Virus record (IMG/VR): IMGVR_UViG_3300018080_000430 | Coordinates: 1-31,668 of that record | Length of the DNA stretch: 31,668 nt | Strand: one strand, 5' to 3' | Origin: a virus | Shown here: positions 1 to 31,668 of the stretch, piece by piece | How the letters are laid out: the number at the start of each line of letters is the position of its first letter | Numbering within the stretch: the stretch's first letter is position 1 | The notes under the pieces: model-generated | What the model was told of the DNA's origin: nothing | The model's input: only the letters and a program-made list of their open reading frames with translations | Database searches by the model: none | Program-made: the position numbers and the translations under genes

Positions 1-6
1 GAAGGT

Positions 7-37
7 AAAAAAAGGTGGCCTACCGAAGTAGGCCACC
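7..37 (-). terminator. Rho-independent terminator (minus strand)
   Basis: A perfect 10-bp stem (GGTGGCCTAC at 14-23 pairing with GTAGGCCACC at 28-37) closes on a four-base loop. Read on the minus strand, the loop is TTCG and the stem is followed by seven T residues (A-run at 7-13). It lies just downstream of the minus-strand genes at 60-485 and probably ends their transcript. Confidence 0.9.
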
Positions 38-49
38 CGGGAAGAAGGC

Positions 50-63
50 GTGTCAATTGTCAC
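50..63. promoter_or_regulatory. Copy of dispersed 14-mer GTGTCAATTGTCAC
   Basis: Exact copy of a 14-mer also found at 14377-14390 and 26178-26191. It is a near match to the perfect palindrome TGTGACAATTGTCACA at 3095-3110. Here it covers the stop codon of the minus-strand gene at 60-314. The half-sites resemble TGTGA-N6-TCACA operators of the CRP/FNR type. Function is inferred only. Confidence 0.4.
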
Positions 64-314
64 ACCTCCTGGGGGTTTTTGAGTTTTGCAGATTTGATTG
101 GATGGGCTATATAGCCCAATCCCATTTGGTCTGTAATGATCGGGACGCTGGTGGAGGCCCTTACTGAATCTGGGTCATAACACCTGACTGCTGGTCCCTC
201 CCAATAAAAACGCCCATGATAATGCTCCGGTTCATAATCTGTTTTTTTCATATCGTTGCAGAATTTCTTTGCAATATCGCAATCGTAATCATCGGCGGTT
301 ACTGAATAACTCAT
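60..314 (-). CDS. Small hypothetical phage protein, 84 aa
   Basis: I do not recognise a family. The product is acidic and soluble-looking, with an Asp/Tyr-rich N-terminus (SVTADDYDCD) and a C-terminal hydrophobic patch around ITDQMGLGYIAHPI; no transmembrane segment is evident. It starts with ATG at 314, preceded by a GGGAGG-type ribosome site (AAGGGAGGATGATCA) that overlaps the end of the upstream small gene at 318-485, so the two are probably co-transcribed and translationally coupled. The stop codon lies within the GTGTCAATTGTCAC element and is followed by a strong terminator at 7-37. Being a real gene rests on the ribosome site, close packing and terminator. Confidence 0.7.
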   Translation of the reverse strand: MSYSVTADDYDCDIAKKFCNDMKKTDYEPEHYHGRFYWEGPAVRCYDPDSVRASTSVPIITDQMGLGYIAHPIKSAKLKNPQEV

Positions 315-317
315 TGA

Positions 318-485
318 TCATCCTCCCTTGCTTATCAGTGCTTGTAGGCGTGCCCTCTCCTTTACCGCTCCGTTGCCCTTGCCAAGTTTTTTATCGAGAA
401 CTTTTATTTGTTCAGCAGGAGATCTTTTATCTCGTGCTTTTTGTCTTTCCGCTGCTTCTTCTTGCCTATCTTTTTTATCTTTCAT
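318..485 (-). CDS. Small Lys/Glu-rich phage protein, 55 aa
   Basis: A 55-residue gene that a 60-residue length cut-off would miss. The N-terminal half is very charged (MKDKKDRQEEAAERQKARDK). The C-terminal half, about residues 24-50, contains PAEQIKVLDKKLGKG followed by GAVKERARLQALI. From memory, this 'EQL..LD..LGKG.GA.KER.RL' pattern recurs as a stand-alone small protein or C-terminal tail in many phage genomes; its function is unknown. The ATG at 485 has an AAAGGA ribosome site nine bases upstream, and its stop sits four bases before the ATG of the next gene, forming a two-gene unit. The whole protein is predicted to be helical. Confidence 0.72.
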   Translation of the reverse strand: MKDKKDRQEEAAERQKARDKRSPAEQIKVLDKKLGKGNGAVKERARLQALISKGG

Positions 486-495
486 AGAGTTGTCC

Positions 496-524
496 TTTCA
501 TAGTTATCTTCAAAGAGGTATAAT
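496..524 (+). promoter_or_regulatory. Candidate promoter for the gene at 554
   Basis: A consensus -10 hexamer TATAAT lies at 519-524, about 30 nt before the ATG at 554. The -35 region at 17-nt spacing (TTTCAT at 496-501) is a poor match, so this is probably an activator-dependent or phage-modified promoter. It sits in the 68-nt divergent gap between the minus gene at 318-485 and the plus gene at 554. Confidence 0.4.
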
Positions 525-553
525 AGTGCTGGGAGAAGGTAGAGGGAGTACTC

Positions 554-994
554 ATGAAGTTTTATTTCGCCCACCCCTTTCGACATAGAGCTAAGAATAG
601 ACATAAGCAGATAGAGATCGAAAGGGCCACAAACATAGTTTTCTTCAATCCATTCTATGATGATGATGTCAGGAAGTCTGATACTCAGTACTTAGATGAC
701 GTACACGCCTACAACAAACTTTCTGATATGGACATGCATGTCGTAACTGACAGTGAATGCCATATGCACATAGATAACATCAAGGCCAATATACTTCAAT
801 GCGATGCCGTTTTGGCTGTTCCCGAAGACGGAGAATATGACGTCCCCTTTGTAATAATGCTAGCCAAGAGCATGAACAGAGATGTCTATGTAATATCGGA
901 GGCATTTAAGGATTGTCCGTGGTTTAGGGTGTACTCCATGTGTCTCTTCCATAGCTGGGGTGCGTTCTGTGCATTTTTCGATACGTCAAACTAA
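554..994 (+). CDS. Nucleoside 2-deoxyribosyltransferase-like protein, 146 aa
   Basis: The N-terminus MKFYFAHPFRHR followed by TNIVFFNPFYD, and the later block NIKANILQCDAVLAVPEDGEYDVPF then IMLAKSMNRDVYVIS, follow the Rossmann-like layout of the nucleoside 2-deoxyribosyltransferase (NDT-like) superfamily: a first beta strand with 'YFA.PF', a 'D..I..CDAVLA' strand and a late acidic residue before an 'A...N+.VYVI' helix-strand. Family members swap bases between deoxynucleosides, or act as nucleotide-salvage or sensor domains. The Glu expected for catalysis is not obvious, so activity is uncertain. The ATG at 554 has an AGGGAG ribosome site. It is the only plus-strand gene in the left 3.9 kb, and its 3' end overlaps the minus-strand gene at 986 by 9 nt. 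Confidence 0.5.
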   Translation: MKFYFAHPFRHRAKNRHKQIEIERATNIVFFNPFYDDDVRKSDTQYLDDVHAYNKLSDMDMHVVTDSECHMHIDNIKANILQCDAVLAVPEDGEYDVPFVIMLAKSMNRDVYVISEAFKDCPWFRVYSMCLFHSWGAFCAFFDTSN

Positions 995-1579
995 AACCAC
1001 AGCTTTGACTTCATTGAGATCATTCTCCTCCCAGCCGCATAGCTTGAAATGCATGACGGCTGTCTCGAGTTCATTCCATCCCGATACATAATGGGTTCCT
1101 TCCCGAATACCTATTTCGAAGCATCCATGTCCAAGGGCATTCCGGAACTCCCCCTCTACGATACTGATAAGATCCTCTGAGACTGCCTTCTTATTACCCT
1201 CTTTATCTTCGGTAATTGTAATGAGATACGAGTCCTTGTCCGCTATCTTTTTAGCCCCGAAGTATAGCTTTGGCCCTTCATATGGAGGTATCTCCGGAAC
1301 GTCAGAGAGGATGGGGTCTTGCTGCTCGTATTGCACGCTGGTCCTCACCTGTCTTTCTTCTGGCGTTTCCAGTCTATAAACTTTCATGAGGGTGCGCATT
1401 TCCGCCAGGGTGTGACGAACTACAAGGATGGGGTTAGGATCTGTTCGGAGTCCTTCCCCATCTTTGAATTCCAATTTCCAGCATCCTTCTTCTTCGGACA
1501 TGGTAACGCGACCAATCATGGAAGTGTCAAGGAAGAATAGCGAACCATCTTTGCCATTGAATTGTACCATTTCTCTCAT
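986..1579 (-). CDS. Hypothetical phage protein, 197 aa
   Basis: I do not recognise a family. The product looks soluble and mixed alpha/beta, starting MREMVQFNGKDGSLFFLD. It includes a Pro-rich linker near residues 95-105 (SDVPEIPPYEGPK) and a C-terminal half with the alternating beta pattern KDSYLITITEDKEGNKK. A longer reading frame extends upstream to 1696, but I chose ATG 1579 because it overlaps the stop codon of the preceding gene by one base (TAATG) and has a GGGAG ribosome site. It is the last gene of the minus-strand cluster that starts near 3859 and overlaps the convergent plus gene by 9 nt. Confidence 0.65.
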   Translation of the reverse strand: MREMVQFNGKDGSLFFLDTSMIGRVTMSEEEGCWKLEFKDGEGLRTDPNPILVVRHTLAEMRTLMKVYRLETPEERQVRTSVQYEQQDPILSDVPEIPPYEGPKLYFGAKKIADKDSYLITITEDKEGNKKAVSEDLISIVEGEFRNALGHGCFEIGIREGTHYVSGWNELETAVMHFKLCGWEENDLNEVKAVVLV

Positions 1580-2193
1580 TAGTCGTCTCCCTTGCCTTCG
1601 TTTTCGACTTCCTTCAAGATCTTCTCGCGTATTGCCTTTATCATCTCCGTCTCTACGTTTTTGGCAAGTTTGTAATTCAGTGGATCTGATGCACATACAA
1701 TGCTGGGAATGAACCTACTCTGGCATGTGCTTGATGGAAGGAAGGGGAAGAGCAGCGATACGCTGACTGCTTTTGTGTCTTCCCATAGCTTATCTTTTCC
1801 GTAGGTTACGGGAGCCTCAAACCTGCGAATTTCTCTCGCAGCGATACTTCTAGCCTGAGTAGACGATCTTGCAACAACAACAACATGGTGGGGACGATGG
1901 TGTCCATGCTTTTTGACATCCTTGATGCTTAAGCGATAGAATCCATACTTACTGCAAGGCTCACAGTCTTCCTCGATTTGCGTTTCATGGTCTGTGCCAA
2001 TTAGTACGCTTTGCGTCACTTCAGAAAGTGTATTGGGCGACCCATTCTCCTGGGCCTCCTTAAGCGCCTCTTCGTTGGGTATAAAAAAAGACCACAGAAT
2101 TTCTTGTGCTTTGAGATCGGGGAATCTCTTCATTAGCCTCCACATGTATGATAGAACATGTTCGGCTTCATAGTGTTGTCCTCCGACGTACAT
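1579..2193 (-). CDS. Hypothetical phage protein, 204 aa
   Basis: No family recognised. The start was placed at ATG 2193 (MYVGGQHYEAEHV), because a clear AGGAGAG ribosome site precedes it and the upstream gene stops at 2204; the reading frame is open to 2241. A central stretch (around residues 90-125) is rich in His and Arg (DVKKHGHHRPHHVVVVA followed by RSSTQARSIAAREIRR), suggesting a beta strand and a basic helix that could bind nucleic acid or metal. A Cys pair occurs in EEDCEPCSKYG. The C-terminus is Lys/Glu-rich and helical. It is coupled to the downstream gene by a one-base stop/start overlap. Confidence 0.65.
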   Translation of the reverse strand: MYVGGQHYEAEHVLSYMWRLMKRFPDLKAQEILWSFFIPNEEALKEAQENGSPNTLSEVTQSVLIGTDHETQIEEDCEPCSKYGFYRLSIKDVKKHGHHRPHHVVVVARSSTQARSIAAREIRRFEAPVTYGKDKLWEDTKAVSVSLLFPFLPSSTCQSRFIPSIVCASDPLNYKLAKNVETEMIKAIREKILKEVENEGKGDD

Positions 2194-2203
2194 TCGCTCT
2201 CTC

Positions 2204-2797
2204 CTAAAAAACAAAGTCCTCCCAGGATGTGCCTGATGCAACCTTCCATAGGTAGGTATCCAATTCTGCTATTGTCAGCCACATGCTGTCGGCTATTTCG
2301 CCGAATGCTTCTTCAAGCTTCAAATACTTTTTGTCTCCGGACACGGATTCCTCATTGAGGAACTTGAGGATATGTGTGTCAATTATTGCCAGGTCCTGTA
2401 CCCCTTGATTTCTCAAGAAGTGACTTGTCGTTTTCATGCCAAGGCCATCTATATCTCTTTTGAGGAGCATACGCTTGGAGTGTCCCGAGCCCTTTCCCCT
2501 GACCACCTCCCGTACAAAGGGGAATTGCTTTTTGGCCTTTATCAGCCTGCCTGTTTTCACATTGAAGAATCGTACCGGCGTAAGAATATCTCGGAGAACC
2601 CATTCGGGTATATCCTCTTCGAAGAAATTGTTGGCAGCCAGCCTCTCAATGGTTGGTTTGTTTTGCTCGAATTTCGTTTGTGGTGCACATATCGCGAAGC
2701 ATAGGTCGTAAAATATCTGCTTGTCGGCCTTAGGGGCGGCGAACCGCCCCAAGACCCTCCGCACCTGTGCCAGTTCGTCAGGTGGTATTTCAGCCAT
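2204..2797 (-). CDS. ogg: 8-oxoguanine DNA glycosylase/AP lyase, Ogg2/AGOG-like, 197 aa
   Basis: Base-excision repair enzyme of the HhH-GPD superfamily. In this family the enzyme removes 8-oxoguanine and nicks the abasic site by beta-elimination. The diagnostic region is residues 115-147: DIDGLGMKTTSHFLRN (helix-hairpin-helix, with the expected Schiff-base Lys at about 122), then LAIIDTHILKFL (catalytic Asp at about 140). This matches the Ogg2-type 'GIGYKEASHFLRN...LAILDRHIL' signature known from archaeal and thermophile enzymes. The N-terminal FAICAPQTKFEQN block (residues 34-46) also fits the family, and about 200 residues is the usual length. The ATG at 2797 overlaps the stop of the zinc-ribbon gene at 2790 by 8 nt, with a GGAGA ribosome site. 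The bacterial versus archaeal-like affinity cannot be settled here. Confidence 0.82.
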   Translation of the reverse strand: MAEIPPDELAQVRRVLGRFAAPKADKQIFYDLCFAICAPQTKFEQNKPTIERLAANNFFEEDIPEWVLRDILTPVRFFNVKTGRLIKAKKQFPFVREVVRGKGSGHSKRMLLKRDIDGLGMKTTSHFLRNQGVQDLAIIDTHILKFLNEESVSGDKKYLKLEEAFGEIADSMWLTIAELDTYLWKVASGTSWEDFVF

Positions 2798-3020
2798 ATA
2801 TGTCTCCAGTGATGGGAATCTCGTGAGTCTCCAGATGGCAGTTCATGCATCTGACAGTGGCCCCACATATTTCACACACCTCATTTCCCAGTGGTTGGCC
2901 ACAGATACACTTGTGACCATTTGTCACACCATCGATATATTCGTCATCGACGGTCTCCGGGACGACAGTCCCAATCTTGCTTTCGAACTCCCTCCACGCA
3001 ACATCCAAAGCATCCACCAT
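2790..3020 (-). CDS. Zinc-ribbon small protein, 76 aa
   Basis: The C-terminal half carries Cys pairs CIC (residues 38-40), CEIC (about 49-52) and CMNC (about 58-61), separated by short loops with Gly, a layout typical of small zinc ribbons that bind nucleic acid or act as protein-protein adaptors. The N-terminal 30 residues are helical and acidic (DALDVAWREFESKI). The ATG at 3020 has only a G-rich upstream stretch as ribosome site (GGGGGAT). It lies immediately after the terminator at 3048-3077 and overlaps the glycosylase gene downstream, suggesting a partner in the same operon. No specific family can be named. Confidence 0.68.
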   Translation of the reverse strand: MVDALDVAWREFESKIGTVVPETVDDEYIDGVTNGHKCICGQPLGNEVCEICGATVRCMNCHLETHEIPITGDIYG

Positions 3021-3047
3021 TTTGATCCCCCATTCCCGATCTCAACG

Positions 3048-3077
3048 AAAAAAGCGTAAGCTCACATGAACCTACGC
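3048..3077 (-). terminator. Rho-independent terminator (minus strand)
   Basis: On the minus strand, GCGTAGGTTC (3077-3068) pairs with GAGCTTACGC (3063-3054) through ten pairs, including two G-U wobbles, around a four-base loop, and is followed by six T residues. It is placed about 29 nt downstream of the gene at 3106-3453. Confidence 0.8.
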
Positions 3078-3094
3078 CTGTCTTATCCCATTTT

Positions 3095-3110
3095 TGTGAC
3101 AATTGTCACA
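3095..3110. promoter_or_regulatory. Perfect palindrome TGTGACAATTGTCACA
   Basis: A 16-nt perfect inverted repeat that fits the CRP/FNR operator form TGTGA-N6-TCACA exactly. It overlaps the stop codon of the minus gene at 3106-3453 and precedes the terminator at 3048-3077. Variants with the same CAATTG centre lie at 50-65, 14376-14390 and 26177-26191, and a looser variant sits next to the late promoter at 3976-3991. Binding by host CRP or a phage regulator is inferred. Confidence 0.45.
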
Positions 3111-3453
3111 CGGTTGGCGTGCTCTTGAGTTTTTCCCTGGCTAACCCCTGGTATGTCCTGAAGAGATGGCAGAGCATCTCGGGCTCATCCTCAGATGCGG
3201 CGATAAGGATCTCCCTGATGGCGTATTCCTCTCCGGATGGCTTCAACCTCACCTTTTTCAGCCTCATGAGATCGTTTGCGCTGAGGCCACTCAGGGCATC
3301 GTTAACACTACATGCAGCGTATGTCATGACGGCTTTGGGGGGTGCGTAACTGTTCGGAATGATCTCTGCGGCATGCATCAAGGACATCTTTATGATTCTA
3401 ACCTGTTTGTACGTAAGGACATCCAGCTCTCCCTTGAGCCTTCGTATACCCAT
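3106..3453 (-). CDS. Hypothetical phage protein, 115 aa
   Basis: No family recognised. The sequence is all-helical and basic (MGIRRLKGELDVLTYKQVRI), with Ala-rich helices around residues 28-60 and a basic segment LMRLKKVRLKPSGEE near 62-76. The ATG at 3453 has a GGGAG ribosome site, and the preceding gene stops at 3466. The stop codon TGA is part of the perfect palindrome TGTGACAATTGTCACA and is followed by a terminator, so this is the last gene of the short unit 3859-3106. Confidence 0.68.
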   Translation of the reverse strand: MGIRRLKGELDVLTYKQVRIIKMSLMHAAEIIPNSYAPPKAVMTYAACSVNDALSGLSANDLMRLKKVRLKPSGEEYAIREILIAASEDEPEMLCHLFRTYQGLAREKLKSTPTV

Positions 3454-3465
3454 TTTCTTCTCCCT

Positions 3466-3663
3466 TCAATCTGCAGCTGCACGACCCTCTGGCGGGTCCG
3501 TGTAGATCTGCTCCCTGTTTCTGTAAAAGTTGGCCATGAGCCTACCCCTGTCTTTGTGGTTCAGGCGGCTGATTGATTGGGCCTTCATTGGCCGTTCAAC
3601 CTCAAATAACTGACGACGCTCCTCTGCTATCGCTTCCTTCATCTCCTTGATCGTTTTCCCCAA
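3466..3663 (-). CDS. Small basic helical phage protein, 65 aa, TTG start
   Basis: No family recognised. The likely start is TTG at 3663, because a strong AAGGAGG ribosome site lies five bases upstream. ATG 3645 inside the frame has poor spacing, and an upstream extension of the frame to 3774 would cross a terminator hairpin. The protein begins GKTIKEMKEAIAEERRQLF and continues with a basic region (SRLNHKDRGRLMANFYRNRE), all predicted helical. It is preceded by the terminator at 3681-3705, so it may be expressed from read-through or its own weak promoter. The start choice is moderately sure. Confidence 0.55.
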   Translation of the reverse strand: MGKTIKEMKEAIAEERRQLFEVERPMKAQSISRLNHKDRGRLMANFYRNREQIYTDPPEGRAAAD

Positions 3664-3680
3664 CTCATCCTCCTTATATA

Positions 3681-3705
3681 TTAAAAGGAACCCGAAGGGT
3701 CCCTT
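3681..3705 (-). terminator. Rho-independent terminator or attenuator (minus strand)
   Basis: AAGGGACCC (minus strand, 3705-3697) pairs with GGGTTCCTT (3693-3685) over nine pairs around a three-base loop, followed by a short TTTTAA tract. It sits between the genes at 3719-3859 and 3466-3663, only about 8 nt before the next ribosome site, so it may act as a partial terminator. Confidence 0.6.
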
Positions 3706-3718
3706 TGCCCCCAAGGGG

Positions 3719-3859
3719 CTAACGCCGAAACAGGTCCTCCATGAAGCCAATGAACCTGCCATACGCAAATGCAATAGGAACCAGGATGGGCTCCAGCTTT
3801 ACCACCAACCAGTCCTCGATGGTCTTCATAATAGTCCCCTTCTCGTTTTCATCAGACAT
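3719..3859 (-). CDS. Small amphipathic/membrane-associated protein, 46 aa
   Basis: A 46-residue protein with an acidic N-terminus (MSDENEKGTIMKTIEDW) and a hydrophobic C-terminal half (VVKLEPILVPIAFAYG then RFIGFMEDLFRR), which could form one short membrane or membrane-surface helix ending in two arginines. The ATG at 3859 is supported by a GAGAGG ribosome site; an upstream in-frame ATG at 3907 lacks one. It is the first minus-strand gene facing away from the virion promoter at 3931. Function unknown. Confidence 0.58.
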   Translation of the reverse strand: MSDENEKGTIMKTIEDWLVVKLEPILVPIAFAYGRFIGFMEDLFRR

Positions 3860-3930
3860 AGGTTTACCTCTCTTACTATTCTTATACCGGATTTTAGCCT
3901 CTAACACGCGTCGGTATCAAAGCTTAGAGC

Positions 3931-3959
3931 TTGACATCATATGCAACTCTTAGTATAAT
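3931..3959 (+). promoter_or_regulatory. Consensus sigma70 promoter of the virion operon
   Basis: TTGACA (3931-3936) and TATAAT (3954-3959) are both perfect consensus hexamers with an optimal 17-nt spacer. Transcription should start near 3966, about 38 nt before the ATG at 4004. A TGTGACAATAGACACA element (3976-3991) lies directly in the early transcribed region, where a bound protein would block clearance. This is the only recognisable strong promoter ahead of the roughly 20-kb plus-strand gene series. Confidence 0.88.
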
Positions 3960-3975
3960 ACCATAGATTATATTC

Positions 3976-3991
3976 TGTGACAATAGACACA
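3976..3991. promoter_or_regulatory. Operator-like element at the late promoter
   Basis: TGTGACAATAGACACA is a two-mismatch variant of the palindrome at 3095-3110. It starts about ten bases after the predicted transcription start of the promoter at 3931-3959 and immediately before the ribosome site AGGAGAA of the first virion-operon gene. Confidence 0.45.
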
Positions 3992-4003
3992 CAGGAGAAT
4001 GAG

Positions 4004-4918
4004 ATGGCTAACACGGCGATCACCCCCTTGAATTTCGCCGAATGGGCACATGCTGCAAGTCGCGATTATATTGCCAACGGAACGCTGATGAATACCTCGA
4101 TTGTGAAGGTAGCCCGGGAGAATGAATTGTCTCCCATGCAGATTCAGCGCGTTTGCGAAATTGCGAATCACCATGCCTATTCAGAACTATTCAAATCCGC
4201 AGAAGATAAGACCTTTGATTTTCCTTTGGCGAGTACCGAGGAAATAATGGAGGCGCTCAAAGAGGAACCGGAAAAAGTTGCCGCTGACTACATACTTGAC
4301 CCAGTAGGCAGCAAACGCGAGATCGACAGCAACAGGGTCTTTGGTGTCTCCGAGATTGGCAATGAGCCAGAAATTGAGGAACGACAAAAGTTGGCTCGTA
4401 AGGCCCTCGAAAAGATCGCAGCAGCTAAAGAGGAAATCTCTGGCATGTCTGTGTTCAACCATGAAGAGATTGTTGGGCTTGAAGATGAATTCTATAAGAT
4501 AGCGAAGCAGATGGTTCTTGAGGGGACATCCCTTCGTGATATTAGGGCTGCTTGCCAGGGCTCCTGGGATTCCCCCCGTGCAGAAGAGCTCATCGTTAAG
4601 ACTGCCATGAAAATGGCTCGCGAGGGTGTCCTCGGTGCAAAGCTTGAGTATCTCATGAAAACAAGTGAAGCCGTAGACGCTGCCCTGATATCTGATAAGC
4701 TCGCGAAGAACAACGCCGGTGTCCCAGTTCGTGTAATCAATGGCAATCATCCAATTGTTTCCACCATCAATACGCTCAACGACAAGTACAAGGACGCTGA
4801 CAACATGGAACAGAGTCTTGAGGTGTTGGATGACAAGGCACGGATGGTAAGATCCAAGATGGAAGACCTTAACACTTCGAAGAAAGTTGACCAGTATATT
4901 CAGAAAGAGGTGTCCTAG
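4004..4918 (+). CDS. Virion-operon first gene, unknown helical protein, 304 aa
   Basis: Family not identified with certainty. The sequence is almost entirely helical and soluble. Near the N-terminus it has LNFAEWAHAASRDYI, recalling the amphipathic tag seen in other proteins of this operon. Next comes a helix-turn region ARENELSPMQIQRVCEIAN (about 40-58), then EDKTFDFPLAS (about 68-78) and long Lys/Glu-rich helices. I chose ATG 4004 because AGGAGAA precedes it; the frame also opens at GTG 3977, which would overlap the operator-like element. It is first after the consensus promoter and overlaps the next gene by one base (TAGTG). A structural or core-protein role is inferred from position only. 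Confidence 0.7.
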   Translation: MANTAITPLNFAEWAHAASRDYIANGTLMNTSIVKVARENELSPMQIQRVCEIANHHAYSELFKSAEDKTFDFPLASTEEIMEALKEEPEKVAADYILDPVGSKREIDSNRVFGVSEIGNEPEIEERQKLARKALEKIAAAKEEISGMSVFNHEEIVGLEDEFYKIAKQMVLEGTSLRDIRAACQGSWDSPRAEELIVKTAMKMAREGVLGAKLEYLMKTSEAVDAALISDKLAKNNAGVPVRVINGNHPIVSTINTLNDKYKDADNMEQSLEVLDDKARMVRSKMEDLNTSKKVDQYIQKEVS

Positions 4919-5478
4919 TGGATTTGCGTGCTTTTGCTCGTGTACGTGTTATGGAATTCGAAAAGGATGCTGGCCTTCTCAACAAAGTGCGCGGTAAGCT
5001 TTGGAGTCTTGGCAGCACAGCCCGGAAGATGACGCCAGAGGCAAGGAAGGTCGTGTCGGGGATGGCTCCTAAATCTCGCGGGTCTTTTCTCGCTCTTCCC
5101 GCAAAGCAACAACAGAGGAATATAAGTAAGTTGATAAAGAGTAATGTCCGGGCTGATTCTGTTGCCAGAGCAACGGCGAAGGATACGGGTAAGCTTCTAA
5201 AACGAAGGGCCAACCTTCAGGGGCGCCTTAGGCAAAAGGGCAAAATAGCTCCCCGGGGCGGACCCAGATCCGCATCGCAGCAGGCGGCATATAAAACGAG
5301 AAGGACTAAGGCAATAGCGGCAAAACGAGAGGCTATACGGGCAGATACTGCGGCCCGTTTGAAAAGACATACGGAAAAAGAATTATCTTTGAGAAAAGTG
5401 CCTTATTATAGTGCTGCTGGTGGCGTTGGAGTTGGTGCCATGCTCGGGGCCAATACTAATGGTAGGTCGCAAAGCTAA
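4918..5478 (+). CDS. Tagged, very basic protein with C-terminal hydrophobic helix, 186 aa
   Basis: GTG start at 4918 overlaps the upstream stop and has a GAGG ribosome site. The N-terminus VDLRAFARVRVMEFEKDA is a form of the recurring amphipathic tag and ends in EKDA. The middle is extremely Lys/Arg-rich (KLLKRRANLQGRLRQKGK and many more), suggesting binding to DNA. The end carries a Gly/Ala-rich hydrophobic segment (YYSAAGGVGVGAMLGA, about residues 163-178) like a glycine zipper. Internal virion proteins that travel with DNA would have such composition; this is inference. No known family was recognised. Confidence 0.65.
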   Translation: MDLRAFARVRVMEFEKDAGLLNKVRGKLWSLGSTARKMTPEARKVVSGMAPKSRGSFLALPAKQQQRNISKLIKSNVRADSVARATAKDTGKLLKRRANLQGRLRQKGKIAPRGGPRSASQQAAYKTRRTKAIAAKREAIRADTAARLKRHTEKELSLRKVPYYSAAGGVGVGAMLGANTNGRSQS

Positions 5479-5937
5479 ATGTTGACTCTGAAAAAGTATG
5501 CACACGAGATGGTTAAGCAGTCAAACGCAAAGGTGCGTTTTGCCGACAGTCTTATAGGTCGCGGATTAAAGGGTGCGTCGTCTACGACCAAGTCTGCTGT
5601 TGCCCGGCTAAAGGAAATAATAAAAAAGAAAAAATCTAGCCCGAAAGAGCAGGAGAAGGCACTCAAGGCTTTTATGGATAGCCCCGCTGGTGCGGTTCTC
5701 AAAGAAACGGGGGCCGCCGCTGTCGGTGCGGGGAAACTTGTGGGTGGGATTTTTACGCGCAAGGCTCCAGGAGGTAAGCGCAAGCTAGACATCATGAAGG
5801 GGGCTGTCACATTAAGCATCCCTACGGGAATGTATTACGGTATGAAACGCGGAAGAATGAAGGTGAAGCAAAGTAAATATTACGGCCAGCGCAAGCCACC
5901 TTCTGTATATGCGGATCCCAGACGGAGGTTATATTAA
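5479..5937 (+). CDS. Tagged basic protein with glycine-rich hydrophobic segments, 152 aa
   Basis: Begins one base after the previous stop, with MLTLKKYAHEMVKQSNAK, a variant of the operon's N-terminal tag (M-x-L-x-x-[FY]-A-x-E-M). The protein is strongly basic (EIIKKKKSSPKEQEKALK) and contains an Ala/Gly-rich stretch (GAVLKETGAAAVGAGKLVGG, near residues 72-91). A second short hydrophobic piece near 112-123 (AVTLSIPTGMYYG) is followed by an Arg/Lys-rich tail. No family is recognised. Its stop overlaps the next ATG by one base (TAATG), so it is translated in series with its neighbours. Confidence 0.62.
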   Translation: MLTLKKYAHEMVKQSNAKVRFADSLIGRGLKGASSTTKSAVARLKEIIKKKKSSPKEQEKALKAFMDSPAGAVLKETGAAAVGAGKLVGGIFTRKAPGGKRKLDIMKGAVTLSIPTGMYYGMKRGRMKVKQSKYYGQRKPPSVYADPRRRLY

Positions 5938-6722
5938 TGAACACGATTCAGGACCTGTATGACTCTGGACAAATTAACGACGAAGAAATGGATAGACTAG
6001 CCAGCATTCGAGAGGGCTTTATTGAGGCCCTTGAAAAGGATGCCAGCGCCGTTGTCAATTTCATCCAAGAAGTTTTCAGCGAATGTAACGATGACGAGAT
6101 CGAGAAGATATCTGAAATGGTTGAGGCTCTTCGCACTGATATATTTATGCGCTGCGAAGATCCAGACCAGTATGTTCTGGCAAATATCGCGTCTGACATA
6201 GCTATGGAAAAAACCGCGAATATTTTCGGCAGCGCCCTTTCTTACATAGGCGAGGCTGGCAAGAAACTTCATCGCAACCCAATAGTGGGGAACGCCCTGA
6301 GTGCAGCCCTTGCAGGAACAGTTGGGCTTCATCTGCTCAATACGATTTCTCAGGGCGTAAGAACAATTAAGCATCCTTTTGAGGAATTAGCAGACCGTAA
6401 GAATACAGCCATCCAGTCTGAGGCCGCGCTGTCCTCAATATTGAAGAGCAATCCCGAGCTCAAGGCGGATAAAAGTACATATGACAACTTTGCTCTTTTG
6501 AGAAAATATGCCCCTCAGACTGTAGCCACAAATAAACCCTTGGCTGAGACTATGCTCAAGAAGATGCAGCAATGGGGTGGAGTAGATCCCCAGTCTCTGG
6601 CGCAGATGATAAAGATGGAGAAAGATTACCTAGATAACGCGAAATCTAGGTCTCTAATACCAGAAAGTCAGCCCCCATCATTGAGCATCAAAGCACCAGC
6701 TATTATGGAGCCACAGGCGTGA
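5937..6722 (+). CDS. Helical virion-operon protein with EKDA/EKTA tags and one hydrophobic helix, 261 aa
   Basis: No family recognised. The N-terminal 90 residues are acidic and helical and contain ALEKDASAVV (31-40) and AMEKTANIFG (89-98), matching the EK-x-A motif that recurs in this operon. A hydrophobic Gly/Ala helix follows (GNALSAALAGTVGLHLL, about 118-134). The C-terminal half is soluble and ends in a Pro-rich tail (PESQPPSLSIKAPA). The arrangement of an acidic pro-region, an EKTA site and a membrane-like helix fits a precursor cut at EKTA, but cleavage is not shown. The ATG at 5937 overlaps the previous stop. Confidence 0.65.
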   Translation: MNTIQDLYDSGQINDEEMDRLASIREGFIEALEKDASAVVNFIQEVFSECNDDEIEKISEMVEALRTDIFMRCEDPDQYVLANIASDIAMEKTANIFGSALSYIGEAGKKLHRNPIVGNALSAALAGTVGLHLLNTISQGVRTIKHPFEELADRKNTAIQSEAALSSILKSNPELKADKSTYDNFALLRKYAPQTVATNKPLAETMLKKMQQWGGVDPQSLAQMIKMEKDYLDNAKSRSLIPESQPPSLSIKAPAIMEPQA

Positions 6723-7087
6723 TATATGCCATTTTACGGCAACGAATGACCAAGGAGCCATCATTAGCAGGCGTAGTAATACTTGAGGGGCAGCAAATAC
6801 GTGTCACTGCCAGCTCGAAGTTACTTATGCGGCTTCTGGAGGAAATATTCGCATACCCCACAAAGGTCAAAGAAAGGACTGCTGAGGGGGTATTTAAGAG
6901 GACGCCGAAGACGGCACGTGAGAATATCAAGGTATCCCTAATGCAAAACCTGTATTACCCTTATAAGATCGGAGCCTTGAAAGATACCGTCGAATCCTCT
7001 AAAATATTGAAATACAAGAAAGTTTTTCCAACGAACATACTATATGGAGAGGTCAGACATGAGCAACCTACTATATCAGCTTCGTAG
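6719..7087 (+). CDS. Hypothetical virion-operon protein, 122 aa
   Basis: No family recognised. It most likely starts at GTG 6719, overlapping the preceding stop (GTGA), with GGAG eight bases upstream; ATG 6746 (MTKEPSLAGVV) is an alternative. The first half looks like a small alpha/beta fold (GVVILEGQQIRVTASS), and the second half is basic (TPKTARENIKVSLMQN). It lacks the amphipathic tag and glycine-zipper features of its neighbours. Its 3' end overlaps the start of the next gene by 29 nt. Confidence 0.6.
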   Translation: MIYAILRQRMTKEPSLAGVVILEGQQIRVTASSKLLMRLLEEIFAYPTKVKERTAEGVFKRTPKTARENIKVSLMQNLYYPYKIGALKDTVESSKILKYKKVFPTNILYGEVRHEQPTISAS

Positions 7088-7409
7088 CCGTCAGAGCGAG
7101 TTACACAAGGTAGCCGAATTTGAAAAGACTGCCGAGGAGATATTCGAGGCCGCCTTTTTCGATGAACTCGAAAAGCTGGGCTATGATGTAGAAATGCTCA
7201 AAGAGGCTGGTATCCTAGGCGATGCCGCCAAGTGGGGCATTGGGAAGATCAAGAGCCTTCTCCCCGGGGCTAAGAAAATGTCTAGGTTTCAGGCGGCAAC
7301 GCAGGCCAATGCTGCCAAGGCCGCAAGGGTACGCAAACGCATGAAGATGGTTCAGCAGGCTGGTAAGGACTGGGGTAAGACTAGGGGCCCTCAGGGTTGG
7401 GTAGGATAG
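7059..7409 (+). CDS. Protein with EKTA and FFDELEKL motifs, 116 aa
   Basis: The start was set at ATG 7059 because GGAGAGG precedes it; the 15-nt upstream extension lacks a site. The N-terminal half is unusual: VAEFEKTAEEIFEA (18-31) directly followed by AFFDELEKLGYD (32-43) and EMLKEAG, three short amphipathic modules found singly in other proteins of the operon. The second half is basic with a hydrophobic start (WGIGKIKSLLPGAKKM, later KAARVRKRMKMV) and could be a DNA- or membrane-active cargo. The 'F-[FYM]-DEL-x-K-[IL]' motif also occurs at 9739-10242 and, more loosely, 10266-10658. Function unknown. Confidence 0.65.
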   Translation: MSNLLYQLRSRQSELHKVAEFEKTAEEIFEAAFFDELEKLGYDVEMLKEAGILGDAAKWGIGKIKSLLPGAKKMSRFQAATQANAAKAARVRKRMKMVQQAGKDWGKTRGPQGWVG

Positions 7410-7412
7410 ATA

Positions 7413-7670
7413 ATGCCTCTTCTTGAGAAGATTGCTGAAGCCGAAAGAAGCTCCATAGAGAGGTTTGCCCGTAAGCATCCCAGATTTGCCACACAAGTAC
7501 TGGGGTCTATCCCGGGGGATGTGATGGTGGCCCTGTTATTGAGAAAGAGCTCTATGAGTCCCCTTAAGAAGTTCTTGGCCCGTGTAGGCGGAGGAGCAGT
7601 CAGCGGAAGAGTCTCAGATGTTCTCTTTAGTAAAAAATTGAAAAAAGTGCTCGATAAAAGAGCGAATTGA
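7413..7670 (+). CDS. Small basic protein with degenerate tag, 85 aa
   Basis: No family recognised. The N-terminus MPLLEKIAEAERSSIERFARKHPRF contains two tag-like pieces (LLEKIAEA and ERFARKH). A middle hydrophobic region (LGSIPGDVMVALLL, about 30-43) is followed by a Gly-rich basic tail (RVGGGAVSGRV...). The ribosome site is weak (AGGAT five bases before the ATG), and the gene starts three bases after the upstream stop, suggesting translational coupling. Confidence 0.58.
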   Translation: MPLLEKIAEAERSSIERFARKHPRFATQVLGSIPGDVMVALLLRKSSMSPLKKFLARVGGGAVSGRVSDVLFSKKLKKVLDKRAN

Positions 7671-7719
7671 TAATTGATAATGTGTGTCTTAATTGGAAAG
7701 TTTATTAGGAGGTATTGAT

Positions 7720-8049
7720 ATGGAGCTGCAGGATTATGCGAGATCGCAAGTAGCAGAGCTTCAAAAAGAGGCCCTGATGTCTAAACTTGTGGGGGCAGGT
7801 CGCTCAGTCATGCGCACTCTTACGGGTACTAGGGTAAAAGACCTGACCAAGAACGTTGCTCGTCTAGGCGGAAAGCGCGGGAAGCCCCTCGCTAAGACCG
7901 TCAAGAAGCTTGGCAAAAAGAAGGCCCAGGTAGCGCTAGACACAGCCGGAGAAGCCCTTCAGAAGGCCAAGCTCAGGCAGGCGATGGGTCGCCGTGCAGC
8001 CGCTGCTGGGGCTGGTGGGCTTGCAACTGGTTACGCCTTGAGCCAGTGA
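7720..8049 (+). CDS. Tagged (MELQDYA) basic glycine-zipper protein, 109 aa
   Basis: A strong site (AGGAGG, seven bases before ATG 7720) fixes the start. The N-terminus MELQDYARSQVAELQKEA is a clear copy of the operon-wide tag; MELQDYAR is shared exactly with the gene at 16564. Residues 20-90 are Lys/Arg-rich (KDLTKNVARLGGKRGKPLAK), and the protein ends in a Gly/Ala-rich hydrophobic helix (RRAAAAGAGGLATGYAL). Tag, basic middle and glycine-zipper end form the three-part plan repeated in several neighbours. It directly precedes the protease gene. An internal virion protein is my inference. Confidence 0.68.
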   Translation: MELQDYARSQVAELQKEALMSKLVGAGRSVMRTLTGTRVKDLTKNVARLGGKRGKPLAKTVKKLGKKKAQVALDTAGEALQKAKLRQAMGRRAAAAGAGGLATGYALSQ

Positions 8050-8058
8050 GGATCGAAA

Positions 8059-9717
8059 TTGGATAAGCTCCTGACAATTCCTCAGTACGATAAAGACGGC
8101 GAGCCCAACACGCGCCTTCTTTCCAGCATGTCTCCTGCTGGTTTCCAAAAAACCGCAGGAGTTTTGCCAGCTGAGGTACAGGAGTATTTGGCCAGGCTCA
8201 ATCCAGATCCAAATTTCCTGTATTTGCTGATCGTGGCCCTGGGTGCTGCCGACTATTGGGGATCTAATGTCAATGGAGATGCCTTCTTCGAGAAGGACCT
8301 TTTGGCCATGCAGAGCCCCATAGAGGCATTGAAAAATCCGGAGCCATATACTGGCAAGCAAATGCCTAGATACAAGACATTTACTTTTGCCAAGATCCGG
8401 AAACATCATCAGAACAAGGATCACCATCCTGACTATGGTCATGTCGAACTTCCCGTTTATGACGATGCGATGAAACGCGTTTTGCTGATTGTCGCCGTTG
8501 ACAGGAAGAAGGCCCCGGATATTGTGAGTGAGGCCGAAGCCGGGAACTCTATTGTTTGGTCTATGGGATGTAAGGTTGCGCGGGATGTATGCAGCATCTG
8601 CAATAATGCGTCTAAGACCGTCAAAGATTACTGTGATCATCTGAAGTATCAGATGAATCAGACGCTACCGTCTGGCGAGAAGGTGTTCGCGGTTAATCCA
8701 ACGCCCAGGTTCTTTGACATATCAAAAGTTCTTATCCCGGCTGATAAGACAGCATTTACATTAATGAAAGTGGCTAGTGAAATATCTAGTAAGGCTCTCA
8801 GTGTTCCTGATTATTACGCATCTGTTGGCGATTGTGGTGAGATGGCAAAGGTTGCGGCAGCACAAAATATAGTTGTGCCCTCAGCCTTTGCTGCCGAGCA
8901 CATGAAGGTGGCAGAGAAGTTGTCAGAGGACAAGGTCGGAGAGATTACTAAACGTATCCCGGCTGTTACGGCAGATAATGATCTGTCAGATGATGCGGCA
9001 AGCATTAAGGCTGTGCAAACTGCACATAAGATAAGTTGCGGGGAGAAATCCCTTAAGAATGCAGACATGGAGAGTCTTAGTAATCTCCCGTTGCATCAAA
9101 TCTTATCTTCCATGGCTGGCCTTGGCATGGTGGCGAAACCTCGTGAGTTTAAGCGGATAATCGTCATTAAGGTCAACAATGGGGCCAAGCGTGCCGACAT
9201 GAATCCTATTGTGTTGCCGGAAGCAGTAAAAACATCCGCGTTGCGGATACTGGCTCCTTACATTCCAGAGAGGTCTGCGTGTTCCCCCTGGATTGAGAAG
9301 AGAGCGAATAGGGCTGATGAGTCCTATCCATGTCGCCTGAACGGCGTCGTTAATGAAATGTACACGCAGTATCGCAATAGTCTCATGCAGTGGGACGTTC
9401 AAGACACAGAAGTAGTAATGACTAAGCATGCCAACCTTATAGTTCCGGAAGATGGCGCTGAGGAAGATTTCTTCGCAGCAATGGTTGGCATCACCAAGAC
9501 GGCTAGTCTTGGTAAAGCTACGGCATTAACCGGCCTGGCGGCTGGATCCCTGTTCGCTCCTTATCTTGCATCTGCGCATCTTCGACTGAAGGCTGCGCAA
9601 GAAGGTAAGTCGTTGACAGGGATTAAGAAGGTTGTTGCTGAGCGACCCGGAACTATAGGCACTGCTGGTATCACAGGAAGTGCTTTAGCCCTAGCACGGT
9701 TGTTAGGGAAGATTTGA
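8059..9717 (+). CDS. Prohead maturation protease-like protein, 552 aa
   Basis: The first 240 residues match what I know of phage prohead serine proteases (HK97 gp4/T4 gp21 fold). A 'NVNGD' turn (70-74) is followed by IRKHHQNKDHHPDYGHV (about 113-129), providing the catalytic His near 116-117. The strand-turn IVWSMGCKV (165-173) has the nucleophile Ser at about 168, in the usual 'S-x-G' context. A small zinc knuckle follows (CSICNN...YCDHL; Cys 178, 181, 192, His 194), then NPTPRFFDISKVLIPADK. The C-terminal 300 residues are unknown and include an Ala/Gly-rich hydrophobic stretch near 510-530. TTG start at 8059 with GAGGAT upstream. The protein itself carries QKTAG (30-34) and TKTAS, candidate self-processing sites. 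It lies upstream of the scaffold candidates and capsid, as expected. Confidence 0.62.
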   Translation: MDKLLTIPQYDKDGEPNTRLLSSMSPAGFQKTAGVLPAEVQEYLARLNPDPNFLYLLIVALGAADYWGSNVNGDAFFEKDLLAMQSPIEALKNPEPYTGKQMPRYKTFTFAKIRKHHQNKDHHPDYGHVELPVYDDAMKRVLLIVAVDRKKAPDIVSEAEAGNSIVWSMGCKVARDVCSICNNASKTVKDYCDHLKYQMNQTLPSGEKVFAVNPTPRFFDISKVLIPADKTAFTLMKVASEISSKALSVPDYYASVGDCGEMAKVAAAQNIVVPSAFAAEHMKVAEKLSEDKVGEITKRIPAVTADNDLSDDAASIKAVQTAHKISCGEKSLKNADMESLSNLPLHQILSSMAGLGMVAKPREFKRIIVIKVNNGAKRADMNPIVLPEAVKTSALRILAPYIPERSACSPWIEKRANRADESYPCRLNGVVNEMYTQYRNSLMQWDVQDTEVVMTKHANLIVPEDGAEEDFFAAMVGITKTASLGKATALTGLAAGSLFAPYLASAHLRLKAAQEGKSLTGIKKVVAERPGTIGTAGITGSALALARLLGKI

Positions 9718-9738
9718 GAATACTGAAAGGAGTATCTT

Positions 9739-10242
9739 ATGCCAAGCGTAGCAGAAATCCTTGCTCAGATGCTTGATACCCCCGCCGAAACCGAGAAGAC
9801 TGCACAGCCTGCAGACGTCCAGGAAACAAAAGTGGACGACAACGAGAAGCTTGCTGCCGAGTATGGTTGCACCGCTGAAGACGTTGCTGAGCTGAATGCA
9901 GAGCTTGACCAGGAAGAGGCACATGAGGAAGCCGAGAAACAGGCCGAAGAGGCCACGTTCCTTGGCCGCTTCATGGCTCGCGGCTTCATGGACGAGCTCC
10001 AGAAGATCGGTATGGGCGTTGGTGGTTCTGAGCCCACAACCACAGATCAGGGCGGCGACGTGCCGCAGGACGGGTCAGTTGCCAATCGCGTTGCACAAAC
10101 GTTGTCGGTGACCCATGGCCAGAAGCAGACTCCCAAGAAGGACGAGCTGAAGGCCGCTTTGAAGGCGCAGAGAGCTAATTTCCAGGTTGCTGACAACAAA
10201 GCTGTCGAACCTGCACCTGCTCTCGAAACTGAGTCGAAGTAA
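9739..10242 (+). CDS. Acidic scaffold-like protein, 167 aa
   Basis: A very acidic, Ala/Glu-rich helical protein located between the protease and capsid genes, where phage scaffold or core proteins lie. It begins MPSVAEILAQMLDTP and has ETEKTAQ (18-23), an acidic middle, then GRFMARGFMDELQKI (76-90), and a Gln/Lys-rich tail. The start segment, EKTA and the GR..AR...DEL.KI block are shared in the same order with the next gene, so the two look like diverged paralogs. The ribosome site AAAGGAG is good. Capsid assembly scaffold is inferred from position and composition; EKTA could be a cleavage site. Confidence 0.55.
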   Translation: MPSVAEILAQMLDTPAETEKTAQPADVQETKVDDNEKLAAEYGCTAEDVAELNAELDQEEAHEEAEKQAEEATFLGRFMARGFMDELQKIGMGVGGSEPTTTDQGGDVPQDGSVANRVAQTLSVTHGQKQTPKKDELKAALKAQRANFQVADNKAVEPAPALETESK

Positions 10243-10265
10243 TAACTCAGAAAGGAGATTCCAAT

Positions 10266-10658
10266 ATGAGTCTTGCTGAAATCTACCGTGAACATTTCGG
10301 GGATACCGAAAAGACCGCAGAAGAAGCGCCTGTAGAGAACAACGCAGAAGCCCCGGCAGAGAACGAAGAAGGCGTAATGACCAAGGAAGCCGCAGATGCC
10401 GCTTTTGAGGAAGCCTTCGAAGCTCTCACTGAGGAAGAAGCTGAGAAACTCGCCCAGGTCGTAGAGGTCATGGACGAGGAAGGTCTTGAGTTTGATCATG
10501 ATCTGCAAAAGCTTGCTGCCGCTGCAGAGATCGTTGATGAGTACGAAGAGTACGTCGAAGCAGAGAAGACTGCAGCCGAAGAAATTGACGCTGGTGGTCG
10601 TCTTTTTGCTCGCGCAATAGTCGATGAGCTTGCCAAGATCGAGGAAGAGAACAAGTAA
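10266..10658 (+). CDS. Acidic scaffold-like protein, 130 aa, paralog-like
   Basis: Extremely acidic (Glu about one residue in four) and helical, beginning MSLAEIYREHFGDTEKTAEE. It ends with GRLFARAIVDELAKI (111-125), which aligns residue for residue with GRFMARGFMDELQKI of the preceding gene (nine of fifteen identical). A second EKTA is at about 100-103. Such terminal helices in scaffold proteins often bind the capsid protein, so this conserved block may be a capsid- or portal-binding motif; that is inference. Strong AAAGGAG ribosome site. A stable hairpin (10670-10697) follows the stop. Confidence 0.55.
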   Translation: MSLAEIYREHFGDTEKTAEEAPVENNAEAPAENEEGVMTKEAADAAFEEAFEALTEEEAEKLAQVVEVMDEEGLEFDHDLQKLAAAAEIVDEYEEYVEAEKTAAEEIDAGGRLFARAIVDELAKIEEENK

Positions 10659-10669
10659 GTTAAGTGTTT

Positions 10670-10697
10670 GGAGGGGTCACCTGCGGGTGGCCCTTCC
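10670..10697 (+). other. Stable hairpin without U-tract
   Basis: GGAGGGGTCACC (10670-10681) pairs with GGTGGCCCTTCC (10686-10697) over 12 pairs (two G-U wobbles) around a TGCG loop. It is followed by AGATACCAC rather than T residues, so it is more likely an mRNA-stabilising or processing hairpin after the acidic-protein gene than a terminator. Confidence 0.65.
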
Positions 10698-10729
10698 AGA
10701 TACCACTGAGTGCTATAAAGTGAGTAATT

Positions 10730-10975
10730 ATGAGTAAGCTGTTGACGGGATTGCTTGGACTTGCTGCTGGTACTGGAGCGGGTTATGGCATTGGTGCTAG
10801 TAGGGAGAAAAAACGCTCCCGTCAACATATCGAGGAGGCGAAACAGGTTTCAGAGCTTGCAACGAAACTTCGTGAACGGGCAGAATCCAGTAATCGTCGC
10901 TTACGCCTAGAAAATTACTATGTTCGTAAGGCACTCAATGAACTTGCTCGAAAGAGAATTTCAGATAGTAAATAG
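10730..10975 (+). CDS. Small membrane-anchored basic protein, 81 aa
   Basis: An N-terminal hydrophobic glycine-zipper helix (LLTGLLGLAAGTGAGYGIGA, residues 4-23) is followed by a basic cluster (REKKRSRQH) and a long charged coiled-coil-like helix (ELATKLRERAESSNRRLRLE). This is N-terminal-anchor topology with a cytoplasmic-type helix. It lacks the amphipathic tag. The upstream sequence has only TGAG-type weak ribosome complementarity. It is separated from the preceding gene by a hairpin. A role in spanin- or holin-like membrane function or DNA ejection cannot be decided. Confidence 0.55.
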   Translation: MSKLLTGLLGLAAGTGAGYGIGASREKKRSRQHIEEAKQVSELATKLRERAESSNRRLRLENYYVRKALNELARKRISDSK

Positions 10976-10985
10976 GAGAACAGGA

Positions 10986-11450
10986 ATGTCTGGCTTAGTA
11001 GACGAACTTGTTGAGGCTGTACTTTGTGAGCCGAAAGAATCAATTACCAAGCAGGCGGAAGACATGAGTGCTCCTGCTTCTCCTGATTGGGAAGAGCTGG
11101 CTAGTGAACTCGAAAAGCAGGCCGAGGAAGACCTGCATATCGTAGAGAGGGAAAAGTCCGTTGTTTCAGATGGTGTGCGTATGCAAAAGTTAGCGATGGC
11201 CACCATTTTGGACGTTATTGATGACCCCAAGTACATGCCAGCTATTGAAAAGATTTCTAGTGATGCGCAGGATCTCGTAAAGAGTGCGATGGACGCACCT
11301 GAGCCTGGCAGTGTTGGCGAACTTGCGCAAATCGCCAATACAGATGGACCGACCTATGTGAAGCACCCGGTTGGTAAGGGGCGAACCCTTTTCGAGAAGA
11401 TGAATACTGGTATTGTTTCAGCGCCAAATGTGGTAGCGGAGGATAAGTAA
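10986..11450 (+). CDS. Acidic helical protein with EKQA motif, 154 aa
   Basis: The start was set at ATG 10986 (AGGAGAACAGGA upstream); the frame is open further 5' within the previous gene. The N-terminus MSGLVDELVEAVL, then ITKQAEDM (about 20-27) and ELASELEKQAEEDL (about 39-52) repeat the EK-x-A theme of the operon. The rest is soluble and helical, with a Gly/Pro-containing C-terminus (VKHPVGKGRTLFEKM). It is coupled to the next gene by a one-base overlap (TAATG). It lies between scaffold-like and capsid genes, so an assembly or internal role is likely, but no family was recognised. Confidence 0.58.
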   Translation: MSGLVDELVEAVLCEPKESITKQAEDMSAPASPDWEELASELEKQAEEDLHIVEREKSVVSDGVRMQKLAMATILDVIDDPKYMPAIEKISSDAQDLVKSAMDAPEPGSVGELAQIANTDGPTYVKHPVGKGRTLFEKMNTGIVSAPNVVAEDK

Positions 11451-11797
11451 TGAGTAAGCCGAATCTAATGAAGAAAGCAGCAGCTGCCATACGGCATCTT
11501 GGTTCTGAGAATCAGGACCTGAAAGACCAAGTAGAAGATCTCAAGAAAACCGCCAGTTCCTTGAGTGAGATCGAGAAGGCGTCTAACGCCTCCAAGATCG
11601 TGCTTCAATTGGTTGCCGATGGCGAAGTGGACCCCGAGGATGCACTTGAGAAATTTGCAGAGGTTTGTACACTTACCCCTGCAGAGATCAAGCTTGTTCT
11701 TGGAAAGTGTGAGTCAGAGAGTATTGGTCGGGTTAAGACTGCGTCTGTTGACGCCGTTGCCGACCCCCTCTCTGCCTATTTACTTGGAATTGAGTAA
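11450..11797 (+). CDS. Small helical protein upstream of capsid genes, 115 aa
   Basis: No family recognised. It begins with a basic Ala-rich helix (MSKPNLMKKAAAAIRHLG) and a short coiled coil (SENQDLKDQVEDLKKTASSL). A compact helical domain (ASKIVLQLVADGEVDPEDAL then EKFAEVCTLTPAEI) follows, and it ends DPLSAYLLGIE. KKTA (31-34) and VKTAS near the end fit the recurrent K-x-A pattern. The ATG at 11450 overlaps the previous stop. The next gene is the decoration-like protein. Confidence 0.57.
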   Translation: MSKPNLMKKAAAAIRHLGSENQDLKDQVEDLKKTASSLSEIEKASNASKIVLQLVADGEVDPEDALEKFAEVCTLTPAEIKLVLGKCESESIGRVKTASVDAVADPLSAYLLGIE

Positions 11798-11814
11798 GGA
11801 AAAGGAGACACGAG

Positions 11815-12276
11815 ATGGCGAACATCAATAATTTCGAGGTTACAAGCCCTCTCAGCATGATCTTCCGTAAAGCGATCCCGATCAAGGCCGCAGAAGTCAT
11901 CAAGCAGGGTCAGTGGTTCACCCTTGACGCGAATGGCGAAGCTGTCTTGACCGGTGGCACCCCGCCAACTTTCGCCTACCTGGCGTTTGTTGACAGTGAG
12001 CGCCCCGACGTCAAAGGCACTTTGCCTGATGGCAACGAGGTTTCTCTGGGTGGCATGGCTGGTGTTCTTGGCAGCCTGGAAGGTTATACTAACAACGTGG
12101 GCTATGACGACGGCCAGAGCTATGCTCAGGGTGATCGTCTCACGGTCAAATCGGGTAAGCTGACCCCCGCTGCAAGCGGTGAGCCGGTTTACGGGTATGT
12201 GAAGCAGGCAATCGGCCCTGACGGCCTGTTGCACTTCACTGGTGTTTCTGGTTATTCTCTCGCGACTGCTCCGTAG
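11815..12276 (+). CDS. Probable capsid decoration/stabilisation protein, 153 aa
   Basis: A compact beta-rich protein immediately upstream of the major capsid gene, the usual place of head decoration proteins. It has many Gly/Asp turns and alternating hydrophobic residues (KQGQWFTLDANGEAVL, then YAQGDRLTVKSGKLTP and GEPVYGYVKQAIG). The pattern 'QG....VK.GKL.......G.VYGYV' is typical of capsid-surface beta proteins of this size, but a specific family cannot be proved. It has no amphipathic tag. The ribosome site is AAAGGAG. Codon use appears biased to GC-ending codons like the adjacent capsid gene, fitting high expression. Confidence 0.5.
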   Translation: MANINNFEVTSPLSMIFRKAIPIKAAEVIKQGQWFTLDANGEAVLTGGTPPTFAYLAFVDSERPDVKGTLPDGNEVSLGGMAGVLGSLEGYTNNVGYDDGQSYAQGDRLTVKSGKLTPAASGEPVYGYVKQAIGPDGLLHFTGVSGYSLATAP

Positions 12277-12310
12277 TCGAGGGTTTGGCAAAATCATAAG
12301 GAGATACAAC

Positions 12311-13222
12311 ATGAATGGTGTTGATAATGCCACAATCAACAGCCTCTTTCACCAGGCTGTAGATGACCCTCAAGAGCTTCCCAAGCTGGCACAGGCTGCC
12401 GGTGCGTTTATTCGCCAGAAGCTCCGCGAGGTGTCATTTGCTCGGAAGATTATTCCTCCGATCAGTGTTACCAAAGCTGACTGTCAGCGTTCAGTGAATC
12501 ACGACGTTCTCGTCAAGATCATTGACATCGAGCCTGACAGCTATGCAATGCCGCTTGATTTTCGGGCACAGCCCGACGGCAACTGGATCCAGGGAGAGCG
12601 GTATGAAGTTCCCTTTAGCTCCATCGGATCCGAAGAGTTCAACAAGAGTGAGCAGGAACTGCTTGCTTATGAGATGCCCATCACCAAGATCATCGAAGAG
12701 AATGCGGTGAAGGACATCCAGAAGGTAGAAGATGAGCGCTTCCTTCAGTACGTCGAAGCTGCTATCGCTGCCGCAACCGCGCTGCACCCCGCCGAGCCGA
12801 AGAGCATCACCGTTTCGGACACCAAGGTGACCCGCAACGCGATCAGCCAGCTGGCTAAGCTTCTCCCCGGCCAGGAACTGCGTCTGGCGACCATCCTCAT
12901 GCATGAGGTGGACTACGCAGATATCCTGACTTGGGAAGCCGTTGATGTTGGTGACCGTCTCGCCAGTGAAATCACTGTCGATGGTTACAAGTATCAGCAG
13001 ATCGGTGGCTACAAGCTGGTTAGCTCCATCAAGAAGGGTGTTGTAACCCAGGGCGATATCTATGGGTTTACAGATCCTCAGTTCCTTGGCAACTTCTTCA
13101 TTCTGAACCAGACCAAGTTCTGGATCGATAAGAGAGCCAATATCATCAGCTTCCGTGCTTGGGAAGATGTTGGTATGGGAATTGGAAACATTGAGAGTGC
13201 AGCTAAGGTTATACTCTCTTAG
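12311..13222 (+). CDS. Major capsid protein, 303 aa
   Basis: Called as the HK97-fold capsid protein from position (after protease, scaffold-like and decoration-like genes), size and layout. It has an N-terminal helical arm (about 1-60), an extended-loop region rich in charged residues (DFRAQPDGNWIQGERYEVPF, about 84-103), a long spine-type helix (NAVKDIQKVEDERFLQYVEA), and a C-terminal beta/P-domain with YKYQQIGGYKLV and ANIISFRAWEDVGMGI. The last resembles the end of capsid proteins of large myophages and siphophages. The ATG at 12311 has an AAGGAG site. There is no obvious EKTA-type pro-site. A long hairpin (13239-13294) follows the gene. Confidence 0.78.
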   Translation: MNGVDNATINSLFHQAVDDPQELPKLAQAAGAFIRQKLREVSFARKIIPPISVTKADCQRSVNHDVLVKIIDIEPDSYAMPLDFRAQPDGNWIQGERYEVPFSSIGSEEFNKSEQELLAYEMPITKIIEENAVKDIQKVEDERFLQYVEAAIAAATALHPAEPKSITVSDTKVTRNAISQLAKLLPGQELRLATILMHEVDYADILTWEAVDVGDRLASEITVDGYKYQQIGGYKLVSSIKKGVVTQGDIYGFTDPQFLGNFFILNQTKFWIDKRANIISFRAWEDVGMGIGNIESAAKVILS

Positions 13223-13238
13223 TTAACTCCCGCTTCGC

Positions 13239-13294
13239 GAAGGAGGGGAAGGGCATTAAGGATCCCTTCTCCCTGAGTGTCTGCCCCCTCCTTC
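13239..13294 (+). other. Long two-part hairpin after the capsid gene
   Basis: GAAGGAGGGG (13239-13248) pairs perfectly with CCCCTCCTTC (13285-13294), and inside it AAGGG (13249-13253) pairs with CCCTT (13264-13268). No T-run follows. It is likely to stabilise or delimit the abundant capsid mRNA, or to attenuate read-through. Confidence 0.65.
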
Positions 13295-13337
13295 CGATTT
13301 ACCTTAGAGAAGGGACGAGAAGGGAACGGAGAACAGA

Positions 13338-13916
13338 ATGGCTAAAGTAAAGATCAAGAATATTTGCGAATCACAATGTGTTGGTTTCAGTTTCAAATCA
13401 TTGAAGCCCAACCAGACAACCGTAGTGGACGAAGACATCATCACTGAGGCCGATAAGCGCCTCCTCGAAAAAGGCGATGTCGCCATATTGGAAGCGTGGG
13501 ATGGAGTGATTGACAAGGCTCCCGTTCAGCGCGTTCCCCAATCTCCTGAGAAGAAGACTCCCCCCAAGGACGATTCCGACAAGAAGATGGTTACCTCAAA
13601 AGATATCGACCCGGATGCTAAGAGCGAAGAAGCTGAAGAGGTTGTTACTCCTGCTGATATAGCACGTCAGAAAGACGAGTCAGCCAAAGAAGAGGCTCCT
13701 GCCGAAGATACTCCAGAAGAGCCTGCCAGCGAAGAAGTTCCTGCAGAAGACGAGAAGGCAGACGGAGAAGAAGAGGCCAAGGTGTACACTCGTGAAGATC
13801 TGTCCTCTATGACCCGCGATGAGCTTCGCACCATCGGGAAACCGCTTGGTATTCGTGGTCGTGGAGTTGAAAAGCTAATTGAAGACATTCTTAAGGCCCA
13901 AGGCAATGCGGAGTAA
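13338..13916 (+). CDS. Acidic linker protein with C-terminal SAP/HeH-like domain, 192 aa
   Basis: There are three parts. A small basic beta-rich N-terminal domain (1-60, MAKVKIKNICESQCV) comes first. A long disordered acidic Pro/Glu-rich linker follows (about 65-148, repeated EEAPAED/EEPASEE). The C-terminal helix-extended-helix region spans about 150-187 (YTREDLSSMTRDELRTIG then RGRGVEKLIEDIL) and matches SAP/HeH DNA-binding motifs, where two helices frame a Gly-rich turn. Proteins with this layout sit next to capsid genes in many phages. A role at the capsid inner face or neck contacting DNA is inferred. The upstream ribosome site is GGAGA. Confidence 0.62.
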   Translation: MAKVKIKNICESQCVGFSFKSLKPNQTTVVDEDIITEADKRLLEKGDVAILEAWDGVIDKAPVQRVPQSPEKKTPPKDDSDKKMVTSKDIDPDAKSEEAEEVVTPADIARQKDESAKEEAPAEDTPEEPASEEVPAEDEKADGEEEAKVYTREDLSSMTRDELRTIGKPLGIRGRGVEKLIEDILKAQGNAE

Positions 13917-13919
13917 TAG

Positions 13920-14375
13920 ATGGCTACGTCAGTCATGGATAAGGCCGTTGGCCGCCTACGCAAGTTTCTCAGAGATACTGATGAGCTAAACGAACTCCTG
14001 GAGGGAAAGGAATCTTCAGACAGTCAGCTTCGCATGGCGATTGAGGATGCGCTTGATGACTGGAATACGACTCCGCCTCTCCTGGCAAAAGTCACACTTG
14101 AAACTCATCCCGCTCCGCGCTTATTGCTGCGGGGCGCGGCTATAGAGGTCCTTAACAGCGTCGGTATCTTTCATAGTCGCAATCGTTTGAATTATTCAGA
14201 TGGCGGCATTACTGTTGCGATCCATGACAGGGCTCAGGATTATCAGGCTTGGGCTACGAAATTCAAAAGTGACTATGAAAGCAAGAAGGAAGACATAAAG
14301 AAGGCTATCAATATAGAAGGTGGCTGGGGTGGCGTTTCGTCTGAATATTGTGAGATCAATACTTGGTGGTATTGA
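13920..14375 (+). CDS. Head-tail connector/neck-like protein, 151 aa
   Basis: The helical N-terminus with an acidic 'IEDALDDWNTTPP' segment (about 41-53), then LLLRGAAIEVLNSVGIFHSR (about 69-88), 'NRLNYSDGGITVAIHDRAQDYQAW', and a final 'INIEGGWGGV' loop, follow a pattern I recall in proteins encoded just after the capsid gene in many myophages and siphophages, generally taken to be neck or adaptor components. A direct family name is not certain. It starts four bases after the previous stop with no strong ribosome site, suggesting coupling. A GTGTCAATTGTCAC element lies directly after its stop. Confidence 0.5.
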   Translation: MATSVMDKAVGRLRKFLRDTDELNELLEGKESSDSQLRMAIEDALDDWNTTPPLLAKVTLETHPAPRLLLRGAAIEVLNSVGIFHSRNRLNYSDGGITVAIHDRAQDYQAWATKFKSDYESKKEDIKKAINIEGGWGGVSSEYCEINTWWY

Positions 14376-14376
14376 T

Positions 14377-14390
14377 GTGTCAATTGTCAC
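14377..14390. promoter_or_regulatory. Copy of dispersed 14-mer GTGTCAATTGTCAC
   Basis: Exact match to the elements at 50-63 and 26178-26191. It occupies the short gap between the connector-like gene (stop 14375) and the DUF5661-like gene (ATG 14401), and overlaps no other feature. No -10/-35 pair is evident around it, so an RNA-level or DNA-packaging role is as possible as an operator. Confidence 0.4.
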
Positions 14391-14400
14391 GGAGTATGTG

Positions 14401-14817
14401 ATGCCTATAATGGAAAAAATATCAGCTGCCATTGAGAACATCTTCCATGGGGAGGCATACGAGAAGAAGTTCACTGAGAAGGATGCCAATCCAAAAGAAC
14501 TCGCAATGGGTATTAAGGTGGAGATGGAACATACTCCGGACCCCGCCCTTGCGAAGAAGATCGCGCTGGACCATCTAGCAGAGTTGCCTGACTATTATAC
14601 CAGGCTGGCAAAGATGGAGCGAGAAGGTAAGAAAATGTTGAAAAAGGAGGCATCAATGGAGCTTCAGGAATTTGCAAAAGAGATGTGTAAGGAGGCAAAC
14701 GTAAGGAGAGTCGTAGGTGGAGTCGCCGAGGCTGCACTGCGTAAAGCCAAGCTTGCGCCAAAGAATGCCGCTAAAATAGAGAAGCTGCTTAAGAAGCTTC
14801 TTCGAGTAAAACAATAG
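14401..14817 (+). CDS. DUF5661-like domain joined to tagged C-terminal module, 138 aa
   Basis: Residues about 15-80 (ANPKELAMGIKVEMEHT, then ALAKKIALDHLAELPDYYTRL) match DUF5661, a short helical domain of unknown function common in phages, with its conserved E-H-T and D-H-L-x-E-x-x-D-Y-Y positions. It is followed in frame by MLKKEAS and then MELQEFAKEMCKEA, the same tag found at the N-termini of separate proteins, and a basic helical tail. ATG 14401 has GGAG at good spacing; an open frame to 14320 overlaps the previous gene and was rejected. The junction contains an ideal ribosome site and ATG (14656), so this could be a fusion or two overlapping products. Confidence 0.65.
   Translation: MPIMEKISAAIENIFHGEAYEKKFTEKDANPKELAMGIKVEMEHTPDPALAKKIALDHLAELPDYYTRLAKMEREGKKMLKKEASMELQEFAKEMCKEANVRRVVGGVAEAALRKAKLAPKNAAKIEKLLKKLLRVKQ
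14656..14817 (+). CDS. Likely internal-start product: tagged 53-aa basic protein
   Basis: Inside the DUF5661-like gene, AAAGGAGG stands six bases before an in-frame ATG at 14656. Initiation there would give a stand-alone protein beginning MELQEFAKEMCKEANVRRVV and ending in Lys/Arg-rich helices (RKAKLAPKNAAKIEKLLKK). Because the tag is N-terminal in all the other clear cases, this start is probably used. It has no glycine zipper. Confidence 0.5.
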   Translation: MELQEFAKEMCKEANVRRVVGGVAEAALRKAKLAPKNAAKIEKLLKKLLRVKQ

Positions 14818-14826
14818 AGGGTCACT

Positions 14827-15597
14827 GTGCTTGAACTCGCTTCTCTCACTGTTGATTGCTGGACCCTTGACTATACTGTAGTCAGCTGGTCCATTAAGCC
14901 CACGGTGGAAAACATCGCTGACTATACATTTAGTGTGTGGAGGTCGAATTCACCCGAAGGACCCTTTAAGCTCATCCAGGGCGGCCTCGTTGATACCTTT
15001 GTTTATAAGGATCCGTCAGTAAACCTGAAACATCGGTGGAGGAAGTACTACTACAAGATTCAGGTTGATCCGCACAATGACCCTCATTACAGTCCATGGA
15101 TTGGTCCTGAATCGAGACAGAATAGGCCCGATACCATTGCCAGTGAGATCATACGGCGGAATGATTTATTGCTACAGAACTTTGTTGGCATTGACGCACA
15201 ACTGTATATCAGAAAGACATGGGGACAGCGTTGCTGCACATGCTGGGATCCGATTAAACAGAGGAAAAGAGAATCGAACTGTCCCGTTTGCTATAATACT
15301 AGCTTCGTTGGCGGCTTCTTTGGGCCAATACCCATAAGGATCAATTTCAGTCCGTCACCCGAGATGATACGCCAGGCAAACTTCGAACAGCACCCAGACG
15401 CTACGAATGCATGGACAAGTAATTATCCTCAGATCAGTGCAAAGGACATTATTATTGAAGAAGGCTACAAGCGCTGGCGGGTTGTGACGCCGTCATTTAC
15501 GCAGAAGCGAAGGGTAAAGGTGCATCAGGTATTGCAGCTTACTGGCGTGAACCTCAATGACATCGAGTATAAGTTACCTGTGATTGGGACTGAATAA
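14827..15597 (+). CDS. Neck/virion protein with FN3-like N-terminus and zinc ribbon, 256 aa
   Basis: GTG start at 14827 with AGAGGG upstream. Residues about 5-85 look like a fibronectin type III or similar beta-sandwich ('YTVVSWSIKPTVENIADY', 'FSVWRSNSPEGPF', then 'KYYYKIQVDP'). A helical linker leads to a Cys-rich block (RCCTCWDP at 135-142 and NCPVCYNTSFVGG at 151-163) that fits one zinc ribbon. The C-terminal part is beta-rich (RRVKVHQVLQLTGVNLNDIEYKLPV). I recall similar Cys-block proteins among neck/tail genes of large phages, but cannot name a family. Position between the connector and tail-completion genes supports a structural role. Confidence 0.5.
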   Translation: MLELASLTVDCWTLDYTVVSWSIKPTVENIADYTFSVWRSNSPEGPFKLIQGGLVDTFVYKDPSVNLKHRWRKYYYKIQVDPHNDPHYSPWIGPESRQNRPDTIASEIIRRNDLLLQNFVGIDAQLYIRKTWGQRCCTCWDPIKQRKRESNCPVCYNTSFVGGFFGPIPIRINFSPSPEMIRQANFEQHPDATNAWTSNYPQISAKDIIIEEGYKRWRVVTPSFTQKRRVKVHQVLQLTGVNLNDIEYKLPVIGTE

Positions 15598-15598
15598 T

Positions 15599-16135
15599 AT
15601 GAAACTATCTGAGTTTGCAAGGGAGCGTATAAAGACGGCTGGCGTGTCTGCCATAGCTAAGACCCTTTTCAAAAAGGGACTGACTTGGGGCGAGAGGCTT
15701 GCAAGGGCCAAGAAGCGAACTAAGCTTTGGCTTGGGCGTAGCACCATTGGTACCAGGGGTATGGTAGGTAAGGGTGTGGGCGAAGCTGGGAAGGGCATGT
15801 TGACTTCCCCCATAAAAACCATGAAGCGTGGCTTTAAGGAGATGAGGGGAGATGAGAAAGCATTTGCTGGCGGTCTTGGTGTTCTGTCCGCGCAGGATGC
15901 AGTGGGCAAGCTTGAGCCTGGAGAAACAAGGGCTGGGCGTGTTGGATCGAACCTCGGCATGATGGCTGGGTTACTTGCTACGCCGTACAAGAAAGTGGGC
16001 ATACTTGGCAATATATTGGCAAGCGACATCATTGGGGGCGGTCTTGGCAGACAGGCAGGTCGTCTTACATCTAAGATTACGGGAATTGGTGGAGCGGCCA
16101 AGCCCGGATCGATGGAATACAAATTTAGAAGTTAA
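15599..16135 (+). CDS. Tagged (MKLSEFARERIKTA) basic, Gly-rich protein, 178 aa
   Basis: It begins MKLSEFARERIKTAGVSAIA, a close variant of the tag consensus, ending in KTA. The remainder is basic and rich in Gly/Met/Ala (GVGEAGKGMLTSPIKTMKRG, later GVLSAQDAVG), with weakly hydrophobic segments (NLGMMAGLLATPY; ILGNILASDIIGGGLG) that could interact with membranes. The start is ATG 15599, two bases after the stop of the previous gene, with a weak ribosome site, so coupling is likely. No family recognised. I infer an internal or ejected virion protein by analogy to its tagged neighbours. Confidence 0.62.
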   Translation: MKLSEFARERIKTAGVSAIAKTLFKKGLTWGERLARAKKRTKLWLGRSTIGTRGMVGKGVGEAGKGMLTSPIKTMKRGFKEMRGDEKAFAGGLGVLSAQDAVGKLEPGETRAGRVGSNLGMMAGLLATPYKKVGILGNILASDIIGGGLGRQAGRLTSKITGIGGAAKPGSMEYKFRS

Positions 16136-16147
16136 GGAGAAGGGATT

Positions 16148-16333
16148 ATGAGCGACAAGATGGACATTCGTGAGTACAAGAATTACGCACAAGGCACCCA
16201 TGGCAAGGGTACCATCAATGAGGGGATGCTTAAGGCTATGGATAGGGCTACAGGCGGTAAGAAGCTTAGTAAGTCTGAGTGGAATGATATGAATGCCAAG
16301 ATAAAGATTAAAGGCGCAGAGATGGAGGGGTGA
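16148..16333 (+). CDS. Small hypothetical protein, 61 aa
   Basis: Start ATG 16148 has a strong AAGGAG site. The protein is basic and soluble (MSDKMDIREYKNYAQGTHGK, later DRATGGKKLSKSEWNDMNAK). The N-terminus IREYKNYAQ is only loosely like the tag. Its stop overlaps the next gene's start (TGATG). No family recognised. Confidence 0.6.
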   Translation: MSDKMDIREYKNYAQGTHGKGTINEGMLKAMDRATGGKKLSKSEWNDMNAKIKIKGAEMEG

Positions 16334-16564
16334 TGAGCATCCAAGAGAAGATCGCAAAGGTTTTGACTCCAGAAGCCCGTGAGGACCTTCCGGCTAAGTC
16401 TTTTGCGGGATCTGATGAGTCTTATCCAGTGCATGACAAGAAACATGTGATAGCAGCTATCGCATATGCAAAGAAAAACATGGGGCGTTCAGGCTCGAGG
16501 GGCCTGGCCCAAAATCAGAGCAGCTGCAAAGCGGTACGATATTGATATCGAAAGGAGAAACTAA
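16333..16564 (+). pseudogene. DUF6582-like gene with apparent +1 frameshift near 16500
   Basis: ATG 16333 opens a frame with LTPEAREDLPAKSFAG and YPVHDKKHVIAAIAYAKK, the core of the phage domain DUF6582. Family members end in a conserved helix like 'W.KI.AAAK+..I'. In the primary frame the sequence becomes unrelated after MGRSGSRG and stops at 16545. In the +1 frame, from TGG at 16505, it reads WPKIRAAAKRYDIDIERRN and stops at 16562-16564, overlapping the ATG of the next gene in the same TAATG way as its neighbours. The shift occurs in GGGGCCTGGCCCAAAA. It may be a sequencing error, an inactivating mutation or programmed frameshifting. The intact product would be about 76 aa. Confidence 0.7.
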
Positions 16565-16935
16565 TGGAACTACAGGATTATGCAAGAGAGATGTGCAAGG
16601 AGGCCGTTGCGTCGAAGACACGAAAGATCTTGAAGGGTCTAAGTCTTAAGGGGCAGGGTATCTATACGTCTGAAACGATGCCTGGAGCTATCAAACGCCT
16701 AAAGCAACTACTGACTGGATCCAGGGCGTCTGAGCTTTCTGCTGCCAGCAAGGATCTTCATAAGAATATAGATAAATTGCCCATGGATCTTCGCTCTCGC
16801 CTTAGGGCCGTTCATAATCTCTCTCGGGAGGGTATGAAGGAGAACCTAAAGGTCCTCGGAACGCGAGCCACGGCTGCAACTGGAGTTGCTGGTGCTGGGT
16901 ATGCAGCGCATAAGGCTATGAAAAAGAAGAAATAG
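16564..16935 (+). CDS. Tagged (MELQDYAREMCKEA) basic glycine-zipper protein, 123 aa
   Basis: The archetype of the tag: MELQDYAREMCKEAVASK. The tag shares MELQDYAR with the gene at 7720, and AREMCKEA is nearly identical to AKEMCKEA encoded at 14656. A Lys/Arg-rich helical body follows (KTRKILKGLSLKGQG; AIKRLKQLLTGSRASE). The protein ends with a small hydrophobic Gly/Ala helix and a Lys tail (ATAATGVAGAGYAAHKAMKKKK region, about 103-123). Good AAAGGAGAAA ribosome site at 16553-16560. The downstream neighbour is the ATP-grasp-like gene. Function is unknown; I infer a packaged internal protein. Confidence 0.68.
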   Translation: MELQDYAREMCKEAVASKTRKILKGLSLKGQGIYTSETMPGAIKRLKQLLTGSRASELSAASKDLHKNIDKLPMDLRSRLRAVHNLSREGMKENLKVLGTRATAATGVAGAGYAAHKAMKKKK

Positions 16936-16943
16936 GAGATATT

Positions 16944-18071
16944 ATGGCGTCTGCAAGAGTAGGTATAGGCAAAAAGATATTGGGCGCTGCTAAAAAGGCT
17001 CTGATAGGTGACAGCCCGAAGTTTCTGTTTGTCGGACAGAAGGCGTATGGTCGAGCACTTGGCGCAACCAAGGCAGAGGCATTATCTAAGATACCCGGCC
17101 TCAAATATGTTCTTGGCGCTGCACACTGGCAGGATATCAAGGCCCTTAACCCTAAGTCATCCCTCAAGGATTATGCCAAGGCGATGTCGAAGATTAGGGG
17201 CGGCTCTATGTATATACATAACTCACAGACGATACCCGACAAGAAGCTTTTCCGCATAAAAGAGCTCGCAAAGAAATTTAATGTCAAGGCCATCAATGCG
17301 GATCCAGATGTTGCTGAGTACCTTAGTAGAGACAAATTGAGAATGGGCAAAATGCTCGGTTCTATGGGCGCTGGCGGAGACAAGGATTTGCCAGCTACAG
17401 CAAGAGGCATGAAGCGCTTCTTGAACAACCCAAAGAACCAGGATAAGTTCATAAAGAGCAAGTGGGGGGCAGAGGGCAGCGGAATTATGGGCAAGGTGAA
17501 AGACCTGAAGCCCAAAGAGAGGGAGTGGCTCCTAAGCGACATCGGAATGAGAGAGGGCCATTTGGTTCAGAATCCTGTAAGCGTCAAGAAAACGTTAACT
17601 GGTGGGCTCAGAGAGTTCAGGGTCCATGCGAGAGACAGGAAGGTTGTGGATATTGGCGGTAGGCACAATCTTGCAATACCATCTAAGAAAGAAAAATCCG
17701 CCATAAAGGATGTGGTCGAGAAGTATCACAAAAAGCTTGAGAGGGGTGGTCGTGGAGCAGAGATGAAAGAAAACCCCAAGCTAATAGCCTATGACATAGC
17801 GTTTAATAAGTCCAACAAGCCTGTGATACATGAATATCAGCCCGGGTCTGGCCTTCATGCTCATGCTCTCTCTGGTGCGCTTCGAAAGCTAGTAAAGCAT
17901 GAAACAGGCCAAGACATGCTTGTAAGGCGCGTGGGCAAGAGATTGGCAGTGGGAGGAGGTGTTGCAGGAACTGCTGTTGCTGGCAAGAAGCTATATGATA
18001 AAAAAAAGCGGCCACTGAGTAGCCGCTTAAAGATGAAGGCACAGCAGCCTGTCAAAAAGAGCATCGTCTAG
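16944..18071 (+). CDS. ATP-grasp-fold-like protein, 375 aa
   Basis: The second half carries the order of ATP-grasp motifs: DKFIKSKWGAEGSGI (167-181, Lys and Gly loop contacting ATP), HLVQNPVS (206-213), LREFRVHARDRKVVDIGGRH (222-241, the 'EYRVHV..GKVV' strand pair), and IAYDIAFNKSNKPVIHEYQPGSG (281-303, the 'D+A.d....+IE.N..+G' metal-binding strand). Family enzymes join a carboxyl-phosphate to an amine or thiol (peptide-bond-type ligation). The first 130 residues fit an N-terminal ligase subdomain. A C-terminal glycine-zipper helix (RLAVGGGVAGTAVAGKKLY) and Lys/Arg tail are shared with the tagged small proteins. GGAGA ribosome site. The 3' end overlaps the antisense C39-like gene by 45 nt. 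Its substrate is unknown. Confidence 0.58.
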   Translation: MASARVGIGKKILGAAKKALIGDSPKFLFVGQKAYGRALGATKAEALSKIPGLKYVLGAAHWQDIKALNPKSSLKDYAKAMSKIRGGSMYIHNSQTIPDKKLFRIKELAKKFNVKAINADPDVAEYLSRDKLRMGKMLGSMGAGGDKDLPATARGMKRFLNNPKNQDKFIKSKWGAEGSGIMGKVKDLKPKEREWLLSDIGMREGHLVQNPVSVKKTLTGGLREFRVHARDRKVVDIGGRHNLAIPSKKEKSAIKDVVEKYHKKLERGGRGAEMKENPKLIAYDIAFNKSNKPVIHEYQPGSGLHAHALSGALRKLVKHETGQDMLVRRVGKRLAVGGGVAGTAVAGKKLYDKKKRPLSSRLKMKAQQPVKKSIV

Positions 18072-18524
18072 CTCTTCTTTGTGTAGGCATGTCCGTGCCC
18101 TTATTGATGGGTCGGCAAGCTCAATGAATTTGCCACTGTACTGGGAGATTACCGAATAGTGTCCACCACTGAATCCAGGCACATCAAACCGGATGCAGAT
18201 TGGAGGACACCCTTTGTCGATTTCCTTTTTGATGTTTTTGAGGGTTGTCTTTTTCCATTTTGTAGTGAAGCCATAGTCTTCGAATAGATCTTCGATGCTC
18301 TCTGCATAGGAGCCCTCTAGGTCTTCGACGACTTCTTCACATATGTTTTGGATATTGGCATTGATGCCGTGTGACTTTAATATGGTTAACGCAGCCACCG
18401 CACCACAACTACAGAAATCTGTTTGTATGTATCGAGTGAGTCCTCCTGATGTCTTGCCGAATGGGAATGCGGCGGGGATTCGAAGCGTATCTCGAAATTT
18501 GTTCCATGTTTTTCTTAGGTTCAT
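18027..18524 (-). CDS. C39-like/papain-fold cysteine peptidase, 165 aa
   Basis: The sequence fits the C39-like fold. It has a Gln and catalytic Cys (YIQTDFCSCGAVAALTIL; Gln 34, Cys 40), a helical middle (ICEEVVEDLEGSYAES), then the His strand GGHYSVISQY (His about 122) and an Asp in IELADPS (about 138). Such domains hydrolyse peptide bonds; in bacteriocin transporters they cut after a Gly-Gly leader, and in phages they also occur alone. ATG 18524 has AAAGGAGAAG. It is the only minus-strand gene within the virion operon and has its own extended -10 promoter, so timing probably differs from the operon. It overlaps the ATP-grasp-like gene tail to tail. Confidence 0.65.
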   Translation of the reverse strand: MNLRKTWNKFRDTLRIPAAFPFGKTSGGLTRYIQTDFCSCGAVAALTILKSHGINANIQNICEEVVEDLEGSYAESIEDLFEDYGFTTKWKKTTLKNIKKEIDKGCPPICIRFDVPGFSGGHYSVISQYSGKFIELADPSIRARTCLHKEELDDALFDRLLCLHL

Positions 18525-18544
18525 GGCTTCTCCTTTCTACTTAT

Positions 18545-18553
18545 CTTATACCA
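18545..18553 (-). promoter_or_regulatory. Extended -10 promoter for the antisense peptidase gene
   Basis: On the minus strand TGGTATAAG forms an extended -10 element (TGn plus TATAAG) about 25 nt before the ribosome site of the gene at 18524. A poor -35 (TTGTTA with 14-nt spacing) lies upstream. An independent promoter is expected because the gene is antisense to the whole operon. Confidence 0.45.
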
Positions 18554-18576
18554 TTTTTGGAAGGTAACAATACGGA

Positions 18577-18909
18577 ATGAACAAGGTGTCAGCCAAGTGG
18601 GATAAGATGTGGCGTGCAGGAGAAATACCTGCGAATGCCATCAAGAGGATACTTAAGAGCAGGTCGCCGGTAGAGACCCTGGTAGACAACCATCATCTTA
18701 TTGTGGGTAGCCCAAAATACCCGTTTACCTACAAGGGTGTAAAAAAGGCTGTTAGCGGTGAGCTCAGGTTTCGTGGCAAGAGTACGGGTGGCATAAGCGA
18801 TAAGATCGTGGCCGCTGCAAGGAAAATGTCTAGAGATGGATTGCCTCGCAAAAAGCGATATGACCCATTCGCCGAGGCTTATGGTATCTCTAGAGGGAAG
18901 AAAAAATGA
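18577..18909 (+). CDS. Hypothetical basic protein, 110 aa
   Basis: No family recognised. It is basic throughout, with two clear parts: a helical start (MNKVSAKWDKMWRAGEIPAN), then a beta-like PKYPFTYKGVKKAVSGELRF and a Lys/Arg-rich end (DGLPRKKRYDPFAEAYG). It may bind DNA or the virion surface. Its ATG lies just after the divergent promoter region of the antisense peptidase and has no strong ribosome site. Its stop overlaps the next start (ATGA). It precedes the HK97 gp10-like gene, so a neck role is possible. Confidence 0.58.
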   Translation: MNKVSAKWDKMWRAGEIPANAIKRILKSRSPVETLVDNHHLIVGSPKYPFTYKGVKKAVSGELRFRGKSTGGISDKIVAAARKMSRDGLPRKKRYDPFAEAYGISRGKKK

Positions 18910-19373
18910 GCGTTGTCAAGGTAATCGAGCTCCAGCCATCATTCAGTGCGCAGCCACCAGATTGGGTGCGCATGAATGTCATGAAGGAGCGGGTTGTCAA
19001 CAATATCAAGGAGATATGCTACTCTGGGATCTTCAAACATCCCACCGGGGCCCTTGCAAATTCGATAAAGGGCTACGTGTCCGGGAACTCGATCTATGTC
19101 ATTTCCGATGCCCCATATGCCAAGGCGCAGGAAGAGGGTGTGAGACCCCATGTGATGTGGTATCTTTTAGGTAAAACCATACCCATAAAGGACTTTCGGT
19201 TTGGCCAGCGCAGAACTATTTACCGAAAGGCTACCCTTAAGAGCTACCTGCGTGGGGGATGGAGGCATCCTGGGTATGAAGGTAAACATTTCATGCAGCA
19301 GGGTATTGCCAAAGCAGTTGCAGAATTTGAAGATGAATTCAGTGACCACAATATGTGGGTGAGGGATATGTGA
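18906..19373 (+). CDS. HK97 gp10-like neck/tail-completion protein, 155 aa
   Basis: The centre of the protein reads FKHPTGALANSIKGYVSG, IYVISDAPYAKAQEEGVRPH and, at the end, GGWRHPGYEGKHFMQQGIAKAV. This is the characteristic gp10/HK97-type tail-completion pattern: 'TG.L..SI', 'YA...E.G...H' and 'hPG......+....'. These proteins sit at the head-tail junction and are needed to join the tail. The length is as expected. The ATG at 18906 overlaps the previous stop, and its own stop overlaps the next gene by one base. Confidence 0.78.
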   Translation: MSVVKVIELQPSFSAQPPDWVRMNVMKERVVNNIKEICYSGIFKHPTGALANSIKGYVSGNSIYVISDAPYAKAQEEGVRPHVMWYLLGKTIPIKDFRFGQRRTIYRKATLKSYLRGGWRHPGYEGKHFMQQGIAKAVAEFEDEFSDHNMWVRDM

Positions 19374-19603
19374 TGAACAAGCACAATATCAAGGGCTTCA
19401 CGGAAGAGATTGAGAAGATGGCTATAGCCCCCCTCTTGCTCGGGGGTGCCGCTCTTGGTAGCGCAGCGCTGGGATATGGCGGTTACAAGGCATACAAGTC
19501 ATACCAGGCGAAGAAGATGAAAGAGAAGCAGCTTGAGGCTCGTCAGCTGCATTCCAATAGACTGGGAAAATTAGCTCCAAGGCTAGACCCACAACTACTT
19601 TAG
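19373..19603 (+). CDS. Tagged small glycine-zipper membrane protein, 76 aa
   Basis: The N-terminal MNKHNIKGFTEEIEKMA is a tag of the 'GF..EIEK.A' subtype, followed directly by a hydrophobic Gly/Ala helix (IAPLLLGGAALGSAALGYGG, about 18-37) and a Lys/Arg tail (KKMKEKQLEARQLHSNRLG). ATG 19373 overlaps the upstream stop (TGATG), with GAGGGA before it. The tag-helix-basic layout is the same as in the next gene. It may be a pore- or ejection-related internal protein; this is inferred. Confidence 0.63.
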   Translation: MNKHNIKGFTEEIEKMAIAPLLLGGAALGSAALGYGGYKAYKSYQAKKMKEKQLEARQLHSNRLGKLAPRLDPQLL

Positions 19604-19613
19604 GAGATATGTC

Positions 19614-19853
19614 ATGAGTCGTTCAAAGGGATTCCTGGAAGAGATCCAGAAGGAAGCAAACATGAAACAGATTGCCAAGTATCTTGCCGCCGCTGGTGGT
19701 GGTGCTGCGCTTGGCGGAGGGGCGGCCTATGCTGTTGGCGAGAAGAAGCGCAAGACGCACCTGAAGCAACTCGCTGACCTATTCCGGCAGGCAAATATTG
19801 CCGAGAACAAGATGATTGCCCAGAGAGCCTTCCAGGCCGGGAAGCAGTCGTGA
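19614..19853 (+). CDS. Tagged small glycine-zipper membrane protein, 79 aa
   Basis: MSRSKGFLEEIQKEANMKQ is the 'GF.EEI.KEA' tag subtype; it shares the GF.EEI.K core with the previous gene's tag. A glycine-zipper helix (YLAAAGGGAALGGGAAYAVG, about 24-43) leads into a basic segment (EKKRKTHLKQLADLFRQ) and a helical end. Strong AGGAGA ribosome site. It probably duplicated with 19373-19603, as both have tag, hydrophobic helix and basic tail in equal order and length. Confidence 0.63.
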   Translation: MSRSKGFLEEIQKEANMKQIAKYLAAAGGGAALGGGAAYAVGEKKRKTHLKQLADLFRQANIAENKMIAQRAFQAGKQS

Positions 19854-20029
19854 TTACGCTCAGAGAGTTCGCCAAAGAGGCCATGTGTGGAAAATCGCAC
19901 AAGAAGAAGACAAAGAAGCTCGGAGCATATTTGCAAAAGAAGGCCGCATATCGTATAATATCTAGTCGGTCCAAGAGGTTAGCTCCGGGGGCCACTGTTG
20001 TGACAAGTAAGTCGAAGCGGAAATATTGA
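19850..20029 (+). CDS. Tagged very basic protein, 59 aa, GTG start
   Basis: Short gene below 60 residues. GTG 19850 overlaps the upstream stop (GTGA). The product begins MITLREFAKEAMCG, a clear tag variant (M-x-L-x-E-F-A-K-E), and is then almost entirely Lys/Arg-rich (KSHKKKTKKLGAYLQKKAAY; SSRSKRLAPGATV; SKSKRKY). There is no membrane segment. A DNA-binding cargo that enters with or condenses the genome is plausible. The stop at 20027-20029 is followed by AGGAGA for the next gene. Confidence 0.6.
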   Translation: MITLREFAKEAMCGKSHKKKTKKLGAYLQKKAAYRIISSRSKRLAPGATVVTSKSKRKY

Positions 20030-20041
20030 TAGGAGATTCTC

Positions 20042-20230
20042 ATGGCATTTCAGGTAGCCAATCTAGGATATGACCTCAGTATTGAAGGCCATGTCAAGGA
20101 TAGCCCTAACCCAGGAGACCCGGGTACGGGACGCTTGGGGTTTGAGGAGTGGCTCAATGATAATGTGACCACTCTTCATGACGTTGACTATGCAAACAGC
20201 CAGACAAAGCAGGTAGTCGTTTATGAATAA
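20042..20230 (+). CDS. Small acidic hypothetical protein, 62 aa
   Basis: No family recognised. It is a soluble, acidic, Gly/Pro-containing protein (MAFQVANLGYDLSIEGHVKD; GDPGTGRLGFEEWLNDNVTT) without the tag or hydrophobic helix. AGGAGA lies at good spacing from ATG 20042. It overlaps the next gene by 8 nt. It could be a tail or neck accessory protein. Confidence 0.6.
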   Translation: MAFQVANLGYDLSIEGHVKDSPNPGDPGTGRLGFEEWLNDNVTTLHDVDYANSQTKQVVVYE

Positions 20231-20564
20231 GAATATGCTCGCAGGTTTTCGCACAGAGATGGAAAAGCAGGCCATCAGCCTTGAGGAAGGCGTGAAGGGG
20301 CTTGGCGTTGGTGCTATCATGGGCGCGATACTTGCGGCTATGGGTGCCAAGGCACTGGAGAGGCTTGTCGTCAGAAACAAAGACGCAGCCATTCTCGCTG
20401 GAGCTATTATGGGTGCTGGCACGATGGGCAGTGCGGGTTACTTGCTGGGACAGCCCAAGCAAAATGTGACAAATGTCACGCCTCCGCCTGCTCCCCCGGC
20501 TGGTGTTGTTATCCATGGTGCTCCTCCTGCCGGTACACCGATTAGTTCTATGAGGCATATATGA
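20223..20564 (+). CDS. Tagged protein with two hydrophobic helices, 113 aa
   Basis: MNKNMLAGFRTEMEKQA is the 'GF..E.EK.A' tag. It is followed by ISLEEGVKGLG and two Gly/Ala/Met-rich hydrophobic segments, VGAIMGAILAAMGAKAL (about 30-46) and AAILAGAIMGAGTMGSAGYLLG (about 55-76), separated by a basic turn (ERLVVRNKD). A Pro/Val-rich tail ends the protein (TPPPAPPAGVVIHG). Two antiparallel helices are compatible with a holin or pore, but the tag argues for a virion-internal origin. No ribosome site of note; it starts within the previous gene. Confidence 0.58.
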   Translation: MNKNMLAGFRTEMEKQAISLEEGVKGLGVGAIMGAILAAMGAKALERLVVRNKDAAILAGAIMGAGTMGSAGYLLGQPKQNVTNVTPPPAPPAGVVIHGAPPAGTPISSMRHI

Positions 20565-20725
20565 ACAAGATAGCCCTTGGTGACAAGATAACGAGTGCCT
20601 ATAAGACAAAGGCTGGCAAGGAACGAGAGGCTGGTCAGAAGCCCGTGGTGCACGGCAAGAGGGATATCGCTACGGTTCCCCTTGCAAAGTTTGCGCGTGA
20701 GCGCATCGCAGCAGGTAAAAGATGA
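20561..20725 (+). CDS. Small basic protein with C-terminal tag-like sequence, 54 aa
   Basis: A 54-residue gene, too short for usual cut-offs, overlapping both neighbours by 4 nt (ATGA at each end). It is basic (MNKIALGDKITSAYKTKAG; EREAGQKPVVHGKRDI) and ends in PLAKFARERIAAGKR, which resembles the FARERI core of MKLSEFARERIKTA at 15599 but is at the C-terminus. Whether it is functional or a remnant is open. The overlap with the next start supports it being translated. Confidence 0.55.
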   Translation: MNKIALGDKITSAYKTKAGKEREAGQKPVVHGKRDIATVPLAKFARERIAAGKR

Positions 20726-21333
20726 TACTAACTTCGTTCTCAAAGGACATCATACTCCAATTCCTTCAGGATATGTTTTCCCAGGAAGATCTGTATGATG
20801 GCAAGAACGATTATACATGGAGTCCGGATCCAGAGCTGAGCAAGATACTTATTGCCGATGCCTATACAGAGGATTTGGAAACAGAAGAGATGAGACCAGC
20901 GATAGTGCTTCGTAGAGGCCCTATTCGTTGGATGCAAGGCAGCATTGATCAGAGGTCGTTTGTTGATTTTCGAACTGGTGCAAAGAGATTCCAGGATGTC
21001 CTGGCGCTGGATTTGACGGCGGAATGTCTCTCCCGAAATGGACTGGAAGCTGAGTTATTGGCAGACATAGTATTCCAAGGAATCCAGATGTTTGCTGGCG
21101 CTATCCGGAAAAGGGGAGCTTTCGAGGTTGATTCGGTAGCAATAGGGCCGGAAACCTTGATCCAGGGAGACTCTCAGCAGGATCTCTCTGCAGTGCCTGT
21201 CGGCATTAGGTTACTCATGCAGAAGCGATGGCAAGTTAACATGGACGCGTCATTATTGGAAAAGTTTCAGAATACCGCAACAGATCCCAAGCTTGGAAGG
21301 ACTGTTTCTGTGTCTGAAATATCGAAGGAATAA
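20722..21333 (+). CDS. Tail terminator/completion-like protein, 203 aa
   Basis: It lies directly upstream of the sheath gene and after the HK97 gp10-like gene, where tail-terminator proteins are placed. The body has a helical start (FLQDMFSQEDLYDG), then RPAIVLRRGPIRWMQ and DFRTGAKRFQDVLALDLTAECLSR, followed by AELLADIVFQGIQMF and a C-terminal VGIRLLMQKRWQV strand. This matches the alpha/beta plan of tail terminators with 'L.V.L.V.....' strands, but no exact family was identified. ATG 20722 overlaps the previous stop. Confidence 0.55.
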   Translation: MILTSFSKDIILQFLQDMFSQEDLYDGKNDYTWSPDPELSKILIADAYTEDLETEEMRPAIVLRRGPIRWMQGSIDQRSFVDFRTGAKRFQDVLALDLTAECLSRNGLEAELLADIVFQGIQMFAGAIRKRGAFEVDSVAIGPETLIQGDSQQDLSAVPVGIRLLMQKRWQVNMDASLLEKFQNTATDPKLGRTVSVSEISKE

Positions 21334-21353
21334 GGAGAAACGGAGGAGCTCTT

Positions 21354-23708
21354 ATGGCTACTGGAACAATTCTGAAACCAGATGTATTTGTCAAGCAGGT
21401 GTTCGAGACTACGTCTCCTACGCTGATCCCACCGGCATTGCCCTGCTGCATTGTCGGCGAAAACAATCAGATTGAATACAAGAAAAACGCTGGGACATAT
21501 GACGGCACAGCCACCATATATCCCTACCCTGACCTGAAAGTCGGGGCCATTGTGGATCAGACCAGTGTGGAAGTCCATCTCACGAATGAGTATGGCACCT
21601 TCCTGGTTGACCCCAATGATTACACCGTTGATGCCGATAGCATTAACGTAGAGGCCAACATTGAGATCACTCGTAATGTTCAGGCTAGTACAGGTACTGG
21701 AGAAACCACGGCAACTCAGTGGATCAACACTACCGCTCTTGCGGCAGACGGTGTGGCTGATGCAGCTGCTCGCACTTTCAATAGTGCAACAGTTGATTTT
21801 CAGGCTAATTCTGTGAAGCCTGGCATGACACTCTTCCTGACAAGTGGGGCAGACGAGGGCATCTACACCATCGAGGCCGTAACGGGAACAAACCAGGTTC
21901 GCGTAAAGGCCACCAAGAACTTCAGTGCCTTTGTTGGCGGCACTGGCATCAGGTTCCGCGTTATTGCTGATTACACCCAGTTCGTTGACGACCAGGCAGA
22001 CTGGCTTGATGAGGGCGTGCAGCCCGGGATGGACATTGTCATCGAAAGTGGCTCCAATGCAGGCACCTACCGCATTGAGAAGATCGTCAGTGACATTGAG
22101 GTCTGGATAAACCAGATCATCATCAATACTCAGCACACCGGCGAAACCTCTGTAGGTACCACCTTTACAGATTCAGGTAAAGATTTCACCGCAGAGGGAG
22201 TCACGGCTGGCGACCAGCTTGTCATTGAGACTGGTGCAGAAGCAGGCGTATATACCATTGACACCGTTGGTACTACCACAATGGAGATCTCTGGAAGCTT
22301 CGCAAATGCCCTGACAGGACTGGATTACCGCGTTGTCAAGAAATTTGCCAACAGCCAGAATGTTAACTACCGCATTGACAGCACCACTGAGGATATGACG
22401 GGTTCTATTTTGGCTAGTTACCTGGCTCGGCGCACCGACAATATTAATGACCTTATTAGTGTTGAGACTCTGGATGACCTTGAATCTTTGGTTGGCCAGC
22501 CCGTACCAGAAAATCCGCTTGCGTTTGGGATGTTCATGGCCCTTCAGAATACAGATACTGTTGTCTATGGCACTGCTATTGCTGAGGACGAAGTTGACGA
22601 CCACGTTGAGGCCTCTGAATTCCTGGAGTCCCAGGAAGTCTATGCTATTGTTCCCCTGAGCCAGAATCCTGCTGTTCACCAGATATGGGCGGCCCACGTC
22701 ACTCAGCAGTCTGATGAGGAGAGCAAGCATGAGAGAATCTGCTTCATCAACCGTCGTCTGTTTGTGACCGAAGAGAAGCTCGCGAGTGACACTGGCGCTG
22801 TGGACTCAATCGGCACAACCTTCACCGACGCCAATGTGGACTTCACTACCAGCGAGATCAATGCCGGTGACTTTATCCACCTCCTGGATGCTGAAGGCGA
22901 GGTTGAGGCTAGTGTTCGTATCCTGCGCGTTGAAGGTCCCACAGAGTGTGAACTTGTCGCTCCTGGTCTTCCGACTTACGCCGGTCAGACAAATCTCGAT
23001 TATAAGATCGAGACGAAGCCGCTGGATAAGCTGGAGCAGGCAAAATTCCTGGCAGATTACGCTACGGCGTTTTCAAATCGCCGAGTATTTATGATTTGGC
23101 CTGATGAAGTTGAGATCGGCTACTCAGATGATACACGGGGAGATGATGTATTTGATACATCTGATGACGAAGCAACTGCGCTTCTTCCTGGGTATTATGC
23201 TGGCTGTATCATTGCAGGCATGATTGCAAACTACCAGCCACAGCAGCCGTTCACCAATCTCCCGATGACCGGTCTTGTTGGTCTGCGGAAGTCGAATGAG
23301 TACTTCAGCCCGTTCCAGCTGGACACCATTGCAACTGGTGGCGTATACATCATCGTTCAGGATGTGGCTACTGCACCTACCTATAGTCGTCACCAGCTCT
23401 CAACCGACGTGTCTATAATTGAGAAGCGTGAGCTTTCGATAACCAAGGATGTTGACTATATTGCCAAGTTTGTCCGCAATCAGCTTCGTCCATATATCGG
23501 AAAGTACAACATCACTAAGGTTTTCCTGGAGATGATCGCCAGCATCACAGACGGGCTTATCAATCTGCTTATTCAGGATGGCCAGTTGATAGATGGCCAG
23601 ATCGTTGAGCTACTCCAGGACGAGGATCAACCTGACACGGTTCGACTTACTATTGATATCGATGTTCCGTATCCGTGTAACTACATTCGCGTGACCTTGC
23701 TGATTTGA
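21354..23708 (+). CDS. Contractile tail sheath protein with repeated beta insertion domains, 784 aa
   Basis: The N-terminal MATGTILKPDVFVKQVFETTSP and the C-terminal third (ATAFSNRRVFMIWPDEVE, then LLPGYYAGCIIAGMIANYQP and VFLEMIASITDGLINLL) are typical of tail sheath proteins. The protein polymerises around the tube and contracts. At 784 residues it is longer than the roughly 480-660 usual. The excess comes from similar beta units at about 141-204, 205-253, 267-330 and 486-552, each with 'F.D...DF...[GI]...GD.....' then 'G.Y.I..V', like a tandem insertion. GGAGGAGC ribosome site. The insertions probably form the outer surface of the tail. Confidence 0.85.
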   Translation: MATGTILKPDVFVKQVFETTSPTLIPPALPCCIVGENNQIEYKKNAGTYDGTATIYPYPDLKVGAIVDQTSVEVHLTNEYGTFLVDPNDYTVDADSINVEANIEITRNVQASTGTGETTATQWINTTALAADGVADAAARTFNSATVDFQANSVKPGMTLFLTSGADEGIYTIEAVTGTNQVRVKATKNFSAFVGGTGIRFRVIADYTQFVDDQADWLDEGVQPGMDIVIESGSNAGTYRIEKIVSDIEVWINQIIINTQHTGETSVGTTFTDSGKDFTAEGVTAGDQLVIETGAEAGVYTIDTVGTTTMEISGSFANALTGLDYRVVKKFANSQNVNYRIDSTTEDMTGSILASYLARRTDNINDLISVETLDDLESLVGQPVPENPLAFGMFMALQNTDTVVYGTAIAEDEVDDHVEASEFLESQEVYAIVPLSQNPAVHQIWAAHVTQQSDEESKHERICFINRRLFVTEEKLASDTGAVDSIGTTFTDANVDFTTSEINAGDFIHLLDAEGEVEASVRILRVEGPTECELVAPGLPTYAGQTNLDYKIETKPLDKLEQAKFLADYATAFSNRRVFMIWPDEVEIGYSDDTRGDDVFDTSDDEATALLPGYYAGCIIAGMIANYQPQQPFTNLPMTGLVGLRKSNEYFSPFQLDTIATGGVYIIVQDVATAPTYSRHQLSTDVSIIEKRELSITKDVDYIAKFVRNQLRPYIGKYNITKVFLEMIASITDGLINLLIQDGQLIDGQIVELLQDEDQPDTVRLTIDIDVPYPCNYIRVTLLI

Positions 23709-23760
23709 TAGCAGGCGCTAGATGAGTGAGAGTTTTGTTTATTAGATTAAGGAGAAAGAA

Positions 23761-24537
23761 ATGGCTAAAGAAGCCCCTAGTGGACCAACTACATCTCTCT
23801 CTACCTGGCGTTTCTGGGATCAGCACGTCCAGAATGATATGCCCGGTGGAAACTTTATCAATGCAGCAACCGTGCTTATTGCTGCTGGTCCCCCTCGCCT
23901 GGCAGACACTGGCCTAAAGGAAGAGGTAAACCTTGATTCAGGTGGCCAGGGTGGATCGAATCTTGCGTATCCAATTGGCGTCGTAGAGAACTTTGGCATG
24001 CAGCAGAACCGCATGGTTCAGAAGCTTTTCGAGATTGGCTCAAAGCGTGCATATCATATCCCTGGACGCACAGTAGGTACAGTTAGCCTGGGTAGGATCC
24101 TGTTTTGGGGTCCGTCCCTCATGCGTGTTATGTATGCCTACTACCCATCGGCCAAGATGAAAGGCGCGAATGATCTGGACAACGTTTCTGCCGACCTCGA
24201 TAAGAACGGCAAGCGAACCCCAGCTATCAAAGACCCGGCTGGTTATGGCGGCCTCGGAGAAAACACGAGTACTCCAGAGCCAGAGAACAGCGACTTCTTT
24301 ATCAATCTGGGATCAGATTTGTTTGATCATCCCCTTGGGTTGATGGTCTATCTTCGCGACGCAGAGGATGAGCCGTATGGCGCGTTCTACCTGGAAGATG
24401 TCTACATCCAGGCACACAGCTTCAACATCAACGCTTCCAGTGTTCTGGTTGCTGAGGGTGTGAGCTGTCAGTATGATCGCACAGTCCCAATCAACATCAA
24501 GTCGGCTGTAGCCAATGGAAGCCCACGGAAATACTAG
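23761..24537 (+). CDS. Tail tube protein, 258 aa
   Basis: Placed directly after the sheath, as usual. It has the beta-barrel layout of myophage tube proteins: AYHIPGRTVGTVSLGRILFW (96-115), a loop rich in Asp/Pro (about 130-175), then FFINLGSDLFDHPLGLMV (about 177-194) and EDVYIQAHSFNINASSVLVA near the end. The 'PG+..G.VSL.RILF.GPS' and 'LGSDLF..P.GL' patterns occur in tube proteins of large myophages. AAGGAGAAAG ribosome site. It is the last gene of the operon, followed by a strong terminator. Confidence 0.75.
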   Translation: MAKEAPSGPTTSLSTWRFWDQHVQNDMPGGNFINAATVLIAAGPPRLADTGLKEEVNLDSGGQGGSNLAYPIGVVENFGMQQNRMVQKLFEIGSKRAYHIPGRTVGTVSLGRILFWGPSLMRVMYAYYPSAKMKGANDLDNVSADLDKNGKRTPAIKDPAGYGGLGENTSTPEPENSDFFINLGSDLFDHPLGLMVYLRDAEDEPYGAFYLEDVYIQAHSFNINASSVLVAEGVSCQYDRTVPINIKSAVANGSPRKY

Positions 24538-24567
24538 TAGCTAAAAAAGCGTTGCTTGTGTGATTAT

Positions 24568-24601
24568 GGAGGGTGGCTGCTAAGGCCACCCTCCCTTTTT
24601 T
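24568..24601 (+). terminator. Rho-independent terminator of the virion operon
   Basis: GGAGGGTGGC (24568-24577) pairs perfectly with GCCACCCTCC (24585-24594) around a seven-base loop, followed by C and six T residues. It separates the plus-strand operon from the convergent minus-strand cluster. Confidence 0.92.
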
Positions 24602-24604
24602 GGT

Positions 24605-24829
24605 TTAGTACATATATAACCTCGGTGAAATCATTGATCCACGCAATGATCTTTCTGTAGGACCATAGCCTTGCTTCCCTTTTGCCTCATCCAATCGTTT
24701 GGCTTCGCAAATCATCCACTGATTCACAATGCCATCAAGGATGCCATCATCTTTCTTCTTCTGTTGCGCCGAGATGAACATATGATGGAACACCGGAGCT
24801 TTATCTGGTCCTACTGCAACTCTTCCCAT
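24605..24829 (-). CDS. Small hypothetical phage protein, 74 aa
   Basis: No family recognised. It is basic and soluble: MGRVAVGPDKAPVFHHMF, a helical middle (ILDGIVNQWMICEAKRLDE), and an Arg-containing end (TERSLRGSMISPRLYMY). ATG 24829 has a GGGGGT stretch as ribosome site. It is the last gene of the right minus-strand cluster, converging on the virion operon, and is separated by a hairpin (24865-24883) from the methyltransferase-like gene. Confidence 0.55.
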   Translation of the reverse strand: MGRVAVGPDKAPVFHHMFISAQQKKKDDGILDGIVNQWMICEAKRLDEAKGKQGYGPTERSLRGSMISPRLYMY

Positions 24830-24864
24830 AGTTCAATACCCCCAATTCAGAATCCCATTTAACG

Positions 24865-24883
24865 CCGAGGGATCCTCCCTCGG
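24865..24883 (-). other. Hairpin after the methyltransferase-like gene
   Basis: CCGAGGGA and TCCCTCGG pair perfectly over eight base pairs with a three-base loop, directly abutting the stop codon of the gene at 24884. There is no T-tract on the minus strand, so this is probably an RNA-processing or weak attenuation hairpin. Confidence 0.6.
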
Positions 24884-25447
24884 TCATTTACCACCCTTTC
24901 TTTTTGCTACTGCGATGATGAAACCTCCCTCATCGAATACCTCTATGCTCGTGAACTCCTTCACTAGCTCTTCCTTGAGGCTCTCTCTCGTGAATCCCTT
25001 CTGAAAGTTTTTGAACTTTCCACGGCTGACCATGTATCCATCTTCATACTCTTCCCAGGAGCCCTTGTTCTTCTCTATGTCCGAGGCGCTTCTGACAGCG
25101 ATGTACGCGATTCCTCCTGGCTTGAGTGTGTAGAATATATCGAGCAATGCCTTCCTCCTCGTTTTCGGTGGCAAGACATTCAAGACATATAATGATACTG
25201 CTTGGTCACAATTTCCTTTTCTTAGGACCTCTCTGTTTGTTGGTCCATGCTCGGGGTCATACTCAATTACGGTGGCATAAGACAGCTCTTGCAGCTTATC
25301 TCTATCCGGATTATCCGGGTGCCCTGGTCCCTGATGGAAGACCTTTCTTAGCATTGGATTGATACCCAGAATGTACCTCAATGGCGTGCTGATTTTCTTT
25401 CTGGATATTGCTGTTCTACCAGAGTTTCTGGTTAGCTCATCTGCCAT
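24884..25447 (-). CDS. Class I SAM-dependent methyltransferase-like protein, 187 aa
   Basis: The core reads KKISTPLRYILGIN and VFHQGPGHPDNPDRDKLQEL (a degenerate motif I with Gly and Asp), then YATVIEYDPEHG, AVSLYVLNVLPPKTRRKALL and YTLKPGGIAYIAVRS. The last two are the motif IV/post-I 'Y.LNVLP...R...L..I...LKPGG.A+IAVR' that marks small phage methyltransferases. The substrate is not known; family members act on nucleic acids or small molecules. The start was placed at ATG 25447 (GGAGGAC upstream) rather than 25501, which would add a hydrophobic stretch without a ribosome site. It is followed by a hairpin. Confidence 0.65.
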   Translation of the reverse strand: MADELTRNSGRTAISRKKISTPLRYILGINPMLRKVFHQGPGHPDNPDRDKLQELSYATVIEYDPEHGPTNREVLRKGNCDQAVSLYVLNVLPPKTRRKALLDIFYTLKPGGIAYIAVRSASDIEKNKGSWEEYEDGYMVSRGKFKNFQKGFTRESLKEELVKEFTSIEVFDEGGFIIAVAKRKGGK

Positions 25448-25502
25448 AAGTCCTCCACACGTCAGCAAAAACACAAAACGATAACATATCATCGTTCTCA
25501 TG

Positions 25503-26072
25503 TTAGTGCTTGTGGAGTATCACATCCTTGTTCTCATGCCAGCAGCGATATCCGCATTCAGGGCATCCATCACCACAATCGATTATCTCTTTGCGGCGTG
25601 GTGCCTTGAAAGTATTAATAGCAGCGAACTTTAGGCCCATTGCAGGCTTCTGTTGGCTGTCGTCCAGGCTTTCCCTTATCTTGACATTTGGGAGCTTCGA
25701 TAATGTCTTGATAGGTCCTTCCAGGTCCCTTCTTTTCGTGAAGGCTAGGAAGAGCGTGTCTGGGCATCTAAGGGCTATGTCGATCCATTTCTGTACGTAT
25801 TCTTCACTGTAGAAATCTCCACTTGCGTGGATTCTGAAGTAACTGTACTTTCCCTTGATGGCCTTGACCGCCTTGTCCACAAATCCTTTCTTCTTGGACT
25901 CTTTCAGCCTGAATGTCGTCCCCTTCTTCACATTCGGAAATACATGCTTGCCTCGCATGGCATAGCACCACTTTGCACACCATTCGGTGGGGGTGCATGT
26001 TTTCATCGGTGGAAGATTGAAGACGCCTACCTCTTTACCCAATTTTGTGTTGCCTTGAACCACGATATCCAT
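25503..26072 (-). CDS. GP88-family-like Fe-S/radical-SAM-like protein, 189 aa
   Basis: The sequence closely follows the phage GP88 family: QGNTKLGKEVGVFNLPPMKT, then a Cys cluster C-x5-C-x3-C (TCTPTEWCAKWCYAM, residues 25-39), YSYFRIHASGDFYSEEYVQKW, DTLFLAFTKRRDLEG and a terminal Cys-rich block (DCGDGCPECGYRCW). GP88-type proteins are thought to bind an iron-sulfur cluster; their reaction is unknown to me. I chose ATG 26072. The frame continues to 26162 and would add a hydrophobic stretch (LISLIPLIPLWILLAMV) encoded by a 9-bp repeat, which I regard as doubtful. Confidence 0.68.
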   Translation of the reverse strand: MDIVVQGNTKLGKEVGVFNLPPMKTCTPTEWCAKWCYAMRGKHVFPNVKKGTTFRLKESKKKGFVDKAVKAIKGKYSYFRIHASGDFYSEEYVQKWIDIALRCPDTLFLAFTKRRDLEGPIKTLSKLPNVKIRESLDDSQQKPAMGLKFAAINTFKAPRRKEIIDCGDGCPECGYRCWHENKDVILHKH

Positions 26073-26120
26073 GATTGATGTTCCCTTGATAAGAACCATT
26101 GCGAGTAGAATCCACAGTGG

Positions 26121-26151
26121 TATCAAAGGTATCAAAGATATCAAATGTATC
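26121..26151. repeat. Iteron-like 9-bp tandem repeat
   Basis: TATCAAAGG, TATCAAAGA and TATCAAATG follow one another with a 9-nt period, plus a partial fourth TATC. They lie just upstream of the favoured start of the GP88-like gene and 26 nt from the GTGTCAATTGTCAC element. They could be iterons for a DNA-binding protein, or a coding microsatellite if the longer reading frame is used. Confidence 0.55.
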
Positions 26152-26177
26152 TGACGCTTCATATACGGATTATCGGT

Positions 26178-26191
26178 GTGTCAATTGTCAC
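26178..26191. promoter_or_regulatory. Copy of dispersed 14-mer GTGTCAATTGTCAC
   Basis: Exact copy of the element at 50-63 and 14377-14390, located in the short gap between the genes ending at 26208 and starting at 26072, near the 9-bp repeats at 26121-26151. Regulatory function is inferred from recurrence near gene boundaries. Confidence 0.42.
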
Positions 26192-26207
26192 GGGTCCTTT
26201 CAGCCCT

Positions 26208-26549
26208 TCAGGTATGCATTTCCCAGCCCACTTCGCCACTTAGGCTTACACTAAAAGATGGCGCACTGCCATCACCAAATCCATCATGTGGCCCATGAAA
26301 GATCACGCCGCCGTTGAGTATGGGCGCATAGTTCCCTTCTGGCGTGAGCTTCTCGATGAGCATGCTGAATGAGTATGGGGCAAAATCCCTGCCCAGGGTT
26401 ATCCGGCATTTCTCTGTATCATGCCAATCGCATCCATAAAGGTGGAGATTCATCATCGCCAAGTTGAATTTGCCGCTTAATCCATTTTTGTAAGCGAAGT
26501 CTGATACTTCTTGGAAATAGTCTTTGATCTCATCTCGGATAACAAGCAT
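26208..26549 (-). CDS. Hypothetical phage protein (DUF4120-like?), 113 aa
   Basis: The C-terminal half follows a pattern I recall from small phage and Bacteroides proteins (DUF4120): HDTEKCRITLGRDFAPYSFS, then NGGVIFHGPHDGFGDG and SFSVSLSGEVGWEMHT, with a 'GGVI.HGP.DG' turn and a final 'GW..HT'. The N-terminus is helical (MLVIRDEIKDYFQEVSDFAY). The start is ATG 26549, overlapping the upstream stop (TGATG) with a GGGAG site. The family assignment is tentative; function unknown. Confidence 0.5.
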   Translation of the reverse strand: MLVIRDEIKDYFQEVSDFAYKNGLSGKFNLAMMNLHLYGCDWHDTEKCRITLGRDFAPYSFSMLIEKLTPEGNYAPILNGGVIFHGPHDGFGDGSAPSFSVSLSGEVGWEMHT

Positions 26550-26779
26550 CACATCTCCCATTCAGTTACGACCTTTACCGGCTTCGGAAAGGCCACATCG
26601 CCATTGATGATTAGGATCTTGCCGCCCCAGTAGTTGGTATCCATCTCTGCTGGCATGGCATCAAAAAACTCTGCGCTCTCTCCCCAGTACTTCTCGTTGA
26701 GCCTCTCATTGAGCTGTTCCTTAGACACCATATCTACAGTGGTGTCTCCGTCGCTGTTGCTGATTACGAAGAATGGCAT
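26549..26779 (-). CDS. Small conserved-looking phage protein, 76 aa
   Basis: The pattern MPFFVISNSDGDTTVDMVSK, then 'LNERLNEKYWG', 'DTNYWGGKILIINGDVAF' and the end PKPVKVVTEWEM resembles a recurrent small phage protein in which an N-terminal 'F.VISD..GDTTV..+.KEQL..RL' leads to a 'YW...+L+I.G....PK....V..W.+' tail. Its function is unknown. The ATG at 26779 has a strong AGGAGAAATC site, and the stop overlaps the next gene. It is the second gene of the group that follows the GIY-YIG gene. Confidence 0.62.
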   Translation of the reverse strand: MPFFVISNSDGDTTVDMVSKEQLNERLNEKYWGESAEFFDAMPAEMDTNYWGGKILIINGDVAFPKPVKVVTEWEM

Positions 26780-26801
26780 GATTTCTCCTATCCGTCTACC
26801 C

Positions 26802-27545
26802 TTATTGCCAATCGATCAACCGAATAACCTCCTCTCTTGTTATCCGGTAGTGCCCAGAAGGAGTCTTTTGGGCCATGATTTCCCGCTTCTTTATCTTGTT
26901 TATAACTGTCGAGTAGTGAATTCCCAGGGCGCTGGCCACCGCCCTGGTAGAATAGTACCTTCTCGTTATCTCAGATATGGGGGTATGCGGATGCAGCCCC
27001 TGAACAGATCTATCGCTCACAGTCATGATACTACCGGGTCTTATGGGTGTCTTATGGGCCTTGCGGGAGTCAGGGTCGGCCATCTCAGTAGACCTCTTGA
27101 GCCGCATTGTCTTGAAATCCACGTTGTATTTCGGAAGAAGCCTATCTATCCATTCTCGCTCCCTGTCCAACAGGTCTTTCTTTTCGCATGGCATGGCAAA
27201 CACCTGGTCGAACTTCTTATTGCCCACATGCTGCAATATCCTGGCTGGACCATACTCGGACTTGCCGACATAGACAACGGATCCCTCGTGGATCAGGAAG
27301 TATATTCCGCATCTGACAGAAGGCAGGCAAAGGGGATATAGCGCTTCCTTGACCTCCTCCAGGCCCGGAGGAGCCTGGATGTCCTCGATCTCAAGGTATG
27401 CCCTCAGGACAGACACATGGCCCTCCAGAGTCTCTATCCTCTCGTATTGCCGTTTCTCTTTGTCGCGACACTCGCTTAATATGGCTTGCGCTTTACGCAG
27501 AGCCTCTCGGGCCATTACTCCCGAGCTCACCTTATGCTGCTCCAT
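26802..27545 (-). CDS. GIY-YIG nuclease with C-terminal HTH, 247 aa
   Basis: A central GIY-YIG nuclease domain: CGIYFLIHEGSVVYVGKS (GIY at about 80-82, YVG at 92-94), PARILQHVGNKKFD (Arg about 102), and DREREWIDRLLPKYNV, providing the metal-binding Glu at about 131. The N-terminus (1-55) is a coiled-coil-like helix (SECRDKEKRQYERIETL). The C-terminus is a MerR/excisionase-type helix-turn-helix (YYSTRAVASALGIHYSTVIN then KIKKREIMAQK and TPSGHYRITREEVIRLI). This suggests a site-targeted endonuclease, like a free-standing homing or defence nuclease. ATG 27545 fits the AGGAGG upstream; GTG 27554 is possible. It is in one unit with the small genes downstream. Confidence 0.8.
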   Translation of the reverse strand: MEQHKVSSGVMAREALRKAQAILSECRDKEKRQYERIETLEGHVSVLRAYLEIEDIQAPPGLEEVKEALYPLCLPSVRCGIYFLIHEGSVVYVGKSEYGPARILQHVGNKKFDQVFAMPCEKKDLLDREREWIDRLLPKYNVDFKTMRLKRSTEMADPDSRKAHKTPIRPGSIMTVSDRSVQGLHPHTPISEITRRYYSTRAVASALGIHYSTVINKIKKREIMAQKTPSGHYRITREEVIRLIDWQ

Positions 27546-27550
27546 TGATA

Positions 27551-27904
27551 TCACTCCTCCTTTACTAATGCGTATCCGGTTGAATGCTGATGCATCCTCT
27601 GAATACTTATGCGTCCTTTGCGAGGCTTATCATAATAGGCGAAGCCGCCCTTGACTTCCGTAATAGTGATTTTTCTTGCTGAACATCGCTTGTCCAAGTC
27701 CCTCCATACCTGGCCTGCCTCTACGAGTATCCCTTCTTTGGTCATGTTTTCTGGTGCGCCCACAAATGGCACTCCTCCAATCTCCAGATAGATATTCGGA
27801 TCAAACGCCACGGAGAGACTAAGGCCGTCATCGTCCACGCCTACCATATCGTCTTCGTTCAGTGTCTCTAGCCATTTTTTGATCTCACTTATTGGCATTG
27901 CCAT
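27551..27904 (-). CDS. Hypothetical phage protein, 117 aa
   Basis: Two apparent small domains. Residues 1-50 contain an acidic turn (LNEDDMVGVDDDGLSLSV then YLEIGGVPFVG). Residues 61-112 (EAGQVWRDLDKRCSARKITI, then GFAYYDKPRKGRISIQRM and TGYALV) match a pattern I know from phage proteins with 'GQVW.D.DPR...R.I.I' and 'I...RF....GY.LV', of unknown function. The ATG at 27904 has AGGAGGAAT five bases upstream. It overlaps the frame of the GIY-YIG gene at its stop (GTGA). Confidence 0.62.
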   Translation of the reverse strand: MAMPISEIKKWLETLNEDDMVGVDDDGLSLSVAFDPNIYLEIGGVPFVGAPENMTKEGILVEAGQVWRDLDKRCSARKITITEVKGGFAYYDKPRKGRISIQRMHQHSTGYALVKEE

Positions 27905-27952
27905 CTATTCCTCCTCGCTTGAATTGGGTGATCAATATAGATCTTATGCCAC

Positions 27953-27987
27953 AAAAAATGCGGACCCCACATAAGCGAGATCCGCAT
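27953..27987 (-). terminator. Rho-independent terminator (minus strand)
   Basis: On the minus strand ATGCGGA and TCCGCAT pair over seven base pairs around a 16-nt loop, followed by six T residues in total (A-run at 27953-27958, whose last base pairs in the stem). It lies downstream of the phosphoesterase-intein gene that stops at 28019. Confidence 0.7.
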
Positions 27988-28018
27988 CACCTGCGCCACA
28001 TCCTTGGAGGGGAATGTG

Positions 28019-30028
28019 CTAACTAATGCTAGTCAGGAGGCTCGTCAGGTAGCTTCGTCCATTGTCTATAGGAACATGCATGGCATGAAATGTTCCGTCA
28101 GATTCATTAACGATTTGAAGGATATATCCATGTGTCCATCCAGATGGATCGTTGTGTCTCCATCTTGGCTGTAGCTGGCAAATGCAGCCAGGACACCACG
28201 CGGCTACGAGTCCAACACCAACCATCCTTGTTGTGCTATAATCTGCGCGATGGGTATTACCGGCCACAAAAACCTTGCCATTCCTGCGAACAATCAGTGT
28301 CTGATTATCTACAGAGCAGCACCATACATCTCCAGAATATGGAACGACAGAAATTTTTTCTGACGATACATGAGTAAAGCCACGCTCACAGATTGTCAGG
28401 ACGTTGTATCTCGATCCATTCCTATACCTAACAATATGAGATGATCTTTTCCCATGCTTGGCACAAAGCTCTTGTAGTATGTCTATATCGCTATCGATGT
28501 TTGATGCGAATTGCACTGAATTTTCTGATGTAGTGCTTATGCTGCCATCAGCCATGATAAGCGTGTCTAGGAGAATCTCAAATTGCCTGGCCGAGAGCTC
28601 GGTCATCCATTTCTGTAGCTTCTTTTCTGGACATCTTGTGTGGTATTCCTTTACGGCATCGCTTTTACTTGAAAGACCATATCTGTATGCGTCATAATTT
28701 CTGTGTTGGCCATGTTCATCAGACCCTGCATCGTATCTCTTGATTTTCGAGAAATCTATATTCATTCTTGGCAATAGGTCATCAAGTTCTTCTACTCCGC
28801 CACCAGGGATATCGGATTGAGCTATGCGTATGTGATCATTCCCCTCCTCTATACATCCCTCAGACACAATCCATCCGATGAGGCGAATCATGTCATCGCT
28901 TATGTCATAATCGGACTGGTTGTCCGACATTGCCGCAAGTGGTATGGCTGCCTTGGCTAGGTCAGAAACATCTTTTGCCTTGACCCTTCTTAGCTTGCGT
29001 TTACCGGTGGTAGCCTCCCCTAGTCGTCTTACATTGGGGCTCATTAGTACCATCGCGTGGTCTTCTGTGACCAGGGCATCGATAGAGCGACTCTTGATTT
29101 TTACCATTTCTGTGTAATGGTCATGTGTCCAGACGTCTTTTATGGGCTGGTGCTCGAACTGCCCCGTTTCCATATTCACTGTTGCGGCAAGATCGCCTAC
29201 GGAAAGGTCAGTATATTTCTTCCATCCATCACGCGTAAGGAGTTCGGTGTCATCAGAGAAGCAGTGTCCATAGAACACACACGCAGCGAACTTATCAAGC
29301 GTTTTGCTTGCAGCATGCTTTGCGCAGCTGAAGCCATGAGTGAAGAAGCTCTTTCCGAGCTTGAGCGTTCCCCGCTCAAGGAGTCCGCCATGACATTCAC
29401 CTATTCTGTAATACTTGATGCCCCGCTTTTCAAGGTTCAATACTTTCTCTGGCGATACTGCCCTAAGAAGGAATTCGGCGTTTCTCTTGTTGCCCTCACA
29501 GGCATCTACGCACCATCTTTCTACTCTTTGTTCGTGATTGCCCTCCATATAGTGTATCTCGGCATGTGGTGCGCGTTTTTGTATGTGATCTAGTAGGTCG
29601 TTTGTGGCCGCTACGTCGTCCTCGTAGACAGATTCATCGATTTGTGATACGTAGCCAAGGGTGTGTTTTTGTGCAAGCCATCCTCCACATTCCAGGCCAT
29701 CTCCTAGATGCACAACCTCTCTTACATCAATAGCCTCTATGTCGTTTAGGAGTGCAGATACAGCGCCCTTTTCGGCATGTGAGCCGTGTGTGTCTCCGAG
29801 TATGACTCTGGCGAAGGTCTTTGGTTTCTTGCGCTTCCTGGTTTTCTCCGGTATGGCAAGACCACGGGATTTTCGCGCCTGTTCCAGCTGTTCTGTTGTG
29901 GCCTCTAATTGAGCCTTCAGGACCTTGTTTTCCTTGATGGTCCTTTCCAGCTTGTTTCCACCAGCTATGGTCTTTCTAAAGGCCTCTAATTGTTCTTTGT
30001 CATTTGCGGGTTTTCCCCTCTTTGCCAT
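28019..30028 (-). CDS. Calcineurin-like metallophosphoesterase interrupted by an intein, 669 aa precursor
   Basis: After splicing, this would be a 333-residue protein of the metallophosphoesterase family. Residues 76-82 (ILGDTHG), 106-115 (VHLGDGLECG), 160-166 (YMEGNHE) and 230-233 (THGF) supply the metal-binding Asp, His and Asn residues. GH at 254-255, joined to TH at 592-593, rebuilds the GHTH motif of the active site. An N-terminal basic, helical region (about 1-72) precedes the domain. Family members hydrolyse phosphoester bonds, often as DNA-processing or nucleotide phosphatases; the substrate is not known. The intein lies at residues 256-591. A terminator follows the stop, and an HTH-like gene is upstream. 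ATG 30028 has GGAGATA. Confidence 0.86.
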   Translation of the reverse strand: MAKRGKPANDKEQLEAFRKTIAGGNKLERTIKENKVLKAQLEATTEQLEQARKSRGLAIPEKTRKRKKPKTFARVILGDTHGSHAEKGAVSALLNDIEAIDVREVVHLGDGLECGGWLAQKHTLGYVSQIDESVYEDDVAATNDLLDHIQKRAPHAEIHYMEGNHEQRVERWCVDACEGNKRNAEFLLRAVSPEKVLNLEKRGIKYYRIGECHGGLLERGTLKLGKSFFTHGFSCAKHAASKTLDKFAACVFYGHCFSDDTELLTRDGWKKYTDLSVGDLAATVNMETGQFEHQPIKDVWTHDHYTEMVKIKSRSIDALVTEDHAMVLMSPNVRRLGEATTGKRKLRRVKAKDVSDLAKAAIPLAAMSDNQSDYDISDDMIRLIGWIVSEGCIEEGNDHIRIAQSDIPGGGVEELDDLLPRMNIDFSKIKRYDAGSDEHGQHRNYDAYRYGLSSKSDAVKEYHTRCPEKKLQKWMTELSARQFEILLDTLIMADGSISTTSENSVQFASNIDSDIDILQELCAKHGKRSSHIVRYRNGSRYNVLTICERGFTHVSSEKISVVPYSGDVWCCSVDNQTLIVRRNGKVFVAGNTHRADYSTTRMVGVGLVAAWCPGCICQLQPRWRHNDPSGWTHGYILQIVNESDGTFHAMHVPIDNGRSYLTSLLTSIS
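28256..29263 (-). mobile_element. Intein with LAGLIDADG endonuclease, 336 aa, in the GHTH motif
   Basis: It starts at Cys 256 (CFSDDTELLTRDGWKKYTDL, block A) and ends at Asn 591 (GKVFVAGN) before Thr 592. Block B is VTEDHAMVL (320-328, with Thr and His), and block F is GDVWCCSVDNQTLIV (566-580). Two LAGLIDADG-type motifs are visible: MIRLIGWIVSEGCIEEG (380-396) and LLDTLIMADGSIS (486-498), so the homing endonuclease is likely intact. The penultimate intein residue is Gly, not the usual His; such 'AGN' ends occur in natural inteins, but splicing is not proven here. Excision would join H255 to T592 exactly inside GHTH. Confidence 0.92.
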
Positions 30029-30039
30029 TATCTTATCTC

Positions 30040-30537
30040 CTATTCATTAGCTATTTCTCGTAACTCCTCTACGTGATCTGGGTGTCCCCATATGTTGTAT
30101 TTTCTTTTATCCTCATCAACTACATCTGGGACTATCAGATGTTCAAAGTCTCTTCTTATGCTTGACCAATCGCAAGAATTTATGCCCAGTATTTCTCTGA
30201 ATTCATTATCTGGTATCCATATGCGCTCTTTCAGTACGGTATCTATGCCCTCTATTACGCGTTCAAGAAGCTTTTTCGTTCTGCGTGCCTGGACTTCAGA
30301 TCTAGAGAACATTTGACGAAATCCCTCCACACCGGCAGGCGTGTCTTTCTTTTTGGGTGGTGTCTTTGTGGCGGGAACATTCGTCTTGATCTTGTTTGCA
30401 TAATTCGTCTCAACACTTATCAAAACCCTTCTTACAGATGCTTTGTTGCGCTTTAGTTCTTTTGCACAGGCGTTGACGAGTGCTGGTCGCGAATCATACT
30501 TGTCGATGTTTTTTGTGAGATACTCCCTGATTGTCAT
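30040..30537 (-). CDS. HTH-like DNA-binding protein, 165 aa
   Basis: The N-terminus MTIREYLTKNIDKYDSRPAL continues into NACAKELKRNKASVRRVLIS (about 22-41), where the tri-helical pattern with basic residues is consistent with a helix-turn-helix. A Lys/Pro-rich linker (PATKTPPKKKDTPAG) follows, then a C-terminal domain with YNIWGHPDHVEEL. It may be a regulator or the small terminase-type DNA-recognition protein; I cannot choose. ATG 30537 has a GGAGGAC site and overlaps the upstream SPFH gene's stop by one codon. It precedes the metallophosphoesterase gene, with which it shares an operon. Confidence 0.55.
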   Translation of the reverse strand: MTIREYLTKNIDKYDSRPALVNACAKELKRNKASVRRVLISVETNYANKIKTNVPATKTPPKKKDTPAGVEGFRQMFSRSEVQARRTKKLLERVIEGIDTVLKERIWIPDNEFREILGINSCDWSSIRRDFEHLIVPDVVDEDKRKYNIWGHPDHVEELREIANE

Positions 30538-31073
30538 TCTGCGTCCTCCATTACTGGCGCGTTGGTTATCAACCTCACTACTCTGCAAGGAACCAGCTCA
30601 TTAATAAAGACGTTGATTATCTCAACGCCGCTATTGTATAGCCTCTTCCTGAGCAACTTGGTAAGATCATCAACCAACTCGCCACCCTTCATAATTGATG
30701 GCATCTCTCTCTCCCTCATGACCTCTGCAGCAACGCTCATTGCGAGAGGAGGTATGTAGGTATCGAGATCATCATAGTCACAGAAAGCCTTTAGCGGATC
30801 CGTAACCCTATATTGAACAACGACGCCTATGGAGATCGATTTTCCATCTTTTGTCAGGACGGCTTGTGTTCTGCAATCTATGCATTGCTTACATGTCTTC
30901 CTGACATCCACTTCGCATAACATTGGAAAATATATGAAAACTGAGGATGACTTTATCGAAGACGGCTTACCAAACCAGTAGGCCACGCCAGCCTCAGTGG
31001 AATCTACAATCATGATGGAGGGAAGGGATGAGAGGATTTTGTCAAATATCTTGTCAAGCCACTCAAACGCCAT
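30534..31073 (-). CDS. SPFH/band-7 (stomatin/prohibitin-like) domain protein, 179 aa
   Basis: The band-7 pattern is visible: IMIVDSTEAGVAYWFGKP (about 20-37), SVFIYFPMLCEVDVRKT (about 45-61), DCRTQAVLTKDGKSISIGVV (about 66-85), VQYRVTDPLKAF, and then AAEVMREREMPSI, the 'D+..+...DG....+...V.Y.+.D...' signature with the helical end. SPFH proteins form ring- or cage-like scaffolds at membranes. No transmembrane helix is obvious, only an amphipathic N-terminus (MAFEWLDKIFDKIL). Start at ATG 31073 with AGGAGGGGA; the frame is open to 31142. It overlaps the downstream gene by 4 nt. Confidence 0.68.
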   Translation of the reverse strand: MAFEWLDKIFDKILSSLPSIMIVDSTEAGVAYWFGKPSSIKSSSVFIYFPMLCEVDVRKTCKQCIDCRTQAVLTKDGKSISIGVVVQYRVTDPLKAFCDYDDLDTYIPPLAMSVAAEVMREREMPSIMKGGELVDDLTKLLRKRLYNSGVEIINVFINELVPCRVVRLITNAPVMEDAE

Positions 31074-31389
31074 GCTCCCCTCCTGGTAGACATGTACGGA
31101 TATGCTGAGTGTTATTATAGCCATATTTCCTGCGATATCCATTGTGTATTACCACATCCGTTCATGTCCGAGCTAAAAAAATAGAACTCGCAGGTGCGTG
31201 CATTTATCATATACTATTGGTATATATGTCTTTACGTATATATACGACGTAATTCGGACCTGTTCGATTTTTGTTGGTATTGTGGGTTAGGATGGTATTG
31301 AGTCGGTAACCTTGGGTTCTGTAGGGTCCACCTGTCCCATACAGCGCGGCCTCCGTTTGACTGAAGGCCGCGCTGTCGTTAAGGTGTTC
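31074..31389. other. 316-nt intergenic gap
   Basis: No convincing gene is visible. It contains a candidate -10 TATAAT on the minus strand (31114-31119) with a weak TGGATA -35 for the SPFH gene. It also holds an AT-rich segment with the palindrome CGTATATATACG near 31238-31249, and the strong hairpin at 31341-31376. It probably holds the promoter for the 31073-28019 minus-strand unit. Confidence 0.5.
31341..31376 (-). terminator. Strong hairpin, probable terminator for the gene at 31390
   Basis: ACAGCGCGGCCT (31341-31352) pairs perfectly with AGGCCGCGCTGT (31365-31376), 12 base pairs around a 12-nt loop. On the minus strand it lies just after the stop at 31390 but lacks a T-run, so it may be a factor-dependent or processing hairpin. 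Confidence 0.6.
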
Positions 31390-31608
31390 TTACTGGATGA
31401 GCACAACATTGTGTTTGGGGTCTTCGTCGTCATCGTAATTCCACTCTATTTCATCTGCCCCACTCCAAGATGTTGGCGGATCTCCGTCTTCGTCCATCTT
31501 GGCCATTCCTGTTCTTACAATCTCCGCTAAGTCAGGGTCTCCGGCTGCATATACGTGTGCCTTGGGGTTTTTTGTTTTGAGTGAATTGATTAATTGCTCA
31601 ACGGTCAT
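31390..31608 (-). CDS. Small acidic phage protein, 72 aa
   Basis: A small, very acidic protein: MTVEQLINSLKTKNPKAHVY, a middle Asp-rich region (KMDEDGDPPTSWSGADEI) and a beta-strand end (HNVVLIQ). The 'MT+E.L+..L...NP.A.V' start and short strand at the end are common in small phage proteins of unknown role. ATG 31608 has an AAGGAG site and overlaps the stop of the partial gene upstream (ATGA). It is followed by the hairpin at 31341-31376. Confidence 0.6.
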   Translation of the reverse strand: MTVEQLINSLKTKNPKAHVYAAGDPDLAEIVRTGMAKMDEDGDPPTSWSGADEIEWNYDDDEDPKHNVVLIQ

Positions 31609-31668
31609 GTGGTCTCCTTGGTATCAATGGGAAGACGGAATGGCATCCAGGTCATATTTTCTGCCATA
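31605..31668 (-). CDS. Partial gene end, cut by the window edge
   Basis: In the minus-strand frame ending at 31605, the visible 20 codons read MAENMTWMPFRLPIDTKETT and stop at TGA overlapping the next ATG (ATGA). The ATG at 31667 may be the true start or an internal Met, as only one more base is present. The overlap style fits a real upstream gene. No family can be named. Confidence 0.42.
   Translation of the reverse strand, partial: MAENMTWMPFRLPIDTKETT

Follow-up and report, generated by a model that had tools for sequence, protein, structure and literature searches.

A number of small proteins encoded by an uncultured phage begin with similar residues, which raises the question of what this shared N-terminus does. 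The window studied here is the whole analysed stretch of 31,668 nt (IMG/VR virus record IMGVR_UViG_3300018080_000430). In the original prediction, ten N-termini in two classes were taken as a head-sorting tag resembling the capsid-targeting sequence (CTS) of phage T4 and cut after or near K-x-A, with the rest of each protein being different. We consider it likely that the peptide is such a CTS-like head-targeting tag, and that it would be removed by a protease with a new Lys-x-Ala cleavage specificity. The small tagged proteins probably travel within the head, where they would be trimmed.

All ten N-termini are present at the positions originally given and the sharing is far beyond chance; the two proposed classes merge into one motif with the core [FY]-x-x-E-x-x-K-x-[AS] (also written F-x-x-E-h-x-K-x-A). 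Among the 34 window proteins, [FY]xxE..K.[AS] occurs within the first 30 residues in 7 genes compared with 0.05 expected, and the maximum reached in 2000 residue shuffles of the same proteins was 2. By residue shuffling of the same set, [LI]xx[FY][AT][RKH] within the first 12 residues (7 genes vs 0.01 expected) and K-x-A within the first 25 residues (19 genes vs 8.9 expected) are also over-represented. The tags and tag-like segments are as follows.

4918..4971, plus strand: N-terminal tag MDLRAFARVRVMEFEKDA; the protein is basic, 186 aa long, and has a GTG start
5479..5523, plus strand: N-terminal tag MLTLKKYAHEMVKQS, a K-x-S variant ending in K-Q-S, not K-x-A
6015..6044, plus strand: tag-like GFIEALEKDA, residues 27-36 of gene 5937
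7059..7133, plus strand: N-terminus of gene 7059 with HKVA and EKTA, then FFDELEKLG and MLKEA
7413..7436, plus strand: N-terminal tag MPLLEKIA
7720..7773, plus strand: N-terminal tag MELQDYARSQVAELQKEA
14656..14697, plus strand: tag MELQEFAKEMCKEA, sharing its frame with the upstream DUF5661 ORF 14401-14817
15599..15640, plus strand: N-terminal tag MKLSEFARERIKTA
16333..16356, plus strand: N-terminal MSIQEKIA of a small, weakly DUF6582-like protein
16564..16605, plus strand: N-terminal tag MELQDYAREMCKEA
19373..19423, plus strand: N-terminal tag MNKHNIKGFTEEIEKMA (...GFTEEIEKMA) of a glycine-rich basic protein
19614..19658, plus strand: N-terminal tag MSRSKGFLEEIQKEA (...GFLEEIQKEA)
19850..19882, plus strand: partial tag MITLREFAKEA lacking K-x-A in the usual register; GTG start
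20223..20273, plus strand: N-terminal tag MNKNMLAGFRTEMEKQA (...GFRTEMEKQA)
20687..20722, plus strand: tag-like C-terminus KFARERIAAGKR of gene 20561

Two of the ten N-termini break the K-x-A ending: 5479 with its K-Q-S end and 19850, which keeps the first half of the pattern only. K-x-A-ended N-termini are found in four further genes (5937, 7059, 7413, and 16333). The tag at 14656 may mark a start inside the DUF5661 ORF, as a good ribosome-binding site would allow, or may be just an internal segment of that ORF. Median pI is 10.3 for the tagged proteins, which are thus very basic, and 5.2 for the other genes (P = 2e-4). Their bodies differ less completely than proposed: those of 4918, 7720, and 16564 are weakly similar to each other (E 4e-4 and 0.007), and comparison of the remaining tagged bodies with each other gave no convincing similarity.

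The same K-x-A motif recurs in the head genes of the window, among them a protease gene located mid-operon between scaffold-like genes and the capsid gene.

4004..4918, plus strand: head protein rich in K-x-A and homologous to Arash gp220, a virion protein; position and sequence conserved among relatives
8059..9717, plus strand: head maturation (prohead) protease, 552 aa (phrog_18299, E=4.6e-9)
8149..8157, plus strand: candidate self-cleavage site K31-T-A33 (K in 53/54 and A in 54/55 ungapped relatives)
8767..8775, plus strand: candidate self-cleavage site K237-V-A239 (K and A each in 53/58 relatives)
9739..10242, plus strand: acidic, scaffold-like protein; several K-x-A sites, and GFMDELQKIG in its interior
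10266..10658, plus strand: scaffold-like acidic protein with several K-x-A sites
10986..11450, plus strand: head-block protein with several K-x-A sites
11450..11797, plus strand: head-block protein with several K-x-A sites
12311..13222, plus strand: HK97-fold major capsid protein (MCP; phrog_2522, E=2.9e-17)
12383-12391, plus strand: candidate MCP N-arm site K25-L-A27, just before the conserved domain

The protease is homologous to the prohead protease gp77 of Rhodococcus phage E3 (hhalign 98.7%, E=1.9e-16), including the SMGC and a Cys/His-rich segment. H117 and S168-M-G are conserved in 58/58 non-redundant relatives, and the conserved Ser and His are suited to a serine protease, with a putative catalytic role. 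The folded core spans residues 38-239 (AF2 pLDDT 90.7 for residues 30-243) and is bracketed by the K-T-A and K-V-A sites just outside both ends; residues 1-34 and 241-328 are predicted to be unfolded in the full-length model. A Foldseek search with that model returned noise alone because most of the chain is unfolded. The core-only model used in its place gave a weak match to T4 gp21 (5jbl; E 0.29, probability 0.69), with the best TM-scores among the 50 matches listed (TMq 0.42, TMt 0.53). Comparison of gp21 with the protease by hhalign gave no sequence support (probability 0.4%, E 0.16), and a PDB sequence search with the protease returned nothing relevant. The capsid protein matches NF042927 (E=4.2e-16, under the curated cutoff) and the phage G gp27 structure 6wkk (E 7e-6). 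In relatives the MCP K-x-A precedes an AFIRxKLREVSFARK segment, and the N-arm K-x-A is present in 13/13 family members read. Phage G shares the N-terminal protease site and its capsid protein has no K-x-A, which is a point against our reading.

We ranked 1470 a-x-b residue-spacing patterns by over-representation, using head blocks from 13 related phages. K-x-A came first (598 vs 271, z=20.9), whereas genes that follow the capsid gene showed no such excess (154 vs 150, z=0.3). As a positive control, the same blind test on T4 recovers the known cleavage motif IxE/LxE. An independent set of 57 non-redundant loci, with the protease excluded, gave the same result: 2358 vs 1348 (z=32.7), with K-x-A ranked first in the pooled data and z>3 reached in 45/57 loci. 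The site logo shows L/M/I/F at P5, E at P4, T/V at P2, and E/S at P1', with G and P excluded at P2; the extended form [LMIF]xKxA occurs 328 times vs 54. In this logo analysis neither K-x-S nor R-x-A was enriched. K-x-A is not enriched in the head proteins of phage E3 (12 vs 11.5 expected), so the K-x-A specificity is a property of the present clade.

A megablast search with the window found no matches among isolate phages. The clade is very large, with more than 500 contigs carrying this protease, and mostly uncultured. Several relatives have their own repeated K-x-A-ended N-terminal tag on unrelated proteins, and its sequence varies from phage to phage. These phage-specific families include MxxFWxGFEKRA (11 genes), AFxDELxKIA (8), MDKAExxFEKLA (7), GFxDELxKL[AGS] (6), and MSxEKIAxAI (4). 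The tagged proteins of relatives include an SNF2 helicase, a NUDIX protein, and a DNA-ligase-like enzyme, and one phage carries the same tag on its SNF2 helicase, NUDIX protein, and small unrelated proteins. K-x-A lies ahead of the helicase body in 42/64 distinct N-termini of SNF2 helicase orthologs, compared with 13% of other long genes, and orthologous helicases bear different tags in different phages. Genome-wide counts of K-x-A in the first 25 residues were not raised in Arash or D69 and were weak or null in several relatives because only a minority of genes bear tags. Within-genome clustering of N-termini was used instead; repeated tags were clear in 8/14 phages examined in bulk, and not clear in G010 or Arash. 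The unraised counts and the phages lacking a clear tag count against our reading. The presumed cutting site recurs across hundreds of uncultured relatives, and a phage-own form of the tag is present in many of the ones examined. For this large clade of tailed phages we lean towards a general arrangement in which a Lys-x-Ala-specific prohead protease is combined with modular tags. Many lineages would have a tag of their own ahead of a universal cut site, could attach it to either protein end, and would so load their own set of enzymes and DNA-binding proteins into the head.

Salmonella phage Arash and Vibrio phage D69 have homologous capsid proteins and proteases with K-x-A in both, and a K-x-A-rich head block. 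Homologs of the head proteins (Arash gp220-226) and the small K-x-A proteins gp95 and gp100 were detected in Arash virions by mass spectrometry, as was the helicase ortholog gp217 with 1148 spectra (PMC10585845). Arash proteins with at least two [LMIF]xKxA sites are virion proteins in 13/13 cases. The paper makes no mention of the protease or cleavage sites (PMC10585845). Its table gives near-full coverage for gp95 (99.2%), gp100 (98.8%), and gp223 (100%) (PMC10585845), which counts against the expected propeptide loss. The coverage column looks unreliable (100% from 2 unique peptides for the 361-aa gp177), and coverage was dropped as a test of propeptide loss because the values are implausible.

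The original prediction of a T4-like tag cut near K-x-A is therefore supported by the enrichment of the motif in head blocks and its null result in later genes, its placement in the MCP N-arm, protease flanks, and scaffold-like proteins, the genome-wide tags on unrelated proteins of relatives, and the Arash virion data. We propose that the N-terminal (occasionally C-terminal) peptide of about 8-18 residues would bind a prohead-core component and so build its carrier proteins into the prohead; these are small and for the most part very basic, and relatives would load enzymes too. The tag would end in a protease recognition site [L/M/I/F]-E-K-x-A, with E, S, or A as the next residue. One operon-encoded protease may then cut after Ala in the MCP N-arm, in scaffold-like proteins, on either side of its own core, and in the tags, freeing the cargo inside the head ahead of DNA packaging.

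We weighed four other explanations. The K-x-A motifs could be genuine prohead-protease sites and the peptides merely spacers or pro-peptides, with entry by DNA binding or by core affinity of the bodies. The strongly basic tagged proteins could enter with DNA, and gp217 of Arash occurs untagged in virions, which, like the divergent endings at 5479 and 19850, also speaks against our own reading. We regard this alternative as unlikely, since the tag upstream of the cut is conserved among the proteins of one phage and varies from one phage to another, neither of which a spacer needs, and orthologous helicases swap tags. An uncleaved docking motif, a helical segment binding scaffold or capsid shell, would agree with the helical look of many tags and with copies of the tag core in scaffold-like proteins (GFMDELQKIG at residue 82 of gene 9739, matching the GF tag class, and GFHDELSKLA in G014). 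It is improbable given the K-x-A sites just outside both sides of the protease fold and in the MCP N-arm, selection that reaches P1' (E/S) and bars G/P at P2 as for a protease site, and the T4 control, in which the test picked out a genuine cleavage motif.

Relics of recent gene duplication with diverged bodies and no sorting role would account for the weak similarity of the 4918, 7720, and 16564 bodies, and not for the other tagged bodies or the single tag shared by helicase, NUDIX, and small proteins elsewhere. As orthologous helicase bodies carry different tags, recent duplication was rejected as the tag source; this origin is largely refuted and very improbable. We give still less credence to the tags as an address for another intracellular site such as a phage replication compartment, where the tagged helicase and ligase-like enzyme could act and the likeness to head sites would be incidental: the motif at the end of the tags shows enrichment in the head block alone and is conserved in protease and capsid protein, and Arash virions contain the helicase ortholog.

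Compared with known systems, head targeting by these tags would be closest to the T4 CTS, a 10-19-residue N-terminal peptide of internal proteins IPI-III that is removed by gp21 (PMC9026906). Both are short N-terminal peptides on unrelated basic proteins with a protease motif at the end, and both phages encode the protease in the head operon just upstream of scaffold/capsid genes. The T4 cleavage motif is [LI]-x-E, in contrast to [LMIF]-E-K-x-A here, and the tags here, with their putative targeting role, are numerous, phage-specific, and in relatives found on enzymes. The gp245/gp175-type proteases of SPN3US and phiKZ use AXE or SXE motifs (PMC10052503). They likewise have fixed P3 and P1, x at P2, and a preference for S at P1', and they cut many head proteins and process themselves (here at candidate sites). 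However, the candidate sites here have P3 Lys and P1 Ala, and several SPN3US propeptides are long (111-254 residues), unlike the short repeated tags. Herpesvirus assemblin, a capsid maturation protease of the same broad class, cleaves after Ala before Ser at scaffold release and maturation sites; its P3 is hydrophobic. Among the papers covered by our literature search, none described a K-x-A specificity or these tags.

If our reading is correct, P3 Lys and P1 Ala add a new prohead-protease specificity, and a sequence rule would predict, across a large clade of uncultured phages, which uncharacterised genes have products that ride in the head and are likely delivered into the host with the DNA. 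The differences between phages suggest that head-targeting tags are interchangeable parts, and they could serve to load chosen proteins into phage heads. In the window lineage, part of the scaffolding protein may have been the model that the tag copies. Homologs of 20223 open with ...GFYEELEKRS (G001) and probably ...GFHDELEKLG (G014), and the G001 homolog of gene 7059 retains HKVA, EKTA, FFDELEKLG, and MLKEA.

The 31,668-base window, an IMG/VR virus record, has no relative among isolate phages by megablast; Salmonella phage Arash and three Vibrio phages stand closest to the window phage among isolates. A plus-strand operon spanning roughly 4.0-24.5 kb carries the genes for a head maturation protease, an HK97-fold capsid protein and scaffold-like acidic proteins, together with neck/tail genes and many genes for small basic proteins.

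Head genes of the window operon
8059-9717, plus strand, head maturation protease
12311-13222, plus strand, HK97-fold capsid protein

A Peptidase C39-like protein (18027-18524, minus strand, E 6e-13) lies within the virion operon on the opposite strand, and a 669-aa Calcineurin-like phosphoesterase gene (28019-30028, minus strand) is apparently interrupted by an intein (LAGLIDADG-like match; GHCFSDDTELLTRDGW... to ...VFVAGNTHRADY).

The original prediction was that small proteins of this operon carry a T4-like head-sorting tag of two classes. All the N-termini it listed are present and their recurrence is borne out, [FY]xxE..K.[AS] being found in seven window genes versus 0.05 expected after shuffling each protein; the two classes merge into a common core, F-x-x-E-h-x-K-x-A. 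The median pI of tagged proteins is 10.3 versus 5.2 for other window genes. The tag of gene 20223 is retained in a related phage (G001 homolog, GFYEELEKRS), and a G014 protein whose glycine-rich body resembles, by eye, that of gene 20223 has the N-terminus GFHDELEKLG. Tagged basic proteins at 4918-5478, 7720-8049 and 16564-16935 share weak body similarity and are perhaps old paralogs. ORF 14401-14817 carries a DUF5661 domain (E 1.6e-13), and a MELQEFAKEMCKEA tag follows downstream in the same frame, immediately preceded by MLKKEA; cleavage or an internal start could therefore divide this ORF. The 54-aa protein at 20561-20725 ends in KFARERIAAGKR, a C-terminal form of the window tag. In the related phage G012, tag copies are also C-terminal or internal (one on a NUDIX protein already bearing an N-terminal tag), with tag-like C-termini on NUDIX and small proteins. 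These C-termini suggest that the tag can be attached at either protein end.

We scanned all residue pairs at spacings 1-4 (1470 patterns) for over-representation with no prior assumption. K-x-A ranked first in 13 homologous head blocks (598 vs 271, z=20.9); genes downstream of the capsid gene showed no K-x-A excess (154 vs 150 expected), and K-x-S and R-x-A were not enriched in the head-block test. With the same script, six T4 head proteins gave IxE first and LxE sixth, the known T4 cleavage motif. Around K-x-A, position P5 favours L/M/I/F, P4 favours E, P2 favours T/V and disfavours G and P, and P1' favours E/S; [LMIF]xKxA occurs six times as often as expected (328 vs 54). From this pattern, and by analogy with [LI]xE and AxE proteases, we infer that P1 is Ala. 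A profile search detected more than 500 related protease loci; in 57 non-redundant loci, with the protease itself excluded, K-x-A again headed the ranking (2358 vs 1348), and 45 of the 57 individually exceeded z=3. The signal is not clear in the more distant phages E3 and Phrappuccino, which have a homologous protease (z 0.2 and 2.1), and K-x-A is therefore a head signature restricted to the clade of the window phage. No published report of a K-x-A protease specificity was found in the literature searched, which excludes most subscription papers.

The window protease itself has two K-x-A sites. K31 is kept in 53/54 and A33 in 54/55 ungapped relatives, and K237 and A239 are each kept in 53/58; the positions around them are variable. 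AlphaFold gave low confidence at residues 1-34 and 241-328 of the full-length protease and a confident fold (pLDDT 90.7) for the core between both sites. In 13 family members K-x-A also lies within the capsid-protein N-arm, directly ahead of a conserved AFIRxKLREVSFARK segment (slightly displaced in relative L009); the capsid protein of the more distant Bacillus phage G has no K-x-A. Sites are arranged in this way in a prohead protease that processes itself and in the proteins it cuts. Homology to the annotated prohead protease of Rhodococcus phage E3 is strong; among the 50 structure hits listed, the core model most resembles T4 gp21 by TM-score (0.53 on target, E-value not significant), and sequence comparison with gp21 gave no homology support. 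A near-invariant CxxC...CxH segment (residues 178-194, 55-58 of 58 relatives) is likely a zinc knuckle. In the closest relative (L003, 4530-7391) an intein lies inside the prohead protease directly behind a conserved S-M-G motif (Intein_splicing E 6e-9). The phage G protease retains the N-terminal K-x-A site, and several proteins of that phage start MKRLI(S)KxA-like.

N-termini were clustered per genome against a null of cross-genome pairs, with gene starts on metagenomic contigs assigned by a simple script. Several related phages have tag families ending in K-x-A; none was obtained for G010 or Arash.

Tag families in related phages
G012, MxxFWxGFEKRA, 11 genes
G013, AFxDELxKIA, 8 genes
G006, MDKAExxFEKLA, 7 genes
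G014, GFxDELxKL[AGS], 6 genes
G011, MSxEKIAxAI, 4 genes
G005, MNNSxKLxAxxLLKxA, 4 genes
G003, MSLxLIExAIEKIA, 3 genes

Among the tagged bodies, G012 has an SNF2 helicase and a NUDIX protein, and G014 has a DNA-ligase/3'-phosphoesterase-like protein. The tag on helicase orthologs differs by phage (FWLGFEKRA, AFADELAKIA, KKLLKEA, LRFMEKHA, LGDYLLKSA). In a wider set, K-x-A precedes the helicase body in 42 of 64 distinct N-termini (partly non-independent and of variable pre-body length) versus 13% of other long genes.

On the model of the T4 capsid targeting sequence (PMC9026906), the tag would bind the prohead core through its upstream part, and its K-x-A end would allow the protease to release the cargo. 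In mutants of the T4 sequence the targeting residues (4 and 7) are distinct from the processing residues (8 and 10) (PMC9026906), a separability that matches the variable upstream part and fixed end of the tags here. GFxDELxK is also present within a scaffold-like protein of the window lineage, which suggests that the GF tag may imitate a scaffold contact.

The 116 Arash virion proteins include gp220-226, homologs of the K-x-A-rich head proteins, the small gp95 and gp100 with N-terminal K-x-A, and helicase gp217 (PMC10585845). Thirteen Arash proteins contain [LMIF]xKxA at least twice, and every one of them is on the virion list (13/13); the MS coverage column is unusable as a test of propeptide loss. 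The RNA polymerase beta subunits of Arash (gp206) and Vibrio phage D69 (4948) start with MPKSA/MPKKA followed by S, and gp206 has the most spectra of any protein in the virion MS, so the phage RNA polymerase may be packaged in the virion.

Follow-up and report, generated by a model that had tools for sequence, protein, structure and literature searches.

A LAGLIDADG intein inside the GHTH motif of a phage metallophosphoesterase, at an insertion point that recurs across phosphoesterase families

Introduction

What interrupts the GHTH motif of a phage metallophosphoesterase gene, could splicing rebuild the motif, and is this point in the active site used by inteins in other enzymes? The locus that raises these questions lies in a 31,668-base virus record from IMG/VR, a single contig that we refer to in full as the window. 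Because it has genes for phrog_2522 (major head protein) and phrog_18299 (head maturation protease), we judge it from its content to be a fragment of a tailed-phage genome. A sequence-only reading had proposed that an intein at 28256-29263 splits the motif, and had set comparison with intein-free homologues beforehand as the test that could refute it. That reading did not see what we describe further here, the recurrence of the insertion site across phosphoesterase families.

Results

The ORF at 28019-30028 on the minus strand encodes a 669-aa precursor, and its 669 codons contain neither stop nor frameshift. A 255-aa N-extein ending VFYGH is followed by a 336-aa intein (C256-N591) and a 78-aa C-extein starting THRAD, and the predicted spliced product is 255 + 78 = 333 aa. 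The proposed interval is exact, and the placement of GH at residues 254-255 and TH at 592-593, together with the proposed lengths of 333 aa for the spliced product and 336 aa for the intein, agrees with our computation from the ORF. The features, all on the minus strand, are as follows, with their basis in parentheses.

29264 to 30028, minus: N-extein, 255 aa, metallophosphoesterase, ending in VFYGH (phrog_221 match, alignment to L002 and L003, motifs)
29264 to 29269, minus: GH codons GGACAC, the upstream half of the split motif (junction DNA)
28256 to 29263, minus: intein, 336 aa (C256-N591), HINT splicing domain plus LAGLIDADG endonuclease domain (sequence, relatives, predicted fold)
29057 to 29068, minus: block B, TEDH, precursor residues 321-324 (sequence)
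28856 to 28879, minus: LAGLIDADG motif 1, IGWIVSEG, residues 384-391 (sequence, alignment)
28544 to 28558, minus: LAGLIDADG motif 2, IMADG, residues 491-495 (sequence, alignment)
28316 to 28327, minus: block F, VWCC, residues 568-571, with a Cys conserved in related phage inteins (sequence, alignment)
28250 to 28255, minus: TH codons ACCCAT, the downstream half of the split motif, with T as the +1 nucleophile (junction DNA)
28019 to 28255, minus: C-extein, 78 aa plus stop, beginning THRAD (ORF translation, alignment to L002 and L003)

The host part matches the phrog_221 metallo-phosphoesterase profile (E 5.8e-13) and, under the curated cut-off, Pfam Metallophos (E 0.0014). It has the complete motif set of calcineurin-like metallophosphoesterases (DxH, GDxxx, GNHE, H(G) and GHxH), with GDTHG at residue 78, GDGLECG at 109, GNHE at 163, THG at 230 and GH at 254 in the N-extein. 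Residues D79/H81, D110, N164/H165, H231 and H255/H593, which in this family are metal ligands or active-site residues, are all retained and do not vary between the window and the homologues L002 and L003, as is expected if the enzyme is still made. A tblastn search of phage records with the N-extein gave no match.

Several neighbouring minus-strand genes on this phage fragment deserve mention in their own right. The gene at 26802-27554, some 0.5 kb downstream of the intein-bearing ORF, codes for 250 aa; its product resembles GIY-YIG nucleases weakly (E 0.0017, under the cut-off), has a C-terminal HTH_17 domain and may be either a regulator or a homing-type endonuclease that stands on its own. 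The fragment also encodes a Band_7/SPFH-domain protein (30534-31142, Pfam E 1.6e-17), a member of the 8-oxoguanine DNA glycosylase family (Ogg-HhH; 2204-2797, E 7.6e-32), a Peptidase C39 family protein (18027-18524, E 5.9e-13) and a GP88-family protein (25503-26162, Pfam E 1e-27).

Homologues with an empty site bear directly on the proposal. Two viral contigs, L002 and L003, encode proteins of 325-335 aa with 46-48% identity to the host and no insert; in the alignment, YGH and THR flank a gap that takes up precisely the 336 residues of the intein, with no residue missing or added (YGHTHR). The junction DNA reads GGTCAC^ACCCATCGA and GGTCAT^ACGCACCGA in these contigs against GGACAC^ACCCATCGC in the window, the caret marking the insertion point here and below. 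Since L002 and L003 carry GHTH without an insert, the predicted splice product restores the motif. The host of a second intein, L104, is likewise matched by homologues without an insert, L185 (61%) and L186 (58%), in which the junction reads GHTHQ, and the proposal thus withstood its own test in two host families. For the hosts of a further family, phrog_1745, an Ochrobactrum phage homologue (35% to L015) lacks the insert and reads GHFH. Given that the window and L104 inteins (39% alike) lie in two families that each have empty relatives, the simplest reading of these sequences is that an intein would have been transferred between families, or separately into both, at one codon junction. We dropped an argument for recent transfer from base composition, for the gap between the intein (45.3% GC) and the exteins (49.0/48.1%) is too small.

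The insert itself contains blocks A, B and F and two LAGLIDADG motifs, all as proposed. Block A reads CFSDDTELLT, block B supplies the TxxH motif of class 1 inteins (TEDH), and block G is VAGN^T (588-592), so that Cys256 stands at position 1 and the intein ends FVAGN, with N591 followed by T592. The penultimate His that is common but not obligatory in class 1 is absent, and Gly590 takes its place. This had been pointed out correctly as a departure; we reject it as an oddity, since Gly is the norm of the family, being penultimate in 64 of 68 complete de-duplicated relatives (the others have Q in two cases, H in one and L in one; 6 of 74 rows that do not end in N were dropped from this count). 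Cys1, the block-F Cys and the terminal Asn are common to all 18 phage and viral inteins aligned. Both LAGLIDADG motifs keep their acid (E in the first, D in the second), and among the four closest sequences aligned neither column varies. According to PMC5050341, class 3 inteins lack the position-1 nucleophile and have a WCT triplet at B12, F4 and G5; the window intein has Cys1 and an Ala at G5 (VAGN), which rules out class 3, although by our reading of the alignment a Cys does stand at F4. By its residues, then, it is a predicted class-1-like intein whose two-motif LAGLIDADG endonuclease has kept both acids.

Chance resemblance does not explain this call, as the window intein alone finds 273 matching records among 50,697 from phages at E<=1e-5; in 260 the match spans >=80% of the query, and the best E among the matches listed is 1e-23. 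Evidence from single models is weaker (TIGR01445 intein_Nterm, E 0.012; LAGLIDADG_3, E 5e-4), both being under curated cut-offs, and the intein and host profiles gave no match against PDB sequences. An AlphaFold2 model built from nine aligned precursors has a mean pLDDT of 62.8; taken in blocks of ten residues, most of the intein scores about 75-95, and the exteins score low. Searched with Foldseek against the PDB, it matched the PI-SceI mini-precursor 1ef0 first (E 4.8e-15) and the TliVMA intein 7qsu second (1.3e-14), with I-DmoI among the matches for the endonuclease part; this match to solved inteins gives the insert a predicted HINT fold. The model of the intein-free homologue L003 (mean pLDDT 49.1) was too poor for use.

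The same insertion point is occupied elsewhere. Including the window, we found nine distinct inteins at GH^xH, with junctions GH^TH, GH^SH or GH^CH, in hosts from four or more PHROG families that BLAST relates to each other barely or not at all: phrog_221 (window, L043), phrog_7339 'DNA repair exonuclease' (L017, L018, L020, L039), phrog_1745 'DNA transfer protein' (L015, L019) and phrog_547 'phosphoesterase' (L022). Two of these carry a second label (L018 is L104, with a longer host, and L019 is L112). At E<=0.01 the window host pairs with only one of the GH^xH hosts, L112, and weakly (32 aligned residues, E 5e-4); it also pairs by BLAST with the host L128 (E 9e-9), whose intein sits at GNHE.

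Most of these inteins were found with patterns that contain the GH-Cys junction, a bias in their favour. The pattern GH-Cys-xxx-DTE-x-LT hit eight stretches in viral contigs and three in genome contigs, and 7 of the 11 are phosphoesterase inteins at GH^xH (L015, L017, L018, L019, L020, L021, L022), L020 and L021 being the same 47,809-base contig present in both collections. L013/L016 and L014 were set aside because their hosts are, by eye, not phosphoesterases, and L023 is a spurious match. A second pattern, GHCF..DTE, hit 84 stretches, among which only L039 and L043 are new true inteins; nearly all are of the GGHCFPKDTEA type, which we take to be UDP-glucose dehydrogenase-like rather than inteins. 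A pattern for the C-side junction hit no stretch in viral contigs. As a check on the bias, we compared scores against the window intein: 7 of the 8 other GH^xH inteins reach 129-236 bits (the eighth, L022, reaches 73.6), and a tblastn search of all 50,697 phage records gave nothing above 109 bits among the matches listed.

One of these contigs holds a separate curiosity. L020:1054-3858 (the same as L021; QNAZ01000001.1, a Thermodesulfobacteriota MAG also present in IMG/VR) carries two inteins in a single phosphoesterase ORF, the first in motif II (GGDI^C), the other in motif V (GH^SH).

Relatedness among the inteins follows the site in part. Compared with 17 others, the window intein is closest to L018 (38.9% over 337 columns, 236 bits), then to L039, L015, L017, L019, L043 and L020 (129-157 bits), all at GH^xH; below this group come an intein at the GNHE site of a phosphoesterase (109 bits) and one in a methyltransferase (107), with the GH^xH intein L022 also low. 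With four GH^xH inteins as queries, a broader search yielded 182 relatives, of which 80 were kept. Their insertion points include GH^TH or GH^SH (L104, L105/L106, L107, L112, L114, L115), R^SHVH (L108/L109, L111), GNH^, GNHD^ and GNHE^ (L110, L121, L128) and GDY^CD (L124, L134), so phosphoesterase motifs II and III are occupied too; other relatives lie in methyltransferases and many other hosts. The phosphoesterase identity of L108, L110, L121, L124, L128, L134 and L004 comes from Pfam or PHROG matches, some of them weak, and that of L111, which has no such match, from similarity to L108. By this reading, 10 of the 11 best non-self inteins in the window's ranking of the de-duplicated set have phosphoesterase hosts.

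After removal of 18 of 92 inteins as near-copies, a 74-row tree accounts for the GH^xH label with 4 changes, where shuffled labels need 8.7 (none of 500 shuffles was as low). It groups the window with L104 (SH-aLRT 99), four of five motif-III inteins with each other (97; L004 falls outside) and the three motif-II inteins (88). In an 18-row tree, a single group of all nine GH^xH inteins is weakly rejected (AU p 0.020; 0.023 without L022). We therefore make no claim of one clade and limit ourselves to recurrence and clustering, which we read from these trees as probable clustering by site, reached through more than one arrival or else blurred by long branches. Outside the phosphoesterases, a related intein at L165:2501-3502 sits at a PD^CHYG junction, again a metal-binding motif, in a host that from this motif is presumably an RtcB RNA ligase.

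At the DNA level, all nine GH^xH sites read GGN-CAY^, then a Thr, Ser or Cys codon, then CAY, and little beyond these codons is common to the host families. The related inteins L113 and L147 lie at GDDDH^TQYL, in a host that by eye resembles phage tail proteins, and their sites (CAT^ACTCAA and CAT^ACACAA) have the same H^T core as the GHTH site. These sequences, small in count, are suggestive of a DNA target around CAY^ACNCA.

Discussion

We conclude, with a probability of roughly 0.88, that the insert is a canonical cis-splicing, class-1-like intein with a LAGLIDADG homing endonuclease, in a calcineurin-like metallophosphoesterase of a tailed phage. The conclusion draws on its anatomy, the empty-site homologues in two host families, the conserved catalytic residues, the predicted fold and the recurrence of the site, all read at the level of sequence. 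The gene would be expressed as the 669-aa precursor, in which Cys1 would attack the GH-C bond; the acyl group would then move to Thr+1 and Asn336 would cyclise, releasing the 333-aa enzyme with GHTH and the 336-aa intein. Because the two motif-V histidines would be held apart before splicing, the precursor should be without phosphoesterase activity, and we infer, as had been proposed, that enzyme activity would depend strictly on splicing. Cleavage of empty GGN-CAY^ACN-CAY sites by the endonuclease would let the intein spread by homing.

The last of these steps is where the strongest rival differs. Intein endonucleases decay, and the intein may splice while its endonuclease is no longer active, leaving a fixed passenger. 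Within the GH^xH set, L043 lacks the motif 1 acid (HIYG), and no near-identical copy of the window intein was seen in another phage among the records searched. The window intein, however, retains the acids of both motifs, E and D respectively, at positions where the four closest aligned sequences do not vary, and its nearest intein relative lies in a different phosphoesterase family. The loss of endonuclease activity is thus possible but, to our minds, the lesser prospect, and the suggestion in the sequence-only reading that the intein may still be mobile fits these data.

How inteins came to the same junction in such different enzymes is a further matter. Each GH^xH intein could have arrived independently from inteins of other genes, converging on a conserved motif rather than moving between phosphoesterase families. 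The weak rejection of one clade, with nine rows or eight, agrees with this, as does the placement of some non-phosphoesterase inteins among GH^xH rows in the 74-row tree; the low number of label changes and the grouping of the window with L104, despite hosts in different PHROG families, do not, and we regard wholly independent arrival as unlikely. A bolder idea is 'motif homing', which we would not rate at even odds: the endonuclease would read little beyond the GH^xH codons and so jump between phosphoesterase families without detectable similarity, and sister lineages would have taken up motifs II and III within this superfamily. The data suggest that this intein family tracks the active-site motif across different enzymes.

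A more elaborate function is conceivable for splicing at this position. The split metal-binding motif might serve as a switch, with splicing conditional on metal, redox state or time of infection. The active-site position and the two adjacent block-F cysteines would suit such a role, and PMC5050341 argues that the penultimate residue tunes the rate of splicing in phage. The penultimate Gly of the window intein is nevertheless the norm of its family. Many inteins occupy conserved motifs with no known regulation, and we think a switch distinctly improbable. That the insert has ceased to splice and the gene is dead is very hard to credit, as the splice-site and host motif residues are all intact in an uninterrupted reading frame.

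That inteins lie in conserved motifs is a known rule, and the finding itself is ordinary in kind: a new insertion site within a known kind of intein. What it adds is that one and the same insertion point in the active site is used repeatedly in distant phosphoesterase families. With related inteins at a single codon junction of very different hosts, the reach of a homing endonuclease between gene families could be tested directly, and so could the question whether conserved active-site DNA is the target. The family with penultimate Gly and block-F Cys is, in addition, a source of natural inteins that would splice within a histidine-rich metal site.

In open-access full text we recognised no intein inside a GHxH motif, and the only phosphoesterase intein found there was that of the mycobacteriophage RDF in PMC5050341; the available portions of PMC9957025, PMC6892783 and PMC7824862 contained none. 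Among inteins of known structure, the PI-SceI/VMA type (1ef0, 7qsu) shares with the predicted model of the window intein a HINT splicing domain into which a LAGLIDADG endonuclease domain is inserted, but has a different host protein and 10-12% identity over aligned columns. The nearest sequence, L018 or L104 (IMGVR_UViG_3300002446_000065), for whose GH^TH intein we found no publication in the open-access literature, has the same insertion point, +1 Thr and GN end, whereas its host belongs to phrog_7339 rather than phrog_221 and has no BLAST similarity to the window exteins at E<=0.01. The closest described case is the mycobacteriophage RDF intein, known from Bethlehem gp51 (PMC5050341) and compared here through the sequence of phage Nepal gp53 (L007), in which the intein follows EGNHD. 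Like the window intein, it is of class-1 type, with Cys1, a block-F Cys, a penultimate Gly and a two-motif endonuclease region, and it adjoins a conserved motif in a calcineurin-like metallophosphoesterase domain; unlike it, it lies after GNHD (motif III), has Ser at +1, is 26% identical in alignment and has the RDF as host. In Bethlehem, splicing with the penultimate Gly is complete and becomes slower when this residue is changed to His (same source). The RDF intein is thus a precedent both for the penultimate Gly and for a site at a phosphoesterase motif, and it is in the GHTH site that the window intein differs.
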